From positions 372,001 to 436,000 of the forward strand of contig NZ_JAMXMY010000002.1 of NCBI RefSeq assembly GCF_024055795.1: 64,000 bases of DNA, given 5' to 3'. The translations under genes and the position numbers were made by a program. The notes below the pieces were generated by a model. That model was not told the DNA's origin. It did not search any database and saw nothing but the letters and a program-made list of their open reading frames with translations. This stretch comes from Actinoallomurus purpureus. GTDB taxonomy: Bacteria > Actinomycetota > Actinomycetes > Streptosporangiales > Streptosporangiaceae. Shown one piece after another: positions 1 through 64,000 of the stretch. Within the stretch, counting starts at the first letter, position 1. Each line of letters begins with the position of its first letter.

Positions 1-122
1 GCGACGTTCACGACGGTCACGTCGAGGACCGCCATGAACTGGCCGAGCATGATGAGCGTCAGCAGCCCGCCGCGGCGGACCGGCGCGCGCGCCGCGGGGG
101 CGTCGAGGGTGATCTGGGCCAT
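1..122 (-). CDS. MFS drug-type transporter, N-terminal fragment
   Basis: Only the first 40 codons lie in the window; the rest runs off the left edge. The start is the ATG whose complement is at 120-122. After a short Ala/Arg-rich leader the protein enters a first membrane helix containing GQFMAVLDVTVVNV. That is the classic start of 14-helix (DHA2) major facilitator exporters, with the conserved Asp in helix 1. It is transcribed divergently from the XRE regulator at 224, a common exporter/regulator arrangement, so local control is likely (inference). The substrate cannot be told. Confidence 0.8.
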   Translation of the reverse strand, partial: MAQITLDAPAARAPVRRGGLLTLIMLGQFMAVLDVTVVNV

Positions 123-171
123 GCCCCGAGCCTGCGGGCGAAGCGATACGGGTGGTGAGAGCCCGCTGATA

Positions 172-184
172 CTGGTGTTACCAG
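172..184. promoter_or_regulatory. Candidate operator, CTGGT-N3-ACCAG palindrome
   Basis: A perfect 5-bp inverted repeat with a 3-bp centre (CTGGTGTTACCAG) sits in the 100-bp gap between the divergent transporter and XRE regulator. Its position, about 40 bp upstream of the regulator start and 50 bp upstream of the transporter start, fits a shared autoregulatory operator. Binding by the neighbouring regulator is inferred only. Confidence 0.35.
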
Positions 185-223
185 CACCTGGCACGGCCGC
201 CGGGGTTGACGCACCATGGACGG

Positions 224-1102
224 GTGACCGTGACGACCTCGCGACGGCGGACCGAGCTGGCCGCCTTCCTGCGCAGCCGCAGGGAGCGCATCACCCCCGC
301 CGACGTGGGCGTTCCGGCCGGGTTGCGCCGCCGTACGCCGGGCCTACGCCGCGAGGAGGTCGCCCAGCTCGCGGGGGTCGGGGTCACCTGGTACACCTGG
401 CTCGAACAGGGCCGGCCGATCAACGTGAGTGTCCAGGTCCTCGACGCGATCGCGCGCACGCTGCGCCTGGACCAGACCGAGCGCGAGCACCTCTACCGGC
501 TCGCGGCCGTCCCCTCCGTACCCGGTCCTGCGGTCCACGAGCGCCTCGAGCCGCAGGTGCAGACCGTCCTCGACGGCCTGGTCCCTCTCCCGGCCGCGGT
601 CCTGACCAGCCGCTATGACGTCCTCGCGTGGAACGCCGCCTACGCGGCGATGTGGCCGAAGGTGCTGGAGGACGACGTGCCCCGGAACCTCATCTGGCGG
701 ATGTTCGTGACCCCGGAGTGCTGCAGCCCGATGGTCAACCGCGACGAGGAGCTGCCGCAGATGGTCGCGACGTTCCGCGGGGCGTTCGGCCGCCACCTCG
801 GCGAGACCTCCTGGACCGAGCTCGTGCACCGCCTGTCGTCGGCCAGTCCCGAGTTCGCCGAGATGTGGGCCGCGCACGACGTCGCGGTCCCGGCCACGCG
901 CGTGAAGATCTTCCAGCACGCCTCGGTCGGCGTGATCCGGCTGTCGGTGGTCAACTTCGCCGTCACCGCCACCCCGGAGACCCGGATGGCGGTCTACACG
1001 CCGGTCGACGCGGAGAGCCGGGAGCGCGTTCAGTGGCTGATCGACCATCCCGGCGCCCCCGCCGTCGACCATGTCCACGCGGCCACGATCGGCGCGGAGT
1101 GA
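224..1102 (+). CDS. XRE-family transcriptional regulator with MmyB-like ligand domain
   Basis: A 292-residue DNA-binding regulator. An N-terminal helix-turn-helix covers about residues 10-70 ([13 protein letters not shown], then [15 protein letters not shown]). The C-terminal half has the MmyB-type ligand-binding pattern ([13 protein letters not shown], then [12 protein letters not shown] and [13 protein letters not shown]). This architecture is widespread in actinomycetes and often controls a divergent oxidoreductase or exporter gene. Several starts are possible (TTG 206, GTG 224, GTG 230). GTG 224 is chosen because it starts just before the conserved region, but no strong ribosome binding site distinguishes them. 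Likely target: the divergent MFS gene. Confidence 0.85.
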
Positions 1103-1115
1103 TAAACCTGGTCAG

Positions 1116-1472
1116 GTGATCGTCGGAGTGGGGATCGACGTCGTGGACGTCGCCCGGTTCGCCAGGTCCCTGGAGCGCACGCCCGGCCTTGCCGTCCGGC
1201 TCTTCACCGACCACGAACGCGGGCTGCCGCCACGGTCCCTCGCCGCGCGGTTCGCCGCCAAGGAGGCCCTGGCCAAGGCACTCGGCGCGCCGCGCGGCCT
1301 GCAGTGGACCGACGCGGAGGTGCGCCGGGCCGAGGACGGCCGCCCGAGCCTGCACGTGGCGGGCACCATCCTGGAGGCGGCCGACCGGCTGGGCGTCACC
1401 ACGTGGCACCTGTCGCTCAGCCACGACGGAGGCGTCGCCGTCGCGGTGGTGATAGCGGAGAACACCCGATGA
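1116..1472 (+). CDS. acpS: Holo-[acyl-carrier-protein] synthase
   Basis: Transfers the 4'-phosphopantetheine arm from CoA to acyl carrier proteins of fatty-acid and polyketide synthesis. The 118-residue length is typical. The Mg-binding Asp is in [14 protein letters not shown] (Asp8) and the conserved [13 protein letters not shown] helix carries the metal/CoA Glu (about residue 50). The tail has [13 protein letters not shown] as in the family. The GTG at 1116 is chosen because it begins exactly at the conserved strand and lies just after the regulator stop at 1102. It is first in a co-directional run with nnrDE, alr and the tsa genes. Confidence 0.95.
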
Positions 1473-1485
1473 GGAGGCGAGCGTG

Positions 1486-2991
1486 ATGCGGTACGCGCAT
1501 GAGGTGGACAAGGTCCGGACCGCCGAGCGGACGCTGATGGCCCGCCTGCCTGAGGGGACGCTCATGCGGCGCGCCGCGGCCGGCCTGGCCTCGGTCTGCG
1601 CCCGGCTCCTGTCCGGCGGACGGGCGCTCGGCGAGGCGGGCCTCGGAGTGTACGGCGCGCGGGTCGTCCTGCTGGTGGGCAGCGGCGACAACGGCGGCGA
1701 CGCCCTGTACGCGGGCGCGGGCCTGGCCCGGCGCGGCGCCCGGGTCACCGCGATCCTCGCCGGGGCGAAGACCCATGAGGGCGGTCTCGCCGAGCTGCGC
1801 GCCACCGGCGGCCGGGCGGTGCCCGTCGCGGACGACGCGCGGGTGGCGGAGGAGATCGACCTGGCCGAACTGATCATCGACGGCATGCTCGGCATCGGCG
1901 GCCGGGGCGGCCTGCGCGAGCCGTACGCCGGGCTGGCCGGGCGGGCCGCGGCCGGCGGGGCGGTCGTCGTGGCCTGCGACCTGCCGAGCGGCATCGACGC
2001 GAGCACGGGACAGGTCGCCGGGCCAGCGGTCCGTGCGGACGTGACCGTCACGTTCGGGATCTACAAGCCGGGCCTGCTCGTCGACCCGGGAGCCCAGCAC
2101 GCGGGCGTGGTCGAACTCGTCGACATCGGGCTCGGCCCGTACCTCCCGGACCCCGACGTCTGCGCGCCGCGCGCCGACGACATCGCCGACCGGCTGCCCC
2201 GCCCGACCAACGAGTCGGACAAATACCGCCGGGGCGTCGTCGGCGTGCTGGCCGGCGGTGAGGCCTTCACCGGCGCCGCCGTCCTCGCCGTCGGCGGGGC
2301 GGTGCACGGCGGGGCCGGCATGGTGCGGTTCGCCTCTTCCGAGCACCCCGTGGAGCTGGTCCGGCAGCGCTGGCCGGAGGCCGTCACCACCGTCATCGGC
2401 GACTCGCTGGACAAGGTCGGGCGCGTACAGGCGTGGGTGGCCGGCCCGGGGCTCGGCACCGACGAGCGGGCCGAGGCGCTGCTCGCCCAGGTCCTCGCCT
2501 CGGACCTGCCGGTCCTCGTGGACGCCGACGGGCTGACCGTCCTGTCGCGGCGGCGCGACCTGCTGTGGCGGACCGCGCCGACCCTGCTCACCCCGCACGC
2601 CGGGGAGCTGGCCCGGCTGCTGGGCACGGACCCCGCCGAGGTCGAGGCGCGGCGACTGGAGCACGTGCGCCGCGCCGCCGAGGAGCTGAACGCCACCGTG
2701 CTGCTCAAGGGCTCCACCACGGTCATCGCCGAGGCCGAGCGGCCGGTGCGGGTGAACCCCACCGGCACGCCCTGGCTGGCCACGGCGGGCACCGGCGACG
2801 TGCTTTCCGGGCTCACGGGCGCGCTGCTGGCCGGCGGCCTGGAGGCGATCGACGCGGCGACGGCGGGGGCGTACCTCCACGGCCTGGCCGCGCGGCTGTC
2901 CGCCGACCCGTACGGCCGCGGCGAAGCGCCGATCAGCGCGTACGACGTCGTGGACGCCCTGCCGGGGGCGTTCCGTACGGTGTCCGCCTGA
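1486..2991 (+). CDS. nnrD: Bifunctional NAD(P)H-hydrate epimerase / ADP-dependent dehydratase
   Basis: Repairs hydrated NADH and NADPH. The N-terminal YjeF epimerase domain (about residues 1-215) has the VGSGDNGGDALYAG signature near residues 65-78. The C-terminal ribokinase-like dehydratase domain (about 230-490) has the SDKYRRGVVGVLAGG entry and the AGTGDVLSGLTGALLAGG anion hole near residue 433. The 501-residue length fits the fused actinobacterial form. The ATG at 1486 follows a strong GAGGAGG ribosome site at 1471-1477, which overlaps the acpS stop. The GTG at 1483 is an alternative. Confidence 0.95.
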   Translation: MRYAHEVDKVRTAERTLMARLPEGTLMRRAAAGLASVCARLLSGGRALGEAGLGVYGARVVLLVGSGDNGGDALYAGAGLARRGARVTAILAGAKTHEGGLAELRATGGRAVPVADDARVAEEIDLAELIIDGMLGIGGRGGLREPYAGLAGRAAAGGAVVVACDLPSGIDASTGQVAGPAVRADVTVTFGIYKPGLLVDPGAQHAGVVELVDIGLGPYLPDPDVCAPRADDIADRLPRPTNESDKYRRGVVGVLAGGEAFTGAAVLAVGGAVHGGAGMVRFASSEHPVELVRQRWPEAVTTVIGDSLDKVGRVQAWVAGPGLGTDERAEALLAQVLASDLPVLVDADGLTVLSRRRDLLWRTAPTLLTPHAGELARLLGTDPAEVEARRLEHVRRAAEELNATVLLKGSTTVIAEAERPVRVNPTGTPWLATAGTGDVLSGLTGALLAGGLEAIDAATAGAYLHGLAARLSADPYGRGEAPISAYDVVDALPGAFRTVSA

Positions 2992-3044
2992 CCTGGCCGC
3001 GAGGATGGCCGGACCTCACGCCGGTGGCTGCCACACTGGAACGC

Positions 3045-4196
3045 ATGTTGAGCGTCCCCGCGACAGCACATGTCGATCTGGCGGCGATCAGCCATAACGT
3101 CGGCGTCCTGCGTGAGAAGGCCGCGGGCGCCGAGGTGATGGTGATCGTCAAGGCCGATGGGTACGGGCACGGCATCATCCCGGTCGCCCACGCCGCCCTC
3201 GCGGGCGGCGCGTCCCGGCTCGGCGTCGCCTCGCTGGCCGAGGCGATGCTCCTGCGGCGGGCCGCCATCGACGCGCCGATGCTGTGCTGGCTGTACGGGC
3301 CCGGCGAGCCGTTCCACGAGGCCGTCGCCGCCGACGTCGACCTGTCGGCGGGCTCGGTCCGCCTCGTCGAGGAGATCGCGGACGCCGCCGTGCGCGCGGG
3401 CCGTACAGCGCGGCTGCACCTGAAGGCCGACACCGGGCTGTCCCGCAACGGGGCGACCCCCGCCGACTGGCCGTCGGTCGTGGACGCCGCCCTCCGGGCG
3501 CAGTCGGAGGGGCACGTCCGGGTGGTGGGGCTGTGGTCCCACATGGCGTGCGCGGACGAGCCGGGCCATCCGTCGATCGCGTCGCAGCTGAAGGTCTTCG
3601 CCGACGCCGTCGAGCTGGCGGAGAAGGCGGGCGTGCGCCCGGAGGTCCGTCACCTGGCCAACTCCGCGGCGACGCTGACGATCCCGGAGGCGCGCTACGA
3701 CCTGGTGCGCCCCGGCATCGCCGCGTACGGCCTCAGCCCGATCCCGTCGCACCCGGCCTCCGACGGGCGCGAGGGCCGCAACTTCGGGCTCCGGCCCGCG
3801 ATGACCCTCACCGGGCGGCTCGTGATCGCCAAGCGGGTCGGGCCGGGCACGGGCGTGTCGTACGGCCATCGCTACACCACCGAGCGGGAGACGACGCTCG
3901 GGCTGGTCCCCCTGGGGTACGCCGACGGGATCCCGCGCGCCGGCACGAACCTCCTGGAGGTCTGGGCGGCGGGGAGCCGGCGGCGCATCGCCGGCACGGT
4001 CTGCATGGACCAGTTCGTCATCGACGTGGGCGACGACGAGATCCACGCCGGCGACGAGGTGATCCTCTTCGGCCCGGGCGACCGGGGCGAGCCCACCGCA
4101 CAGGACTGGGCCGACCTGCTCGGCACGATCTCCTACGAGATCGTCACCCGCATCGGCGCCCGCGTCCCCCGCGCGTACGACGGAGGTCCCGCATGA
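3045..4196 (+). CDS. alr: Alanine racemase (PLP)
   Basis: Interconverts L- and D-alanine for peptidoglycan. The 383-residue protein begins with a barrel carrying the PLP lysine in VIVKADGYGHG (Lys36). The C-terminal beta domain holds the second catalytic base, the Tyr in GVSYGHRYTTE (about residue 272), and the CMDQFVIDVGD strand. The reading frame is open far upstream, but the ATG at 3045 gives the family length and leaves a 53-bp gap after nnrD. The stop overlaps the next gene by 4 bp (ATGA), implying coupled translation. Confidence 0.97.
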   Translation: MLSVPATAHVDLAAISHNVGVLREKAAGAEVMVIVKADGYGHGIIPVAHAALAGGASRLGVASLAEAMLLRRAAIDAPMLCWLYGPGEPFHEAVAADVDLSAGSVRLVEEIADAAVRAGRTARLHLKADTGLSRNGATPADWPSVVDAALRAQSEGHVRVVGLWSHMACADEPGHPSIASQLKVFADAVELAEKAGVRPEVRHLANSAATLTIPEARYDLVRPGIAAYGLSPIPSHPASDGREGRNFGLRPAMTLTGRLVIAKRVGPGTGVSYGHRYTTERETTLGLVPLGYADGIPRAGTNLLEVWAAGSRRRIAGTVCMDQFVIDVGDDEIHAGDEVILFGPGDRGEPTAQDWADLLGTISYEIVTRIGARVPRAYDGGPA

Positions 4197-5272
4197 ACAA
4201 GAAGCGCATCGGCCTGATCGGCGCGGCGGTCGGCACGGCCGGCGCGGTCGGCGTCGGCGCGGTCGTCGCCGCGCGCAGGTACGCCGTCGGTCGGGCCCGG
4301 TTGACCCCCGACCCCGACGCGAACGAGGCGTTCGGTGGGCTGCGCGGACGGTCGCTGACCGTGGAGGCCACCGACGGCGTGCCCCTCCACGTCGAGATCG
4401 ACGGGCCGGACGACGCGCCGCTCACGGTCGTCTTCTGCCACGGCTACTGCCTGAACCAGGACTGCTGGCACTACCAGCGGCGCGACCTCGGCCGGGACGG
4501 CGACCTGCGGATGGTGTTCTGGGACCAGCGCAGCCACGGCCGGTCCGGGCGCAGCGATTTCGTCCACGCCACCGTCGACCAGTGCGGCGAGGACCTGTTC
4601 GCCGTCCTGGAGGCGACGGTCGACGCCGGCGCGCCGGTGGTCCTGGCCGGCCACTCGATGGGCGGTATGACCATCATGGCGCTGGCCGAGGGCCATCCGG
4701 AGCTGTTCGAGGACGGCAGGGTCGCCGCCGTCGCCCTGATCAACACGTCCTCGGGCGAGCTGGCCGAGCTGAGCCTGGGCCTGCCGATGGCGTTCGGGAA
4801 GGTCTTCAAGGCGGCGCTGCCCCGGGTGACGCGCAGCCTCGGCAAGCGCGCCGAGCTGATCGACCGCGGTCGGCGGGTCGGCGCCGACGTCGCCTTCATG
4901 GCCACCCGCCGGATCGCCTTCGGCGACAAGAAGGTCAGCCCCACGGTGGTGGACTTCGTCGAGCAGATGATCCGGTCCACGCCGATCGACGTGATCGCGG
5001 AGTTCTATCCGACGCTCGCCGCCCACGACAAGCTCGCGGCGCTGCAGGTGTTCAAGAATCTGCCCGCGCTGGTCGTCACCGCCGACGAGGACCGCCTGAC
5101 GCCCGCCGCGCACGGGCGGGCGATCGCGGCGGTGCTGAGCGACGCGGAGCTCGTGGAGGTGGCCGAGGCCGGCCACGTCACCATGCTGGAGCATCCTGAG
5201 ATCGTCACCCGGGCGCTCGTCCGGTTGATCGACCGGGTGCGCCCCGTCGAGGAAGAGGAGCGGTCGGCGTGA
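4193..5272 (+). CDS. Alpha/beta-fold hydrolase with N-terminal membrane anchor
   Basis: A 359-residue serine hydrolase starting in the 4-bp ATGA overlap with alr. Residues about 5-27 (KKRIGLIGAAVGTAGAVGVG) form a signal-anchor helix. The hydrolase fold has an oxyanion strand VVFCHGYCLNQDCWHYQ, the nucleophile elbow GHSMGGMT (Ser near 155), an acid in TADEDRLTP and the catalytic His in AGHVTMLEHP. A hydrolase of this type commonly sits between alr and tsaE in actinobacteria. The substrate is unknown; lipase or esterase is only the generic family activity. Confidence 0.88.
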   Translation: MNKKRIGLIGAAVGTAGAVGVGAVVAARRYAVGRARLTPDPDANEAFGGLRGRSLTVEATDGVPLHVEIDGPDDAPLTVVFCHGYCLNQDCWHYQRRDLGRDGDLRMVFWDQRSHGRSGRSDFVHATVDQCGEDLFAVLEATVDAGAPVVLAGHSMGGMTIMALAEGHPELFEDGRVAAVALINTSSGELAELSLGLPMAFGKVFKAALPRVTRSLGKRAELIDRGRRVGADVAFMATRRIAFGDKKVSPTVVDFVEQMIRSTPIDVIAEFYPTLAAHDKLAALQVFKNLPALVVTADEDRLTPAAHGRAIAAVLSDAELVEVAEAGHVTMLEHPEIVTRALVRLIDRVRPVEEEERSA

Positions 5273-5724
5273 AACCCATTCCGGTTCCCACCGATGAGGT
5301 GATGCGCGAGCTGGGCCGCAGGCTGGCCGCCGTCGTGCGCGCGGGCGACCTGGTCGTGCTGTCCGGCCCGCTCGGCGCGGGCAAGACGACGCTGACCCAG
5401 GGGCTGGGCGAGGGCCTGAAGATCCGGGGGCCGGTGACCTCGCCGACCTTCGTCATCGCGCGGGTGCACCCCTCGCTGGCCGGGGGGCCCGCGCTGGTGC
5501 ACGTCGACGCCTACCGTCTCGGTGGTCTGGAGGAGGTCGACGATCTCGACCTCGATCTGCAGGACGCCGTGACCGTGGTCGAGTGGGGTGAGGGCCTGGT
5601 CGAGGAGCTGTCCGAGGACCGTCTGGAGGTCATCATCGAGCGCGGTGAGACGGAGGAGCGGACCGTCCGTATCACCGGTGTGGGCGCACGCTGGGCGGAC
5701 GGGTCGATCGATCACGTGCTGTGA
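5269..5724 (+). CDS. tsaE: tRNA t6A biosynthesis ATPase TsaE
   Basis: ATPase that drives the TsaB-TsaD-TsaE cycle making N6-threonylcarbamoyladenosine at position 37 of ANN-decoding tRNAs. It has a Walker A loop GPLGAGKTT (residues 33-41), the SPTFVIARVH switch region, HVDAYRLGG, and the family motif VVEWGEGL. The length of 151 residues is normal. The GTG start overlaps the hydrolase stop (GTGA). tsaB, rimI and tsaD follow downstream in the same direction. Confidence 0.96.
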   Translation: MKPIPVPTDEVMRELGRRLAAVVRAGDLVVLSGPLGAGKTTLTQGLGEGLKIRGPVTSPTFVIARVHPSLAGGPALVHVDAYRLGGLEEVDDLDLDLQDAVTVVEWGEGLVEELSEDRLEVIIERGETEERTVRITGVGARWADGSIDHVL

Positions 5725-5861
5725 CCGCTCCCAGGGTCGGCCGATGTTGGACCGGTCCCTTTCGGCATGACGCAGACGTTTCGGGGATTTTGAAATACCC
5801 TCACGGATAAATCTCACCTTCCTGGCAGATCAGGACAGATGGATCGAGGGGGAGAGATCTG

Positions 5862-6575
5862 GTGAGTGGTCGCCGTCGCGCTCCCCGCCCGGCCGGACGC
5901 AACACACGCGTCTGGGCCGTCGCGGGCGCTCTCGCATTGGCCGTCGCGGTCTGCGCCGTCGTGGCCTTCGCCCTCCTCCGTACGGGCACGGCCCGTCACA
6001 CGGCGTCATCGAAGGGCGGCGGGGGACCGCAGAGCTCACCCATGAGCGCGCCCGGCGGCTCCGAGCGCGACCTGGTCCCCGACGCCTGCACGGCGCTGAG
6101 CCAGAAGGTCGCGGACGAACTCGCTCCGAACGCCGACCGCACCGCGATGAGCCAGGCGACCCAGTCCGACCAGCACAGCGAATGCGCGTGGAGCCTCTTC
6201 GGCACCACCCGCCGGCAGCTGACCATCGAACTGCGCGCCCTCAGCGCCGAAGGCGGCACGAGCGCGACGAGCGTCGCGACCCGGACGTTCGGCCAGGAAT
6301 GGGAGTCCGACCGCGCGGGCAAGGACCTCGCCGACACCGTCAAGGTGCGCGACAGCCGTGGTGTCAGCGGCGTCGGCGAACAGGCGTACGTCGTGTACAC
6401 GGTCGACAATGACGAGAGCGGGGAGGCCGTCGCCAACGCCCGGCTGGCCAACGTCCTCGTCACCGTCCACTACGCCGGCGGCGACGACACGGAGCCGCTG
6501 ACGTCCTCCGACGCCACCAACGGCGCCCTGTCCGCCGCCCGCGACGTCGTCTCCAAGCTCCAGTCCCAGTCCTGA
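5862..6575 (+). CDS. Membrane-anchored extracytoplasmic protein, DUF3558-like
   Basis: A 237-residue protein inserted between tsaE and tsaB. A basic N-terminus (residues 1-16) is followed by one transmembrane helix (about 17-39), a Ser/Gly-rich linker, and an exported domain. That domain has two cysteines in DACTALSQ and ECAWSLFG, and its pattern resembles actinobacterial DUF3558-type lipoproteins, but no lipobox cysteine is evident. The GTG at 5862 follows GGGGGAGAG. The 137-bp upstream gap suggests its own promoter. Function unknown; interruption of the t6A cluster by such a gene is the oddity. Confidence 0.7.
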   Translation: MSGRRRAPRPAGRNTRVWAVAGALALAVAVCAVVAFALLRTGTARHTASSKGGGGPQSSPMSAPGGSERDLVPDACTALSQKVADELAPNADRTAMSQATQSDQHSECAWSLFGTTRRQLTIELRALSAEGGTSATSVATRTFGQEWESDRAGKDLADTVKVRDSRGVSGVGEQAYVVYTVDNDESGEAVANARLANVLVTVHYAGGDDTEPLTSSDATNGALSAARDVVSKLQSQS

Positions 6576-6616
6576 CCGGCCGAGACCACCCCGTGGGCGC
6601 GCTACGCTCATAGGTC

Positions 6617-7279
6617 GTGCTGGTCTTGGCTTTTGACACTGCGACCGCCGCGGTCACCGTCGCCCTGAGCGAAGGCACCTCCGGCGGCGTCCGGCTACGC
6701 GCCGAGTCCAACGCGGTCGACCGGCGGCGGCATGCCGAGGTGCTCGCCCCCGCGATCGCGACCGTACTCGAGGAGGCCGGGGTGACCCGGGCCGATCTGT
6801 CGGCCATCGCGGTCGGCGTCGGCCCCGGGCCCTACACCGGCCTGCGCGTCGGGCTGACGACCGCCCGCGCGCTCGGCGCCGTGCTCGGCGTCCCGGTCCA
6901 CGGCGTCTGCACCCTCGACGTCCTCGCCTGGCAGTCCGGCCGCCCGGACCCCTTCGTGGTGGCCACCGACGCCCGGCGCAAGGAGGTCTACTGGGCGTCG
7001 TACGCCTCGGGCCGCGCGCGGAGCGCAGGCCCCGCCGTCGGCAAGCCCGCCGAGGCGGCCGAGCCGGGCCTGCCCGCCATCGGGGAGGGCGCGCTGCTGT
7101 ACGCCGACACGCTCGCCGGGCAGGAGCCCGCGCTGCCGTCCGCGGCCGCGCTCGCCGACCTGGTGATCACCCGGCTGTCCGGCGGCGACGGCCCCGACCT
7201 GGTGCCGCCCGTCCCGCTGTACCTCCGCAAGCCCGACGCCCGCGAGCCGGGGCCGCGCAAACGGGTGACGCAGCCGTGA
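6617..7279 (+). CDS. tsaB: tRNA t6A biosynthesis scaffold protein TsaB
   Basis: Inactive ASKHA-fold paralogue that binds and activates TsaD. The start MLVLAFDTATAAVTVAL, the helix RRHAEVLAPAIATVLEEAG and the loop GVGPGPYTGLRVGLTTARALG are diagnostic. At 220 residues it is full length. GTG 6617 is taken as the start because it begins the first beta strand. Its stop overlaps rimI by GTGA. Confidence 0.95.
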   Translation: MLVLAFDTATAAVTVALSEGTSGGVRLRAESNAVDRRRHAEVLAPAIATVLEEAGVTRADLSAIAVGVGPGPYTGLRVGLTTARALGAVLGVPVHGVCTLDVLAWQSGRPDPFVVATDARRKEVYWASYASGRARSAGPAVGKPAEAAEPGLPAIGEGALLYADTLAGQEPALPSAAALADLVITRLSGGDGPDLVPPVPLYLRKPDAREPGPRKRVTQP

Positions 7280-7761
7280 CGCTGCGCCCGATGACCGCCG
7301 ACGACGTGCCCGAGGTGCTGGCGCTCGAGCCCGTGCTGTTCCCCGAGGAGTTCTGGTCGGAGGAGGCCTACCGCGAGGAGCTGGCCGACCCGGGCGGCAC
7401 GCGGCACTACGTCGTGGTCGAGGACGACGACGGGCGCTTCGCCGGCTGGGCAGGCCTGGCCGCCGTCGGCGCCCAGGCCGACGTGCTCACCATCGGCGTA
7501 CGGCCCGAGCTGCAGGGGCGGGGGTTCGGCGCCCGGATGCTGACCGCGCTGCTGGACGAGGCCGCGGCCCGCGGCTGCCCCGAGGTGTTCCTCGACGTGC
7601 GCGCCGACAACGACCGGGCGCGGCGCCTGTACGAACGCTTCGGCTTCACTCCGGTCGGCGTCCGCAAGCGCTACTACCAGCCCTCCGGGGTGGACGCGAT
7701 CGTGATGGTCCGTGACTCGCGGCGGAGCGGAGCGCCCGCCGGACAGGAAGTGGGAAAATGA
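7276..7761 (+). CDS. rimI: Ribosomal protein bS18-alanine N-acetyltransferase
   Basis: GNAT-fold N-acetyltransferase of 161 residues. The acetyl-CoA loop is [18 protein letters not shown] (about residues 76-93), followed by the catalytic-region strand [21 protein letters not shown]. RimI between tsaB and tsaD is the usual actinobacterial order. GTG start in a 4-bp overlap with tsaB; the stop overlaps the tsaD ATG. The exact acceptor is inferred from family and context. Confidence 0.92.
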
Positions 7762-8789
7762 GGGACGAACCTTTGGTCCTGGGGATCGAGACGTCCTGCG
7801 ACGAGACGGGCATCGGCATCGTCCGCGGCCACACGCTGCTGGCCGACGCCATCGCCTCCAGCGTCGAAGAGCACGCGCGGTTCGGCGGGGTCGTCCCCGA
7901 AGTGGCCTCACGGGCGCACCTGGAGGCCATGACGCCGACCGTCGACCGCGCCCTGGCCGACGCCGGCGTCACCCTGAACGACATCGACGCGATCGCCGTG
8001 ACCGCCGGGCCCGGTCTGGCCGGCGCCCTCCTCGTCGGCGTCGCCGCCGCCAAGGCGTACTCCCTCGGCCTCGGCAGACCGCTGTACGGCGTCAACCACC
8101 TCGCCGCCCACGTCGCCGTGGACCAGCTCGAACACGGCGCGCTGCCGAAGCCGTGCGTGGCGCTGCTCGTCTCCGGTGGCCACTCCTCGCTGCTCCTCGT
8201 CCCCGACGTCGCCTCCGACGTGCGCCCGCTCGGCGCCACCGTCGACGACGCGGCCGGCGAGGCGTTCGACAAGGTCGCGCGGGTGCTCGACCTCGGCTTC
8301 CCCGGCGGCCCGTACATCGACCGCGCGGCCCGGGAGGGCGACCCCGGCTCGGTGTTCTTCCCGCGTGGCAAGTACGACGACGGCACCTACGACTTCTCCT
8401 TCTCCGGCCTCAAGACCGCGGTGGCCCGCTGGGTGGAGGCCCGCGAACGCGCCGGTGAGCCGGTTCCGGTCGCCGACGTCGCCGCGGCCTTCCAGGAGGC
8501 GGTCGTGGACGTTCTGACCAAGAAGGCCATCGCCGCCTGCAAGGACAACGGGGTGTCCCACCTGCTCGTCGGCGGCGGTGTCGCGGCCAACTCCCGGCTG
8601 CGGGCCCTGGCCCAGGAACGCTGCGACGCGGCGGGCATCCGCCTGCGCGTGCCCCGGCCGAAGCTGTGCACCGACAACGGTGCCATGGTCGCGGCCCTCG
8701 GCTCCGAGCTCGTCGCCGCCGGCCTCCCCCCGTCCGACCTGGGCCTCCCCGCTGACAGCTCCCTCCCCATCACCCAGGTCCTCGTCTGA
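7758..8789 (+). CDS. tsaD: tRNA N6-adenosine threonylcarbamoyltransferase TsaD
   Basis: Catalytic subunit of t6A synthesis, transferring threonylcarbamoyl from its AMP adduct to A37. The 343 residues are full length: [16 protein letters not shown] at the start, the metal-binding HLAAH (His114 and His118), [12 protein letters not shown], and [10 protein letters not shown] near the end. ATGA overlap with rimI. In Mycobacterium and Streptomyces groES follows directly; here 8.6 kb separates them. Confidence 0.97.
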
Positions 8790-8885
8790 ACGGCCAGGTG
8801 GCCAGGTCCAGCCGGGGCCACGCCGGCCGATCCGGTCAGCCGGGCGCCGGGTCGAGGCGACGCGCAGCGGACGCTCTGGCCGCAG

Positions 8886-8959
8886 CGCCGACTCCGGCGT
8901 CGTAATTGACGCCACCAACCCGACAATGAGGACGTCCATCCGTCAATAGCGGCGGCGAG
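8886..8959. repeat. Dispersed hairpin element, family B, copy 1 (diverged)
   Basis: This stretch, 97 bp downstream of tsaD, can be aligned with the clearer copies at 33016 and 55472. A left segment ending ATTGACG (8905-8911) pairs with CGTCAAT (8941-8947) across a 29-nt loop. The right arm continues AGCGGCGGCGA as in copy 2. The left arm is poorly conserved, so membership is tentative. Confidence 0.4.
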
Positions 8960-8980
8960 CCGTCAATAGCGGCGGCGTGC
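8941..8980. repeat. Tandem 20-bp duplication in the tsaD downstream gap
   Basis: CGTCAATAGCGGCGGCG plus three bases occurs twice head to tail (8941-8960 and 8961-8980), differing at one base. It duplicates the right arm of the family B hairpin element. The 468-bp gap 8790-9257 otherwise holds the 79-bp element at 9080 and a terminator at 9206; no gene is seen in it. Confidence 0.8.
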
Positions 8981-9079
8981 CGCCAGTGCGGGCGGGCGGC
9001 GGGTACGCGGTGGCTTCACCCACACGGCCGCACCGACCGTCGCGCCGTCGACCTCGGCGATCCGGAATGACGGCGGGCC

Positions 9080-9158
9080 GAATGCTCGGTGACCGCCATC
9101 CCACACTGGGGCGAACCACCTCGGCCCAGCCCTCGGGTCGGCCTATGACCGAGCAATC
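9080..9158. repeat. 79-bp dispersed inverted-repeat element, family A, copy 1
   Basis: Ends are GAATGCTCGGT and ACCGAGCAATC, an 11-bp inverted repeat with one mismatch. Length between outer ends is exactly 79 bp, as in the three other copies (51533, 54139, 54319). The interior is the most diverged, keeping a GTCGGCCTAT stretch related to the GTCGGTGCCTAT of copy 2. It lies between the convergent tsaD and ABC permease genes. Confidence 0.7.
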
Positions 9159-9205
9159 CGTCCGACGGGAAGCCGGCTCCGGCGCAGTGTGCAGCGGTCC
9201 GAACG

Positions 9206-9240
9206 CCTGCGTCCCGACCCTCGCCGGGTCGGGACGCAGG
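9206..9240. terminator. Bidirectional terminator hairpin between tsaD and ABC permease
   Basis: A perfect 15-bp stem (CCTGCGTCCCGACCC and its complement) closes a 5-nt loop, 17 bp from the end of the convergent permease gene. No strong U-tract follows, as is common in high-GC actinomycetes. Confidence 0.8.
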
Positions 9241-9257
9241 TCGCTGAAGGCACCGGG

Positions 9258-10040
9258 TCAGCGGGCTCGGTTGCGGTTGAACCGGGTCTTCGCCCAGACG
9301 TAGCCGACGAGGGCGATGCCGGCGCACCACGCGGCGGAGGTGACGGCGCTGTGCCCGATGGGTGTGCCCATCAGCAGGCCGCGCAGGGTCTCGATCACGG
9401 GAGTGAAGGGCTGGTACTCGGCGAACCAGCGCAGGCCCGCCGGCATGGAGCCGGTGGGGACGAACCCACTGCCGATCATCGGCAGGAGCTGCAGGGGGAG
9501 GGGCAGGTTGCTGGCGCTCTCGGGGGACTTGGCGAACACACCGAGGGCCACCGCCAGCCAGGTGAGCGCGAACGTGACCATCAGGAGGACGCCGATCGTC
9601 GCGATCCACTCGACCGGACCGGCGTCGGGCCGGAAGCCGAGGGCCAGGGCGAAGCCGATGACGAGTGCCGTGCTGAACATCGTGGTGATCAGGCTGCCGA
9701 TGACGTGCCCGGTCAGCAGGGAGGCACGGGAGATCGCCATGGTGCGGAACCGGTCGATGATCCCCTCGGTCACGTCCACGGAGACCGCCACGGCTGTCAT
9801 GAGGGACCCCGACGCGACGGTCATCAGGATGATCCCTGGGACGAGGTAGTCCAGGTACTGCGCCCGGCTGCCGCCGATGCCGGTGCCCAGCGCGCCGCCG
9901 AAGACGTAGACGAACAGCAGCAGGAAGATGATCGGCAGTCCGGCGACGCTGAGGGTCAGGGACGGGTAACGGAGGGCGTGCCGGAGGTTGCGGCGCAGCA
10001 TGGTCGCCGAGTCGCTCGCGGCATGGGACAGGGCGCTCAA
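9258..10040 (-). CDS. ABC-2 type permease, DrrB-like
   Basis: A 260-residue membrane subunit with about six helices. It contains PIIFLLLFVYVFGGALGTG, a periplasmic YLDYLVPGIILMTVASGS segment and TEGIIDRFRTMAISRASLL, the ABC-2 signature of the daunorubicin-resistance (DrrB) group. Its start overlaps the stop of the ATPase gene by 4 bp, so the two form one exporter. Substrate not predictable; such pairs export antibiotics or lipids. Confidence 0.92.
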   Translation of the reverse strand: MSALSHAASDSATMLRRNLRHALRYPSLTLSVAGLPIIFLLLFVYVFGGALGTGIGGSRAQYLDYLVPGIILMTVASGSLMTAVAVSVDVTEGIIDRFRTMAISRASLLTGHVIGSLITTMFSTALVIGFALALGFRPDAGPVEWIATIGVLLMVTFALTWLAVALGVFAKSPESASNLPLPLQLLPMIGSGFVPTGSMPAGLRWFAEYQPFTPVIETLRGLLMGTPIGHSAVTSAAWCAGIALVGYVWAKTRFNRNRAR

Positions 10041-10981
10041 CGGAGGGCCTCCTTGGCGGTGTCGGGACGGCCGGTGAGGGCGAAGAAGACGTCGTCGAGG
10101 TCGGGCGTGTGGACCTGCAGCTCTTCGGGCTGTACGGCGGTGGCGTCGAGCCGGTCGAGCAGGGCCCGCAGTGCGGGGAGGCTGCCATCGCTCGGGACGC
10201 GGAGGGTGAGGTTCTCCTTGTCGAGGACGGCGTCGGTCAGCAGGTGTGCGGCGCGGTGGAGCTCGGTGGCGTCCGCGAAACGGAGCCGGATGTGGCCGCC
10301 GGGTACGCGGCGTTTGAGCTCCTGCGCGCTGCCCTGGGCGACCAGCCTTCCGTGGTCGAGCACGGCGATCTGGTCGGCGAGCCGGTCGGCCTCATCCAGG
10401 TACTGCGTGGTGAGCAGGACGGTGACGCCGCCGGCGACGAGGTCACCGATGATCTTCCACATGGTGCGGCGGCTGCGCGGGTCCAGACCGGTGGTCGGCT
10501 CGTCGAGGAAGATGACGCGCGGGTCGCCGACCAGGGTCATGGCCAGGTCGAGGCGGCGGCGCATGCCGCCGGAGTAGGTGGCGGCGAGCTTGCCGGCCGC
10601 GTCGCGCAGGTCGAACCGCTCCAGGAGGGCGTCGGCGCGTCGCCTGCCCTCGATCTTGCCGAGGTGATGCAGGTCGGCCATGAGGATGAGGTTCTCCCGG
10701 CCGGTGAGCTTGTCGTCGAGGGCGGAGAACTGGCCGGTGACCCCGATCGCGGACCGTACGCCGTCGGGATCTTCGGCGAGGTCATGGCCGGCGATCTCGA
10801 CCTGGCCGGCGTCGGCGTCGATGAGCGTGGACAGGATCTGGACGGTGGTGGTCTTGCCGGCGCCGTTCGGGCCGAGCAACGCGAAGACCGTTCCTTGCGG
10901 GACGTACAGGTCGATGCCGTCCAGGACGAGCTTGTCGCCGTAGGACTTGCGAAGGCCGGTGGCCTTGATCGCTGCGGGCAT
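10037..10981 (-). CDS. ABC transporter ATP-binding protein, DrrA-like
   Basis: A 314-residue ATPase. Walker A is GPNGAGKTT (about 37-45), the signature is YSGGMRRRLDLA, and Walker B is VIFLDEPTTGLDPRSRR followed by the switch LLTTQYLDEAD. The C-terminal extension, with HTPDLDDVFFALTGR, is typical of daunorubicin-resistance ATPases. It is encoded upstream of, and overlaps, the permease. The DUF4097 and HicB-like genes lie upstream on the same strand, beyond a 316-bp gap. Confidence 0.94.
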   Translation of the reverse strand: MPAAIKATGLRKSYGDKLVLDGIDLYVPQGTVFALLGPNGAGKTTTVQILSTLIDADAGQVEIAGHDLAEDPDGVRSAIGVTGQFSALDDKLTGRENLILMADLHHLGKIEGRRRADALLERFDLRDAAGKLAATYSGGMRRRLDLAMTLVGDPRVIFLDEPTTGLDPRSRRTMWKIIGDLVAGGVTVLLTTQYLDEADRLADQIAVLDHGRLVAQGSAQELKRRVPGGHIRLRFADATELHRAAHLLTDAVLDKENLTLRVPSDGSLPALRALLDRLDATAVQPEELQVHTPDLDDVFFALTGRPDTAKEALR

Positions 10982-11160
10982 GGCACTTCCTCAGGGCGCG
11001 TCAGGGTGCGGCGTGCCGCGGATGCGGCGGCACACCGCCCTGGGTGGAGAGGGGAGGGAATCAGAGGGGATCGTTGAATCGCCTCGGCCTCGGCCGGGGG
11101 AGAACGGGGGCGAGGCGAACGCGCTACCGGGCCTCGTGATCGATGGTCACGGCACTGGGG

Positions 11161-11244
11161 CGAGAGGTCGCAGCCCGGTCGAGGTAGGGGAGAGTCGGTC
11201 GGCGAGAGGTCGCAGCCCGGTCGGGGCAGGGGAGGGCCGGTCGG
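11161..11244. repeat. Two imperfect 42-bp tandem copies upstream of the ABC operon
   Basis: The unit beginning CGAGAGGTCGCAGCCCGGTC occurs at 11161-11202 and 11203-11244 with about five mismatches. It sits in the 316-bp space (10982-11297) between the DUF4097 gene and the ABC ATPase, upstream of the latter. No gene is seen here; a promoter or leader of the exporter operon must lie in this space if it is not cotranscribed with DUF4097. Confidence 0.75.
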
Positions 11245-11297
11245 CGGGCGGGCGCCCGCCGGAGGTCAGGCGTCAGATCGTGTCTTCCTCGTGTGAC

Positions 11298-12170
11298 TCA
11301 GTCCTGAGGGGTCAGGGTGGCGCGGCGGATCACGATGTCGCCGAGGGAGGTACGGGCGTGGACCCGGACGGTCTGGTCGGACTCGCCGGGGCCGTCGGCC
11401 GTGTCCAGCAGGTTGCGCACGCTTCCGGCGACGGCCTGGACGTCGAGCCAGGCGGCGGTGCCTTCGCGGACGCCGATCTCCAGCTGGCCGGCGGCGGTCT
11501 GTATGCCGATGGAGCCCTGGGAGACCTCACCGATCCGGATCTTGCCTGCGGCGGTCTTCGCGTCGACGTCGGCGTACGCCCGGTCGATCACGATGTCCCC
11601 GCTCGCGGAGCGTACGCGCACGTCACCGGCTGCTTCGCCGACCCAGGTGGCCCCTGAGGAGGTCTTGACGGTGACGGTGCCGTCGGCCCGGCGGAGGCGC
11701 ACCTCGCCGATGCCTGTGGTGATCTTCGCGTCACCGGCCGTGTGTTGGACCGTGACGTCTCCGCCGCCGTTCTTCACCTGAAGCGCGTGGGCCTCTTCGA
11801 TCCAGATGACGCCTGCGCCGCTGGACACCTCGCAGTCGCCGAACGGTCCCGCACAGTGGAAGTTGCCCAGTCCCGACGAGGCGTGCAGGTCGGAGCCCGA
11901 GGGGAGCTCGACGTGGACCTGGACCGCGGCGTCCTTGCCGGGGCCGAGGCCGATCATGCCGCCGAACCGCTTCGGTCCTTTGACCAGTAGTCGGCCGTCG
12001 GTGTATTCGACCCGGGTCTCCTCGGCGGCTCGGACGTCTCCCGCCTTCGACTCGTCGGCGGGACGGACCTCGACGACGGTGTCGGTGCGGTCGGACGCGG
12101 TGATGCGGATCTCGCCGATGACGACGTCGACGGTGGCGGAGATCGGCTCGGGGGTGGTGAATGTGGGCAT
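11298..12170 (-). CDS. DUF4097-family beta-strand-repeat protein
   Basis: A 290-residue protein built from repeated short beta strands. Each strand has the pattern hydrophobic-x-hydrophobic ending in a small polar turn (VVIGEIRITASDRT, GDVTVQHTAGDAKITTGIG, GDVRVRSASGDIVIDRA, GKIRIGEVSQGSIGIQTAAG). This predicts a right-handed beta solenoid of the putative-adhesin DUF4097 type. No signal peptide, so probably cytoplasmic. It lies downstream of the HicB-like gene with a 68-bp gap, suggesting a two-gene unit under the TGACGTCA operators. Function unknown in the family. Confidence 0.85.
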   Translation of the reverse strand: MPTFTTPEPISATVDVVIGEIRITASDRTDTVVEVRPADESKAGDVRAAEETRVEYTDGRLLVKGPKRFGGMIGLGPGKDAAVQVHVELPSGSDLHASSGLGNFHCAGPFGDCEVSSGAGVIWIEEAHALQVKNGGGDVTVQHTAGDAKITTGIGEVRLRRADGTVTVKTSSGATWVGEAAGDVRVRSASGDIVIDRAYADVDAKTAAGKIRIGEVSQGSIGIQTAAGQLEIGVREGTAAWLDVQAVAGSVRNLLDTADGPGESDQTVRVHARTSLGDIVIRRATLTPQD

Positions 12171-12238
12171 GGTGCGGCCTTTCTGGTCGCGGGGTCCACG
12201 ACCCCGCCAGTGGTCGGTGGTTCGGAGGGAGGCCCGGG

Positions 12239-12760
12239 TCAGCGGGCCCAGCCGGTGTAGCGCCCGCCGCGCGGAGCCGAGCGCCTGCGGACGTCATGCT
12301 CGCGGTCCGTACGCTCCACGGCCTCGGCGATGGTGCGGACGAGCCAGGCGTTGACCGAGAGCCCTTCCCGGTCGGCGGCCTGCTCGGCCCTGGTCTTCAG
12401 CTCCTCGGGGAGACGGAGGCTGATCCGGGAGACGGCGCCGTCCTTGGCGCCGTAGGACACCGGCGGCGCGGGCTCCGCTGCGGGCGCCGCCGCGACGGCG
12501 GCCTCCTCCGCCCCGGTGGCGGGCGACTCCACGACGAACTCCGGCTCGCCCCTGCGGAGGCGCAGATCCACCGAGCCGGGAGCGAGCTCTCGGGTGATCT
12601 CCTCTGCGGCGGTCGACAGAGCTTCCAGCAGGACCAGCCGGACCGCCGACTGCAGGGGCGCGGTGAGCCGCTCCGCGAGCTCACGGGTCTCTTCACCGCC
12701 GGCCTCGGCGGCGACCGCGAGCTCCTGGCGGAGCTGGGCGACGTATGACTCCAAGTGCAT
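12239..12760 (-). CDS. HicB-like ribbon-helix-helix DNA-binding protein
   Basis: A 173-residue protein. Residues about 1-70 are a helical region (HLESYVAQLRQELAVAAE, then LAERLTAPLQSAVRLVLLEAL), followed by an acidic strand region and an Ala/Pro linker. The C-terminal domain ISLRLPEELKTRAEQAADREGLSVNAWLVRTI is a ribbon-helix-helix fold of the Arc/HicB type, ending in a basic tail. The ATG at 12760 matches the usual start of this actinobacterial family. No HicA toxin is present, so a solitary regulator role is likelier than toxin-antitoxin. TGACGTCA sites overlap and precede its start. Confidence 0.8.
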   Translation of the reverse strand: MHLESYVAQLRQELAVAAEAGGEETRELAERLTAPLQSAVRLVLLEALSTAAEEITRELAPGSVDLRLRRGEPEFVVESPATGAEEAAVAAAPAAEPAPPVSYGAKDGAVSRISLRLPEELKTRAEQAADREGLSVNAWLVRTIAEAVERTDREHDVRRRSAPRGGRYTGWAR

Positions 12761-12824
12761 GACGTCAGCATGGCACACCTTATGGCGTCACGACAACATC
12801 GATGTGACGTCACTTTGACGTCAC
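12760..12824. promoter_or_regulatory. Array of four TGACGTCA-type operators at the HicB-like start
   Basis: TGACGTCA occurs at 12760-12767, TGGCGTCA at 12783-12790, GTGACGTCAC at 12804-12813 and TGACGTCAC at 12816-12824. The palindrome centres are spaced 23, 22 and 11 bp, about one or two helical turns, so proteins would bind the same DNA face. A -10-like TAAGGT reads toward the HicB-like gene at 12782-12777 inside the array. Autoregulation by the ribbon-helix-helix protein is inferred. Confidence 0.6.
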
Positions 12825-13036
12825 CAAGACTCCATGGCGGTCGCGGAGGTGTCACCTGCCGGGTGGTGGCGCGCACGGCGGGACGGTGTGACCTGGGCGG
12901 GTTCGCCGCGGAGGGATCCGCCGGGGCCTGAACCGGTCGGCGGTCGCCGGAAGTGGGCGGGTACGGCGGGAGGGGGACATGTCCGCCCACGCCCCGGCCC
13001 CAAAATGGAGAGAGGGCCGGTGGGCCGGAGGGCAAG

Positions 13037-13057
13037 GTGACGTCATTATGGCGTCAC
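13037..13057. promoter_or_regulatory. Second TGACGTCA operator pair
   Basis: GTGACGTCA (13037-13045) and TGGCGTCAC (13049-13057) have centres 11 bp apart, repeating the spacing of the main array 220 bp away. Both arrays share TTATGGCGTCAC. The 12761-13192 gap has no gene that can be supported: it holds the two operator arrays and the 17-bp tandem repeat. Confidence 0.55.
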
Positions 13058-13100
13058 CCATCCGGACCGTTCCGCGAGCCGCGCGGCTTCGCCGGCGGCG

Positions 13101-13202
13101 GGCAGGGCCAGAAGCCGGGCAGGGCCAGAAGCCGGGCAGGGCCAGAAGCCGGGCAGGGTCAGAAGCCGGGCAGGGTCAGAAGCCGGGCAGGGTCAGAAGC
13201 GG
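13101..13202. repeat. Six 17-bp tandem repeats containing the stop of the phosphotransferase gene
   Basis: Unit GGCAGGGCCAGAAGCCG is repeated six times without spacers. Copies 1-3 have GCC and copies 4-6 GTC at the variable position. Copy 6 contains the TGA stop of the phosphotransferase gene (complement of 13193-13195) and its last codons, so the array looks like serial duplication of that gene's 3' end. Some copies keep the stop; the GCC copies have lost it. Confidence 0.9.
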
Positions 13203-14125
13203 GCCGGGGCGCCGAGGTCGACGAGGGCGTGGTCGAGCAGGCCCTCCAGGGCCGGGATGTCGCGGGCGGCGATCGTCCGGTCGGGCTGCTCGGGCAGCAG
13301 GTCGAGGACCGTGCGCAGGTCCCAGTACGGATCGTGCCGGTATCCCCCGGACACCTGGTCGAAGGAGGCCGAGAAGCGGTCGGCGACCGTGACGTCGTAG
13401 CGGAGGGCGAGGGCGCGCCGCATGTGGGCGATGTCGATGGCGATCGGGCCGTACGCGGCGTTGGACCAGTCGACGATGCCGGTCAGGCGGCCGCCGGCCC
13501 ACAGCGTGTTGTCGGGGTGGTAGTCGCGGTGGATGAAGTGGGGCGTGGCGCCGGGGGTGGGTCCGGCGGCGACGTCCAGCGCGTGCTCCCACAGCGCCGG
13601 TCGCCGGGCGTGGCGGGGGGAGAGCCGGATCTCGAGGCGGTTGTACGGGCGGTATGGAGGCATCGTCGACGCCCCGGCGACGGCGTGGACGGACAGCAGC
13701 GCGACGGCCAGCTGGATGAGGTATTCGGGCAGCTCGGCGTTTGACGGGCGGGGCGGATGGCCGAGCAGCCGGGTGATCAGCAACGTGGGAACGTCGCAGT
13801 GGGCGCCGGAGGGGTCCGCGGCCACCAGGGCGGGGGTGGGGATGTTGCACGCGGTGAGCAGGGTGAGCGCCGCGATCTCCAGCTCGGGGGAGAAGTCGAT
13901 GTCGATGACGGGCCAGCCGGACGACGCCCAGCGCCGCAGCACCAGGCGATGCACGGTGCCCGAGCGGCTCTCCGCGAGCACCGCGTGGTTGACATGGGCC
14001 AGCCCGCCGACCATGGGCCGGACCATTTTCACCTCACTGCCGGCCCCCAGGCATTTTTCGATCCAGCGCAGCGTGGCGGCGCTCGGCGGATCGGAGAGCG
14101 TGGGGAAGGTCACGGCCACCATCAA
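13193..14125 (-). CDS. Phosphotransferase family protein (APH/choline kinase fold)
   Basis: A 310-residue kinase-like protein. It has the small-lobe strand HRLVLRRWASSGWPVID, the Brenner-type catalytic motif FIHRDYHPDNTLW (about residue 200) and the metal-binding IVDWSNAAYGPIAIDIAHM. These place it in the aminoglycoside phosphotransferase/homoserine kinase superfamily. Whether it inactivates an antibiotic or phosphorylates a metabolite cannot be told. ATG codons at 14125 and 14122 are both possible starts. The 3' end is embedded in a 17-bp tandem repeat. Confidence 0.87.
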   Translation of the reverse strand: MMVAVTFPTLSDPPSAATLRWIEKCLGAGSEVKMVRPMVGGLAHVNHAVLAESRSGTVHRLVLRRWASSGWPVIDIDFSPELEIAALTLLTACNIPTPALVAADPSGAHCDVPTLLITRLLGHPPRPSNAELPEYLIQLAVALLSVHAVAGASTMPPYRPYNRLEIRLSPRHARRPALWEHALDVAAGPTPGATPHFIHRDYHPDNTLWAGGRLTGIVDWSNAAYGPIAIDIAHMRRALALRYDVTVADRFSASFDQVSGGYRHDPYWDLRTVLDLLPEQPDRTIAARDIPALEGLLDHALVDLGAPARF

Positions 14126-14273
14126 AACGGATTCGGCCGAGGATCGGTAGTGATTTTGTCAATGCGAGGCAGAGCGAACGGCATGTCATTGCGGGAACAG
14201 CGCCCAAACTGCCGTGAATGGCGCAATAGAGGAGAAGTGGCCGCTCTAAAGTGATTTGTGAGCGGCCACTCCG

Positions 14274-15518
14274 TCAGTCCTTGCCGTCACGTCGCGGCCG
14301 GAGCAGCGCCTCGGCCAGCGCCAGCATCGTCTCCTCCAGCGTGACGAGCCGCTTCATCAGATCCTCATGGGCGGTCGTCACCTGCTTGGTCACGTCGTGC
14401 TGCACGCCGGTGACCCGCTGGGTGACGTCGTCGTGCACCCCGACGACCTGGCGCAGGAGATCCTCGCGGAGCATCTCCATGTGCTTGGTCAGGTCGACGC
14501 GGGACGCCTCGACGATCTTCGACAGGGTCTCCTCCGCCTCGTCCCGATCGGGCCTGGCCCGCAACTCGTCGATGAGGGGGTCGACCGCCTCGGCCAGACG
14601 CTTCTCCAAGGCGTCGAACCGGTCGGTGGGGTCGATGAACGGGCGATCGCCGACCGCGGCGACCTTGCGGTGCAGTTCGTTGATCTCCAGCGTCACGGGC
14701 AGCCGGCCGATCTGCTGGTCGACGCCGTCGACGCGGTCGCAGGCCCCGTCGACCTTGGCCTCCAGCGCCTGGAAATGACCCTCGACCCCACGGATCTTGC
14801 CGGACAGGCCCTCGAGCCGGCCGTCGATGCCGTCGAGGCGCCCGCCGACGCCCTCGACCCTGCCGTTGACGGCCTCGAGGCCCTGCTCGACACGCTCGGC
14901 CATGTCGTTCAGCGACTGGTCGACCTTGCCGGCCACTCCGTTGATCTCATGCTCGAGCTTCTCGGACCGGTGCCCGAGGTCGGCGAGGGTCTTGTCCAGC
15001 CGGTTGAACCGGACCGACGCGGCCTCCATGGTGCCGGCGAGCCGGTCGAGCCGCTTGGTCAGGTCGTCCATCTGCTGGGCGGCCTGCAGCGTCGCGTCGG
15101 TGATGCTCCTGCTGGAGTCGAGCACGGCCTGGATGCGGGCCAGGCCCTCGTCGACGTTCTCGGCGATGACCCCGACGTCGGCCCACAGGGAGGGCAGCTC
15201 GGCGACGGGCTTGACCTTCTCGCCCACCGACTCGATGTGCTCGGCCAGGCCCTCGGCCCACTCCGGAGGCTTGCCGCACAGCTCGTCGACCTGGCCGCGG
15301 ACGGTATCGAGCTGGGTCGTCAGGCCGGTGAGCTCACGCTCCCGGACCTCGCGGAGCAGCCACTCTATTCCCTCAAGTCGCTGGTGGACCTCGTCGAGGA
15401 GTTGGCCGGTCGAACGCTGCTCATAGACGTGATCTTGTGCGGCGCGGGCTAGCAATTCTCGCATTCGGTCCGAGACCGGCTGACCCCCCGTCTGCAGGAA
15501 GTTGTGATTGGTGTCCAC
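14274..15518 (-). CDS. Long coiled-coil protein with heptad repeats
   Basis: A 414-residue, highly charged protein predicted to be almost entirely coiled coil. Heptads run most of its length. A central block (about residues 215-275) repeats a 7-residue GRLDGID-like unit (GRLEGLS, GKIRGVE, AKVDGAC, DRVDGVD). A C-terminal block repeats HDDVTQRVTGVQHDVTKQV. There is no signal peptide, membrane helix or recognised domain. The architecture suggests a cytoskeletal or scaffold filament (inference). It is monocistronic, flanked by the phosphotransferase and a zinc-ribbon gene on the same strand. Confidence 0.75.
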   Translation of the reverse strand: MDTNHNFLQTGGQPVSDRMRELLARAAQDHVYEQRSTGQLLDEVHQRLEGIEWLLREVRERELTGLTTQLDTVRGQVDELCGKPPEWAEGLAEHIESVGEKVKPVAELPSLWADVGVIAENVDEGLARIQAVLDSSRSITDATLQAAQQMDDLTKRLDRLAGTMEAASVRFNRLDKTLADLGHRSEKLEHEINGVAGKVDQSLNDMAERVEQGLEAVNGRVEGVGGRLDGIDGRLEGLSGKIRGVEGHFQALEAKVDGACDRVDGVDQQIGRLPVTLEINELHRKVAAVGDRPFIDPTDRFDALEKRLAEAVDPLIDELRARPDRDEAEETLSKIVEASRVDLTKHMEMLREDLLRQVVGVHDDVTQRVTGVQHDVTKQVTTAHEDLMKRLVTLEETMLALAEALLRPRRDGKD

Positions 15519-15679
15519 CCGGGTGCTCCTTCGTTTGCCGTGCCGCCGATCTGCGCGCGGAAATGGCAGCGGCGTGGATCGCGAAGTGACACTCTATTGA
15601 GCGGACCAAGGTCATCGAGCCGAAGAAAAGAAATTCAGGGAAAAGAGATTCTTATCCACGTGCGGCAAAGCGCCCTTTT

Positions 15680-15895
15680 TCAGGCGCGGCGGTGCCGGCC
15701 CTCGTACGAGAGCCCCGCCGGATGCCCGCCGACGGCGGCGACATGGTTGGGGCCGCGCCAGATCAGGCGGTCGAGTTCTCCCCGCCCGAGGAACACCCCG
15801 CGGCAGCGGGAGCACTCCTCAAAGACGATGCCGCCCCGCTGAAAGGTCACCATTCCGGCACCGCACTTCGGACACCGCAGTACGGCGTCGGCCAT
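15680..15895 (-). CDS. Small TFIIB-type zinc-ribbon protein
   Basis: A 71-residue protein. It has a four-cysteine zinc ribbon (CPKCGAGMV, then ECSRCRGVFLGRGELDRL), typical of the zf-TFIIB family of small bacterial proteins, followed by a His/Gly-rich tail. The ATG at 15895 starts just before the ribbon; the frame is open further upstream but without a better start. Function unknown. It lies 157 bp downstream of the stop of the methyltransferase gene. Confidence 0.8.
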   Translation of the reverse strand: MADAVLRCPKCGAGMVTFQRGGIVFEECSRCRGVFLGRGELDRLIWRGPNHVAAVGGHPAGLSYEGRHRRA

Positions 15896-16052
15896 CGTCG
15901 CCCCCCGTCTTCGCCCGCGCCCGCCTCGTGGGCGCCCGTCATCACGGCCGCGGCGCGGCCTTCCGGTCGCCAAGAGTAGTCAGCCGGACACGGTCACCAC
16001 CGTGGTCTTTGCCGGACTCTGGCGTGTCGCCCCCTCATCGTCAGGCGAACGG

Positions 16053-17255
16053 TCAGGCCTCGCGGCAGATCAGGGCGGTCGGCGCGTCGCCCACGCGGGT
16101 GAGCACGAGAACGCGTTCCTCGGTCCCGTCCGTGCGCAGGTCACGGCGCAGCCGCTCCACGTCTCCCGCGAAACCGCGCTTCTTGATCGTGAGGTTGCCC
16201 GTCCGCTGGGCTCGCAGCGCCGCCCGCACCCGCTTCACCGCGAACGGAAGGACGTCCAGGACCTCGTACGGACGCGCGAACGGCGTCGCGCGCAGCAGAT
16301 CGGAGGTGATGTAGGCGATCCGCGGATCGGCCAGTGCCCCGTCGAGACCGGCCGCGACCTCGGCGACGAGATGGGCCCGGACGACGGCGCCGTCCGGTTC
16401 GTACAGGTAGCGGCGCCAGCCGGCGACAGGGGGCGGTCCGAGCCCGGGGTCGGCGACCAGGGTCGCCGCCTCCCGGTCCTGCCGCAGGAGGGTCGCCCGG
16501 CGCGGCGTGTCGCCCGCCAGGTCGCCGAGCCACAGCGCCGCCTCCTTCACCTCCCCGCCGTCGGAGATCCATTCGGCCTCCGCACCCGGCGGTACCGCCT
16601 CGTGCGGGATGCCCGGGGCGACCTTGACGCAGGCGCCCGGCGCCCGGCCCGCGAGGGCGAGCACGGTGCCGAGCGGCGGCAGGTACGCCTCCGGGTCGAA
16701 GACCCGCCCGCGGGCGGTGCGGCGGCCGGGGTCGGCGAAGACGGCGGCGTGCCCCTCCGGGTCCTGCGCGGCGGCGTCGCCCTGCCGTACGCCCGCCAGG
16801 TCCTCCAGGGCGAAGGCGCTCAGGTTCGCGCGCACGACGGCGGCGGTGAGCGGGTCGAGCTCGACGCCGAGGCCGCCGACGCCCGCACGGGCACGCGCGA
16901 GCAGATCGCCGCCGATGCCGCAGCCGAGGTCGAGCACCGTCGCCCGCGGCGAGCGGCCGCCGAGCCGGTCGGCGAACCGCCGTGCCCGGTGCCGGGCCAC
17001 GCTGGCCCGGGTCGCCTGCTCGAGTCCCTGCGGCGTGAAGTACATGCGGTCGGCGTCCGCGCCGAACTTGGCCCGGCCGCGTACGCGGAGCCGCGCCTGC
17101 GTGAGCGCGGCCCCGACCAGGTCGGCGGGGTGGCGGGCGCGGAGGCGCGATGCGGTGGCCAGGAGCGTGCGTTCGTCGACGTCGGCGGCGCCGATCTCGC
17201 CGAGCAGTGCCTGGCCTTCGGGGGTGAGGAGCCCCTGAAATGCGGCGATGTCCAC
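16053..17255 (-). CDS. Class I SAM-dependent methyltransferase with THUMP-like domain
   Basis: A 400-residue protein. After a helical N-terminus, the SAM-binding motif I is TVLDLGCGIGGDLLARARAG (about residues 100-120) and an acidic loop LGVELDPLTAAVVRANL follows. Then comes FADPGRRTARGRVFDPE, the actinobacterial THUMP-like signature. The C-terminal ITSDLLRATPFARPYEVLDV resembles the THUMP-like domain, suggesting an RNA substrate (inference). The GTG at 17255 is the start because it begins VDIAAFQGLLTPEG. It is divergent from groES and commonly lies beside it. Confidence 0.85.
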   Translation of the reverse strand: MDIAAFQGLLTPEGQALLGEIGAADVDERTLLATASRLRARHPADLVGAALTQARLRVRGRAKFGADADRMYFTPQGLEQATRASVARHRARRFADRLGGRSPRATVLDLGCGIGGDLLARARAGVGGLGVELDPLTAAVVRANLSAFALEDLAGVRQGDAAAQDPEGHAAVFADPGRRTARGRVFDPEAYLPPLGTVLALAGRAPGACVKVAPGIPHEAVPPGAEAEWISDGGEVKEAALWLGDLAGDTPRRATLLRQDREAATLVADPGLGPPPVAGWRRYLYEPDGAVVRAHLVAEVAAGLDGALADPRIAYITSDLLRATPFARPYEVLDVLPFAVKRVRAALRAQRTGNLTIKKRGFAGDVERLRRDLRTDGTEERVLVLTRVGDAPTALICREA

Positions 17256-17358
17256 CCGACGACGGTAGTGGCCGGGCGGCCGCGGGGTGTACCGGACGTT
17301 CCGAGACCCACGCGAAAGCGGCATATAACGACAGGTGGGCGGCGCGCGGGGGCCCGTG

Positions 17359-17387
17359 TTGACGCGTTCCCGGCCACGGCATAATCT
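17359..17387 (+). promoter_or_regulatory. groES-groEL1 promoter
   Basis: TTGACG (17359-17364) and TAATCT (17382-17387), or alternatively CATAAT (17380-17385), with 15-17 bp spacing form a good vegetative promoter immediately upstream of the CIRCE operator. Confidence 0.7.
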
Positions 17388-17391
17388 CCAA

Positions 17392-17418
17392 CTGGCACTC
17401 TCCATATGAGAGTGCCAA
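17392..17418. promoter_or_regulatory. CIRCE operator (HrcA site)
   Basis: CTGGCACTC, a 9-bp spacer (17401-17409) and GAGTGCCAA match the CIRCE inverted repeat (TTAGCACTC-N9-GAGTGCTAA). Its location just after the -10 box indicates HrcA repression of the groESL operon relieved on heat shock. hrcA itself is not in the window. Confidence 0.95.
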
Positions 17419-17534
17419 TCAAGCGACAGGCTGGTCTGGCACCCGCGACGGCAGGCCACCGTGGTCGCGTCTCCAACATGCGGCTGGCCGATCTGGTCGG
17501 CCGAGGATACGCAATCGAAGGGGAAGGTCAGATC

Positions 17535-17846
17535 GTGTCGACCGCCACCAAGGTTGTTCTCAAGCCGCTCGAGGACCGCATCGTCGTTCAGCCCCTCGAG
17601 GCCGAGCAGACCACCGCGTCGGGTCTCGTGATTCCCGACACGGCCAAGGAGAAGCCCCAGGAGGGCACCGTCCTTGCCGTCGGTCCGGGTCGCTTCGACG
17701 ACAAGGGCGAGAAGCGCGTTCCGCTCGACGTCAAGGTCGGGGACGTCGTCCTCTACAGCAAGTACGGCGGCACCGAGGTCAAGTACAACAACGAGGACTA
17801 CCTCGTGTTGTCGGCCCGCGACGTGCTCGCCGTCGTCGAGAAGTAA
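17535..17846 (+). CDS. groES: Co-chaperonin GroES
   Basis: The 10-kDa lid of the GroEL chamber, 103 residues. It shows [33 protein letters not shown], whose GLVIPDTA segment lies in the mobile loop, and [29 protein letters not shown] at the end. GTG 17535 follows GGGGAAGG and gives the family length; the in-frame ATG inside CIRCE at 17406 would add a non-homologous leader and is rejected. Under CIRCE/HrcA control with groEL1. Confidence 0.97.
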
Positions 17847-17884
17847 GACCCAACGAATGCGCCGCCCCGGTCATACCCCGATGA

Positions 17885-19558
<1,674 letters not shown>

Positions 19559-19596
19559 TCATCGGCCGGCCGTTGATCACGGCCGACGGATCATCC

Positions 19597-19630
19597 GGAT
19601 GCCCTCGCCACGTCCGTGGCGGGGGCATCC
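19597..19630 (+). terminator. groESL terminator
   Basis: GGATGCCCTCGCCAC pairs with GTGGCGGGGGCATCC across a 4-nt loop with a single mismatch, 38 bp after the groEL1 stop. Confidence 0.85.
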
Positions 19631-19651
19631 GTCGTTCGGCGTGCGCGTTCA

Positions 19652-19729
19652 GTGACCAAATGGACCGAGACGGTCACGCTGGGTGATTTATGTGGGTAGG
19701 GATCAGCACTGTGACCATTCCGTTGTCAC
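19652..19729. promoter_or_regulatory. Two GTGAC/GTCAC inverted repeats before the sigma gene
   Basis: GTGACC (19652-19657) with GGTCAC (19672-19677), and GTGAC (19711-19715) with GTCAC (19725-19729), lie between the groEL1 terminator and the sigma factor start. They could be operators for this sigma gene, but no known regulator is matched. TTGTCA at 19724-19729 might be a -35 element; no convincing -10 follows. Confidence 0.35.
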
Positions 19730-19772
19730 AAACGATGCAGACAGGCGCGATCTCGGTGGGCATCATGCTTTC

Positions 19773-20411
19773 GTGACCGAGGGAGCGATCGCCGGGGCCG
19801 CGGTTCGGGGTGCTGCCGACGAAATACGGGGGAGACGTCCGGCGAAGGCGGACGACAACGAGCTCAGGGAACTGACGAGCCTTGCCGTCCAGGGGGACCC
19901 GGAAGCGGTCGAATCCCTGATCGGACGGGTGCGTCCGATGGTCGTACGTTACTGCCGGGCACGGCTCGGCCGGGTGTCGGGGCAATATCACATCGCGGAC
20001 GACGTGGCCCAGGAGGTGTGCATCGCCGTGCTCGGCGCGCTGCCGCGCTACCGGGACATGGGCCGGCCGTTCGCCTCGTTCGTCTTCGGCATCGCGTCGC
20101 ACAAGATCGCCGACGCGTTGCGCAGCGCCATCCGGGCCGCCGTGCCGACCGAGGACCTGCCCGACGGCCCCGACGAGCGGCCGGGGCCTGAGGAGACGGT
20201 CGTCCGCTACATCGAGGCCGAGCGTGCGCGTGACCTTCTCGACAGGTTGCCAGATCATCAGAAGGAATTGGTCCTCCTGCGGGTGGTGGCGGGTCTGTCC
20301 GCCGAGGAGACCGGTAATGTACTGGGCATGTCAGCCGGGGCCGTCCGCGTCGCCCAGCACCGGGCTCTCGCCCGTCTTCGAGCGATGGCGAGTGAGGAGT
20401 CGATCGCTTGA
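19773..20411 (+). CDS. sigD: ECF-type RNA polymerase sigma factor, SigD/ShbA family
   Basis: A 212-residue group 4 sigma factor. Region 2 contains HIADDVAQEVCIAVLGALPRYRD and FASFVFGIASHKIADALR; region 4 contains LLDRLPDHQKELVLLRVVAGLSAEETGNVLGMSAGAVRVAQHRAL. Position between groEL1 and guaB matches Mycobacterium SigD and Streptomyces ShbA, the latter needed for transcription of the principal sigma gene. The GTG at 19773 is the likeliest start, though it lacks a clear ribosome site. The whiB gene found here in Mycobacterium is absent. Its stop overlaps the anti-sigma gene (TTGA). Confidence 0.85.
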   Translation: MTEGAIAGAAVRGAADEIRGRRPAKADDNELRELTSLAVQGDPEAVESLIGRVRPMVVRYCRARLGRVSGQYHIADDVAQEVCIAVLGALPRYRDMGRPFASFVFGIASHKIADALRSAIRAAVPTEDLPDGPDERPGPEETVVRYIEAERARDLLDRLPDHQKELVLLRVVAGLSAEETGNVLGMSAGAVRVAQHRALARLRAMASEESIA

Positions 20412-21169
20412 CCGGTGGGGGTACCGCCACTCCCGAGCCGCTCGACCTCAGTGAGATCAGCCGTAGCGGCGATCTGTTCGACGCCTTGGCCACCCGCCGC
20501 GTCACCGACCTGGGCCACGGATCCACGATCTCCGATGATCCGGCCGCGCGCCTGCTGGCCGCCCTGGTCGCCGACGTCGACGTGGACGCACCGCCGCTGC
20601 CCGCCCCGGCCCGCATCTCGCGCGCAGGCGCGAAGACGTCGGGGCGTCCGGTCGTCCGGGCGTTCGTCACGTTCGGCGCGGTGACGGTCATGCTGACGAC
20701 GGCGGGCGCCGCCGTCGCCGGCGGCGGGGGTGATCGCGCGCCGAAGGCCCATGCGCACTCGGCACGTCTCGAGGTGTCAGAACGCTCCAAGCCCCGTCTC
20801 GAGGCGATCGTCCGGGCGTTCCCCGGCGGGCCGCGCCCTCAGCCCGCCGCCGACAGGACGCCCGAGGCGAACCCCTCACCGCGGCCCTCCCCGACGAAGA
20901 CGTCCGAGGCGCCGGCGACCCCGTCTTCGGGACCGACCAAGAAGGGGAGCGGCCTCGGGGGGCCCCGCGGGTCCCGTGGACCGCGTGCGGGGCACTCCGC
21001 AGATCCGTCGCCGACGCTGTCCCCGACCGCGCCGGCCGATCTCTCACCGACTCCGTCCACGCCCTCCGCCACGTCGAAGCCGCCGGACGAGACGTTCGTC
21101 ACGCCTTCCGACCGGTCGCGGCGGCGCACCTCGGCGAGGAAGGGACGGTCTCGCGATGCCGGAAGCTAG
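20408..21169 (+). CDS. Membrane anti-sigma factor, RsdA-like
   Basis: A 253-residue protein translated from a TTG overlapping the sigma stop. Residues about 10-60 (LDLSEISRSGDLFDALATRR, then ISDDPAARLLAALVADVD) match the sigma-D-binding segment of the RsdA family. One membrane helix follows near residues 77-100 (VVRAFVTFGAVTVMLTTAGA). The outside part is a long Pro/Ser/Thr-rich disordered tail. It should hold the SigD-like factor at the membrane until proteolysis (family knowledge); the tail is low-complexity. Confidence 0.8.
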   Translation: MTGGGTATPEPLDLSEISRSGDLFDALATRRVTDLGHGSTISDDPAARLLAALVADVDVDAPPLPAPARISRAGAKTSGRPVVRAFVTFGAVTVMLTTAGAAVAGGGGDRAPKAHAHSARLEVSERSKPRLEAIVRAFPGGPRPQPAADRTPEANPSPRPSPTKTSEAPATPSSGPTKKGSGLGGPRGSRGPRAGHSADPSPTLSPTAPADLSPTPSTPSATSKPPDETFVTPSDRSRRRTSARKGRSRDAGS

Positions 21170-23218
<2,049 letters not shown>

Positions 23219-23275
23219 GAGTTTTCCCGGCCGTGCCCCGTCGTTGTCACGGCCGAAGCATGGGAGAGGACGTAC

Positions 23276-24388
23276 ATGGCTGAGGTCGAGATCGGGCGGG
23301 GCAAGAGCGGCCGTCGGGCGTACGCGCTCGACGAGATCGGCATCGTCCCGTCGCGGCGCACCCGTGACCCGGAGGAGGTCAGCGTCGCGTGGCAGATCGA
23401 CGCCTACCGTTTCGAGATGCCGCTGGTCGTCGCCCCGATGGACAGCGTGGTCAGCCCGGCGACGGCGATCGCCATCGGGCGGCTCGGCGGCCTGGCCGTG
23501 CTCGACCTCGAGGGGCTGTGGACCCGCTACGAGAACCCCGAGCCGCTGCTGGCCGAGATCGCCTCGCTCGACGACGCGGCGGCGACGCGGCGGCTGCAGG
23601 AGCTGTACGCCGAGCCGATCAAGGAGGAGCTGATCGGGCGGCGCATCGAGGAGATCCGTGACGCGGGGGTGACGGTGGCGGCGCGGCTGTCGCCCCAGCG
23701 CACCGCCCAGTACCACAAGGCGGTCATCGACGCCGGGGTCGACCTGTTCGTCATCCGCGGCACCACGGTCAGCGCCGAGCACGTCTCCGGGCGGGCCGAG
23801 CCACTCAACCTCAAGCAGTTCATCTACGACCTCGACGTCCCGGTGATCGTCGGTGGCTGCGCGACCTACACCGCGGCCCTGCACCTCATGCGCACCGGCG
23901 CGGCCGGGGTCCTCGTCGGGTTCGGCGGCGGCTCGGGCCACACGACCCGTACGGTCCTCGGCGTGGCGGTGCCGATGGCGACGGCCGTCTCCGACGTCGC
24001 GGCGGCCCGGCGCGACTACCTCGACGAGTCCGGCGGCCGGTACGTCCACGTCATCGCCGACGGCGGCATGCGGCAGTCCGGCGACATCGCCAAGGCGCTC
24101 GCGGTCGGTGCCGACGCGGTCCTGGTCGGTTCGCCGTTCGCCCGCTCGACGGAGTCGCCCGGCCGGGGCTACCACTGGGGCAGCGAGGCGCACCACGAGG
24201 AGCTGCCGCGCGGCAAACGCGTCGAGCTGGGCTCGATCGGCACGCTCGAGCAGATCCTGTACGGCCCGTCCAACGTCGCCGACGGCTCGATGAACCTCAT
24301 CGGCGCGCTCCGGCGCGCCATGGCCACCGCAGGCTACTCCGACCTGAAGGAGTTCCAGCGCGTCCAGGTCGTGGTGGCGCCCCACTGA
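23276..24388 (+). CDS. guaB3: GuaB3 family IMP dehydrogenase-related protein
   Basis: A 370-residue TIM-barrel paralogue of IMPDH without CBS domains. It has VVAPMDSVVSPATAIAIGRLGGLAVLDLEGLW and VIADGGMRQSGDIAKALAVGADAVLVG. In place of the SxCTT catalytic loop, the segment following IVGGCATYTAALHLMRTGAAGVLVG has no thiol at the usual position, so it is probably not a classical IMPDH. Always found right after guaB in actinobacteria; its activity as a GMP reductase-like enzyme is suggested for related proteins but not shown by this sequence. Confidence 0.9.
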   Translation: MAEVEIGRGKSGRRAYALDEIGIVPSRRTRDPEEVSVAWQIDAYRFEMPLVVAPMDSVVSPATAIAIGRLGGLAVLDLEGLWTRYENPEPLLAEIASLDDAAATRRLQELYAEPIKEELIGRRIEEIRDAGVTVAARLSPQRTAQYHKAVIDAGVDLFVIRGTTVSAEHVSGRAEPLNLKQFIYDLDVPVIVGGCATYTAALHLMRTGAAGVLVGFGGGSGHTTRTVLGVAVPMATAVSDVAAARRDYLDESGGRYVHVIADGGMRQSGDIAKALAVGADAVLVGSPFARSTESPGRGYHWGSEAHHEELPRGKRVELGSIGTLEQILYGPSNVADGSMNLIGALRRAMATAGYSDLKEFQRVQVVVAPH

Positions 24389-24491
24389 CGCCCTCCGTCC
24401 TTTTTAACGCGCTCCGCCGCTGGGTAAGCGTTTTGTGACGGACGGGATAGCGACGTAGCGTGGTCAGCGCAGACGTCCAAGGGAGTGCGCC

Positions 24492-26237
24492 ATGGCGGTT
24501 GAGGAGCCTGAGAACGAGGTGAACCGGTCGCGTCTCGGTCCGGTCGAGCGCGCGGCCGCGCTGGACCGGCTCGGGGGCGGTGAGGAGTTCGACGTCGTCG
24601 TGGTCGGCGGCGGCATCGTCGGCGCCGGCGTGGCGCTCGACGCCGTGACACGGGGCCTGACCGTGGCCCTGGTGGAGGCCCGCGACTTCGCCTCCGGGAC
24701 GTCGTCCCGGTCGTCCAAGCTGATCCACGGCGGGTTGCGCTACCTCGAGCACCGCGACTTCGAGCTGGTCCGTGAGGCGCTCACCGAGCGCGGGCTGCTG
24801 CTCGGCCGCATCGCGCCGCACCTCGTCCGGCCCGTGCCGTTCCTGTTCCCGATGACCCACCACGTGTGGGAGCGCGCCTACATCGGGGCCGGCGTGGCGT
24901 TGTACGACGCGATGTCCCTCTCCGTGGGGCAGGACCGCGGCGTGCCCCACCACCGGCACCTGACGCGTACGCAGGCGCTGCGCATCGCGCCGTCGCTGAA
25001 GCGTGACGCCTTCGTCGGCGCGATCCAGTACTGGGACGCCCAGGTCGACGACGCCCGCTACGTGACGACCGTGCTGCGCACCGCGGCGGCCTACGGCGCC
25101 CAGATCGTCTCGCGGGTCCAGGCCGTCGGCTTCCTGCGGGAGGGCGAGCGGGTGACCGGCGTACGGGTCCGGGACCTGGAATCCGAGCAGGACATCGAGG
25201 TGCGCGCCAAGCAGGTCGTCAACGCGACCGGCGTGTGGACCGACGACATCCAGGAGCTCGTCGGCGGGCGCGGCCAGATCCACGTCAAGGCGTCCAAGGG
25301 CGTGCACCTGGTGGTGCCCAAGGACCGCATCCACTCCTCCAGCGGTGTGATCCTGCGCACGGAGAAGTCCGTGCTCTTCGTCATCCCGTGGGGGCGGCAC
25401 TGGATCATCGGCACCACCGACACGGCCTGGGACCTGGACAAGGACCACCCGGCCGCGTCCAAGGCCGACATCGACTACGTCCTCGAACACGTCAACGCCG
25501 TGCTCAACACGCCCCTCACCCACGACGACGTGGAAGGCGTGTACGCCGGGCTGCGCCCGCTCCTGTCCGGGGAGTCGGAGGAGACCTCGAAGCTGTCCCG
25601 TGAGCACGTGGTCGCGCACCCGGTGCCCGGCCTGGTGGTCGTCGCGGGCGGGAAGTACACCACATACCGGGTCATGGCCAAGGACGCCGTGGACGCGGTC
25701 GCGCACGGGCTGGACGGCAAGGTGCCGGCGTCCTGCACCGACCAGATCGCGCTGGTGGGCGGCAACGGCTTCCAGGCGCTCTGGAACGCCCGCCACCGCC
25801 TGGCCGAGTCCTCAGGGCTGCACGTCGCGCGCATCGAGCACCTGCTGCGGCGCTACGGCACGCTGACGGAGGACCTGCTCGCCCTCATCGAGGAGCGCCC
25901 GGACCTCGGGCGCCCGCTGGAGGGCGCGGAGGACTACCTGCGCGCGGAGATCGTTTACGCCGGGAGCCACGAGGGGGCCCGGCATCTCAACGACGTGTTG
26001 ACCCGGCGGACGCGGATCTCGATCGAGACGTGGGACCGCGGGGTCGGCGCGGCGCGGGAGACCGCCGAACTCCTCGCGCCGGAACTCGGCTGGTCCCCGG
26101 AGCAGACCGAGCGGGAGATCGAGTACTACCACAAGCGCGTCGAGGCGGAGCGTGACTCCCAGGCGCAGGTGGACGACCAGGAGGCGGACGCGACCCGTCG
26201 CGGGGCTCCGGAGATCGTCCCGACCGCCTCTCCCTGA
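24492..26237 (+). CDS. glpD: Glycerol-3-phosphate dehydrogenase/oxidase, FAD-dependent
   Basis: Oxidises glycerol 3-phosphate to dihydroxyacetone phosphate at the membrane. The 581-residue protein has the FAD Rossmann motif VVVGGGIVGAGVALDAVTRGL (residues 37-57), SSRSSKLIHGGLRYLE, WGRHWIIGTTDTAWD and the C-terminal helical cap with YAGSHEGARHLNDVLTRRTRI. It lies about 100 bp after guaB3 and ends at a strong terminator. Its position downstream of guaB3 matches Streptomyces order. Confidence 0.95.
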   Translation: MAVEEPENEVNRSRLGPVERAAALDRLGGGEEFDVVVVGGGIVGAGVALDAVTRGLTVALVEARDFASGTSSRSSKLIHGGLRYLEHRDFELVREALTERGLLLGRIAPHLVRPVPFLFPMTHHVWERAYIGAGVALYDAMSLSVGQDRGVPHHRHLTRTQALRIAPSLKRDAFVGAIQYWDAQVDDARYVTTVLRTAAAYGAQIVSRVQAVGFLREGERVTGVRVRDLESEQDIEVRAKQVVNATGVWTDDIQELVGGRGQIHVKASKGVHLVVPKDRIHSSSGVILRTEKSVLFVIPWGRHWIIGTTDTAWDLDKDHPAASKADIDYVLEHVNAVLNTPLTHDDVEGVYAGLRPLLSGESEETSKLSREHVVAHPVPGLVVVAGGKYTTYRVMAKDAVDAVAHGLDGKVPASCTDQIALVGGNGFQALWNARHRLAESSGLHVARIEHLLRRYGTLTEDLLALIEERPDLGRPLEGAEDYLRAEIVYAGSHEGARHLNDVLTRRTRISIETWDRGVGAARETAELLAPELGWSPEQTEREIEYYHKRVEAERDSQAQVDDQEADATRRGAPEIVPTASP

Positions 26238-26259
26238 GGCTTTCCGGAATGTGAGCACT

Positions 26260-26289
26260 AACTAGGCGGCCGGTTCCGGCCGCCTAGTT
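26260..26289. terminator. glpD terminator
   Basis: A perfect 14-bp stem AACTAGGCGGCCGG/CCGGCCGCCTAGTT with a minimal centre, followed by TCTCG, 22 bp after the glpD stop. It ends the guaB-guaB3-glpD stretch. Confidence 0.9.
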
Positions 26290-26388
26290 CTCGTCGAATA
26301 CCCCTTTTTGTCGATATTTGCTCCAAGAAACTCCTGTATCGTTTGCGGGCTAAAGCCGCTAATTCCCGCATAATGGACAGGAGTTCGT

Positions 26389-27684
26389 GTGGCGAAGTCG
26401 CTGACGCGCACGGTTGGAGTACTCGCGACCGGTCTGCTGGTCGCCGGCGTCGCGACGGAGGGAGACGCCGCGACGCCCGCCTCCGGGCGCGCCGCCGCCG
26501 CCGTACGCGCGGCCGGGTCCGGCATCGACGCTCAGGCGCTCAGCGAGCGCGAGCTGCTCGGCGACCAGGCCGCCCGGCGGAAGGCCATCGTACGGACCGG
26601 CCCCATCTTCAACGCCCCGACCGGGGGCAAGACCAAGCAGCACGCGATCGCGACCCAGATCGCCCAGCTGATCTCCGGCGCTCCCAAGGGCGCGGTCATC
26701 TACGTGGCGATGTACCACTTCTCGACGCAGGACCTGGCCAAGCAGCTCGCCAAGGCGAAGAAGCGCAAGGTCAACGTGCGTGTGGTGCTGGACTACGAGT
26801 CGTCGCGCTACAAGGCGTACAAGACGCTGAAGAAGGCGCTCGGCACCAACCGCAGGAAGTCCTCCTGGGTGACCCTGTGCGCCAAGGGCCGCGGCTGCAT
26901 CGGGCCGCGGTTCAACCACAACAAGTTCTTCCTTTTCTCCACTACCCGGCGGGCCAAGAAGGTCGTGCTGCAGACCTCGGCCAACGCGACGTACAACTCG
27001 CGCGATCTGCAGTGGAACGACGCGCTCACGCTGAAGAGCGCGGGGGTGTACGCGGCGTACCGGCGGTACTTCTACGGCCTCGCCAAGCAGCACCACACCG
27101 GCAATTACCACCGGATCGTGCACACCGGGAAGTACACGCTGGACTTCTTCCCCTGGTCGTCGGGCGACCCGGTCAGCCAGTCCCTGGACAAGGTCTCGTG
27201 CGCCGGGGGTACCCGCATCCGGCTGGTCATGGGCCACTTCACCTGGCGGCCGATCGCGCAGCGGCTGTGGCGACTGGACAACGCGGGGTGCCGGGTCCAG
27301 GTGGTGTTCGGCCACGTGGGCCAGGGAGTCCTGCACGACCTGACGAAGTCCGGCGGTAAGCACGGCGGCCCCGAGCTGCGGTACCTGCCGGAGAACGGCC
27401 ACGCCTACGAGCACTCCAAGTACCTGCTGATCGACGGCCGGTACCGGGGCAAGAAGCAGAAGATCGTCTCCACCGGCAGCAGCAACTACACCGACCCCGG
27501 TTTCCACGGCCACGACGAGACGTTGCTCACCGTCACCGACGCCGCCCTAGAGAAGCAGTACGTGGCGAACTTCGGCACGGTGTTCGGCCACGGCAAGGCG
27601 ATCAAGTCCGCCGACGCCCGGTCCGTGGCGCCCGGCGTCGTCGAGCCGGACAACGCCGACGACACCTCCGAGAACGACAGCTGA
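26389..27684 (+). CDS. Secreted phospholipase D-like protein
   Basis: A 431-residue exported protein. A Sec signal peptide covers about residues 1-28 (TVGVLATGLLVAGVATEGDA). Two HKD-type half-sites follow: NHNKFFLFS with the companion SANATYNSRD (about 180-210), and YEHSKYLLIDG with STGSSNYTDPG (about 343-370). These are the paired active sites of the phospholipase D/nuclease superfamily. Whether the target is phospholipid or nucleic acid is not decided. GTG 26389 follows GGACAGGAG. It lies between two terminators, so it is monocistronic. Confidence 0.88.
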   Translation: MAKSLTRTVGVLATGLLVAGVATEGDAATPASGRAAAAVRAAGSGIDAQALSERELLGDQAARRKAIVRTGPIFNAPTGGKTKQHAIATQIAQLISGAPKGAVIYVAMYHFSTQDLAKQLAKAKKRKVNVRVVLDYESSRYKAYKTLKKALGTNRRKSSWVTLCAKGRGCIGPRFNHNKFFLFSTTRRAKKVVLQTSANATYNSRDLQWNDALTLKSAGVYAAYRRYFYGLAKQHHTGNYHRIVHTGKYTLDFFPWSSGDPVSQSLDKVSCAGGTRIRLVMGHFTWRPIAQRLWRLDNAGCRVQVVFGHVGQGVLHDLTKSGGKHGGPELRYLPENGHAYEHSKYLLIDGRYRGKKQKIVSTGSSNYTDPGFHGHDETLLTVTDAALEKQYVANFGTVFGHGKAIKSADARSVAPGVVEPDNADDTSENDS

Positions 27685-27690
27685 CGCGGG

Positions 27691-27720
27691 CCGCCGGGGG
27701 CACGCGCGTGCCCCCGGCGG
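27691..27720. terminator. Bidirectional terminator between convergent genes
   Basis: A perfect 14-bp stem CCGCCGGGGGCACG/CGTGCCCCCGGCGG separates the phospholipase D-like gene from the convergent TetR gene. Confidence 0.88.
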
Positions 27721-27744
27721 CGGCCGCTCGGGGCCGAGCGACCG

Positions 27745-28413
27745 TCATCCTCCGTCGTCGCCGAACGGCCCGGGGCGCTCGGCGCCGGACGACGGTCCCA
27801 AAAGGAGGCCGACGCCGGAGCCGTACAGCTCGGCAGGCACCCGCTCGGGGTCGAGCAGGTGCTGCAGCGCCAGCCCGAACTCGATCGCCATGGCGAGTGA
27901 GGCACGGTCCTCGGGCGACATCTCCGAAGAGCCGGTCGCCAGGTCGGCGGCGAGCTCCTCCCGGCGGGCGTGGTACCAGTCGGCGATCCGCCAGCCCGCC
28001 GAGAAGTCGCGCATCCCGAAGAGCCACAGCTCGACCAGCAGGAGCGCCCGCATCCGGGTCTCCTCGTCGGACAGCCGCTCGGCGTAGTGCCGGCCGACGT
28101 CGGCGAACCGCTCGTCCGGCGCGCGGTCGGAGTCGTGCAGGGCGGGACAGGAGCCGAGGCCGGGCTCGGCCTGGGTGTAGCGCTCGAGCAGCGCGAGGAC
28201 CAGGTCGGACTTGCTGGCGAAGTTCGAGTAGACGGCGCCCTTCGTGAGCCCGGCCTGGGCGGCGATCTCGTCGAGCGAGGCTCCGCGGATCCCGCGCTCG
28301 GCCCACAGCCGCTCCGCCGCGTCGAGAAGAGCGGCCCGCGTCTGGGCGCGTCGCTCCTGGCGGGGTGTGCGGGCCTCGTCCTTGACAGCGGACTCGTGCG
28401 GGTTGGAGATCAT
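27745..28413 (-). CDS. TetR family transcriptional regulator
   Basis: A 222-residue regulator. The N-terminal helix-turn-helix is TRAALLDAAERLWAERG followed by LDEIAAQAGLTKGAVYSNFASKSDLVLALLERY (about residues 25-75); the C-terminal ligand domain is helical. ATG 28413 is the first Met before the conserved domain. It is divergent from the aldehyde dehydrogenase/GMC oxidase pair, which it probably represses (inference). A GACGT-N3-ACGTC palindrome lies in the shared 200-bp gap. Confidence 0.9.
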   Translation of the reverse strand: MISNPHESAVKDEARTPRQERRAQTRAALLDAAERLWAERGIRGASLDEIAAQAGLTKGAVYSNFASKSDLVLALLERYTQAEPGLGSCPALHDSDRAPDERFADVGRHYAERLSDEETRMRALLLVELWLFGMRDFSAGWRIADWYHARREELAADLATGSSEMSPEDRASLAMAIEFGLALQHLLDPERVPAELYGSGVGLLLGPSSGAERPGPFGDDGG

Positions 28414-28587
28414 TCTGCCCCCTCGTCGTGGTCCATCCGGGCCTGCCTCTCCGGAATACACCGTGGACCGCAATCCGAGCCAGCAAATGCAGAACAAGGT
28501 GACTCTGGAACGTGCCGAAATGGCATTGAGGACAGGTACCAACGCGTTGACCACGCAAGTAAGCAATTACCGGACAGTAGCCATGAG

Positions 28588-28600
28588 GACGTCTCACGTC
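28588..28600. promoter_or_regulatory. Candidate TetR operator
   Basis: GACGT-CTC-ACGTC is a perfect short palindrome 14 bp upstream of the aldehyde dehydrogenase ATG, within the divergent TetR/dehydrogenase gap (28414-28614). Assignment to this TetR protein is inferred from position. Confidence 0.4.
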
Positions 28601-28614
28601 TTAGAGTGCCCTTC

Positions 28615-30192
28615 ATGAACGCACCCGCAGCGGCGTCCACCGGCACGCGCGTCACCGTTCCGGACATCGCCCCCGAGGTGGTCGAGCGGCTCACCTCCCG
28701 CGTCGCGTCCAGCGGCGCGACGGTGCGGATCGCCGCGCCGTTCACCGGAGGGCCGCTCGCCGCACTGCCCGTCTCGACCGGGGCGGACGTCACCGCCGCG
28801 TACGCGCGCGCCCGCACCGCCCAGGAGTCGTGGGCGCGGCTGTCACCGGCCCGGCGCGCCGAGCCGTTCCTGCGATTCCACGACGCGATCCTCGACCGCC
28901 GGGCGGAGATCCTCGACCTGGTCCAGCTGGAGACAGGCAAGGCGCGCCGGCACGCCTTCGAAGAGGTCGTCGACGCCGCGGGATGCACGCTCTACCACGC
29001 GCGGCGGGCCCCGGGGCTGCTGCGGCCGCGCCGCCGGCAGGGCGTCATGCCCGGCGCCACCCGCGTCATCGAGCTCCGCCACCCCAAAGGCGTGGTCGGG
29101 GTCATCTCGCCGTGGAACTACCCCCTCGCACTCGGCCTGACCGACGCCGTGCCCGCCCTGCTCGCCGGGAACGCGGTGGTGCACAAGCCGGACACCCAGA
29201 CCGCGCTGTCCAGCCTGTGGGCGCTCGACCTGCTCGTCGAGTGCGGGCTGCCCGAAGACCTCTGGCAGGTCGTGATCGGCGACCCGGCGGACATCGGCGA
29301 TCCCCTGATCGAGAGCGCCGACTACGTCGCGTTCACCGGCTCGACCCGGGGCGGGAGGGCCATCGCGGACAAGGCCGCGCACCGCCTGATCGGCTACTCG
29401 CTCGAACTCGGCGGCAAGAACCCCATGGTCGTGCTGGACGACGCCGACGTCGAGCACGCCGCCCACGGCGCCATCCGCGCCTGCTTCACCAACGCCGGCC
29501 AGCTGTGCATCTCGATCGAACGCCTCTACGTGCACGAGAAGATCTACGACCGGTTCGCCGAACGCCTCGTCCACCGCGTCAAGAACATGCGGCTGGGCGC
29601 GGGGTTCGACGCCGACATGGGGTCGCTCACCTCCGAGCGCCAGCTCGACACCGTCGCCCGGCACGTCCAGGACGCGGTGGCCAAGGGCGCGAAGGTCCTC
29701 GCCGGCGGGCGGCCGCGGCCCGGCGTCGGACCGTACGTCTATGAGCCCACAGTCCTGGAGGGCGTCACCGACGCGATGGAGCTCTGCGCGGACGAGACCT
29801 TCGGCCCGGTCGTCGCGCTCTACCCGTTCTCCTCCGACGACGAGGCGGTGCGCCTCGCCAACGGCACGCCGTACGGGCTCAACGCCAGCGTCTGGACCGG
29901 CGACATCGCGCGGGGCCGCCGTGTCGCCGCGCGGATCAAGGCCGGCACCGTCAACATCAACGAGGGGTACGCCGCCGCGTACGGTTCCTACGACGCGCCT
30001 ATGGGCGGTATGAAGGACTCCGGGGTGGGCCGCCGGCACGGCGCGGAGGGGCTTCTCCGCTACACCGAGGCCCAGACGATCGCCAGCCAGCACGGATTCG
30101 GGTTCGAACCGGTCCTCGGCATGTCGTACGAGACGTACGCCGCCGTGATCGCCGGTGGCCAGAAGCTGCTGAAACGCCTTCGCCTCAGGTAG
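28615..30192 (+). CDS. Succinate-semialdehyde-type NAD(P)+ aldehyde dehydrogenase
   Basis: A 525-residue ALDH. The NAD fold has VVGVISPWNYPLALGLTDA; the catalytic Glu is in YSLELGGKNPMVVLDDADV and the catalytic Cys is in NAGQLCISIERLYV (about residue 303). PMGGMKDSGVGRRHGAEGLLRY closes the protein. The actinobacterial family that pairs with a GMC oxidoreductase is annotated as succinic semialdehyde dehydrogenase; the true substrate is not proved by sequence. ATG 28615 starts beyond the TetR operator. The GMC gene follows after 11 bp. Confidence 0.88.
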   Translation: MNAPAAASTGTRVTVPDIAPEVVERLTSRVASSGATVRIAAPFTGGPLAALPVSTGADVTAAYARARTAQESWARLSPARRAEPFLRFHDAILDRRAEILDLVQLETGKARRHAFEEVVDAAGCTLYHARRAPGLLRPRRRQGVMPGATRVIELRHPKGVVGVISPWNYPLALGLTDAVPALLAGNAVVHKPDTQTALSSLWALDLLVECGLPEDLWQVVIGDPADIGDPLIESADYVAFTGSTRGGRAIADKAAHRLIGYSLELGGKNPMVVLDDADVEHAAHGAIRACFTNAGQLCISIERLYVHEKIYDRFAERLVHRVKNMRLGAGFDADMGSLTSERQLDTVARHVQDAVAKGAKVLAGGRPRPGVGPYVYEPTVLEGVTDAMELCADETFGPVVALYPFSSDDEAVRLANGTPYGLNASVWTGDIARGRRVAARIKAGTVNINEGYAAAYGSYDAPMGGMKDSGVGRRHGAEGLLRYTEAQTIASQHGFGFEPVLGMSYETYAAVIAGGQKLLKRLRLR

Positions 30193-30203
30193 GAGCGCAC
30201 GCG

Positions 30204-31925
30204 ATGGACTACGACGTCCTGGTGATCGGATCGGGTTTCGGCGGCAGCGTCACCGCCCTTCGTCTCACCGAGAAGGGCTACCGCGTCGCGGTGCTGGAGG
30301 CCGGCCGCCGCTTCGACGATCCCGACGGCGCCCCCGGCGAACGCCATCGCGACCTGCCGAAGACGTCCTGGCGCGCGCACCGGTACCTCTGGGCGCCCGC
30401 CCTCGGGATGACCGGGGTCCAGCGCATCCACCTGCTGCGCGGCCAGCGTGACTCCCGCGTCCTCGTGCTCGCCGGCGCCGGGGTCGGCGGCGGTTCGCTC
30501 GTCTACGCCAACACGCTGTACGAGCCGCCGCAGCCGTTCTTCGACGACCCGCAGTGGCGGCACATCGCCGACTGGAAGGCCGAGCTCGCGCCGTTCTACG
30601 CGCAGGCCAAGCGGATGCTGGGCGTCCGCCCGAACCCGACCATGACCCCCGCCGACCGGGCGGTCAAACGGGTGGCCGACCGCATGGGCCGGGGCGACAC
30701 CTTCCACCTCACCCCGGTGGGCGTCCTGTTCGGCGAGGAGGCGGGAAAGCCGGTCGACGACCCGTACTTCGGCGGCGCCGGACCGCGCCGCGCGACGTGC
30801 ACCGAGTGCGGATCATGCATGACCGGCTGCCGGGTCGGCGCCAAGAACATGCTCACCGAGAACTACCTCTACCTGGCCGAACACGCCGGCGCGAAGATCA
30901 TTTCCATGGCGACCGTCACCGCCGTACGCCCCCGCCCCGGGGGCGGGTACGAGGTCACGCTCACCCGCACCGGCCGCCGCGGCGCCCGCTGGCGGCGCAC
31001 CCTCACCGCCGAGCACGTCGTCGTCGCGGCGGGCACGTACGGCACCCAGCGGCTGCTGCACCGCATGAAGGTCACCGGCACGCTGCCCCACCTGTCGGAC
31101 CGTCTCGGCGTGCGCACCCGGACCAACTCCGAGGCCATCCTCGGCGTCGAGCGGTTCCGCAGCCGGGGAGAGGACCACTCGCGCGGACTGGCGATCACGT
31201 CGTCGTTCCACCCGGACGAGCGCACCCACATCGAGCCGACCCGCTACGGCCCCGGCTCGAACGCCATGGGCGCCCTCCGCTCCCTCCTCATCGACGGCGG
31301 CGGGCGCGTGCCCCGCTGGGCGAGGTTCCTCGGCGAGCTGGCCACCCACCCCTGGGACCTGGTCCGCCTGCCGAACCTGCGCAACTGGTCACGTCGGACG
31401 ATCATCGCGCTGGTCATGCAGACCAACGACAACTCGATCACCGTCGAGCCGTCGCCGTCCGGGCGCGGGCTGCGCGCCCGGCGCGGCCACGGCGAGCCCA
31501 ACCCCACCTGGATCCCCCAGGCGCACCGGGCGGTCCGCATGCTGGCCGAGGAGATGGGCGGCTTCCCGGGCGGCACCTGGCTCGATCTGTTCGACATCCC
31601 GACCACCGCGCACTTCATCGGCGGCTGCGCGATCGGGGACTCACCGGAGGAGGGCGTGATCGACCCCTACCACCGCGCGTACGGCCACCCGGGCCTGCAC
31701 ATCGTGGACGGCTCCACGGTCTCGGCCAACCTCGGTGTGAATCCGTCGCTCACCATCACCGCCCAGGCCGAACGCGCCATGGCCTTCTGGCCCAACCGCG
31801 GTGAGCAGGACCCCCGCCCGGCGCTCGGCACGCCGTACACGCGCCTCACCCCGGTCGCGCCGAAGAACCCGGCCGTCCCCGCCGACGCCCCCGCCGCCCT
31901 CCACCTCCCCATCACCCCGGCCTGA
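30204..31925 (+). CDS. GMC-family FAD oxidoreductase, cholesterol-oxidase-like
   Basis: A 573-residue flavoprotein. The FAD-binding N-terminus is DYDVLVIGSGFGGSVTALRL, followed by a VLVLAGAGVGGGSLVYANTL loop. A CTECGSCMTGCRVGAKNMLT motif has four cysteines, and the C-terminal GMC signature is HIVDGSTVSANLGVNPSLTI. The cysteine motif and gene position (guaB region to guaA) resemble mycobacterial ChoD. Sterol or other alcohol oxidation is the family activity; substrate unknown. Co-transcribed with the preceding aldehyde dehydrogenase, so an alcohol-to-acid relay is plausible. Confidence 0.88.
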   Translation: MDYDVLVIGSGFGGSVTALRLTEKGYRVAVLEAGRRFDDPDGAPGERHRDLPKTSWRAHRYLWAPALGMTGVQRIHLLRGQRDSRVLVLAGAGVGGGSLVYANTLYEPPQPFFDDPQWRHIADWKAELAPFYAQAKRMLGVRPNPTMTPADRAVKRVADRMGRGDTFHLTPVGVLFGEEAGKPVDDPYFGGAGPRRATCTECGSCMTGCRVGAKNMLTENYLYLAEHAGAKIISMATVTAVRPRPGGGYEVTLTRTGRRGARWRRTLTAEHVVVAAGTYGTQRLLHRMKVTGTLPHLSDRLGVRTRTNSEAILGVERFRSRGEDHSRGLAITSSFHPDERTHIEPTRYGPGSNAMGALRSLLIDGGGRVPRWARFLGELATHPWDLVRLPNLRNWSRRTIIALVMQTNDNSITVEPSPSGRGLRARRGHGEPNPTWIPQAHRAVRMLAEEMGGFPGGTWLDLFDIPTTAHFIGGCAIGDSPEEGVIDPYHRAYGHPGLHIVDGSTVSANLGVNPSLTITAQAERAMAFWPNRGEQDPRPALGTPYTRLTPVAPKNPAVPADAPAALHLPITPA

Positions 31926-31942
31926 CGACGGCCGGAGGTCCG

Positions 31943-32347
31943 TCAGTTCGGATAATGGTGGATCTCGGCCAGATGGCCGGCCGCCCCGGCGAACTTCGCA
32001 TCGTCGGTGAGCAGCGGCAGGTGCAGGGCTTCGGCGAGCGCGACGTACATCGCGTCGTAAGCCGTCAGGTTGTTCCGAAGCTCCAGGACCCGTGGCTGGA
32101 GGGGCCGCATGGGATAGCGGGTGATGCTCAGGTCGGCGTAGTCGGTGAGCATCTGCCGTGCCCGTTCGGCGGTGATCCGGACCTCGGGCTTACTGGTGAT
32201 CGTGAAACCGCGCACGACGCTGGACACCTCCGCGTCGATGGGAGCCGGAGCGTGTACCCGTCGGGCCAGGCGTCGACGCAGAAGATCGTCGCCCTCGAGA
32301 TTGGCCAGCAACCGGATGATGATCGAGCAATCGACGACGAACGTCAT
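31943..32347 (-). CDS. vapC: PIN-domain toxin of a VapBC-type pair
   Basis: A 134-residue PIN ribonuclease. Acidic active-site positions are visible in VVDCSIIIRLLANLEGDD (Asp near residue 5), in DAEVSSVVRGF and in TAYDAMYVALAEALHLPLLTDDAKF. It overlaps the antitoxin stop by 4 bp (ATGA), the standard antitoxin-first order. RNA cleavage and growth inhibition are family properties. Its 3' end converges on the GMC gene with an 18-bp gap. Confidence 0.9.
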   Translation of the reverse strand: MTFVVDCSIIIRLLANLEGDDLLRRRLARRVHAPAPIDAEVSSVVRGFTITSKPEVRITAERARQMLTDYADLSITRYPMRPLQPRVLELRNNLTAYDAMYVALAEALHLPLLTDDAKFAGAAGHLAEIHHYPN

Positions 32348-32571
32348 CGGCGACCGTCATCCATGAAGTCCCGTACATCGTCCAGGCTGTACTTGATCGG
32401 CGGCCGGGTGGAGATCCGATCCATGACCTCTTCGATCGAAGGGACGGAGGCCGCCTCCGCCATGAGGTCACGCAGATAGGCGGCGAGCGACTGCCCTCGG
32501 ACCTCCGCACGCTGCTTGAGCTTGGCGATGACATCGTCGGGGACGTCGCGTACCTGGACCACGGTTCCCAT
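32344..32571 (-). CDS. vapB: Ribbon-helix-helix antitoxin (FitA/VapB type)
   Basis: A 75-residue antitoxin. The N-terminal strand and two helices VVQVRDVPDDVIAKLKQRAE and RGQSLAAYLRDLMAEAAS match FitA-like ribbon-helix-helix proteins; the acidic tail should wrap the PIN toxin. An 8-bp-arm palindrome 19 bp upstream is the probable autoregulatory operator. Confidence 0.9.
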   Translation of the reverse strand: MGTVVQVRDVPDDVIAKLKQRAEVRGQSLAAYLRDLMAEAASVPSIEEVMDRISTRPPIKYSLDDVRDFMDDGRR

Positions 32572-32589
32572 GTCTCGAGCCTAGCGCCT

Positions 32590-32610
32590 CTGCATGCAGT
32601 AAGCATGCAG
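32590..32610. promoter_or_regulatory. Operator of the vapBC pair
   Basis: CTGCATGC-AGTAA-GCATGCAG is a perfect 8-bp inverted repeat just upstream of the antitoxin ATG. The location and symmetry fit binding by a ribbon-helix-helix dimer of dimers. Confidence 0.7.
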
Positions 32611-32765
32611 AAATAAGAGACGGGCATTCGGCCTCAGACTGGTCCGAATTACCCCAAAAACGATCTCCTCTGCGCGACGTGCCCGAATGACGACATTCGG
32701 GAAGGCTGCCTACTGTGAAGTGATGGTCACCTCGCGAAGTCGACACAGGTGGAGGTGTACGGACG

Positions 32766-32990
32766 ATGCCGGTCTCGGCCGATCTGGACAAGCTGCTGGA
32801 CAAGGAATACGAGAACACCGACCTCAAGGGGCTGATGAACGCTCCGGTGGAGGCCATCGCCGGAATCAGCGACAGCGATGCGGAGGCGCTGAAGAAGGCG
32901 TTCAACGTCAAGACCATCGGTGACCTGGGCCACAACAAGTACATCCAGGCCGCAACGGCCATCACCCGTCTGGCCGACGCCACCAAGTAG
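32766..32990 (+). CDS. Small helix-hairpin-helix protein
   Basis: A 74-residue protein: SADLDKLLDKEYENTDLKGL, then PVEAIAGISDSDAEALKKAF and VKTIGDLGHNKYIQAATAIT. The second half reads as a helix-hairpin-helix of the DUF4332/RuvA-like kind (GISDSDAEAL, IGDLG), a motif for non-specific DNA or protein contact. ATG 32766 follows GGAGG-like GGAGGTGTACGG. It stands alone with its own promoter region (32611-32765). Function unknown. Confidence 0.75.
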   Translation: MPVSADLDKLLDKEYENTDLKGLMNAPVEAIAGISDSDAEALKKAFNVKTIGDLGHNKYIQAATAITRLADATK

Positions 32991-33015
32991 CCGCGCCGGG
33001 CGGCTTTGCCGTCAC

Positions 33016-33090
33016 CGTTGCCTCTTTGCCGCCGCCCTGGACGCCGGATTGCGCTGTCTGCCTTTTTGGCACGTCAACGGCGGCGGCGAA
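33016..33090. repeat. Dispersed hairpin element, family B, copy 2
   Basis: Left segment CGTTGCCTCTTTGCCGCCGC continues to GACG at 33043; the right segment CGTCAACGGCGGCGGCGAA is at 33072-33090, with a 28-nt loop. The 19-bp stem has 16 matches. The left segment (28 bp) is 26/28 identical to that at 55472. It occupies the 127-bp gap after the helix-hairpin-helix gene. Confidence 0.7.
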
Positions 33091-33117
33091 CATCTTATCG
33101 ATCTTGTCGCCTGACGG

Positions 33118-33816
33118 TCAGGACCGGTAGGCGGTCAGGAGGGTGTCGCGGTCGGGGAGGTGGCGGACGGCTTCGCGGATGGTAATGCCGGAGATGCGGT
33201 CCGTCCGGTCGCGGACCCACGCGGTCACCCAGTCCGGGTCCTTCTTGGAGAGCTCGCGCAGGACCCACCCCAGAGCCTTGCGGATGAAGAACTCCCGCTC
33301 CTCGATCAGCGCGTCGCCGTACGTGGACAGCCGGGCCAGGTCGCCGTCGCCGGCGCGGATGCCCGGGAGCAGGGCGAGGAGCGCGGTGCGCCGGATCCAG
33401 AAGTTCTCGTCGGCCGACCAGAGGTCGAGTGTGGTGGCGAGCGGCGGATGGCGGGCGACGAGGGCGCCGACCACCTTGATGGCGATGGCGTCGACGTACG
33501 CCCACGTGCGTGACTCACGGATCATGTGCTCGGCGACCGTGAGGTCCTCCGCCTCCAGCAGGGGCGTGTTCCGGATCAGGACCTCGACGGCGGCCATCCG
33601 GCATTCGTGGACGGGCCTGCGCCAGAGTTCGTGGGTGAGGGCGAGGGTCTGCTCGCGGCCCAGCCCGGGCGCGGCGCGGACGGCGATCTTGCGGATCACC
33701 GGGATCGGGACGCCGACGTGCTGCAGATCGCTCTTCAGGTAGCGCTTCTCCTGCTCGGCGCGGGCAGGATCGGCCAGAGTGCGCAGCTCGGCGGTGATGG
33801 TGTCCACGGCGTCCAC
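33118..33816 (-). CDS. DNA alkylation repair protein (HEAT-like)
   Basis: A 232-residue all-helical protein of the AlkD-related DNA-alkylation-repair family. It shows EKRYLKSDLQHVGVPIPVIRKIA, the SADENFWIRRTALLALLPG helix pair and FFIRKALGWVLRELSKKDPDWV. AlkD-type proteins are glycosylases removing bulky cationic alkyl bases. GTG 33816 is the likeliest start; GTG 33807 is an alternative. It ends next to the family B element and converges with the helix-hairpin-helix gene. Confidence 0.85.
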   Translation of the reverse strand: MDAVDTITAELRTLADPARAEQEKRYLKSDLQHVGVPIPVIRKIAVRAAPGLGREQTLALTHELWRRPVHECRMAAVEVLIRNTPLLEAEDLTVAEHMIRESRTWAYVDAIAIKVVGALVARHPPLATTLDLWSADENFWIRRTALLALLPGIRAGDGDLARLSTYGDALIEEREFFIRKALGWVLRELSKKDPDWVTAWVRDRTDRISGITIREAVRHLPDRDTLLTAYRS

Positions 33817-33887
33817 CCGGTCAGTATGGTCCGCGGACACGACGAAGCGGGCGGCGAACGCCGCCCGCTTCGTCGTGTCGGGGTGGA

Positions 33888-34805
33888 TCAGCCGCGGTAG
33901 GCGGTCCACTCCTGCTGCATCCGGACGCCCTGTCCGGCGGTGAACTGGGTCATGCAGGTGTCGTAGGAGTAGTCCATGAAGTTGTGGATCGGGTCCTTGC
34001 CCGGTGCGGTGCAGCTGTCCTTGCCGGTCGGGCACTTGTAGGCCGGCTCGGACTCGTACGGGGTGTCGTCGACGTAGTCGCCGGGCTTCTGGCAGCCGCC
34101 CTCGAACGTGTGGTAGAGCCCGAGCCAGTGCCCGGTCTCGTGCGTCGCGGACTGGCCGAGGTTGTAGTGCGTGATGGAGCCGCCGGGGATCGTGGCGTAG
34201 TGGATCACGACGCCGTCCATCGCGGGCTTGCTCTTGTACTGCCAGGGGAAGGTCGCCCAGCCGAGCAGACCGTCGGACAGCGCGCCGCTGTAGATGTTGA
34301 GCGTCCCGGCGCCGCCCTTGCGCAGCTTGGTCTTGAGCGTCTTCTCGTACGTGTCGGGCGCGTTGAACCACTTGGTGTTGGTGGTCCAGTCGCGCCCTTT
34401 CAGGACGAAGGAGAAGCCGGTCTTCGACCCGCCGTACGCCTTGTTCATGACGGCGATCTGCTGGTCGATGCGCTTACGGCTGATGTCGCCCTTCTTGCCC
34501 TTTCCGGCGCGGATGACGTGGAAGTACACCGGGACCTGGTGGGGAGTGGTGGCCTGGATCGACGGCCGGCGGGCGAGGATCGACTTGAGCTCGCGGTCCA
34601 GGGCGGCGGCCTGAGCGGGCGAGACGTCGTTCTTGTCGCGCTTGTGAACGCCCGCCGAAGCGGTGCGCGCGGAGGCGGACGGAGTCGTGCACGAGGACAC
34701 GGCTGCGGCCGTTCCGGGGGTGGTGGTCTTCGCGGCGGCGCCGGTGATCGGCAGCAGGGCGAGGGTGACGGTCGTGAGTCCGGTCAGCGCTGCGGCTGAA
34801 CGCAT
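33888..34805 (-). CDS. Secreted zinc metalloprotease, M43 (pappalysin) family
   Basis: A 305-residue exported protease. The signal peptide covers about residues 1-25 ([19 protein letters not shown]). After a Lys/Arg-rich pro-region, the catalytic domain has the extended zinc motif [17 protein letters not shown] (three His ligands in HExxHxxGxxH), a downstream structural region [14 protein letters not shown] and the Met-turn [18 protein letters not shown]. This is the cytophagalysin/pappalysin arrangement. ATG 34805 follows GGAGGCCCCC and is taken as the start over an upstream Met that would precede the signal sequence. Confidence 0.92.
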
Positions 34806-35019
34806 ATGGGGGGCCTCCTGGCAGGGGGACGGAGGAAAAGCGGGGGAGTCCGAAATACTGCCAAATAAAGATCTCAAAGGGGTGAAAACGCGCCGGAGTG
34901 ATCACGGCGTGTCGGTGTCCCCCGGCCATCGGTGCCGGGTCGGATCCGACGGCCGCGGCGTTCACGCAGGCAGGAGGCCCCTAGACTGGGGACGATCCGA
35001 CTTCCGAAAGGCGTTCTCG

Positions 35020-36591
35020 GTGTCCGTCGAGTCAGTCGAGCAGTCCTTCGACACGGTCCTCGTTGTCGATTTCGGCGCGCAGTACGCGCAGCTCATCGCC
35101 CGTCGCGTGCGCGAGTGCCACGTGTTCAGCGAGATCGTGCCCTCGACCATGCCGGTCGAGGAGATGCTGGCCAAACGGCCAAAGGCGATCATCCTGTCCG
35201 GTGGCCCCGCGTCGGTGTACGAACCCGGCGCGCCCCCCGTGCCGACCGGCCTCTTCGAGGCCGGAGTGCCCACGCTGGGCATCTGCTACGGCTTCCAGGC
35301 CATGGCCAAGGAGCTCGGCGGCACGGTCGCCAACTCCGACATCGCCGAGTACGGCGCGACGCCGCTCAAGGTCCTCGACCAGGGCACGCTCCTGGCGGGT
35401 CTGCCCACCGACCAGTCGGTGTGGATGTCGCACCGCGTCACGTGCAGCGTCCCCCCGACCGGCTTCGTGGTGACGGCCAGCACCGAGAGCGCACCGGTCG
35501 CCGCCATGGAGGACACCGCCCGCGGACTCTACGGCGTGCAGTTCCACCCCGAGGTCATGCACACCCGGCACGGCCTGGAGGTGCTCAAGCACTTCCTGAC
35601 CGCCGCGGGCTGCCGGCCGTCCTGGACGATGGTCAACATCGCCGAGGAGTCCATCGAGGCCGTACGCGCCCAGGTCGGTGACAAGCGGGCGATCTGCGCG
35701 CTGTCCGGGGGCGTCGACTCGGCGGTGGCCGGGGCACTCGTGCAGCGCGCCATCGGCTCGCGGCTGACCTGTGTCTTCGTCGACCACGGGCTGCTGCGCA
35801 AGGGCGAGGCCGAGCAGGTCGAGAAGGACTTCGTGGCCGCCACCGGTGTCGACCTGAAGGTCGTCGACGCGGCCGAGCGGTTCCTCGGGGCGCTCGAGGG
35901 CGTCACCGACCCGGAGACCAAGCGCAAGATCATCGGCCGGGAGTTCATCCGCGTCTTCGAGGAGGCGGCCCGCGAGATCGTCGAGGAGCACGGCGAGGCC
36001 GTCGAGTTCCTCGTGCAGGGCACGCTCTACCCCGACGTCGTCGAGTCCGGTGGCGGCACCGGCGCGGCCAACATCAAGTCCCACCACAACGTCGGCGGGC
36101 TCCCCGAAGATCTTCAGTTCTCGCTCGTGGAGCCGCTGCGCACCCTGTTCAAGGACGAGGTGCGGCGGCTGGGCGAGGAGCTGGGCCTGCCGGCGGAGAT
36201 CGTGTGGCGCCAGCCGTTCCCCGGCCCCGGCCTGGGCATCCGGATCATCGGGTCCGTCACGCGGGAGCGCCTCGAGGTGCTGCGCGAGGCCGACGCGATC
36301 GCCCGCGAGGAGCTCACGCGCGCCGGCCTCGACCGCGACATCTGGCAGTTCCCCGTCGTGCTGCTCGCCGACGTTCGTTCGGTGGGGGTGCAGGGAGACG
36401 GCCGCACGTACGGCCATCCCGTCGTGCTGCGCCCGGTGACCAGCGAGGACGCCATGACGGCCGACTGGGCGCGGCTGCCGTACGACGTGCTGCAGAGGAT
36501 CTCCACGCGGATCACGAACGAGGTCCGTGAGATCAACCGCGTGGTGGTCGACATCACCAGCAAGCCGCCCGGCACCATCGAGTGGGAGTGA
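35020..36591 (+). CDS. guaA: GMP synthase (glutamine-hydrolysing)
   Basis: Converts XMP to GMP. The 523-residue protein has a class I glutaminase domain with nucleophile GICYGFQAM (Cys near 89) and HPEVMHT. The ATP-pyrophosphatase domain has the PP-loop [11 protein letters not shown] (about 228), and the dimerisation end is [15 protein letters not shown] 35020 gives the family length; the open frame upstream has no homologous content. A TAGACT -10-like box lies at 34982-34987. It completes the guaB/guaA purine route in this window. Confidence 0.97.
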
Positions 36592-36684
36592 CGGCCGGGC
36601 CCCGTGCCCGGCCTAGGCGGCGCGCCCGGCTCCCGCGAGCCGCGCCCGCCGCCGGTCGGCCCTCGACCTGCGGCTCGCGGCGGG

Positions 36685-37027
36685 TCACGCCGGGCTGAGC
36701 ACGCCCTCGGCATCGAGCGTGGCGGCGACCGCGTTGACGACGGCGGCGATGCGCAGGCCCTCGGATCCCGAGCCCTGCGGCGCAGAGCACCGTAGCGCCG
36801 CGTCGGAACGGTGTCCCGCTCGGGCGGGGCGTTTCTGGTTGTCGATGTGCTCCTTGATGACGGCGAGGGGCGCCGTCGCGCGAAGCGGCGATATAGGCGG
36901 CCGGCCATAAGTGGTCGCCGCACCGGCACGTGCGGGCGTGGTCGGAGACCACGTACGCGTGCAGGGTGTGTGGACGGTACTTCTTCTCTCGCGAATGATC
37001 GGGGAGCGACTTCCAGCGATGTGACAC
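36685..37027 (-). pseudogene. IS200/IS605 TnpA (Y1 transposase) remnant
   Basis: The minus strand starts MSHRWKSLPDHSREKKYRPH and LHAYVV, echoing the N-terminus of IS200-type TnpA. It then jumps directly to GDHLWPAAYIAASRDGAP, the C-terminal HLW motif. The HUH and catalytic-Tyr region between them is missing. Near 36873 the frame changes to APLAVIKEHIDNQKRP, the usual C-terminal end. Beyond that a tail with GLRIAAVVNAVAATLDAEG continues to a stop at 36685 and is unexplained. A large deletion plus a frameshift make it non-functional. It is divergent from tnpB. Confidence 0.75.
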
Positions 37028-37051
37028 AAAGCGATGCTATGGTCACGTCTT

Positions 37052-38218
37052 GTGAAGGTTGTTGTGCAGGTAAAGCTCTTGCCGGCGCCCGAGCAGGTGG
37101 CGGCGCTGAAACACACCCTGCGTACGGTCAATGAGGCTGCGTGCTGGGTATCTGGTGTGGCGTTCGCCCGGGGTGTTCCGCGTGAGTACGAATTGCGCAA
37201 GCACACCTATGCCGAGCTCAGGGAATGTGGTCTGGGTGCGCAGGTGGCGCAGCATGTGATCAAGAAGGTGCGGGACGCCTACACCACGCTGCACGCCAAC
37301 CTGCGTGCCGGCAATCTCGGCAAGGAGGGGTCCAAGCGCCGGATCAAGGCGGAGTCCAAGCCGATCACCTTCCGGTCTCAGGCGGCACACCCGTATGACG
37401 ATCGGTGTCTCAGCTGGCAGTACGACGCCCAGACGGTGAGCATCTGGACAATGGCTGGCCGGTTGAAGGGAGTGCGGTTCGCCTGCTCACCGAACGCGCT
37501 CAAGCAGCTCACCGCGCACCGTAAGGGCGAGAGTGATCTGGTCGAACGCGATGGCGTGTTCTACCTCATCGCAACGTGTGAGGTCCCCGAGGCCCAGACC
37601 GGTGAGCCGGACGGGTTCATCGGGGTGGACTTGGGCATCGTCAACATCGCCACCACCTCCACCGGCCACAAGGCCGCCGGGCGCAACCTGAACCGCTACC
37701 GCAGGCGGCAGCTCGCCTTGCGGGCCAAGCTCCAGAAGAAGGGCACCAAGTCCGCCAAACGGCTGTTGAAGAAACAGCGCCGGAAGGAATCGCGGCGGGC
37801 CAAAGACATCAACCACTGTGTTTCCAAGACGATCGTGACCGAGGCTGAACGCACCGGGCGCGGCATCTCCCTCGAACAGCTGACGGGGATCCGTGAACGG
37901 GTACGGCTCCGCAAGCCCCAACGGGTCGCCCTGCACTCCTGGGCCTTCGCCCAGCTCGCAGACTTCATCGTCTACAAGGCACGCCGGGCCGGTGTCCCTG
38001 TCGTGTTCGTCGACCCGGCGTACTCCTCCAAGGAATGCGCCGGGTGCGGGCACATCGACCGGCTCAACCGGGTGTCTCAAGCTGTGTTCACCTGCCGGGG
38101 CTGCGGCGTCGTTGCGCACGCGGACCGGAACGCTTCCCGCGTCCTGGCCCGAAGAGGCCAGAACGCGTGGGATGCGGGGCGGAAGTCACACGTCCCGGCC
38201 ACCAGCCCACACGGCTGA
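37052..38218 (+). CDS. tnpB: TnpB RNA-guided nuclease of IS200/IS605 element
   Basis: A 388-residue TnpB. RuvC acidic residues all appear present: Asp193 in GVDLGIVNIATTS, Glu275 in ISLEQLTGI, and Asp358 in HADRNASRVL. The zinc finger is DPAYSSKECAGCGHI with a second CRGCG. GTG 37052 (KVVVQVKLLPAPEQ) is preferred to ATG 37034, as it begins the conserved first strand. With tnpA destroyed, this is a non-autonomous or domesticated copy whose nuclease may still act with a right-end RNA. Possible loss of function elsewhere was not excluded. Confidence 0.92.
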   Translation: MKVVVQVKLLPAPEQVAALKHTLRTVNEAACWVSGVAFARGVPREYELRKHTYAELRECGLGAQVAQHVIKKVRDAYTTLHANLRAGNLGKEGSKRRIKAESKPITFRSQAAHPYDDRCLSWQYDAQTVSIWTMAGRLKGVRFACSPNALKQLTAHRKGESDLVERDGVFYLIATCEVPEAQTGEPDGFIGVDLGIVNIATTSTGHKAAGRNLNRYRRRQLALRAKLQKKGTKSAKRLLKKQRRKESRRAKDINHCVSKTIVTEAERTGRGISLEQLTGIRERVRLRKPQRVALHSWAFAQLADFIVYKARRAGVPVVFVDPAYSSKECAGCGHIDRLNRVSQAVFTCRGCGVVAHADRNASRVLARRGQNAWDAGRKSHVPATSPHG

Positions 38219-38310
38219 GTGGCCAAGACGCGGCAGACCACCTCACAGCCAGTGAGGCTCTAGCCGCAAGCTCGGTCCTTCAGGACCCTTCAGGACCGAG
38301 AAGCTGACAG
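38219..38310 (+). ncRNA. Right end of the TnpB element / probable omega-RNA region
   Basis: Downstream of the tnpB stop a stem CTCGGTCCT (38271-38279) pairs with AGGACCGAG (38292-38300). It is followed by AAGCTGACAG, the kind of hairpin and boundary found at IS605 right ends. In this family the omega guide RNA covers the tnpB 3' end and this hairpin, with the guide lying just beyond the boundary. The exact boundary and guide are not determined here; AC-rich or cleavage sites were not mapped. Confidence 0.5.
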
Positions 38311-38394
38311 TGTCGATACCGCTCATGCTCCATTGCTCCGACGTCACGACGACGGCCGGCCGTGGCACCGGCGGCCGGCCGGATGATCCGTCGA

Positions 38395-38949
38395 TCAGAC
38401 GCCCGCCATCAGCTTCTTGGCGTCGAGCGTGGACTCGCCCTTGTTCCAGTTGCAGGGGCAGAGCTCGGTGGACTGCAGCGCGTCGAGGACCCGCAGGACC
38501 TCCTTGACGCTGCGGCCGACCGAACCCGCGGTCACCATCGTGAACTGGATCTCGTTGTTCGGGTCGACGATGAACGTCGCGCGCTGGGCCACGCCCTCGT
38601 CCGTGAGGACGCCGAGCGCCGTCGACAGCTCACGCCTGACGTCCGACAGCATCGGGAACGGCAGCTCGCGCAGGTCCGGGTGGTCCTTGCGCCACGCGAA
38701 GTGGACGAACTCCGAGTCGACCGAGACACCCAGCACCTGGGCGTCGCGGTCGGCGAACTCGTCGTTGAGCCGGCCGAACTCCGCGATCTCCGTCGGACAG
38801 ACGAAGGTGAAGTCCTTGGGCCAGAAGAAGACGACGCGCCACTTGCCCCCGTAGGACTTGTGGTCGCTCTGCTCGAACGCGTTGTCGGCGTCGAGCGAGA
38901 CGCACGCGGTGAGGTCGTACTCCGGAAAGTGGTCACCGACCGTGAGCAC
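38395..38949 (-). CDS. ahpC: Peroxiredoxin, AhpC/Prx1 type
   Basis: Reduces hydroperoxides through a cysteine thiol. The 184-residue protein has the peroxidatic motif FTFVCPTE (Cys51), an Arg in VDSEFVHFAWRKDHPDL, and cysteines at ELCPCNW (about 164 and 166) in the resolving region. GTG 38949 follows GGAGGCCTACGA, a strong ribosome site. No ahpD or oxyR flanks it, unlike many actinomycetes. An OxyR-like ATAG-N7-CTAT box lies 93 bp upstream of the start codon. Confidence 0.93.
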   Translation of the reverse strand: MLTVGDHFPEYDLTACVSLDADNAFEQSDHKSYGGKWRVVFFWPKDFTFVCPTEIAEFGRLNDEFADRDAQVLGVSVDSEFVHFAWRKDHPDLRELPFPMLSDVRRELSTALGVLTDEGVAQRATFIVDPNNEIQFTMVTAGSVGRSVKEVLRVLDALQSTELCPCNWNKGESTLDAKKLMAGV

Positions 38950-39041
38950 TCGTAGGCCTCCTTGCCAGACGGGTGTGGTTTCATCCCCAGGGCGCCGTAG
39001 GCATCGCTGATCGGCGAAAACGGTTCGCCCGGAGGATCTCG

Positions 39042-39056
39042 ATAGGAGATTACTAT
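39042..39056. promoter_or_regulatory. OxyR-like box 1 (ATAG-N7-CTAT)
   Basis: ATAGGAGATTACTAT matches the E. coli OxyR half-operator consensus ATAG-N7-CTAT exactly at the conserved positions. It lies in the ahpC upstream region. The match extends on both sides as CGATAG...CTATCG. Confidence 0.55.
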
Positions 39057-39151
39057 CGGAATCCAGCTGTCGCCCAGCTTCGGCGTTTCTCGCCCCGGCG
39101 GAACACCTGCACTTCGGGAGGCTGCGGCGGCGCTCCGCGCCGTACCGCCAA

Positions 39152-39166
39152 ATAGGCATCACCTAT
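39152..39166. promoter_or_regulatory. OxyR-like box 2 (ATAG-N7-CTAT)
   Basis: ATAGGCATCACCTAT is a second ATAG-N7-CTAT, 110 bp from box 1 and between ahpC and sigK. The whole 396-bp gap 38950-39345 shows no gene; the two boxes are its main structure. Confidence 0.5.
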
Positions 39167-39345
39167 CGCCCAGCGAGTCACAGAGCGGACGATTTCGCAG
39201 CTTACTCGGGGGCCGTCCCGGCGGGCAGCGCGGCGCTCGTCGTCGTCCTCGGCATCGGTATAGCGGTGCGCAGCCTCGGAGCGTTCTGATGACCGGCGTC
39301 GGCGCAAAAGCGTACGATCCGGGCAGTGCGAGCGGGGAGTGCCCA

Positions 39346-39930
39346 GTGCCATTGCTGCGAAGACCCGGGGCGGCGTCGCGTGAGCGCACGTCCGAGCTCG
39401 ACCGGCTGCTCGGCCGGGTCGCCGCCGGCGACACGGCGGCGTTCGAGCGGATGTACGACGAGGTCGCGGGGGCGGTGTACGGCCTGATCCTCCGCGTCGT
39501 CCGCGACGCCGCCCACGCCGAGGAGGTCGCTCAGGAGGTGCTGATCGAGGTCTGGCGTTCGGCGCCCCGGTACGACCCCTCACGCGGCGGCGCCATGGCC
39601 TGGATCATGACGATGGCGCACCGCCGTGCCGTCGACCGGGTGCGCTCCGAGCAGGCGGCGAGCGACCGCGCGGACCGCGCCGGGCGGCGCGAGATCACTC
39701 CGGCCCACGACGAGGTCGCCGAGAACGTCGAGAAACGCCTGGAGCACGAGCGGGTCCGCCGCTGCCTCGACACGCTCACGCCCCTGCAGCGCGAGTCCAT
39801 CACCCTGGCCTACTACGAGGGATACTCCTACCGGGAGGTCGCCGACATGGTCGCCACTCCGCTCGGAACGGTGAAGACCCGGATGCGCGACGGCCTCATC
39901 CGCCTGCGGAACTGCCTGGGGGTCGCGTGA
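39346..39930 (+). CDS. sigK: ECF sigma factor SigK
   Basis: A 194-residue group 4 sigma factor. Region 2 is FERMYDEVAGAVYGLILRVV, AEEVAQEVLIEVWRSAPRYD and AWIMTMAHRRAVDRVRSE. Region 4 is TLTPLQRESITLAYYEGYSYREVADM with LGTVKTRMRDGLIRLR. This matches the SigK group (redox-linked in Mycobacterium). GTG 39346 with GGGGAG 7 bp upstream gives the family length; the in-frame ATG 39289 is an alternative. The stop overlaps rskA by GTGA. Confidence 0.9.
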   Translation: MPLLRRPGAASRERTSELDRLLGRVAAGDTAAFERMYDEVAGAVYGLILRVVRDAAHAEEVAQEVLIEVWRSAPRYDPSRGGAMAWIMTMAHRRAVDRVRSEQAASDRADRAGRREITPAHDEVAENVEKRLEHERVRRCLDTLTPLQRESITLAYYEGYSYREVADMVATPLGTVKTRMRDGLIRLRNCLGVA

Positions 39931-40661
39931 TGAGCGATGACCTCCACCTGCTCGCCGCCGCCTACGCTCTCGACGCGGTGGCCGACGAGGACGAGCGGCG
40001 GCTCTTCGAAGCGCATCTGACGGGGTGCGCGTCCTGCGCCGCCGAGGTGCGCGGCTTCCGGACGACCGCGGTCCGGCTCGGCGCCGCCGCCGTGCGCACT
40101 CCGCCGCCGGGGCTGCGCGAGCGCGTGCTGGCCGAGATCCGCGAGGTGCCGCAGGCGTCTCCCGCGACGGCCGGAGCCGACGTGATCCCGCTGCGGTCCC
40201 GACGGCCCGGGAGGACGCGGTTCGCCGTCGCCCTCACGGCCGCGTGCCTCGTGGTCGCGGCCGTCTCGGTCGGGGTGGCACTGAACGCGCAGCGATCGGA
40301 CCGGCCCGGGCCCGCGGATCGCACCGTGGCCGCGGTGCTCTCCGCGCCCGACGCCCGTACCGTGACCGGATCGGTCACCTCCGGCGGCACCGTCACCGTG
40401 GTGTTCTCCCGGTCCCGGGGCAGGGCGGTCCTCACGTCCTCCGGGTTGCGCTCGCTGCCGACGGAGAAGACGTACGAGATGTGGCTCATCGGCCCCCATG
40501 GCGTTCGCGCCGGGGGACTGGTCCGGCCCGGCGCCGACGGCCGCGTCCGCACGCTCGTGGCGGGCGTCCTGGCGGACGCGAACAAGGTCGGGCTGACCGT
40601 CGAGCCCGCCGCCGGCTCCCGGCAGCCGACCACCAGGCCCATCGCGCTCCTGGGCATCTGA
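39927..40661 (+). CDS. rskA: Zinc-binding anti-sigma-K factor RskA
   Basis: A 244-residue membrane anti-sigma factor. The zinc anti-sigma motif FEAHLTGCASCAAEV (HxxxCxxC, about residues 30-44) lies in the N-terminal cytoplasmic domain, one helix spans about 93-115 (FAVALTAACLVVAAVSVGVAL), and the external RskA domain ends KTYEMWLIGPHGVRAGG. GTG start in overlap with sigK. Binding of SigK and release on membrane proteolysis follow from the family. Confidence 0.93.
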   Translation: MMSDDLHLLAAAYALDAVADEDERRLFEAHLTGCASCAAEVRGFRTTAVRLGAAAVRTPPPGLRERVLAEIREVPQASPATAGADVIPLRSRRPGRTRFAVALTAACLVVAAVSVGVALNAQRSDRPGPADRTVAAVLSAPDARTVTGSVTSGGTVTVVFSRSRGRAVLTSSGLRSLPTEKTYEMWLIGPHGVRAGGLVRPGADGRVRTLVAGVLADANKVGLTVEPAAGSRQPTTRPIALLGI

Positions 40662-40744
40662 GGGCGGTCGGCCGCGCGCCGGGAGCGGCCGGGGCCAGGG
40701 GCTGTTTCATGAGTCCGCTGCCGGCCGCGCTACGAGACCACGCC

Positions 40745-41638
40745 CTATCGGCGCCGCCGGATGAGGCGCCACAGGGTCAGCAGCAGGGCCAGGCCGACGA
40801 TCAGGGGTGCGGCCCGCTTCAGGACGGACGGCCCGGCGACCTGCAGCAGGTCGATGGGCTCGGCCTCCGGCCTGCGGGACGGCGCGCCGGTGGCGGTCGC
40901 CCGCGCGGGCTCGGCCGGGGCGGCGGAAACCCCCCGCTCGGCGTCGCTCTCCTCCTTGGCGGCGGCCTGCCCGGACGGGAATCCCGTCCCGCGACCGTTC
41001 TGCGCGGGGACGCCGGTCGTGTCCTCGCCCGTACCGGGGGTGCCGCCGGTCTCGTCCCGGTCGGCGACCGCCTCCTCGGCCGTGGCGGCACCGGCGGCGT
41101 CCGTCGCGGCCCTGGCCTCGGCAGGAGCCTCGGTCCCCTCCGTCACGAGGGGCTCGGCACCGGTCGGCGCCTCGGCGCCCGCGGTCTTCTCGGCTCCCTC
41201 GGCGAGCTCGGCGGCGAGGTTGTCGGCGAACCGGCCGATCAGCTTGCCGCCGACCTCGCCGAGGATGCCCCGCCCGAACTGCGCCGGACGACCGGTGACG
41301 TTCAGCTTGGTGTGGACGGTGACACGCGTCCGGCCGTCCTCGTCGAACAGTTGTGCCTGGACCGTGGCGGAGGCGGTGCCCGGCCCTCGCGCCTCCTTGC
41401 CGGAGGCCTCGATCGTCACCGTACGATCGCTTTCGTCCCGGGACGCGATGCGGGCCGTGCCCCGGTAGGTGATGGTCATCGCGCCGAGACGCACCTTGAG
41501 GCGGCCGGTGAACTCGTCGGCGTCGGCCGCGTCCAGCGTCGCTCCGGGCATGCAGGGCGCGATGCGCTCCACGTCGAGCAGCACCCGCCACGCCTGGTCC
41601 ACCGGCACCGGAACGGTGAACTCGTGGTCGAGTTCCAT
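40745..41638 (-). CDS. coxG: CoxG-like SRPBCC membrane-anchored protein
   Basis: A 297-residue protein. The START/SRPBCC domain (about residues 1-145) begins ELDHEFTVPVPVDQAWRVLL and has GRLKVRLGAMTITYRGTARI and VTGRPAQFGRGILGEVGGKL. A long Ala/Glu/Gly-rich linker (about 155-255) and a C-terminal helix PSVLKRAAPLIVGLALLLTL with RRRR follow. CoxG recruits CO dehydrogenase to the membrane in oligotrophs. The low-complexity linker is long. It lies downstream of coxM with an SH3-type gene in between. Confidence 0.85.
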   Translation of the reverse strand: MELDHEFTVPVPVDQAWRVLLDVERIAPCMPGATLDAADADEFTGRLKVRLGAMTITYRGTARIASRDESDRTVTIEASGKEARGPGTASATVQAQLFDEDGRTRVTVHTKLNVTGRPAQFGRGILGEVGGKLIGRFADNLAAELAEGAEKTAGAEAPTGAEPLVTEGTEAPAEARAATDAAGAATAEEAVADRDETGGTPGTGEDTTGVPAQNGRGTGFPSGQAAAKEESDAERGVSAAPAEPARATATGAPSRRPEAEPIDLLQVAGPSVLKRAAPLIVGLALLLTLWRLIRRRR

Positions 41639-41843
41639 GCCTTGCCTCCTCGCGATCGGTGGTCTGCGGGTGACATTACGGCCGTGTTCGCCGCATACGC
41701 CAGCGAATAGGGCGAGACCGTCGTGATCACCGGTCCGGCGGACCCGTCGCTCCGCTCACCCGGGCGCGTTCCGGTGCATACCCGGGGTGAGCGGGGCGAA
41801 CCTGCTGAGCGAACAGCGGATCAGTGCGTCGAGGTCCTAATGC

Positions 41844-42209
41844 TCATCCAACGACGCAGGCCAAGGGCACCCAGCCCTTGATGCCGCGGTAGTTGATGAG
41901 GTCCCACCTGTTGTCATTCTTCCAGCCGCAGAGCGAATAGTTTCCCGCGATGGTGACGATTGCACAGGGGTGGACCCTCTTCGCGCGCTTCCCCTTCGGA
42001 AGCAGGCCGAGGTATGTGCTCTTCACGTGTGCGGTCTTGCGGATCTTCACGCTCTCGTGCGCCTTCACCGTTTTCCGGGGAAACTCACACGCGACAGACG
42101 CGGTGCCGGAAGCCGGGTGGTTCGGCGTAACGGCTGCGGCTGAGGTGGCACCACCCGCGAGCAGGATTCCGGTGATGGCTGCGGCCGATGCCAAGCTCTT
42201 GTACCTCAA
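41844..42209 (-). CDS. Secreted SH3-type domain protein
   Basis: A 121-residue exported protein. The signal peptide covers about residues 1-27 (KSLASAAAITGILLAGGATS). The mature domain resembles bacterial SH3 folds: CEFPRKTVKAHESVKIRKTA, LLPKGKRAKRVHPC, CGWKNDNRWDLINYRGIKGW. Four cysteines suggest two disulfides. TTG 42209 is chosen because GGAGG lies 6 bp upstream; the ATG 42248 would precede the ribosome site. It breaks the coxM-coxG order and looks unrelated to CO metabolism. Confidence 0.8.
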   Translation of the reverse strand: MRYKSLASAAAITGILLAGGATSAAAVTPNHPASGTASVACEFPRKTVKAHESVKIRKTAHVKSTYLGLLPKGKRAKRVHPCAIVTIAGNYSLCGWKNDNRWDLINYRGIKGWVPLACVVG

Positions 42210-42386
42210 AAGACCTCCATGACTGAAGTGGTATTTCGGCCAGACCATATGAGTCTGTAGCGGTCAGACGCAATCGATCCCGACACGGTTCCAGCCGATA
42301 TCCTGGTCGCCACCGACGAACCCACCAAAGCCGCGCACGCGGCGGCCACTACCGGCGACGCTGGGGCAAACACCTACCGCGCAATA

Positions 42387-43232
42387 TCAGACGCCTGCGG
42401 CCGTCGCGAGGGCGCGGGCGGTCAGCACCTGCGCGAGATGCCGCCGGTACTCCGCGGACCCGTGCAGGTCGCTCGGCGGATTCGTGCCGTCGGGAGCGTC
42501 CCGGGCCGCGCTCTGGAACGCCTCGCGGGAGGCCGGGCCGTCCGCGACGGCCGTCTCCACGGCGTACGCCCGTACGGGCGTCGACCCCATGTTCGTCAGG
42601 CCGATCCGCGCGTGGGCGATCTCGCCGTCCGTGCGCCGGACGAGGCACGCGACCCCGACCACGGCCCACGCCTGCGCCGTACGGTGGAACTTCTCGTAGT
42701 GGAACCCCCAGCCGGTGTACGTCTTCGGCAGGCGTACCCCCAGAAGGATCTCGTCCGGCTCCAGCGCCGACGTCAGGTAGTCGGCGAAGAAATCACGGGC
42801 CGGGATCTCCCGGGCCGACGTCACGAACAGCCCGTCCATCGTGAGCACCACCGCCGGCAGGTCGCCCGCCGGGTCGGCGTGCGCGAGCGAGCCGCCGAAG
42901 GTCCCCCGGTGCCGGACGGCGGGGTCGGCGACGGTGGAGGTGGCCGCGGCGAGGAGCGGCGCGTGGGCCTGGACCAGCGGATCGCGCATCACCTCGTAGT
43001 GCGTGGCCATGGCCCCGACGACGATGGAGTCGCCGTCGTCGCGCACGCCGCGCAGCTCCGGCAGGCCGGAGACGTCGATGAGCACCTCGGGGTAGGCGAG
43101 GCGCAGGCGCAGGAGCGGCATCAGGCTCTGCCCGCCTGCCAGCACCTTGCCCTCCTCGTCCGCCTCACGCAGGGCCGTGACGGCGTCGTTCAGCGTGGAC
43201 GGCCGCACGTAGTCGAACGGCGCCGGGATCAT
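42387..43232 (-). CDS. coxM: CoxM: FAD subunit of molybdenum hydroxylase
   Basis: A 281-residue FAD-binding subunit. It has FDYVRPSTLNDAVTALREA, VLAGGQSLMPLLRLRL and HRGTFGGSLAHADPAGDLPA, the two FAD loops of the xanthine oxidase family. ATG 43232 overlaps the coxL stop by 4 bp. Third gene of the coxS-coxL-coxM transcript, the form II order. Confidence 0.93.
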   Translation of the reverse strand: MIPAPFDYVRPSTLNDAVTALREADEEGKVLAGGQSLMPLLRLRLAYPEVLIDVSGLPELRGVRDDGDSIVVGAMATHYEVMRDPLVQAHAPLLAAATSTVADPAVRHRGTFGGSLAHADPAGDLPAVVLTMDGLFVTSAREIPARDFFADYLTSALEPDEILLGVRLPKTYTGWGFHYEKFHRTAQAWAVVGVACLVRRTDGEIAHARIGLTNMGSTPVRAYAVETAVADGPASREAFQSAARDAPDGTNPPSDLHGSAEYRRHLAQVLTARALATAAGV

Positions 43233-45697
43233 GCCGCACCTCCCGCCGAGCCGAGGCCGCCGCCCGCTCCGGGCTCGGGTGAGCCGCCGGGCGGTGCCTG
43301 TCCGCTCTGGGCCGCGCGCAGGGCCCGCCAGACGCGCTCCGGCGTGCACGGCATCGGCACGTCGTCCACGCCGTACGGGCGCAGCGCGTCGACGATCGCG
43401 TTGACCACGGCCGGCGTCGAGGCGATCGTCCCGGCCTCGCCGACGCCCTTGACGCCCAGCGGGTTGGTGGTCGCCGGTGTCTCCGTACGGTCGGTGGTGA
43501 ACGTCGGCAGGTCGGCCGCCGAGGGCACCAGATAGTCGGCCATCGTGGTGGTGGTCAGGTTGCCGTCGGCGTCGTACACCGCCTCCTCGTACAGCGCCTG
43601 CGCGATGCCCTGAGCGAGGCCGCCGTGCACCTGCCCCTCGACGATCAGCGGGTTGACGACCTTCCCGACGTCGTCGACGGCGACGTACGAGCGGATCTTG
43701 ACGAATCCGGTCTCGGTGTCGACCTCGACCGCGCACAGGTGCGTGCCGTGGGGGAAGGAGAAGTTCTCCGGGTCGTGGGTGGCCTCGGAGTCCAGGGACG
43801 GCTCGAACCCTTCGGGCAGGTCATGGGCGGCGAAGGCGGCGAGCGCGACCTCCTGCAGCGTACGGGCCTGGCCGGGCACGCCCTTGACCGAGAACGACCC
43901 GCCGGAGAACTCGAGGTCGCCTTCGTCGGCCTCCAGCAGGTGCGCGGCCATCCGCCGGGCCTTGTCGACGACCTTGTCGCAGGCGTTGTAGAGCGCGACC
44001 CCGCCGACCGCGAGCGAGCGCGAGCCGTAGGTGTCCATGCCCTTCGGTGAGACGCTCGTGTCGCCGTGCAGGACCCGGACGTCCTCGAAGGGCACGCCGA
44101 GCCGGTCCGCGGCGATCTGCGCCCACGCGGTCTCGTGCCCCTGGCCGTGCGCGGACGACCCGGTCACCACCTCCACCTTGCCCGAGGGCAGGACCCGTAC
44201 GGACGCGTGCTCCCAGCCGCCGGCGCCGTACGACAGGGAACCGAGGACCCGCGAGGGCGCCAGCCCGCACATCTCGGTGAAGGTGGACACGCCGATGCCG
44301 AGCTGGACGGGGTCGCCCCGGTCGCGCCGGTCGGCCTGTTCGGCGCGCAGCTTGTCGTAGTCGAACAGCCGCATCGCCTTCTCGGTGGCCGCCTCGTAGT
44401 TGCCGGAGTCGTACGTCAGCCCGGAGATCGTGTCGTACGGGAACTCCTCGTGCGCGATCCAGTTGCGCCGGCGTACCTCCAGCGGGTCCAGGCCGAGCTC
44501 GGCGGCCAGCTCGTCCATCATCCGCTCGATGCCGAAGGTCGCCTCGGGCCGGCCCGCACCCCGGTACGCGTCGGTCGGCGTCTTGTTCGTGAACACGCCG
44601 GTGCAGCGGAAGGAGTACGCGTCCATCTTGTAGATGCCGTTGAACATGAACGCGCCGAGCAGGGGGATGCCGGGGGTGACGAGCATCAGGTAGGCGCCCA
44701 TGTCGGCGAGCAGGTCGACCTTCAGCCCGCGGATCCGGCCGTCGCGGTCGGCGGCGAGGGACAGGCGCTGGATCTGGTCGCGGCCGTGGTGCACGGCCAT
44801 GTTGCCCTCGCTGCGCGACTCGGTCCACTTGACCGGGCGGCCGAGGCGCCTGGCCAGCAGCAGGCAGACGACCTCCTCGCCGTACACCTGCAGTTTCGAG
44901 CCGAACCCGCCGCCGACGTCGGGCGCGATGACCCGCAGCCGGTGCTCGGGGATGCCGGTGACCGTGGCGAGCATCAGCCGCAGGATGTGGGGGATCTGTG
45001 TGGCCGACCACAGGGTGTACTCGTCGCCGACGGCCGAGCAGACGACGGCGCGGGGCTCCATCGCGGTCGGGATCAGGCGTTGCTGGACGTACCGGCGCTC
45101 GATCACGACGGGCGCGTCCCGGAACGCCGCGTCCGGTTCGCCCGCCTCGAAGACCCAGGTATAGCTCGTGTTCGTGCCCTTGTCGGCGTGGACGAGGCCG
45201 GTGCCCTCCTCGATCGCGCGTTCCATGTCGACGACGGCCGGCAGCGGCTCGTAGTCGATGTCGATGGCCTCCAGCGCGTCGACGGCGGCGTACCGGTCCC
45301 GGGCGACGACGGCGGCCACCGGCTCGCCGACGTAACGGACCTCGTCGACCGCCACGGGCGGGTGGTCGGGCAGCACCATGTCCTCGGTGACCGGCCATGC
45401 GCAGGGCAGACTGCCCTGTTCGCCGGCGAGGTCGGCCCCGGTGACGACGGCGATCACGCCCGGCCGCCTGCGGGCGTCCTCGGCGTCGATCCGGGTGATC
45501 CGGGCGTGGCTGATCGGGCTGCGCAGGAACGCCACGTGCAGCAGGCCGGGCAGCTGGATGTTGTCGGTCCAGGTGGTCCGCCCGGTGATCAGCCGGGCGT
45601 CCTCCGTGCGCAGGCGGGCCCGGCCGACCTCCGCCGTCGCGTCCGGTGTGCTCGGCGTGACCTGCTCGGCGACCGCCTCCGGAGCGATCTCACTCAT
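43229..45697 (-). CDS. coxL: CoxL form II: molybdopterin subunit of xanthine-oxidase family
   Basis: An 822-residue catalytic subunit. Molybdopterin-binding segments include TDAYRGAGRPEATFGIERMM (about residue 376) and GTNPLGVKGVGEAG-like TTNPLGVKGVGEAG. The AYRGAGR loop lacks the Cys of the form I AYRCSFR, so this is form II, and true CO dehydrogenase activity is doubtful. ATG 45697 overlaps the stop of micro-ORF 2. Many members use purines or aldehydes; here the substrate is unknown. Confidence 0.93.
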   Translation of the reverse strand: MSEIAPEAVAEQVTPSTPDATAEVGRARLRTEDARLITGRTTWTDNIQLPGLLHVAFLRSPISHARITRIDAEDARRRPGVIAVVTGADLAGEQGSLPCAWPVTEDMVLPDHPPVAVDEVRYVGEPVAAVVARDRYAAVDALEAIDIDYEPLPAVVDMERAIEEGTGLVHADKGTNTSYTWVFEAGEPDAAFRDAPVVIERRYVQQRLIPTAMEPRAVVCSAVGDEYTLWSATQIPHILRLMLATVTGIPEHRLRVIAPDVGGGFGSKLQVYGEEVVCLLLARRLGRPVKWTESRSEGNMAVHHGRDQIQRLSLAADRDGRIRGLKVDLLADMGAYLMLVTPGIPLLGAFMFNGIYKMDAYSFRCTGVFTNKTPTDAYRGAGRPEATFGIERMMDELAAELGLDPLEVRRRNWIAHEEFPYDTISGLTYDSGNYEAATEKAMRLFDYDKLRAEQADRRDRGDPVQLGIGVSTFTEMCGLAPSRVLGSLSYGAGGWEHASVRVLPSGKVEVVTGSSAHGQGHETAWAQIAADRLGVPFEDVRVLHGDTSVSPKGMDTYGSRSLAVGGVALYNACDKVVDKARRMAAHLLEADEGDLEFSGGSFSVKGVPGQARTLQEVALAAFAAHDLPEGFEPSLDSEATHDPENFSFPHGTHLCAVEVDTETGFVKIRSYVAVDDVGKVVNPLIVEGQVHGGLAQGIAQALYEEAVYDADGNLTTTTMADYLVPSAADLPTFTTDRTETPATTNPLGVKGVGEAGTIASTPAVVNAIVDALRPYGVDDVPMPCTPERVWRALRAAQSGQAPPGGSPEPGAGGGLGSAGGAA

Positions 45698-45765
45698 GCG
45701 GCCTCCTTCGTCGGAGGAGTGACCGGGCGCACTGTGCTTTCGATCCGCTCGCTCGGCTCGTTCAT
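45694..45765 (-). CDS. Micro-ORF 2 between coxS and coxL (23 aa)
   Basis: Encodes a 23-residue peptide, start [13 protein letters not shown] and end TPPTKEAA. It starts in an ATGA overlap with micro-ORF 1 and ends in an ATGA overlap with coxL. Its last codons AAG GAG GCC form the AAGGAGG ribosome site for coxL. 15 of its 23 residues or more match micro-ORF 1. Translation is not proven; its role may be coupling rather than a functional peptide. Confidence 0.5.
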
Positions 45766-45832
45766 GCGGCCTCCTTCGTCGGAGGAGTGACCAGGCGCGC
45801 CGTGTTTTCGATTCGCTCGTTTCGCTCGCTCA
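45695..45832. repeat. 69-bp tandem duplication spanning the coxS-coxL junction
   Basis: The segments 45695-45763 and 45764-45832 are about 80% identical and arranged head to tail. Each unit carries, on the minus strand, an ATG in stop overlap, a 23-codon frame and an AAGGAGG ribosome site. The divergence between units shows the event is not recent, yet the frames and sites stayed intact. Confidence 0.8.
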
Positions 45833-45833
45833 T
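45762..45833 (-). CDS. Micro-ORF 1 between coxS and coxL (23 aa)
   Basis: Encodes a 23-residue peptide, start [13 protein letters not shown] and end TPPTKEAA. Its ATG overlaps the coxS stop (ATGA) and its own stop overlaps micro-ORF 2. Codons AAG GAG GCC again form a ribosome site for the next frame. Together the two frames make an unbroken chain of stop-start overlaps from coxS to coxL. Confidence 0.5.
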
Positions 45834-46324
45834 GAGCGCGCCTCCTCCGGCCGCTCGGCCTGCCGCATGCCGTCCGCGGCCCGGCGGACGGCGCGGACGA
45901 TGTTCTGGTAGCCGGTGCAGCGGCACAGGTTGCCCTCGAGCCCGGCGCGGATCTCCTCGTCGGACGGATCGGCGTTGTCCCGCAGCAGGTCGAGCGCGGC
46001 CATGATCATGCCGGGGGTGCAGTAGCCGCACTGCAGCGCGTGCTCCTCATGGAACGCCCGCTGCATCGGATGCAGGTCCTGTCCGTCGCCCAGGCCCTCG
46101 ACGGTGGTGATCTCGTGGCCGTCCGCCTGTACGGCGAGGACGGAGCAGCTCTTGACGCTGAGGCCGTCCATTAGGACGGTGCAGGCCCCGCAGTTGGACG
46201 TGTCGCAGCCGATGGGGGTGCCCACCTTGCCCAGCCGGTCGCGGAGGTAGTGCGTGAGCAAGAGGCGCGCCTCGACCTCGTCCTCGTATCTGACGCCGTC
46301 GACGTCCACCGACACATGCGGCAT
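45830..46324 (-). CDS. coxS: CoxS: [2Fe-2S] subunit of molybdenum hydroxylase
   Basis: A 164-residue iron-sulfur subunit. The plant-type cluster is [16 protein letters not shown] (about residues 39-54), with [10 protein letters not shown] after it. The second cluster is [19 protein letters not shown] and [16 protein letters not shown] 46324 is the first gene of the cox transcript; the 200-bp gap to 46527 must contain its promoter. Confidence 0.95.
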
Positions 46325-46527
46325 TCGTCCTCCCAGGTCTGTTTCGGATATGGGTGGTCCGCGGGAGGGTCCGAGCGCCGTCGTGCGGCCCGTGACCGGC
46401 GCGCTCTCCTCAGTGAGGGGCGTCGTCGGCCGGGCCCGGCCGCTCAGGGCCGTCGGCCCGCACTCGTCCGGGCGGCGGCGCTCGACGCGCCGCCGCCGAT
46501 CGGGCACCGGACCCCGTCCCGCGGGCG

Positions 46528-46647
46528 TCAGTCCTGGTTGAACTGGTGGTGGGTGTTCACCTTGTGGCTGCGCCGGGCGCCCTCACGGTGCCTGCGGCGG
46601 ATCTTGGCGGCGGCTCGTCTGATGCGTTTCGCACGGCTACGCGACAT
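46528..46647 (-). CDS. Small highly basic protein (39 aa)
   Basis: A 39-residue frame starting MSRSRAKRIRRAAAKIRRRH and ending THHQFNQD. Nearly half of the residues are Arg, Lys or His, like ribosome-associated or nucleic-acid-binding microproteins. TGGAGCC 8-14 bp upstream is a modest ribosome site. It lies just before the cox promoter region on the same strand, and a terminator hairpin (46760) lies upstream of it. Unrecognised; translation is plausible, not certain. Confidence 0.5.
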   Translation of the reverse strand: MSRSRAKRIRRAAAKIRRRHREGARRSHKVNTHHQFNQD

Positions 46648-46759
46648 CGCTGGCTCCAGTGGCAGGAGGCGTGTTTTTCAACGTAAGCCCGGAATGACGG
46701 GTTAGGCCAGAGGGGTGACAAAACCTGGACACGGGGTTGACCGTGCCTCGGCACCCAAG

Positions 46760-46804
46760 TGATGTTCGTGGCGGCGTCCTCGGCGGGCACCGCCACGAAC
46801 ATCA
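46760..46804 (-). terminator. Terminator of the anti-sigma-like gene
   Basis: TGATGTTCGTGGCGG and CCGCCACGAACATCA form a perfect 15-bp stem with a 15-nt loop, 39 bp past the probable natural stop of the anti-sigma-like gene (46844). Confidence 0.8.
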
Positions 46805-46843
46805 CGGGCGGACATGCCCGCCGCGCGGGACGCGTCCGCCCCG

Positions 46844-47741
46844 TCAGTAGCGCTCGTGGGGGACCTCTCCCACGATCACGATGACCGAGTTCGCACTGCG
46901 GGCTGACGACCTCGCCGACCCGGTCGGTGGGCTTCACACTGCTCGCGGACGCCTCGTCTTCCGTGAAGCCGCCCCCGTCCCCGAGGGACGTGCTGCGGCG
47001 GTAGCCGGCGACGGACAGATGGTGCTGACGCAGCAGCGCCATCACCTCCGCCAGCGTGTGCCCCTCGATCCGGGCGCCCTGAAGGGCCTCTCCCTTGGCC
47101 GTCACATCACCCCGGCCGCCGTCCCGGTCGTAGACCTCGCCGGGCCTGGCCCTGCGGCCGAGCAGCACTTTGATCGGGATCCGCGGGTTGGTCGTGGAGA
47201 TCTGCAGGCCGAGTGGGCATTCGTGCGGCGCGGTGTAGCACTTGACGGGGTAGTCGTCGACGCTCGTGTCGCCCCCGTCGTCCTTCGGTCCCTTCGGGGA
47301 ATCACCGACCGATACCCCGAGGAGCCGTCCCGCCAGCGACGGTGAGGCCGGCACGACCGACAGGTCGACGGTCAGCCCGGCCTTCCGGAGCTCCTTGGCG
47401 TACTCCCGGCGATCGGCGAAGGCGTCGTTGACGAGGACCGTGTAGACCTTGCCCCGGTGCTGGATGGCCAGAACCGCACTGACGTTCCGGGTCTTCGGGT
47501 CGTGCCGGCTCGGGTCGTGCGGGCCGCCCAGGCCGATCCCGATGACGGCGCCGATCGCCAGGGCGGCCGCCGTCGCGCTCAGGACCAGGCGCCGTGGAAA
47601 TCGGCGCGCGGGCGCCGTCCGGCCGGTGGCCGCGGTGACCTGATCGAGCAGCGCTCGCGCGGCCGGGCGATGGCGGGCCCCGGCCAGGTCGCCGTCCCGT
47701 ACGCGGGCGAGCCGGCCGACCAGTTCGTCGATGTCGTTCAC
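46844..47741 (-). pseudogene. Membrane anti-sigma-like protein with PASTA-like end, frameshifted
   Basis: Starts at GTG 47741 in overlap with the sigma stop: NDIDELVGRLARVRDGDLAG. One membrane helix LVLSATAAALAIGAVIGIGL (about 57-76) and an external domain (VSAVLAIQHRGKVYTVLVND, then GRRARPGEVYDRDGGRGDV) follow, with an end like a PASTA domain. Near 46905 the frame shifts: the sensible end ANSVIVIVGEVPHERY lies in another frame. The length to that stop (898 nt) needs one extra base removed or two added. Role inferred from pairing with an ECF sigma gene. Confidence 0.6.
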
Positions 47742-48302
47742 AGCGACCTCCCCTCGGTCAGCGGGGCGGTCGCACCGGACCGTCCCGGTGGAACCTCCAC
47801 ACCGGCGTCCGCCAGCGTGCGTGCCAGGCGCTTGCGCGCACGGTGCAGCCGGACGTGCACGGCGCCCCGCGAGCAGCCGAGGACCCGCGCGATCTCGCCG
47901 TGGTCCAGGTCTTCCCACAGCACCAGCGACAGCGTTCACGGTCGCGGTCGGACAGCGTCCGGAACGCCTGCCCGACGGCCCGCAGGTCCGGCCGGTCCTC
48001 CGGGGACGGCACCGCGCCGTACAACTGCGCGAGCTCCTCATGGAGCGGGAGGTTCCGCGCCCGGCGGCGCTGCTCGCCTCGCCGATGGTTGGCCAGGACC
48101 TTCCGCGCCACGGCGTACAGCCAGAGCCGCGCCTCATCACCGGCCGGCAGCTTGTCGATCTTCCGCCAGGCGATCGTGTACGTCTCGGCCACCGCGTCGG
48201 CGGCGTCCTCGGGGGAGTCGCACCGGCGCGTGGCGTAGCCCAGGATCGTTCGTACGTGTCCATGTAGACGGCCTCGAACCGGGCCCGTCGGTCATCTGCC
48301 AC
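47738..48302 (-). pseudogene. ECF sigma factor gene with two single-base frameshifts
   Basis: Three frames must be joined. MADDRRARFEAVYMDTYER is followed, after a missing base near 48248, by ETYTIAWRKIDKLPAGDEAR (region 2 end) and AVGQAFRTLSDRDRER. After a second missing base near 47935 comes LWEDLDHGEIARVLGCSRGA and VHVRLHRARKRLARTLADAG (region 4). Restoring both bases gives a 188-residue group 4 sigma factor. Either the gene is dead or the assembly has errors; the anti-sigma gene beside it is also frameshifted. Confidence 0.75.
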
Positions 48303-48710
48303 GGGGGACCCTCACGTCGGCCTCCTTCGCTGGTCGGGATGTGATCACCCCTTCCATGTCGGGAGCGCCGCCGGCCTTACACCTCGGGGTCACGGCCTGC
48401 ACCGCGGCGGTCGTCCGCGTGTCGTGACGGCGGCTCGCGGGACACGACCGCCGGATTCAGGCTGCTCGGCGGGTCGGCACGTGGCAGCTGATCATTGACA
48501 CGGTGATCTGGTCTGTCAGGATCCTCCCTGGCACCCCGGAGTCGAACAACCCACCGGCGCGGAGCACCCAGGCGGTGAACCGCGATCCTGAGGCTGTTCC
48601 GGCCCGGACCAGCAGGAGGCGGCCTCCAACGGGCTTTCGCGGAAGGATTCCGGATCGTCTAAAACGCTGGCATTGTGTTCCTTCGTCGCGTTTGAACGGG
48701 GGGAGGGATT
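48303..48710. other. Intergenic region with candidate promoter
   Basis: The 408-bp space between the sigma pseudogene and the GT-C gene shows no supported gene. TTGACA at 48495-48500 and CAGGAT at 48517-48522 (16-bp spacing) form a possible promoter reading toward the GT-C gene. A stem GGCGGTCGT (48407) with ACGACCGCC (48444) is also present. Confidence 0.35.
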
Positions 48711-50432
48711 TTGACCAGTGTCGAGGAGCGGGTCGCCGATGATCCGGGCCCGGTGGTGGTGGACGGGGACGGACCCGGCCGCCTGAGCCGTGGCCTGGGG
48801 TTCGCCCGCCGGCACCGCGTCTTCCTCGCCGTCCTAGTCCCCGCGGTGGCGCTGCGCCTGATCACGATGCTCGGCTATCGCGGCGCGCTGTGGTTCCCCG
48901 ACTCCTACGACTACGTCAGCGGGGCGGTATCCCTCACGCCCAACCTCATCCGCCCCAGCGGCTACTCCCTCTTCCTCTGGCTGCTGTCCCCGTTCCACAG
49001 CCTGACCCTCGTCGTGCTCGTGCAGCACGCGATGGGCGTCGCGGTCGGCGTCATGGTGTACGCGCTGCTGCGCCACCGCTTCGGGCTGCCCGCCTGGGCG
49101 GCGTCCGCCGCGGCGGTCCCCGCGCTGTTCGACGCCTTCGGCATCCAGCTCGAACACCTCATCCTGTCCGACTCGCTGTTCACCTTCCTGGTGACGCTGG
49201 CGGTGACCCTCGCCCTGTGGCGGAGGGCGCCGAGCACCCGGCGGACGGCCGCCGTCTGCCTGCTCGTCGGTCTCGCCGCGGTCACCCGCTCGGTGGGACT
49301 CCCGGTGCTCGTCCTGGTCCTGGCCTGGCTGGCCGTACGCCGGGCCGGTCTGCGCGCCATCGCCGCCGGACTGGTGGCCGGGCTGCTGCCCGTCGTGCTG
49401 TACGCCGGGTGGTTCTCCTCGCGTACGCACCAGTTCGGGCTCACGTACAGCACAGGGATCTTCCTCTACAGCAGGACCATCCCGTTCGCCGACTGCCGGA
49501 AGATCAAGCCACCGGTCGACGAGCTGCCGCTGTGCATCGACACGCCTCCGGCGAAGCGCGGGCGGTCGCAGTTCTACATCTGGGGCCGGACCTCGCCGTT
49601 CCACCGGCTCGGCGCGCGCAAGTTCACGCCCGACATCGAGGGCCGGGCGGGCGACTTCGCCAAGCGGGCGATCATCGCCCAGCCGGGCGACTACGCCGAG
49701 ACGGTGGCCTCCGACCTGCTGCGGACGTTCCGCTGGCACCACCCGCCGTTCCCGGAGCCCACCACCTACGGCTACTACCTCTTCCAGGTCCACCCGCCGC
49801 AGCCGCCGCCCGTCGCGGTGGCGAGGATGCGGCCGTACGACCCGGGACACCTGAATACGAAGGTCGTCCGGCCGTACGCCGGGATCATGCGGGCCTACCA
49901 GCGCTACTTCTTCCTGCGCGGCACGATGTTCGGCCTGATCCTCCTCGTGGGGCTGGGCGCGCTGCTGCGCCGGCGGTGGGAGGCGCTGCTGCCCTGGACC
50001 GTGGCGGTCGCCGCCATCGTCGTGCCGCCGACCACCGCCGAGTTCGACTACCGCTACGTCATCCCCGCGGTCCCCGCCGCCTGCATCGCCGCCGCCCTCG
50101 CCCTCACCCGGCGAGACGGCGACACGGATGACGCCAACCGGAGCGACGGGTCCTCGTGGTGTGATGTGCCGACCAGAGTCGGCGGTGGTCGAACGACTCG
50201 GCCATCGCTCGGCATCCAACCAAGGATGCCCCGGCGGCGGAGGCGGCATGAGCCGGGTCAGACGGGTCCACTATGCGACGAGTGCAGGTCAGTGGAGCTC
50301 GTAGCGCATCTCGTAGTCGCCCACCTTCAGGCCGGCCGTGACACCCGTGACGTGGGCGTAACGAGCGCCCCCGTCTGCTGGTGCACGTCGGTCTGGACCT
50401 TGGTGATCGCATCCTTGGCGCTGTCGGTCTAG
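48711..50432 (+). CDS. GT-C-type membrane glycosyltransferase, C-terminus altered
   Basis: A multi-helix membrane protein of 573 residues as read. After a cytoplasmic leader come RVFLAVLVPAVALRLITMLG and GALWFPDSYDYVSGAVSLTP, with the acidic first-loop motif of ArnT/PMT-like GT-C enzymes, about ten more helices, and YFFLRGTMFGLILLVGLGAL with TTAEFDYRYVIPAVPAACIA. TTG 48711 follows GGGGGGAGGG. The last 105 residues or so (from about 50116) have no membrane or family character and run antisense over a gene fragment; the natural tail may be the one at 51242-51323. Confidence 0.72.
   Translation: MTSVEERVADDPGPVVVDGDGPGRLSRGLGFARRHRVFLAVLVPAVALRLITMLGYRGALWFPDSYDYVSGAVSLTPNLIRPSGYSLFLWLLSPFHSLTLVVLVQHAMGVAVGVMVYALLRHRFGLPAWAASAAAVPALFDAFGIQLEHLILSDSLFTFLVTLAVTLALWRRAPSTRRTAAVCLLVGLAAVTRSVGLPVLVLVLAWLAVRRAGLRAIAAGLVAGLLPVVLYAGWFSSRTHQFGLTYSTGIFLYSRTIPFADCRKIKPPVDELPLCIDTPPAKRGRSQFYIWGRTSPFHRLGARKFTPDIEGRAGDFAKRAIIAQPGDYAETVASDLLRTFRWHHPPFPEPTTYGYYLFQVHPPQPPPVAVARMRPYDPGHLNTKVVRPYAGIMRAYQRYFFLRGTMFGLILLVGLGALLRRRWEALLPWTVAVAAIVVPPTTAEFDYRYVIPAVPAACIAAALALTRRDGDTDDANRSDGSSWCDVPTRVGGGRTTRPSLGIQPRMPRRRRRHEPGQTGPLCDECRSVELVAHLVVAHLQAGRDTRDVGVTSAPVCWCTSVWTLVIASLALSV
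49904..50115 (+). repeat. 212-bp direct repeat, copy 1 (in GT-C gene)
   Basis: Encodes the last helices of the GT-C protein. It is about 95% identical to 51029-51241, in the same orientation, 1.1 kb apart. The two copies bracket an insertion with a gene fragment, a small peptide gene and a terminator. Confidence 0.92.
50289..50432 (-). pseudogene. C-terminal gene fragment, frameshifted
   Basis: On the minus strand DSAKDAITKVQTDVHQQTGA is followed, after a one-base frame change near 50370, by RYAHVTGVTAGLKVGDYEMR and YELH with a stop at 50289-50291. Both parts have natural protein composition, unlike the run-on of the GT-C gene on the other strand. No start or upstream part is present. The parent protein is not recognised. 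Confidence 0.4.
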
Positions 50433-50471
50433 ACGCGCGCGGGCCAACATGGCAACGGCTCGGGCGACTAC

Positions 50472-50506
50472 CTGGCCCCCGACACGCAGCGCGCGCCGGG
50501 GGCCAG
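50472..50506 (-). terminator. Terminator of the small peptide gene
   Basis: CTGGCCCCCG and CGGGGGCCAG form a perfect 10-bp stem 9 bp after the stop of the peptide gene at 50515. Confidence 0.8.
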
Positions 50507-50514
50507 TGACTTGG

Positions 50515-50640
50515 CTAGCTGGGCTGCTCGTCCTCGTCGGGGATCTCCTCGGTGAAGATCTCGACCAGGTTGCCGCCTACGTTGTAGGAGGCCTCGAGGG
50601 TCCTGTCCTCGCCGCTGGTGGAGGGCTCGTTACTGGACAT
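50515..50640 (-). CDS. Small acidic peptide (41 aa), possible RiPP precursor
   Basis: Encodes 41 residues: MSSNEPSTSGEDRTLEASYN followed by VGGNLVEIFTEEIPDEDEQP and Ser. It has a good ribosome site (AAGGGG 6 bp before ATG 50640) and its own terminator, so it is a self-contained unit. The hydrophilic, acidic character with a short hydrophobic stretch recalls precursors of ribosomally made peptides, but no maturase, protease or exporter adjoins. Not recognised as a known precursor family; antitoxin or orphan peptide are alternatives. Confidence 0.55.
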   Translation of the reverse strand: MSSNEPSTSGEDRTLEASYNVGGNLVEIFTEEIPDEDEQPS

Positions 50641-51028
50641 TTTTGCCCCTTTTCGGTTCGCCTAGTTTTTGTCCCTGCCACGAATGGCGGGGACGGTCCG
50701 GTCTCTGATGGCCGAAACCGAGTAGGACTGTCCAACGCTGCGGAGATCCGGCAAGTAATGATGGTCCGCAAGACGGAACCGGATCGCATGCAAGTCGTCG
50801 CCGCACACACCCAGACCGGGACTGTACGGTCAACGGTTTGCGCCGTGAGGCGCTGTGATTCGTGTGCGGGTGTGAGACCCGCGGGGACGGCGCGGGTCCG
50901 GCAAACGAGACGGGAAGGTGGACGCGAAGAACCAGCGGTGTAAAGCCCCTCAAGACCTCCGTCAGCTCAAACCCGGTGGATGCGGGCTGGATCGCGGTGC
51001 GCATCGCCCGTAAGGGTGGAAGCTCTTG

Positions 51029-51323
51029 CTACTTCTTCCTGCGTGGCACGGTGTTCGGCCTGATCCTCCTCGTGGGGCTGGGCGCGCTGGTGCGCCGGCG
51101 GTGGGAGGCGCTGCTGCCCTGGACCGTGGCGGTCGCCGCCATCGTCGTGCCCCCGACCACCGCCGAGTTCGACTACCGCTACGTCATCCCCGCGGTCCCC
51201 GCCGCCTGCGTCGCCGCCGCTCTCGCCTTCACCCGCCGCGACCCCGCCGAAGGGGCACCGGCCGCCGCAGCCGCGTCGGCCGACGGTGGCCCGCCATGCC
51301 GGGACGGGAAGGCAGAGGCGTAG
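51029..51323 (+). pseudogene. 3' fragment of a GT-C gene (second repeat copy)
   Basis: The frame carries YFFLRGTVFGLILLVGLGAL through TTAEFDYRYVIPAVPAACVA, the duplicated last helices. It then has a Pro/Ala-rich cytoplasmic tail RRDPAEGAPAAAAASADGGP ending at 51323. It has no start and lacks all upstream helices. It may be what is left of a tandem paralogue, or the original end of the 48711 gene displaced by an insertion. Confidence 0.8.
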
Positions 51324-51401
51324 GCCGTCCCGGTCGTACGCGGGTCCCGGGGCTGACTGGAGAGGCGTAGGCGCTCCTGGCCGCAGCACGTGGTCCCGCC
51401 T

Positions 51402-51469
51402 GCACACAAACGACCTATCGATCTTCCATTCGCCCAGGAACCTGTGATCGTCGACTCGCATTTGTGTGC
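51402..51469. repeat. 68-bp segment with 9-bp inverted ends
   Basis: GCACACAAA at 51402-51410 and TTTGTGTGC at 51461-51469 are perfect inverted ends. The 383-bp gap 51324-51706 has no gene; it holds this segment and the family A copy at 51533. Confidence 0.45.
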
Positions 51470-51532
51470 GGACGGACCTCCGCACCGCCCGTGGTCACCT
51501 CGGACGATCACGCTGCGGCGGTCGGCCGAGCG

Positions 51533-51611
51533 AAATGCTCGGCGAAGGGTCGGCGTGTCCGGCGGTCTGACGTGTTTTGTCGGTGCCTATCGCAACGGTT
51601 GCCGAGCGTTC
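51533..51611. repeat. 79-bp dispersed inverted-repeat element, family A, copy 2
   Basis: Ends AAATGCTCGGC and GCCGAGCGTTC, 79 bp overall. The right half TTTTGTCGGTGCCTATCG then CAACGGTTGCCGAGC is close to copy 3 (TTTGTCGGTGCGGTTGCCG). A local GCCGAGC...GCTCGGC hairpin overlaps the left end. Confidence 0.75.
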
Positions 51612-51706
51612 GGTACGCCTGCCGTCCGCTCACCCGGCGCCAACCGCGAGAGGGCGTCGCGGCCCCCGGCCGATTCGTGTGGCCACTGCCGGGGGACGCG
51701 GCACAT

Positions 51707-51901
51707 CTAGGGCTCCGCCCGGTCGGGGCGGAACTGCCGGTCGTAGAGCTCGATGCTCTTGCGCGCGGCCTCGGGATACCGCCGTACGAGCCGGTCGAGC
51801 TGCGTCAGCTCGACGGCCTGGGACACTCCCTGCGAACCGATCGAGTCCAGGGTCGCGAGGAATTCGTTGACCGAGCGCATGAGCTCGTCCGGCGAGGTCA
51901 T
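51707..51901 (-). CDS. Small hypothetical protein in XRE/DUF397 locus (64 aa)
   Basis: A 64-residue helical protein: DELMRSVNEFLATLDSIGSQ, ELTQLDRLVRRYPEAARKSI, ELYDRQFRPDRAEP. It starts in an ATGA overlap with the gene upstream, so the two are coupled. No family recognised; its context beside an XRE regulator and DUF397 protein suggests an actinobacterial regulatory module. Confidence 0.75.
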   Translation of the reverse strand: MTSPDELMRSVNEFLATLDSIGSQGVSQAVELTQLDRLVRRYPEAARKSIELYDRQFRPDRAEP

Positions 51902-52185
51902 TTCCGAGGTGGGAGTGGAACGGAGACGACCTTCTTGATCAGCTCCACGGCCTTTTCGATCTCTTCCGCGCCGCAGATCGGCTTGTCCCAGGACCACCAC
52001 CAGCAGAGCCTTTCGTTGTGGTCCGGTTTCGCCGTGACGATCTCGGCGAGGTGATTGCTGGTCCCCGGAGCGTGAACGTAGACCCGTGTCGGTCCCTGCT
52101 GCTGGGCGTCCAGCCCGGCCTGCTGGCAGGCGATGGTGAGTTTTCCGGCGAGTTCGTGAACGTCTTCGGCGGTGTTGATGGTCAT
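51898..52185 (-). CDS. Hypothetical protein upstream of the 64-aa gene (95 aa)
   Basis: A 95-residue protein starting TINTAEDVHELAGKLTIACQ, with a middle VYVHAPGTSNHLAEIVTAKP and an aromatic core LCWWWSWDKPICGAEEIEKA. ATG 52185 follows CAGGGAGTCACA. It is divergent from the XRE regulator at 52311 across 125 bp. Proteins of this pattern are seen beside XRE/DUF397 pairs; function unknown. Confidence 0.75.
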   Translation of the reverse strand: MTINTAEDVHELAGKLTIACQQAGLDAQQQGPTRVYVHAPGTSNHLAEIVTAKPDHNERLCWWWSWDKPICGAEEIEKAVELIKKVVSVPLPPRK

Positions 52186-52310
52186 TGTGACTCCCTGTTG
52201 TCGTTCGACTCCACAGATTGACTGAGAAGTCGTACGCTGGGAGCCCCCAACGCGTGGAGCACGAGGAGACAAGAGGCACGTCCCGCGTTTGTACGGAAGG
52301 TGTACGGCCA

Positions 52311-53117
52311 ATGTCGGGAAACCACATGACGGCGCGGCAGTTCGTCGGCAGGGAGATCCGCCACGCCCGCGAATCCAAGCAGCTCACCCGTGCCGAACTG
52401 GCGAAGACCTTCCCGGTATCCGAATCCCTCGTCGCATCCTGGGAAACCGGACGTCTTATCCCGAAAACGGAATATATTCCTCACCTAACGGGCATTTTGG
52501 GCCTACCGGATGTAATCCTGCGTATACTCGATGATCTGGTCAGTAGGGAGGTCGCACCGGAGTGGCTCGACAAGTGGACCAGAGTGGAATGCGAAGCCAC
52601 GACGTTGCTCTGGTACGAGTCGACGGTCATTCCCGGACTCCTGCAGACGGAGGAGTACGCGCGTGCGGTGCTCCGCCTCGGGAAGCCGTCTCCCCTTGAT
52701 CTTGAGGGGCAGGTGAGTACACGGCTGGCAAGGCAGAAGGCTCTGACGCGCGAAGATCCCCCGCTCTACCACGCCGTACTCGACGAGGCGGTGATCAGGC
52801 GGCCGGTAGGCAGTCCGAAGACGATGCGTGATCAATTAATTCGGCTGGTCGAGCTCTCGGAACGAGACGAGGTCATCATTCAGGTGATCCCCTTCGAGGT
52901 CGGGGCGCACGCTGGATTCGCCGGACCGATCGTTCTCGCGAGTATCAACGGCGCCGAGGTCGCGTATGTGGACAATGCGCTCCGCGGGGAAGTGGTAGAA
53001 AAACCGGAAGACGTCGCGGCGATCCGGCGACTCTGGCAGATGCTGAGCGCCAAGGCGCTGCATGAAGACGCATCGATCGAGCTCATCACGAAGGCAGCAC
53101 ACGAATGGGTAACCTGA
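52311..53117 (+). CDS. XRE regulator with DUF5753 C-terminal domain
   Basis: A 268-residue regulator. Helix-turn-helix REIRHARESKQLTRAELAKT with SESLVASWETGRLIPKTEYI (about residues 10-60) is followed by the DUF5753 domain: EWLDKWTRVECEATTLLWYE, VIPGLLQTEEYARAVLRLG and VIQVIPFEVGAHAGFAGPIV. These actinomycete regulators pair with a DUF397 protein, as in WhiJ-type switches; here DUF397 starts inside the last codons. GC content is lower than the neighbours, possibly a sign of transfer (impression only). Confidence 0.92.
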   Translation: MSGNHMTARQFVGREIRHARESKQLTRAELAKTFPVSESLVASWETGRLIPKTEYIPHLTGILGLPDVILRILDDLVSREVAPEWLDKWTRVECEATTLLWYESTVIPGLLQTEEYARAVLRLGKPSPLDLEGQVSTRLARQKALTREDPPLYHAVLDEAVIRRPVGSPKTMRDQLIRLVELSERDEVIIQVIPFEVGAHAGFAGPIVLASINGAEVAYVDNALRGEVVEKPEDVAAIRRLWQMLSAKALHEDASIELITKAAHEWVT

Positions 53118-53197
53118 GCTGGCGCAAGTCGACGCGAAGCAGTAACAACGGTGGCGCTTGCGTCGAGGTCGCCGTTGCCGAGAAGAGCAGCGAGTAG
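53105..53197 (+). CDS. Truncated DUF397 protein (30 aa)
   Basis: Overlaps the regulator stop by 13 bp. The peptide GNLSWRKSTRSSNNGGACVE and VAVAEKSSE is the N-terminal half of a DUF397 domain, which normally continues with VxVRDSK...F for 60-70 residues. It ends early at 53195 TAG (followed by TAA). It may be an intentional short form or a truncation; a terminator follows directly. Confidence 0.7.
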   Translation: MGNLSWRKSTRSSNNGGACVEVAVAEKSSE

Positions 53198-53211
53198 TAA
53201 ACCCCCCTGAC

Positions 53212-53250
53212 GTCCCCCGTCCTTGCTTACCGGAGCCAAGGGCGGGGGAC
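53212..53250 (+). terminator. Terminator of the XRE/DUF397 locus
   Basis: GTCCCCCGTCCTTG pairs with CAAGGGCGGGGGAC (one G-T pair) across an 11-nt loop and is followed by TCTTTGTG, a classical intrinsic terminator. Confidence 0.9.
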
Positions 53251-53266
53251 TCTTTGTGTCGCAGGT

Positions 53267-54052
53267 TCAGCGCCGGCGGACGAGGAGGGGCTGGGCGACG
53301 GTTCCGAGTTGGCCGTCGGGGTCCGACAGGGTGGCGTGGGTGAGGCCGAGGCCGTCGTCGGACAGGTCGGTGCGGCAGTCCAGGTGCACCCAGTCGCCAT
53401 CCGGGTGGCGCAGCAGGGTGGTCGTCATTGTGGGCGGGATGGACAGCCACTGCTGGAGAGGAAGAGTCGCCGACAGGCCGTTGGCGGAGTCGGCGACGAT
53501 CAGCGTGCGGGCCAGGCCGGTCAGCTTCTGTCCCGCGATCAACGGGAGGCGGACGCGGGTCCAGGCCTGCGCCCGGCCGAGGGTGTCGTAGCCGCCCTGC
53601 GTGTAGCGCCATTCGATGGCCTGCCCGTAGCCCCAGTCGGTCAGGCCGTGGAAGTAGTCCTGCTCGGCCCGGGCCGGCGGCAGCGGAGGCGGTGCGACCT
53701 GCTCGGTCTGTGCGGGAGGAGTCGGCCCCGTCGCGATGTGCCAGGCGCGGGCGGTGACCGCCACCCGCCCGTCGACGATCATGTGTGCCTCGGTGAGGCG
53801 GACCTGCCGGCCGGGCCGCAGCGGGGTGACCTCGATGCGGGCGCGGCGGCGCGGGATGGGGGCGAGGAAGTCCACCGAGATCCGGGCCATCCGCATGCCG
53901 GGCGCGACCGTGGCATCGATGGTGTGAGCCAGCAGCGCGGTGGGGGGCCCGCCATGCTGCGCGTCGCGGTCCCAGGGGCTTTCGGTGGCGCGCGTCGGCT
54001 CATAGACGTCGTCGTCGGCAGGCAGGTAGAAGGCCTCGGGCTGATCGCTCAT
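53267..54052 (-). CDS. Acyl-CoA thioesterase-like double hot-dog protein
   Basis: A 261-residue protein with TesB-type double hot-dog features. The first domain has WDRDAQHGGPPTALLAHTID and MRMARISVDFLAPIPRRRAR; the second has LSIPPTMTTTLLRHPDGDWV and GLGLTHATLSDPDGQLGTVA. The catalytic Asp/Gln positions of TesB were not all confirmed. ATG 54052 follows GAGGAGCG. It probably hydrolyses acyl-CoA; substrate chain unknown. Confidence 0.82.
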   Translation of the reverse strand: MSDQPEAFYLPADDDVYEPTRATESPWDRDAQHGGPPTALLAHTIDATVAPGMRMARISVDFLAPIPRRRARIEVTPLRPGRQVRLTEAHMIVDGRVAVTARAWHIATGPTPPAQTEQVAPPPLPPARAEQDYFHGLTDWGYGQAIEWRYTQGGYDTLGRAQAWTRVRLPLIAGQKLTGLARTLIVADSANGLSATLPLQQWLSIPPTMTTTLLRHPDGDWVHLDCRTDLSDDGLGLTHATLSDPDGQLGTVAQPLLVRRR

Positions 54053-54138
54053 GGAACGCTCCTCGGGCAGGGGACTGCGTCGTGCCGAACCCCCGACATC
54101 CCTCGCCTTCGGTGTGGCGGGTCGTCTCGAGGTGAGCG

Positions 54139-54217
54139 TAACGCTCGGCAAAACGCCGATTCGCATGGCGTCTTGAGGTGATCCGTCCCGGTTTGTCGGT
54201 GCGGTTGCCGAGCCTTC
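54139..54217. repeat. 79-bp dispersed inverted-repeat element, family A, copy 3
   Basis: Ends TAACGCTCGGC and GCCGAGCCTTC, 79 bp, in the same orientation as copy 4 only 101 bp further on. Flanking GCG/CGC extends the inverted repeat. The 466-bp gap 54053-54518 contains copies 3 and 4 and no gene. Confidence 0.8.
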
Positions 54218-54318
54218 CGCACGCGCCGGCGAGGCCGTTCAGCCGCACCACCGGGGGTGCGCTCCCTCGATGGGCGGCCGGTCGCGCGCTGGGGCGCGAT
54301 TCGTCGCGGAAGCAGACG

Positions 54319-54397
54319 GAACGCTCGGTGAAGGAACGATCCGCGAAATGATCCTGGGCGCTGTGTCCCGGCCTCGCCCTGCGATTGCCGAGCATTC
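54319..54397. repeat. 79-bp dispersed inverted-repeat element, family A, copy 4
   Basis: Ends GAACGCTCGGT and GCCGAGCATTC, 79 bp. Aligned without gaps to copy 3 it shares TGTCCCGG-like and TGCG.TTGCCGAGC stretches in the right half. Confidence 0.8.
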
Positions 54398-54518
54398 CGC
54401 TCGCCGGCGGGTCGGCGCGTCCGGTGGGAAACCTGAGGTCGCTTTTCCGCCAGCGGTCGGCGGCGCCGTGCGGCAAGGTCATCCTCGGTCGATGCCGCGA
54501 AGATCGAGGACGGGGAGC

Positions 54519-55157
54519 ATGCACAAGGTCGCCGAGCTGAAGGTGCTCTACTTCGGGACTCCGGTGGTCCTGATCGGCTCACGGAACGAGGACGGCTCCG
54601 CCAATCTCGCGCCGATGTCGTCCGCGTGGTGGCTGGGTGACCGCTGCATGCTGGGTCTCGGCAACAGCGGACAGACGACGGCGAATCTCCGGCGTGAGCG
54701 TGAGTGCGTGCTGAACCTCGCGTCCTCGGTGATGGTCGACGCGGTCGACCGGCTCGCGCTGCTCACCGGGAAGCCCGAGGTCCCGGAATACAAGCGACGG
54801 CAGGGTTACCGCCATGAGCGGGACAAGTTCGGGGTGGCGGAGCTGACCGAGCAGCCCGCCGATCTGGTGCTGGCACCGCGCGTCGCCGAGTGCCCGATCC
54901 AGCTGGAGTGCGTGGTCGAGGCGATCCACCCGTTCGAGGGTCCGGATCTCAATGCGACGGCGTTCCACGTGAGGGTCGTCCGCAGCCACATCGAGGAAGA
55001 GCTGATCATCCCGGGGACGCACTACGTCGACCCGCTGCGGTGGGATCCGCTGATCATGAAGTTCTGCGAGTTCTTCGGCGGCGGGGAGAACATCCACCCG
55101 TCGCGGCTCGCCGAGGGCTGGAACATGCCCCACCGGTCCGAGCGCGCCCTCGGCTGA
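54519..55157 (+). CDS. Flavin reductase family protein
   Basis: A 212-residue FMN-binding split-barrel protein of the DIM6/NTAB type. It has the strand YFGTPVVLIGSRNEDGSANL, APMSSAWWLGDRCMLGLG and HYVDPLRWDPLIMKFCEFFG near the end. Such proteins reduce flavin for partner oxygenases or act alone; no partner is nearby. ATG 54519 follows GGGGAG; earlier in-frame Mets lie inside the repeat-rich leader. Confidence 0.87.
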   Translation: MHKVAELKVLYFGTPVVLIGSRNEDGSANLAPMSSAWWLGDRCMLGLGNSGQTTANLRRERECVLNLASSVMVDAVDRLALLTGKPEVPEYKRRQGYRHERDKFGVAELTEQPADLVLAPRVAECPIQLECVVEAIHPFEGPDLNATAFHVRVVRSHIEEELIIPGTHYVDPLRWDPLIMKFCEFFGGGENIHPSRLAEGWNMPHRSERALG

Positions 55158-55168
55158 GCGGCGGCAGC

Positions 55169-55230
55169 GTTGACTTTGGGATTATCGCCGTTCGCAGGGC
55201 CTTCCAAAGGGCGATAGTCCCAAAGTCAAC
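55169..55230. repeat. 62-bp long inverted repeat after the flavin reductase gene
   Basis: GTTGACTTTGGGATTATCGC (plus C) at 55169-55189 pairs with its complement at 55210-55230 over 21 bp with a single mismatch, with a 20-nt loop. It starts 11 bp after the gene and may serve as its terminator, but the stem is unusually AT-rich for this genome. The rest of 55158-55930 holds the family B copy, the second 17-bp array and no supported gene. Confidence 0.85.
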
Positions 55231-55471
55231 GGCCGCGCGGGAGCACCGGACCGGCTGGGCCTCTCGGCCAGAGCGGGATGGGGGAAGTGCGGCGCGGCGT
55301 CGACCTGCGCCTCCGCCGTCCGGCGCAGTCGAGTTCCTTCCGCCGCACCTCGCGTGTCCGACGAGGCGGCGGCGGCGCGGCCACCGCGACCGTCTCGCCC
55401 CGGTGCGGCACCGGTCACCGCAGGTGGGCGGAAGCTTCGAGCCACGGGCCCTCGACCGACAAAGGCGTCGT

Positions 55472-55547
55472 CGTTGACTCTTTGCCGCCGCCGTGGACGT
55501 GCAGGTGACCGAATCGCCCGGGTTGGGACGTCAACAGCGACGGCAAG
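55472..55547. repeat. Dispersed hairpin element, family B, copy 3
   Basis: Left segment CGTTGACTCTTTGCCGCCGC continues to GACG at 55499; right segment CGTCAACAGCGACGGCAAG is at 55529-55547; the loop is 29 nt. Stem matches are 15 of 19. The left segment is 26/28 identical to copy 2 at 33016. Confidence 0.7.
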
Positions 55548-55598
55548 CACTCAGATGCGTTGCCCCACGCCGCCCGCGCCGCCGCCGAAACCGTCCGG

Positions 55599-55700
55599 GG
55601 TCCGTCACCGTCCGGGGCCCGTCACGGTCGGGGGTCCGTCACGGTCGGGGGTCCGTCACGGTCGGGGGTCCGTCACGGTCGGGGGTCCGTCGCCGTCCGG
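55599..55700. repeat. Six 17-bp tandem repeats, second array
   Basis: Unit GGTCCGTCACGGTCGGG is repeated six times. The central copies are identical, and the outer ones (55599 and 55684) have diverged at two to four positions. Same unit length and copy number as the array at 13101, but unrelated in sequence. No spacers, no gene nearby on either strand to 55930. Confidence 0.9.
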
Positions 55701-55930
55701 CGTCTGTTCGCCGCGCGCGTTCGCCGTTCGGTGTTCGGGACGGCGCGTGCGGTTGACGGCGCGTGCCGGGCGCCTGCACACTGGATTCCATGCCAGCGCG
55801 CCGGATCCCGACCGCCCTCGTGGCCTCTCGCCACGCGGTCGCCGCGCTGTGCCCTTCGTGTTGTTGTCGCTGACCCCGCTCAGACCGACTGTCAGCCTGC
55901 GGCATGCGCCGCGCCACGAAGGACTTCTCG

Positions 55931-56335
55931 GTGAATCTCTCCGTCATCCCGGATCTGACCATGCAGGGCGACGACAGCCCGTACTCCGCCGGTCCGACCG
56001 TCACGATCGGCCGCCTGGCCGGGCTCGTCCGTGAGCTCGCCGCACGCCCCGGCGACTGGTGGGACCTCGCCCGCTTCGACGGCGTGCCCGTACGGCTGCC
56101 GGGCGAGCAGGCGATCTGGCTGTCCGCGTGGCCTCCCGGGCATCGCGCCGCTCCCGCCGCCGATGTGCTCGCGGTTCTCGCCGGGGAGCTGTCCGAACGG
56201 ACGATCACCGACCAGGGTGTCGCGGAGCGCGCGCTGCGGGCGAACCGCATCCGCGTGTACGGCGGCGGGCACCCCCGTGAGCTGGTGAACCCGGGCCCGG
56301 CGTACGCGCTCAGCCTGCACGCGACCGTCAGATGA
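55931..56335 (+). CDS. Cysteine-dioxygenase-like cupin protein, ligands not evident
   Basis: A 134-residue protein: DWWDLARFDGVPVRLPGEQA, IWLSAWPPGHRAAPAADVLA, VLAGELSERTITDQGVAERA, then HPRELVNPGPAYALSLHATV. The strand order and the ending NPGPAYALSLHA recall cysteine-dioxygenase-type cupins. The HxH iron motif is replaced (SAWPPGHRA), so a dioxygenase role is doubtful. GTG 55931 with AAGGA upstream is preferred; ATG 55904 is possible. Confidence 0.6.
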   Translation: MNLSVIPDLTMQGDDSPYSAGPTVTIGRLAGLVRELAARPGDWWDLARFDGVPVRLPGEQAIWLSAWPPGHRAAPAADVLAVLAGELSERTITDQGVAERALRANRIRVYGGGHPRELVNPGPAYALSLHATVR

Positions 56336-56400
56336 GCGTTCGGTGAACACCGCGTCCGACCCGCTGCAACCCCGATATTCCGGCCTTAACGTCATGTTCC

Positions 56401-57888
56401 ATGTCCCGCGTCCTTTCCTGGGTGATGCTGGGGGTGAGCATCGTCGCGATGGGCGCGGCGATGGTGCTCGGCACCTCGGCGGCCGTGCCGTACTTCGGAC
56501 CGACCTGGCCGTTCCTGACGTTCGGGGGATCCCCGTCCTCGGCGACGGTCACGACCCTGACGTGGATCGCGGCGGTGAGCGCCGGAGCCGGAGTGCTGTC
56601 CGGGCTGTACGCCCTGCGCGGGGGCGCGTGGGTGAGCCCGCGCCGGCTGCTCGTCGCCGGGGCGGTCGTCGCCTGCGTCTACGCGCTGCTCCCGCCCACC
56701 GGCTCCGTCGACATGATGAACTACGCCATCTACGGGCGGATCACCGACCTGGGCCGGGACCCGTACGTCACGACGCCGCTGCGGCTCGCCCACACCGGTG
56801 ACCCGGTCGGCCTGCTGCTGCCGAGCGGCTGGCAGCGGGTCCCCACCGTGTACGGGCCGGTCATGACGGCCATCCAGTGGTTCGCCGCGCACCTCGGCGG
56901 CAACTCGATGGCGCGGATCATCTTCGTCCTCAAGTGGGCCAACGCGGCGGCGTTCATCGGGACCGGGATCATCCTCGACCGGATGACCGGCCCCGACCCG
57001 GTCCGCCGGCTCCGTGCGTGCCTGCTGTGGACGGCCAACCCGCTCATCCTGTTCTGGATGGTCGGCAGCGGCCACGCGGACGCCTTCGCGGTGTTCTTCC
57101 TCGTCGCCGCGCTGTACGCGGCGCGGCGCTCGGCGTTCGCGGGCGGGCTGCTCGGCGGGGCGGCGGTCGCCGTGAAGGCGTCGTTCCTCTTCCCCGCCGC
57201 GGGGCTGGTGATCGCCGCCTGGCTGTCCCCGGCGAGGTACCGGCGCGCGGTGGCGACCGTGGTCGGTCTCCTCCTGGTCGCCGGTGGCGGCTACCTGCTG
57301 GCCGGGCCGGCGGCGCTCCACTCGCTCAATGCCCGGCTCGGCCGGAAGAAGGACCGGTACCTGCCGGTCCCGCAGTTCATCCTGACCCACCACGGCCTGT
57401 ACATGGTGTGGATGGCCGCGCTCGCGGTCGCGCTGACGGCGTTCCTGTGGTGGCGGTCGGGCCTGCCCTTCGCGCTGTGGCGGCGGCCGTCCCCGGAGAC
57501 GCAGCGGCTGCCGCTCGACGTGCTGCCCGTGGCCGTGCTGGCGTTCGGCACCACGCTGGTCTCGCCGCTGCAGTACCCCTGGTACGACGCCATGCTGCTG
57601 CCGATGCTGGCCCTGCTGCCGTACCGCCGGATGGACTGGACGGTCATCGTCCGCGGCGTCATGCTCGGGGTGTTCACCCTCCCCGGCGTGCGTGTGAACG
57701 GGTACCAGCACCTCGGTGTGCGCTGGGCCAACCTGATCTGGCTCGCCGTGTTCGTCCTCGTCGTGTGGCGCGGGACCCGGCGCACCGCCGCCGACCCGCC
57801 CGCCCTCGCGGGGACGCCCGGCAAGCCCGCACCGATCTCGTCGCCCGGGCCGCCCTCGTCCGCATCGTCTCCCGCCCCGGCCGCCTGA
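56401..57888 (+). CDS. Polyprenol-phosphomannose-dependent mannosyltransferase, MptB-like
   Basis: A 495-residue GT-C membrane enzyme with about 12 helices. The first external loop has the acidic signature SVDMMNYAIYGRITDLGRDP (about residues 102-121), then VPTVYGPVMTAIQWFAAHLG. A later loop is LGRKKDRYLPVPQFILTHHG, and the C-terminal tail is Pro/Ser-rich. This pattern is that of actinobacterial alpha-1,6-mannosyltransferases (MptB) making lipomannan-type glycans from polyprenyl-P-mannose. ATG 56401 is the first start. Exact acceptor unknown. Confidence 0.82.
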   Translation: MSRVLSWVMLGVSIVAMGAAMVLGTSAAVPYFGPTWPFLTFGGSPSSATVTTLTWIAAVSAGAGVLSGLYALRGGAWVSPRRLLVAGAVVACVYALLPPTGSVDMMNYAIYGRITDLGRDPYVTTPLRLAHTGDPVGLLLPSGWQRVPTVYGPVMTAIQWFAAHLGGNSMARIIFVLKWANAAAFIGTGIILDRMTGPDPVRRLRACLLWTANPLILFWMVGSGHADAFAVFFLVAALYAARRSAFAGGLLGGAAVAVKASFLFPAAGLVIAAWLSPARYRRAVATVVGLLLVAGGGYLLAGPAALHSLNARLGRKKDRYLPVPQFILTHHGLYMVWMAALAVALTAFLWWRSGLPFALWRRPSPETQRLPLDVLPVAVLAFGTTLVSPLQYPWYDAMLLPMLALLPYRRMDWTVIVRGVMLGVFTLPGVRVNGYQHLGVRWANLIWLAVFVLVVWRGTRRTAADPPALAGTPGKPAPISSPGPPSSASSPAPAA

Positions 57889-58060
57889 GCCACCCGGCGC
57901 GCCCTCCCTCGGCGGCCGGCCGGTGTCCCGCCGGCTCGAAAGACGCCGGAGACCCAGGGCAGTCCGCCCCGGGTCTCGCCACCATGGCAAGGCGTGCCAC
58001 AGCGTTCCGCGCCGAGTGTCCCGGGCGGGCGCCGGGCGTGCCACGGCGCGCGGCGATGCT

Positions 58061-58608
58061 CTACGGGCGGGGGGTGTAGTAGGCGGTCTGGCCGGTGAAG
58101 ATCCAGTACGACCCCTTGCCGTCGCCCGCGACGTCGTGGCCGATGTGACCATGACCCCAGTACCTGCGCTTCTTCACGGGCTTCAGGGTCAGCTTGCAGT
58201 GGTACTCGACGTAGTCACGGTGACGAGTGATCTGCGCGCGGACCGCTTTGGTGATGTCGCACTCGTGCTTCGTGCCGCCGCCATTCCAGTTGACGAAGAC
58301 TCCGATGACCACCTTCGCCGGCGCGCTGCGGGTCCTGTTGCGACTGTTGCACTTCGTGCCGCTCTTCACGTTGCACAGCAGGAGGTACCCGCTCATCTCC
58401 CCGGTGAGGTGGGCACCGTCGCCGTCCACGTCGATGCACGTCTCCGCGTTCACCCAGAGGGGGTCGGGGCCCTTCGGCACCGGGATGGTCTTCGACTTGG
58501 CGGTGCCGCACGGCGTCCAGGCGCCGGCCGCGGGGAGACCGTCGCGAGGCCGCCCAGCAGCATGGCCGCCGTCGCACCCGTCACTCCGATTCGCTTGGCG
58601 AGATTCAT
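58061..58608 (-). pseudogene. Secreted small protein gene with one-base frameshift
   Basis: ATG 58608 begins a signal peptide NLAKRIGVTGATAAMLLGGL. Near 58540 the frame must change to give AAGAWTPCGTAKSKTIPVPK and LWVNAETCIDVDGDGAHLTG, continuing to KGSYWIFTGQTAYYTPRP. Adding one C to a run of C restores a 182-residue exported protein with four or more cysteines. A homopolymer error in the assembly is as likely as a mutation. No domain recognised. Confidence 0.72.
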
Positions 58609-58815
58609 TCGATGTTCCTTCGGGCAGGGGGCGGCCACCTTCCCGCGTTCCACGGCGCGCGGGAAAGAGGCTGCGGCCTCAATCGCCGATGGGCCTGGAG
58701 ACCCATCCGGCCGAGGCCTTCCGCACGCCGGGAGCACCGATCCGCGCAGCCGGAGTACGCGTCCATTCGCCGAGTCGCCCCGGCCGGGACTCGCGTCGTA
58801 CGCGGCGGGCGTCGC

Positions 58816-58998
58816 TCACAGGTCGCGGTGCCGGGAACGGAACACCCGGCGCAGCACGGCGACGACCACGAGGGCCCCGAGCACGCCCCGGACCACCGAT
58901 GGGGCGGCTGACCATCCCCCGGCGAGGTAGCCCCAGGCGATCCCGAGGAAGACGACCGCCGCCACCAGCGACGACGGGTCGAACCTATGCCGGAACAC
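58816..58998 (-). CDS. Small membrane protein (60 aa)
   Basis: A 60-residue protein: a short polar N-terminus, one or two helices (SLVAAVVFLGIAWGYLAGGW and VVRGVLGALVVVAVLRRVF) and a basic tail. Its start overlaps the end of the PspC gene by 14 bp, so it is probably co-translated. Such small proteins commonly accompany PspC/stress-sensing clusters. Function unknown. Confidence 0.75.
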   Translation of the reverse strand: MFRHRFDPSSLVAAVVFLGIAWGYLAGGWSAAPSVVRGVLGALVVVAVLRRVFRSRHRDL

Positions 58999-60205
58999 GG
59001 GCGACCTCCATGTCGCCGACCGTGCTGCGCAGGCGCAGCGCGATGACCGGAGCCGCGCCCGCCGGAGGCACCTCCGGGTCGAGGACGCGGTTCACGCGGG
59101 CACGCGGGCCGCTGGTGATCTGACGGTCCACGGTGATGTCGCCGAGGAACGCCTGGGCGTCCAGTTCGACCCGTGCCGTCGCGGGCAGCCTGACCGTGAG
59201 CACCCCCAGCCTCACGGTCGCGGTGACGCGCAGGCGCTGCCCGGGAACGAGTGGCACCGAGGTCAGGTCGACGGTGCCCTCGCCGATGAGGACCTTGTGC
59301 GACTGCTCGGCCTGGGACACGTCGGCGGGCCGCCAGGCCGTGGCGTGCGTCCGGCGCGCGATGGCCGGGTCCCCGGCGATCGAGGTCGATGCGAGGGCGA
59401 GAGACATGATCGCTCCAACGGTGATCAGCTTGCGGTCCCGGCCGAACCAGGAGCCGACGAAGAGGCCGGCCGCGACCACGACGAGTGCGCCGGCGATGAT
59501 GATCTGGAGGCGGCCGAGGTCCGGTCGCCGGTCACCGGCGGCGTACAGCACGCTCGCCACCAGGACCGCGGTCACCAGGGTGCACACCGTCAGGTACGAC
59601 CTGCGCCGGGGTGTGACGATCGGCGAAGGCGTCGGCGGCGAGGGGGGAGGCGGTTCCGCTTCGAGCGGTTCCGTGCGCGCCAGACGAGCAAGATCGATCA
59701 TACCGTCGGGTGCCCGATAGGGCGGCGGCGCGGGGGCCGCAGGGGGAGTCCACGACGACAGGGGCCGGCCCTTGGCCCGCTCCGGCAGGCCGCGGGCGAG
59801 CCCCACGAGGTCGACACCGCGGGAACGGGCGGCGAACAGCACGAGCACGAACACGACGACCGCCGCGAGCGCGTTCGGCGAACCCCAGTCGCCCACGGTG
59901 CCGAGCAGCGTGCCCGCGCCCAGCGCCGCGCCGAGCAGCGCCAGCGCGGTGTCGCCGTCGAACAGCCGATGGCCGAGCCGCTCGATCTTCGAAGGACCGC
60001 CGTCGGGCGCGGCCATGAGCAGGAACGCGCCGATGTACAGCAGGACGCCGACCCCCGTGGTGAGGACGAGCAGCGCGAACCCGAGGCGAAAGACCACCGG
60101 GTCGATCCGCGTGTAGCGCGCCAGTCCGGCACACACCCCCGTGATGAGCCGGCCCTCCTGCGAGCGGGTCAGCCGCCGCGGCGGCGCGCCGCTGTCCTCC
60201 GTCAT
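58985..60205 (-). CDS. PspC-domain membrane protein with adhesin-like tail
   Basis: A 406-residue protein. The PspC domain covers about residues 10-70 (LTRSQEGRLITGVCAGLARY and LGFALLVLTTGVGVLLYIGA). Several helices follow with a Pro-rich loop (about 150-215), then a C-terminal beta-rich section (RLRVTATVRLGVLTVRLPAT, LDAQAFLGDITVDRQITSGP) of the DUF4097/LiaF type. ATG 60205 is chosen before the PspC segment. It is divergent from a PspC-containing histidine kinase, so the three form an envelope-stress circuit. Confidence 0.88.
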   Translation of the reverse strand: MTEDSGAPPRRLTRSQEGRLITGVCAGLARYTRIDPVVFRLGFALLVLTTGVGVLLYIGAFLLMAAPDGGPSKIERLGHRLFDGDTALALLGAALGAGTLLGTVGDWGSPNALAAVVVFVLVLFAARSRGVDLVGLARGLPERAKGRPLSSWTPPAAPAPPPYRAPDGMIDLARLARTEPLEAEPPPPSPPTPSPIVTPRRRSYLTVCTLVTAVLVASVLYAAGDRRPDLGRLQIIIAGALVVVAAGLFVGSWFGRDRKLITVGAIMSLALASTSIAGDPAIARRTHATAWRPADVSQAEQSHKVLIGEGTVDLTSVPLVPGQRLRVTATVRLGVLTVRLPATARVELDAQAFLGDITVDRQITSGPRARVNRVLDPEVPPAGAAPVIALRLRSTVGDMEVARVPA

Positions 60206-60325
60206 GGGGACATCGTCGCGAATCGCGTCCCCGGCCACCATCCGGGAGACCCCTGACCCGTCCCTGAGGAATGCTCAGGGGACGGCCCCGATGCGATCCG
60301 GCACGGAACGTGTGACGATCGGCGT

Positions 60326-61489
60326 GTGCCCGAAAACCCCGGTGAGGACGGCGATGGCCCCCCGCGCCTCGAACGACGCGCCGACGGACGGATCGTCGGT
60401 GGCGTCTGCCGTGGCCTGGCCGAACACCTGGGGATCGACCTCGTTGTCGTCCGCGTGGCGTTCACGGTGCTCGTCGCGGCCGGCGTGGGCGTCATCGCCT
60501 ACGTGGCGCTGTGGCTGCTCGTCCCCCAGCGGATCGAGACCCGGGCGCGCCGCGACTGGCCACAGATGCTCGCGTACGGCGTGCTCGTCTGCGCGCTGTC
60601 CGCGTTCACCCTGAGCTCGGCCACGGAACGCCAGGCCCTGTGGCCCGTGGTGGCCGGCGGCGTCGGCGTCGGCCTCATCTGGCAGCAGGCCGATCCCGAA
60701 CGCCGGCGGCGCTGGGTCCGCAACACCCGCTCCCTGTGGATCCGCAGCGTCGTCGGCGCCGCCCTCGTCATCGCGGGACTGGCCGCGTTCCTCATCCAGA
60801 ACATCGCGCACGTCGGGCAGGTGCTGCTGGGCTCGACCATCGTCCTCGCCGGGGTCGGCGTCATCGTGACGCCCTGGCTGCTGCGCATGTGGCACGACCT
60901 CGACGACGAGCGCCGGGAGCGGATCCGATCACAAGAGAGGGCCGAAGTGGCCGCACACGTACACGACTCGGTGCTGCACACGCTCACGCTGATCCAGCGC
61001 AACGCGCACGACCCGAAAGAGGTCCAGCGGCTGGCACGCGCCCAGGAACGCGACCTTCGTGCGTGGCTGTACCAGCCGAAGGCCGACGCCGAGCAGGCGC
61101 TCGCCGCCGCCGTACGAAAGGTCTCCGCCGAGGTGGAGGACCGTCACGGCGTGCCCATCGAGGTCGTGTGCGTCGGCGACTGCCCGCTGGACGAGCGGCT
61201 CGGCGCGATGCTGCAGGCCGCGCGGGAGGCCATGGTCAACGCCGCGAAGTACGCGGGGAGCGAGAACGAGCCGCCCTCCGTCTCGGTCTACGCCGAGGTG
61301 GACGGAGACGATGTGATGATCTTCGTACGGGACCGGGGACGGGGATTCGACCTCGACGCCGTCCCGGCGGACCGCATGGGCCTCCGGCAGTCCATCATCG
61401 GACGGATGGAGCGCAACGGCGGCAAAGCCGAGATCCGTACGGCTCCGGGCGAGGGCACCGAAGTGAGACTGGAGCTGAAACGCATATGA
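60326..61489 (+). CDS. PspC-domain sensor histidine kinase
   Basis: A 387-residue membrane kinase. The N-terminal PspC domain is LERRADGRIVGGVCRGLAEH followed by VVVRVAFTVLVAAGVGVIAY; four further helices follow to about 185. The dimerisation His is in EVAAHVHDSVLHTLTLIQRN (about residue 215), and the ATPase has AREAMVNAAKYAG and VRDRGRGFDLDAVPADRMGL. GTG 60326 is the start. The stop overlaps the first possible start of the response regulator; a 30-bp repeat spans the junction. Confidence 0.92.
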   Translation: MPENPGEDGDGPPRLERRADGRIVGGVCRGLAEHLGIDLVVVRVAFTVLVAAGVGVIAYVALWLLVPQRIETRARRDWPQMLAYGVLVCALSAFTLSSATERQALWPVVAGGVGVGLIWQQADPERRRRWVRNTRSLWIRSVVGAALVIAGLAAFLIQNIAHVGQVLLGSTIVLAGVGVIVTPWLLRMWHDLDDERRERIRSQERAEVAAHVHDSVLHTLTLIQRNAHDPKEVQRLARAQERDLRAWLYQPKADAEQALAAAVRKVSAEVEDRHGVPIEVVCVGDCPLDERLGAMLQAAREAMVNAAKYAGSENEPPSVSVYAEVDGDDVMIFVRDRGRGFDLDAVPADRMGLRQSIIGRMERNGGKAEIRTAPGEGTEVRLELKRI

Positions 61490-61542
61490 GGAGTGAGACT
61501 GGAGTTGAAACGCACATGAGGAGTGAGACTGGAGTTGAAACG
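61463..61542. repeat. 30-bp tandem repeat (2.7 copies) at the kinase-regulator junction
   Basis: GTGAGACTGGAGCTGAAACG plus ten bases, carrying the last codons and TGA of the kinase gene, recurs at 61493 and partially at 61523. Each full copy has an in-frame ATG (61486, 61516), so the regulator could be read from ATG 61486, 61516 or 61543. The first of these overlaps the kinase stop. Confidence 0.92.
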
Positions 61543-62355
61543 ATGACCCGTGTGGTGCTGGTCGATGACCACCAGATGTTCCGCACCGGCGTGAAGGCGG
61601 AGCTCGGCGACTCGGTGGAGATCGTCGGCGAGGCGGGCGACGTCGACGAGGCCGTCGCGGTGATCACGGCGACCCGGCCCGACGTCGTGCTGCTCGATGT
61701 CCACCTGCCCGGCGGCGGTGGCGTCGAGGTGCTCCGCCGGGTGCTCGGCGGCGCGGCCCGGCCGCGCGGCGGTGAGCCGCCCGCGCGCGCCGCCGACCGT
61801 ACGGGGGCCGCTCCGGCGCGGACCGCCACGGGATCGGCGCCGAGCGGCGCCCGGGCGGAGGCCGTGCCCGCGAGGAGCGGCGACCGTGCGGCCTCCGGGC
61901 GGAACGACGCGGCCGAGGGCCGGGGCGGCGGCGCACCGGAGACGCGGTTCCTCGCGCTGTCGGTGTCCGACGCGGCCGAGGACGTCATCGGCGTCATCCG
62001 CGGCGGTGCCCGCGGCTACGTCACCAAGACGATCTCGGGCCCGGAGCTGACCAGCGCGATCGGCCGGGTGGCCGAGGGTGACGCCGTCTTCTCACCCCGG
62101 CTCGCGGGGTTCGTGCTCGACGCCTTCGCCGCGACCGACGCGCCGCCCATCGATCCTGAGCTGGACCAGCTCACCCAGCGCGAACGCGAGGTGCTCCGGC
62201 TGATCGCCCGGGGCTACGCGTACAAGGAGATCGCCAAGGAGCTGTTCATCTCGGTCAAGACCGTCGAGACCCACGTGTCGTCGGTCCTGCGCAAGCTCCA
62301 GCTGTCGAACCGCCACGAACTGTCCCGCTGGGCCGCCGCCCGCCGCCTCGTCTGA
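61543..62355 (+). CDS. LuxR/NarL-type response regulator with receiver insertion
   Basis: A 270-residue regulator. The receiver has VVLVDDHQMFRTGVKAEL, the phosphorylated Asp in DVVLLDVHLPGGGGVEVLRR and GGARGYVTKTI with Lys. An unusual low-complexity Ala/Pro/Arg/Gly insert of about 60 residues (about 67-128) splits it between ...EVLRRVL and TRFLALSVSDAAEDV. The C-terminal LuxR helix-turn-helix is LTQREREVLRLIARGYAYKE and VKTVETHVSSVLRKLQ. ATG 61543 is the conservative start. Partner: the PspC kinase upstream. Confidence 0.9.
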   Translation: MTRVVLVDDHQMFRTGVKAELGDSVEIVGEAGDVDEAVAVITATRPDVVLLDVHLPGGGGVEVLRRVLGGAARPRGGEPPARAADRTGAAPARTATGSAPSGARAEAVPARSGDRAASGRNDAAEGRGGGAPETRFLALSVSDAAEDVIGVIRGGARGYVTKTISGPELTSAIGRVAEGDAVFSPRLAGFVLDAFAATDAPPIDPELDQLTQREREVLRLIARGYAYKEIAKELFISVKTVETHVSSVLRKLQLSNRHELSRWAAARRLV

Positions 62356-62362
62356 CCAGGCC

Positions 62363-62857
62363 CTAAGGGGCGACCTCGCGGAGCTCGCCGCTCTTGACGT
62401 CGAAGACGAAGCCGCGGACGGAGTCCTTGTGCGGGATGAACGGGTCGGACGTGATCCGCGCGATTGACTCGCGCACGTCCTCGTCCAGGTCGGTGAACGC
62501 CTCGACCGCCCAGTCGGGCTCGATGCCGGTGTCGGCCTTGAGCTGCGCGCGGAACTCCTCATCGGTGATGTTGAGCAGGCCGCACCCGGTGTGGTGGATC
62601 AGCATGATCTCCCTGGTGCCGAGCGATCGCTGACTGATCGCCACCGAACGGATCACGTCGGCGGTGACCACGCCGCCCGCGTTCCGGACGATGTGCGCGT
62701 CACCGATCTCCAAGCCGAGCATGCTGAACAGGTCGAGCCGGGCGTCCATGCACGCCACGACGGTCAGGTGCCGTTCCGGCGCCGCCGACAGACCGCCGGT
62801 CGCGAAGTGGTCGGGGTAGCGCCGGGCATTCGCCAAGAGTGCGTCGGTGACGGACAT
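62363..62857 (-). CDS. Beta-class carbonic anhydrase
   Basis: Reversible hydration of CO2. The 164-residue protein has the zinc ligands in VVACMDARLDL (Cys, Asp dyad) and in IHHTGCGLLNI (His, Cys), plus VRNAGGVVTADVIRSVAI. ATG 62857 follows GAGGAGTG. It is convergent with the response regulator with a 7-bp gap, so no dedicated terminator is visible. Confidence 0.93.
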   Translation of the reverse strand: MSVTDALLANARRYPDHFATGGLSAAPERHLTVVACMDARLDLFSMLGLEIGDAHIVRNAGGVVTADVIRSVAISQRSLGTREIMLIHHTGCGLLNITDEEFRAQLKADTGIEPDWAVEAFTDLDEDVRESIARITSDPFIPHKDSVRGFVFDVKSGELREVAP

Positions 62858-62957
62858 ATGATCACTCCTCGGTTCATATCGCTCGCCACATTCCATCACG
62901 AAGCACGTTTCCTGAATTTACCGCCCACTGTCCACATGCGACACCGCGCCGGCCGGC

Positions 62958-63056
62958 TCAGTCGGTGACCGGCACGCGTACGACGACGTCGGAGGCGTGG
63001 AAGGAGTGGCCGGGCACCGGCGCCGACAGGGCACCCTTTGTGATCGCATGACTACT
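62958..63056 (-). pseudogene. C-terminal gene fragment next to the PIN module
   Basis: On the minus strand HAITKGALSAPVPGHSFHAS and DVVVRVPVTD end at a stop at 62958-62960. The composition is that of a real protein end, but there is no upstream part: the PIN antitoxin promoter begins at once. It may be the stump of a gene interrupted when the toxin-antitoxin module arrived. Confidence 0.3.
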
Positions 63057-63087
63057 GCGCTCTACTGCGTACGTAGGTACAATCAAG

Positions 63088-63105
63088 TTGATGTAGGTAC
63101 ATCAA
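63088..63105. promoter_or_regulatory. Operator of the second PIN module
   Basis: TTGATGTAGGTACATCAA is a perfect palindrome with 8-bp arms and a GG centre, 10 bp before the antitoxin start. A related half-site GTACGTAGGTACAA lies 16 bp upstream. This suits autoregulation by a Phd/AbrB-like antitoxin. Confidence 0.7.
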
Positions 63106-63114
63106 GGGGGAGTG

Positions 63115-63399
63115 ATGAGCACCGTTTCGGTCCGAGAATTCTCTTACAACCCCAGCGCGATCTTCGCTCGCGTCGAGCAGGGTGAAACCATCCAGGTCAC
63201 CCGGCACGGCAACGTCATCGCTCTCCTACTCCCGGGCAGCGGCACCCTCGGGCGGTACTCCACGCTTGTGGCCAGGGGCCTCCTGAGGTTGAAGTCCACG
63301 ACGACCAACGACCTCGACCGCCTTCCGCGATACGCCGCACCGGCCGACGTGTCGCCACTGGAACTGCTCCTGGCCGAACGAGAGGAAGACGACCGGTGA
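63115..63399 (+). CDS. Phd/YefM-type antitoxin
   Basis: A 94-residue antitoxin. The N-terminal Phd fold is TVSVREFSYNPSAIFARVEQ with GETIQVTRHGNVIALLLPG; the C-terminal half is disordered and should bind the toxin. ATG 63115 follows AAGGGGGAG; GTG 63112 is also possible. Stop overlaps the toxin (GTGA). Confidence 0.88.
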   Translation: MSTVSVREFSYNPSAIFARVEQGETIQVTRHGNVIALLLPGSGTLGRYSTLVARGLLRLKSTTTNDLDRLPRYAAPADVSPLELLLAEREEDDR

Positions 63400-63788
63400 T
63401 CTACCTCGACGCCTCCGCGCTGATCACCCTCATCGCCGGCCGCTCGCACGTCCGTGAGCTACGGAATTTCCTGTCGGGCCGGCCCGCGGTGCCCATGGGG
63501 ACAAGCACCATCGGATTCGTCGAGACGGTTCGTACTCTTGACCGCGTCGGCGACTTCCCGCACGTCATGCAGGAGCTGACCCGAGATTTCACGGAGATCC
63601 TGGTCACCGATGAGGTACGGGACGCCGCCGCGCTCCTGCCCCTGGGGATCAGAACGCTCGACGCAATCCACGTGGCCAGCGCACAGATCATCGGTGATGC
63701 GCTCGAGGTCTTGGTCACCTATGACAAGCGCATGCTGGAGATCGCTCGGTCCGTCGGGCTGCCGGCCGAGGCGCCTGGGCTCGCGTGA
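63396..63788 (+). CDS. vapC: PIN-domain toxin, VapC family
   Basis: A 130-residue PIN ribonuclease with IYLDASALITLIAGRSHVRE (catalytic Asp near residue 5), STIGFVETVRTLDRVGDF (Glu) and GIRTLDAIHVASAQIIGDAL (Asp). GTG start overlaps the antitoxin stop. Different antitoxin type from the pair at 31943, so the two modules are independent. Confidence 0.9.
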   Translation: MIYLDASALITLIAGRSHVRELRNFLSGRPAVPMGTSTIGFVETVRTLDRVGDFPHVMQELTRDFTEILVTDEVRDAAALLPLGIRTLDAIHVASAQIIGDALEVLVTYDKRMLEIARSVGLPAEAPGLA

Positions 63789-63798
63789 CGGCCTTGGG

Positions 63799-64000
63799 TC
63801 AGCGGCGGACCATGGGGACGTGGGGGATGCCGTCCTCGACGTACTCGGGGCCGTCGACGACGAAGCCGTACCTCGCGTAGAAGCCCGCGACGTGCGTCTG
63901 CGCGTCGAGCCGGACCGTACGGTCGCCGATGGCCTCCAGTGCGGCCTCCATGAGGCGTCCCGCCAGCCCGCCGCCGCGCGCGTGCGGCGCCGTCACCACC
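63799..64000 (-). CDS. GNAT N-acetyltransferase, C-terminal fragment
   Basis: The N-terminus lies beyond the right edge. The visible part has the acetyl-CoA loop VVTAPHARGGGLAGRLMEAA, RLDAQTHVAGFYARYGFVVD and GIPHVPMVRR, typical of ElaA-like GNAT enzymes. Convergent with vapC across 10 bp. Substrate unknown. Confidence 0.85.
   Translation of the reverse strand, partial: VVTAPHARGGGLAGRLMEAALEAIGDRTVRLDAQTHVAGFYARYGFVVDGPEYVEDGIPHVPMVRR

Follow-up and report, generated by a model that had tools for sequence, protein, structure and literature searches.

The window, i.e. the whole 64,000-nucleotide stretch of DNA that was analysed, carries four copies of a short element with inverted ends (Table 1). 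An earlier note had described these copies, and all four were indeed present where it had placed them, with the ends it had given and a common length of 79 bp in its frame. When at least 10 of the 11 end positions were required to match on both sides, exactly four pairs of ends no more than 200 bp apart were obtained, corresponding to the claimed family, while a match of 9 of 11 positions added 16 further pairs with lengths scattered as by chance. A 94-column sequence model returned the same four copies with E-values of 5.4e-13 or better, and in the rest of the window only the reverse strands of these copies scored below an E-value of 0.2 (Infernal E-values being rough). The interiors place copy 1 in the opposite orientation to copies 2 to 4. 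A GTCGG(TG)CCTAT stretch, earlier thought to be common to copies 1 to 3, occurs in that form in copies 1 and 2 only, and was rejected as a family feature because it is missing from copy 3 and because copy 1 runs in the opposite orientation.

Table 1. Copies of the element in the window, with their end sites (positions are those of the window).
Feature	Position	Strand	Basis
Copy 1, whole element, class A	9074..9164	+	PWM pair; R2 model match 9073-9164, E 3.7e-13; orientation from interior
Copy 1, left 22-bp end site	9074..9095	+	conserved span -6..+15
Copy 1, right 22-bp end site	9143..9164	-	conserved span -6..+15
Copy 1, region of the family's three helically phased A/T peaks (columns 31-34, 41-43, 51-54)	9103..9126	+	family A/T profile, 0/1000 shuffles
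Copy 2, whole element, class A	51527..51617	-	PWM pair; R2 match 51526-51618, E 5.4e-13
Copy 2, low-coordinate end site	51527..51548	+	conserved span
Copy 2, high-coordinate end site	51596..51617	-	conserved span
Copy 3, whole element, class A	54133..54223	-	PWM pair; R2 match 54132-54224, E 2.7e-13
Copy 3, low-coordinate end site	54133..54154	+	conserved span
Copy 3, high-coordinate end site	54202..54223	-	conserved span
Copy 4, whole element, class A	54313..54403	-	PWM pair; R2 match 54313-54404, E 1.3e-13
Copy 4, low-coordinate end site	54313..54334	+	conserved span
Copy 4, high-coordinate end site	54382..54403	-	conserved span

Searching the whole genome (9.25 Mb) with the end pattern at the spacing of the window copies yielded 31 forward and 31 reverse matches, representing 44 places, and the reversed pattern used as a control gave none. 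In total, the family occupies at least 86 genomic places that were examined, and 7 more were seen later; these copy numbers are lower bounds, the models having scored at most 150 candidates per genome and 21 in a search of 200 genomes of the taxonomic family. Among the candidates scored in the latter, matches occurred in 3 genomes, all of one genus, and the congeners G001 and G005 carry copies of the element. Alignment of 86 rows (with locus L072 counted in two frames) revealed that each end is a 22-bp site, approximately CGTRCGGAATGCTCGGTGAASG, with a conserved span from –6 to +15, rather than the 11 bp proposed before, and that conservation beyond it is flat. The element totals about 91 or about 102 bp and contains no gene. 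While the claimed length of exactly 79 bp holds within the window, the 77 class A copies examined across the genome measure 77 to 80 bp in that same frame, with 78 bp being the commonest.

Because class A loci had first been found with fixed-spacing patterns, only a test starting from single ends provides evidence on spacing that is free of bias. This test used 92 exact ends collected irrespective of spacing, and showed that ends pair almost only at 75–78 and 86–88 bp. Specifically, 76 of the 92 ends lay outside a carrier element of about 0.59 kb and had a partner scoring at least 8, of which 61 belonged to class A, 10 to class B and 5 to neither (for 3 of these 5, a class A partner was the second choice). 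A further 6 ends lay inside the carrier element, all paired at 85–86 bp, and 10 had no partner scoring at least 8, although 2 of these showed a weak partner at 76–77 bp. The mean end distance was 76.3 bp in class A (77 copies) and 87.4 bp in class B (9 copies), and with a difference of 11.1 bp the two size classes are one helical turn apart. Both classes recur in two congeners, with copies at 75–78 bp plus one each at 87 and 89 bp.

The interior between the end sites is nearly unconserved in sequence, and A/T recurs in it every 10–10.75 bp. Since the orientation of the elements had been chosen by likelihood, the shuffle tests of this phasing were run on orientation-free profiles, and none of 1000 shuffles was as strong as the 77 class A copies, while shifted stretches of the same loci displayed no A/T phasing. 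Because copies retrieved with models R1 and R2 had partly been selected by their interior, the test was rerun on the 44 copies retrieved by the ends-only pattern, again with 0 of 1000 shuffles as strong. The 17 copies in G001 and G005, mostly retrieved by R1 and R2, whose scoring includes the interior, were also phased (best period 9.75; 0/2000 shuffles). The three A/T peaks of the interior were shifted by about 11 columns in class B.

The earlier note had also raised selection on the fold or a structured RNA. Such an RNA might be a 3′-UTR element or a small RNA, and the inverted ends could in fact close a long stem, with many copies lying directly 3′ of genes. However, pairing between the arms was barely above shuffle level, with 1268 of 1694 cells paired versus 1256.7 in shuffles (57/500), and 1283 versus 1276.4 on the other strand (118/500). 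Pairing on 38 rows slightly exceeded shuffles (32/500), and the excess was borderline on three of five measures (32–45/500), values that also arise without structure. About a quarter of the stem cells were unpaired, RNAalifold proposed 4 pairs of which none showed a double change, and an Rfam search of the window gave no match. The two arms thus vary nearly independently, with no convincing covariation, and the class A copies in tandem gaps lie 15 times in the same orientation as the genes and 16 times in the opposite one. Because of this lack of covariation and the random orientation relative to genes, an RNA stem is unsupported and the structured RNA was rejected as very improbable.

Placement relative to genes was scored by element midpoint, with genes called by a crude codon-position script. 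All 86 midpoints lay outside called genes, often directly 3′ of stop codons, although two class A copies reached into a called gene, by 1 bp at L075 and by 44 bp at L171. Convergent gaps were enriched (38/84 copies versus 21% expected) and divergent, promoter-bearing gaps depleted (9/84 versus 28.5%). Likewise, a stop lay within 100 bp of 49 of 75 copies and a start within 100 bp of 6 of 46, where 33% was expected in either case. The phase-locked spacing of two inverted sites recalls looped repression, but this placement disfavours a promoter-looping regulator with paired operators, which we regard as very improbable.

The earlier proposals of selection on the ends and of a MITE- or REP-like element moved in trans fit the relatedness among copies, many of which are dispersed and some locally clustered. 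In four copies on contig C23, the shared 88–102 bp coincides with the element, in a stretch without paralogous genes, and a pair on C2 has 92 bp in common. Moreover, a pair on two different contigs (C49 and C52) has related interiors (0.77) with flanks at random level. Homology is limited to the element, with unrelated flanks, in the C23, C2 and C49/C52 copies alike, as expected for many dispersed copies of a MITE. Of the 26 pairs lying within 10 kb of each other, 8 had an interior identity of at least 0.75, versus 1 of 2936 other pairs. Among eight related pairs, of which seven were near and one far, 303 of 352 end positions were identical versus 291 of 370 interior positions (p 0.011). Of the eight similar near pairs, however, three belong to longer duplications (L093, 661 bp; L185, 160 bp; L192, order-preserving) and three others come from one cluster, because of which the local excess is partly not due to movement and its pairs are not independent. 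Gene conversion could likewise render local copies similar.

Several copies occupy orthologous sites in two or three species; L209/L075 and L206/L181 were not counted among them, their alignments having failed to superpose the elements. At four tested places (L065, L077, L085 and L078) no clean empty site was found in relatives, which either lack the element in unalignable DNA (three places) or hold a decayed one or none (one place). The copies at orthologous sites indicate that the element has been kept for long, as it would equally be if a host protein were bound to it. The element might in that case be BIME-like and serve chromosome architecture, with a wrapping or bridging host protein (gyrase-like or nucleoid) that binds the ends together with the A/T-phased interior on the downstream side of genes, e.g. 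where positive supercoils gather, and with copies spread by chance duplication and kept by selection. Such a role would suit A/T about every helical turn across the whole element, two sizes one turn apart, and the excess in convergent gaps and near stops. However, the confinement of matches to one genus among the candidates scored would be odd for a core host protein, and both the element-only homology between unrelated flanks, even on different contigs, and the three tested sites at which the relatives looked at lack the element argue against it. We deem this architectural role rather unlikely, but still a serious rival reading.

Regarding the mobilising enzyme, no transposase bounded by these ends emerged from the searches made, and no larger or autonomous element with the same ends was found around the single (orphan) ends examined. 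Target-site duplication was not apparent either: across the 86 rows, none of the boundaries and lengths tested gave a direct-repeat signal, the highest z being 3.4 over about 1200 tests; according to passages of PMC10969869, target duplications can decay with age. Because neither a target-site duplication nor a cognate enzyme was found, we did not file the family as a MITE or a REPIN.

In a REPIN, a RAYT (Y1) transposase would mobilise an inverted pair of REP sequences in the form of single-stranded hairpins. The inverted arrangement of conserved ends around a variable spacer, the preferred lengths, the extragenic location and the lack of target duplication would agree with this, and Y1 transposase ORFs do occur, three in this genome and, as a short match, in 1 of 7 congeners. 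All three are of IS200/IS605 type and lie beside OrfB_IS605 (TnpB-like) ORFs, and no strong end (12 or 13 of 13 positions) was present in the surrounding 2.4–3.4 kb loci. A class A copy does lie 1.5 kb from the Y1 ORF C11:42833, outside the searched locus and with a DDE transposase ORF in between. Y1/RAYT mobilisation is unsupported by adjacency within about 1.5 kb. Furthermore, G001 and G005 carry copies yet gave no Y1 match, hairpin covariation was absent within the 22-bp end (92 arms; for pair –3/10, 71 observed versus 70.9 expected) and hardly visible between ends, and a size step of one helical turn is indicative of double-stranded DNA. A REPIN is therefore improbable in our view.

On balance, we lean towards a gene-free miniature element that is mobilised in trans via an end-synapsis complex on double-stranded DNA that needs helical phasing. 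A putative protein acting in trans, in the simplest case a transposase or recombinase, would recognise the 22-bp end sites as double-stranded DNA and would have to bridge the two inverted sites over a distance of only about 77 or 87 bp. Because so short a loop is stiff, only phased copies would work, i.e. those with both ends on the same helical face and with A/T about every turn, allowing the DNA to bend or to face inward, while the interior sequence would otherwise be free. New copies moved by this protein would insert nearby, and would persist if they landed just downstream of genes. More tentatively, the element may embody a purely structural code, consisting of two docking sites and an interior on which selection acts for helical phase alone, with A/T about every turn and a whole-turn length; it would then represent a natural helical-twist experiment in a trans-mobilised family shorter than the persistence length of DNA. 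If this overall reading is right, genome data would directly reveal that a miniature mobile element in bacteria is mechanically constrained, with the end distance in whole helical turns and a bending interior conserved instead of sequence. The assembly rules of the synaptic complex would then be testable via a half-turn change in spacing, and similar families whose interiors are missed by ordinary repeat searches could be recognised in the same way.

In the titles and abstract openings of the open-access literature searched, we recognised no report on this element family or on helical-turn size classes in bacterial miniature elements. For bacterial transposons such as IS50, helical-twist experiments cited in PMC3464196 (Goryshin 1994) reportedly showed that short end-to-end distances impose helical phasing. 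That work concerned laboratory constructs, whereas here the genome itself displays the pattern. Bacterial MITEs (RUP, NEMIS/Correia, Bcr1, QMITE and others), as portrayed in excerpts of PMC10969869 and PMC3733652, resemble the present element in being smaller than 500 bp, gene-free and dispersed in intergenic copies with inverted ends. Compared with MITEs as described there, the present family has no detected target duplication and no autonomous partner was found for it, its interiors are A/T-phased and unrelated between most copies, and its two sizes lie one helical turn apart. REPINs, i.e. REP doublets with RAYTs, are likewise extragenic; their ends are inverted and conserved, and their variable spacers have preferred lengths, which portions of PMC3116915 and PMC3733652 give as 71 and 110 bp for P. 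fluorescens SBW25. Unlike REPINs as characterised in those portions, our family displays no palindrome signal within the end, no clear compensatory pairing and no flanking RAYT in the stretches searched, and its spacing classes are one turn of double-stranded DNA apart. The internal eliminated sequences of Paramecium, whose lengths show a periodicity of about 10.2 bp that parts of PMC3464196 read as DNA looping in a transpososome-like complex, are similarly short elements with helically periodic lengths. As presented in those parts, however, they are eukaryotic, developmentally excised and distributed over many size peaks, whereas the element described here is bacterial, has two size peaks and carries phased A/T in its interior.

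The four window copies (copies 1-4), short gene-free elements with inverted ends, were confirmed in the sequence as the earlier note had described them, and no further end pairs lying at most 200 bp apart were present in the window when a match at 10 or more of the 11 end positions was required on each side. A 94-column sequence model built from fetched copies recovered all four (each at E 5.4e-13 or lower) and, besides these and their reverse strands, nothing below E 0.2 in the window. Across the 9.25 Mb host genome (G000, 52 contigs), in which the window corresponds to C22:372001-436000, the whole-genome search that the note had proposed turned up 44 places where the end pattern is matched exactly and spaced in this way, compared with 0 for the reversed pattern. 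When 172 arms from 86 rows were aligned, with flanks fetched, the conserved span, about CGTRCGGAATGCTCGGTGAASG, extended from position -6 to position +15, counted from the AAY triplet, with next to no conservation beyond it. The 11-bp inverted ends initially described are the core of this site, the full extent of which is 22 bp, so that the common-class element measures ca. 91 bp.

Copies in the window and other features of the examined DNA
Feature	Position	Setting or description	Gap type
Copy 1	window 9080-9158	between TsaD and ABC-2 transporter gene	convergent
Copy 2	window 51533-51611	between two ORFs without Pfam match	convergent
Copy 3	window 54139-54217	between thioesterase-like and flavin-reductase-like gene	divergent
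Copy 4	window 54319-54397	same gap as copy 3	divergent
Peptide-sized ORF	window 50515-50640, minus strand	41 aa, no Pfam match	
Helix-turn-helix gene	window 52311-53117	DUF5753 domain; followed by a short ORF	
Palindrome	window 55168-55231	two adjoining 32-nt arms, 84% complementary, starting CGTTGACTTTGGGATTATCGCC	
Further dispersed repeat	locus L065, ~9770-10320	partial copies, 81-92% identical, at >10 places in G000	

Among the neighbours of these copies, the thioesterase ORF would run into copy 3 from its longest possible start (54166), but not from 54052, the start that the script picked. The short ORF after the DUF5753 gene resembles what we take to be the usual DUF397 partner of such genes, and the 41-aa ORF is, at a guess from its appearance, a small peptide precursor. 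The arm motif of the palindrome has three more matches in L199 (a locus on G000 contig C9), and may represent another dispersed palindromic family.

The structured RNA or fold suggested earlier was not borne out, as variation in one arm of an element is almost independent of that in the other. Paired stem cells numbered 1268 of 1694, compared with 1256.7 in shuffles (57/500 as high); for the other strand the numbers were 1283 and 1276.4 (118/500). A run on 46 copies likewise gave pairing close to that of shuffles. In a gap-free alignment of 38 copies, pairing (76.4% vs. 75.2%; 32/500) and the covariation score (0.153 vs. 0.136; 34/500) showed a borderline excess of a kind that, by the tool's own caution, arises without structure. 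The covariation check named in the note yielded only 4 RNAalifold pairs, none changed on both sides, and no covariation was seen for hairpins inside one end. Together with the lack of an Rfam match in the window and the even orientation of class A copies in tandem gaps (15 with and 16 against gene direction), the near-independent arms and the RNAalifold result led us to reject an RNA stem.

Since the first patterns fixed the spacing, single ends were searched without any spacing, which yielded 92 matches in G000 vs. 1 in the control. All 92 lay inside fetched DNA, where the best inverted partner was sought at 20-300 bp. Outside the carrier (a larger dispersed non-coding element of ~0.59 kb), a partner scoring at least 8 was found for 76 ends, of which 61 were spaced at 75-78 bp (class A), 10 at 86-88 bp (class B) and 5 elsewhere, with a class A partner as second choice for 3 of these 5. 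Six further single ends sat in the carrier at a spacing of 85-86 bp. Ten had no partner of that score, among them two with a weak partner at 76-77 bp and one located in a truncated copy of the carrier. In the 400-680 bp range, partners reaching that score occurred for 2 of the 92 ends. Mean spacing was 76.3 bp in 77 copies and, outside the carrier, 87.4 bp in the 9 of class B, the two means differing by 11.1 bp; the examined G000 material showed neither a class shorter by one turn nor one longer by two. A more sensitive model search added copies of both sizes, the well-pairing ones among those fetched from G000 being three of class B and four of class A. Congeners G001 and G005 each have one well-pairing class B copy (87 and 89 bp, respectively).

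The interiors resemble one another little more than shuffled ones do (median identity 0.47 vs. 0.44), but they carry a phased A/T signal. In a 95-column frame, interior A/T peaks at columns 32-33, 42-43 and 52-53, in step with that of the ends (columns 9-10, 20-21, 73-74 and 84-85). The orientation-free profile of 77 copies gave a best interior period of 10 bp (0/1000 shuffles as strong), the whole-element profile fitting 10.75 bp. The phasing recurred in 44 copies found by the ends-only pattern, in which interiors had played no part (0/1000 shuffles), and was missing from G000 stretches shifted by 150 bp (0.0007 and 0.0032 vs. 0.396). The 17 copies of G001 and G005, most of them retrieved with models in which the interior was included, gave a best period of 9.75 and a power of 0.214 (0/2000 shuffles; shifted stretches 0.02-0.05). 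In class B (9 copies, with two more from the carrier), all three interior peaks are shifted ~11 columns away from the left end; by a motif scan, 7 of the 9 copies outside the carrier have the class A interior at +9 to +11 and the remaining two have it at ~+20. Because of these shifts, class B looks like class A plus one extra turn between left end and interior. Joining two sites less than a persistence length apart demands helical phase, and this demand would explain why there are two size classes and why the interior is phased. A protein would then bind each 22-bp end as duplex DNA and bridge both ends; most simply, it would be a transposase or recombinase acting in trans.

Genes were called with a simple codon-position gene finder and elements placed by their midpoints, none of which (0/86) fell inside a called gene, two class A copies overlapping one by 1 and 44 bp. 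The gaps were convergent for 38 copies, tandem for 37 and divergent for 9, with 2 at the edge of the fetched stretch. Relative to random positions in the same gaps, convergent gaps were over-represented (38/84 vs. 21% expected) and divergent ones under-represented (9/84 vs. 28.5%); 49 of 75 copies had a stop codon within 100 bp (33% expected), and a start was that close in 6 of 46 (33% expected). This placement downstream of genes would suit the main rival to a transposase or recombinase, namely that the binder is a host architectural protein such as gyrase.

Homology limited to the element, on the other hand, argues against such a host protein. With carrier copies left out, four copies within 4 kb on contig C23 share 88-102 bp, i.e. 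the element, in a stretch with unrelated flanks and no paralogous genes. Pairs on C2 and C13 likewise have related interiors and unrelated flanks (homology of 92 and 117 bp), and a pair split between contigs C49 and C52 has an interior identity of 0.77 with flanks at 0.50 and 0.43 (0.48 for random flanks). Interior identity reached at least 0.75 in 8 of 26 pairs within 10 kb vs. 1 of 2936 other pairs. All eight near pairs have the same orientation; three come from the C23 cluster, and three (L093, L185 and L192) belong to longer duplications and do not demonstrate element movement. In seven near pairs plus C49/C52, all chosen by interior, ends were kept better than interiors (303/352 vs. 291/370 identical, p 0.011). 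No target-site duplication was detected (best z 3.4, ~1200 tests).

The carrier occupies seven places (L154, L155, L156, L157, L159, L160 and L162), 90-93% identical where aligned, and its copies with both ends (L155, L160 and L162) span 576-588 bp, with GAGGCTGTCGC and its inverse as boundaries. In six of these places the carrier holds two class B passengers, in the truncated L159 one plus a lone end; these were excluded from counts of independent copies.

Several copies are orthologous in place: L074 with L210 and L211 (three species), L208 with L213, L166 with L215, and L086 with L214, one end of which has decayed. At L078, G001 retains a shortened, decayed copy and G005 lacks one. Ends scoring above 5 were found in 0/6 relatives at the C23:5401 site and 0/7 at C2:212315 (240 bp looked at, gap unalignable), nor in G001 or G005 at the L085 site (gap unalignable). 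At E 1e-5 and under stricter filters, the better model was run on 200 genomes covering 68 genera of the family and matched 3, all of this genus. Within the genus at E 0.01, over both strands, G000 gave at least 150 rows, G001 40 and G005 14, the other five congeners giving 1-4 each, none better than E 1e-3. A strict form gave 13 single matches in unrelated taxa across 84,980 species (the host's own records possibly excluded), taken as chance, and IMG/VR had no match. From the orthologous copies and the genus-limited matches, the family seems to predate the split of these species, and it is richest in G000. The retention of copies would fit a host architectural protein, against which the narrow distribution speaks.

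For a transposase acting in trans, G000 offers three Y1 ORFs (L172, L174 and L175) of IS200/IS605 type, all beside OrfB_IS605 (TnpB-like) ORFs; in two, the match to the Y1 model is confined to its last two thirds, and one of seven congeners has a short Y1 match. No strong element end was found in the loci around the three. A class A copy lies 1.5 kb from the Y1 ORF at C11:42833, with a DDE transposase ORF between them, which may well be chance, given three ORFs and ~100 copies in 9.25 Mb.

Among the papers listed by searches of an open-access library, we recognised none on this family or on size classes one turn apart in a miniature element of bacteria. Its parts resemble those of MITEs and REPINs, but the target duplication that defines MITEs was not found here, and neither were the palindromic covarying ends and flanking RAYT of REPINs; because a defining feature of each was thus looked for and not found, we file the element under neither. 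Internal eliminated sequences of Paramecium have a length period of ~10.2 bp, which their authors put down to helical phasing (PMC3464196). The same phasing logic is applied here to both the size classes and the phased interior.
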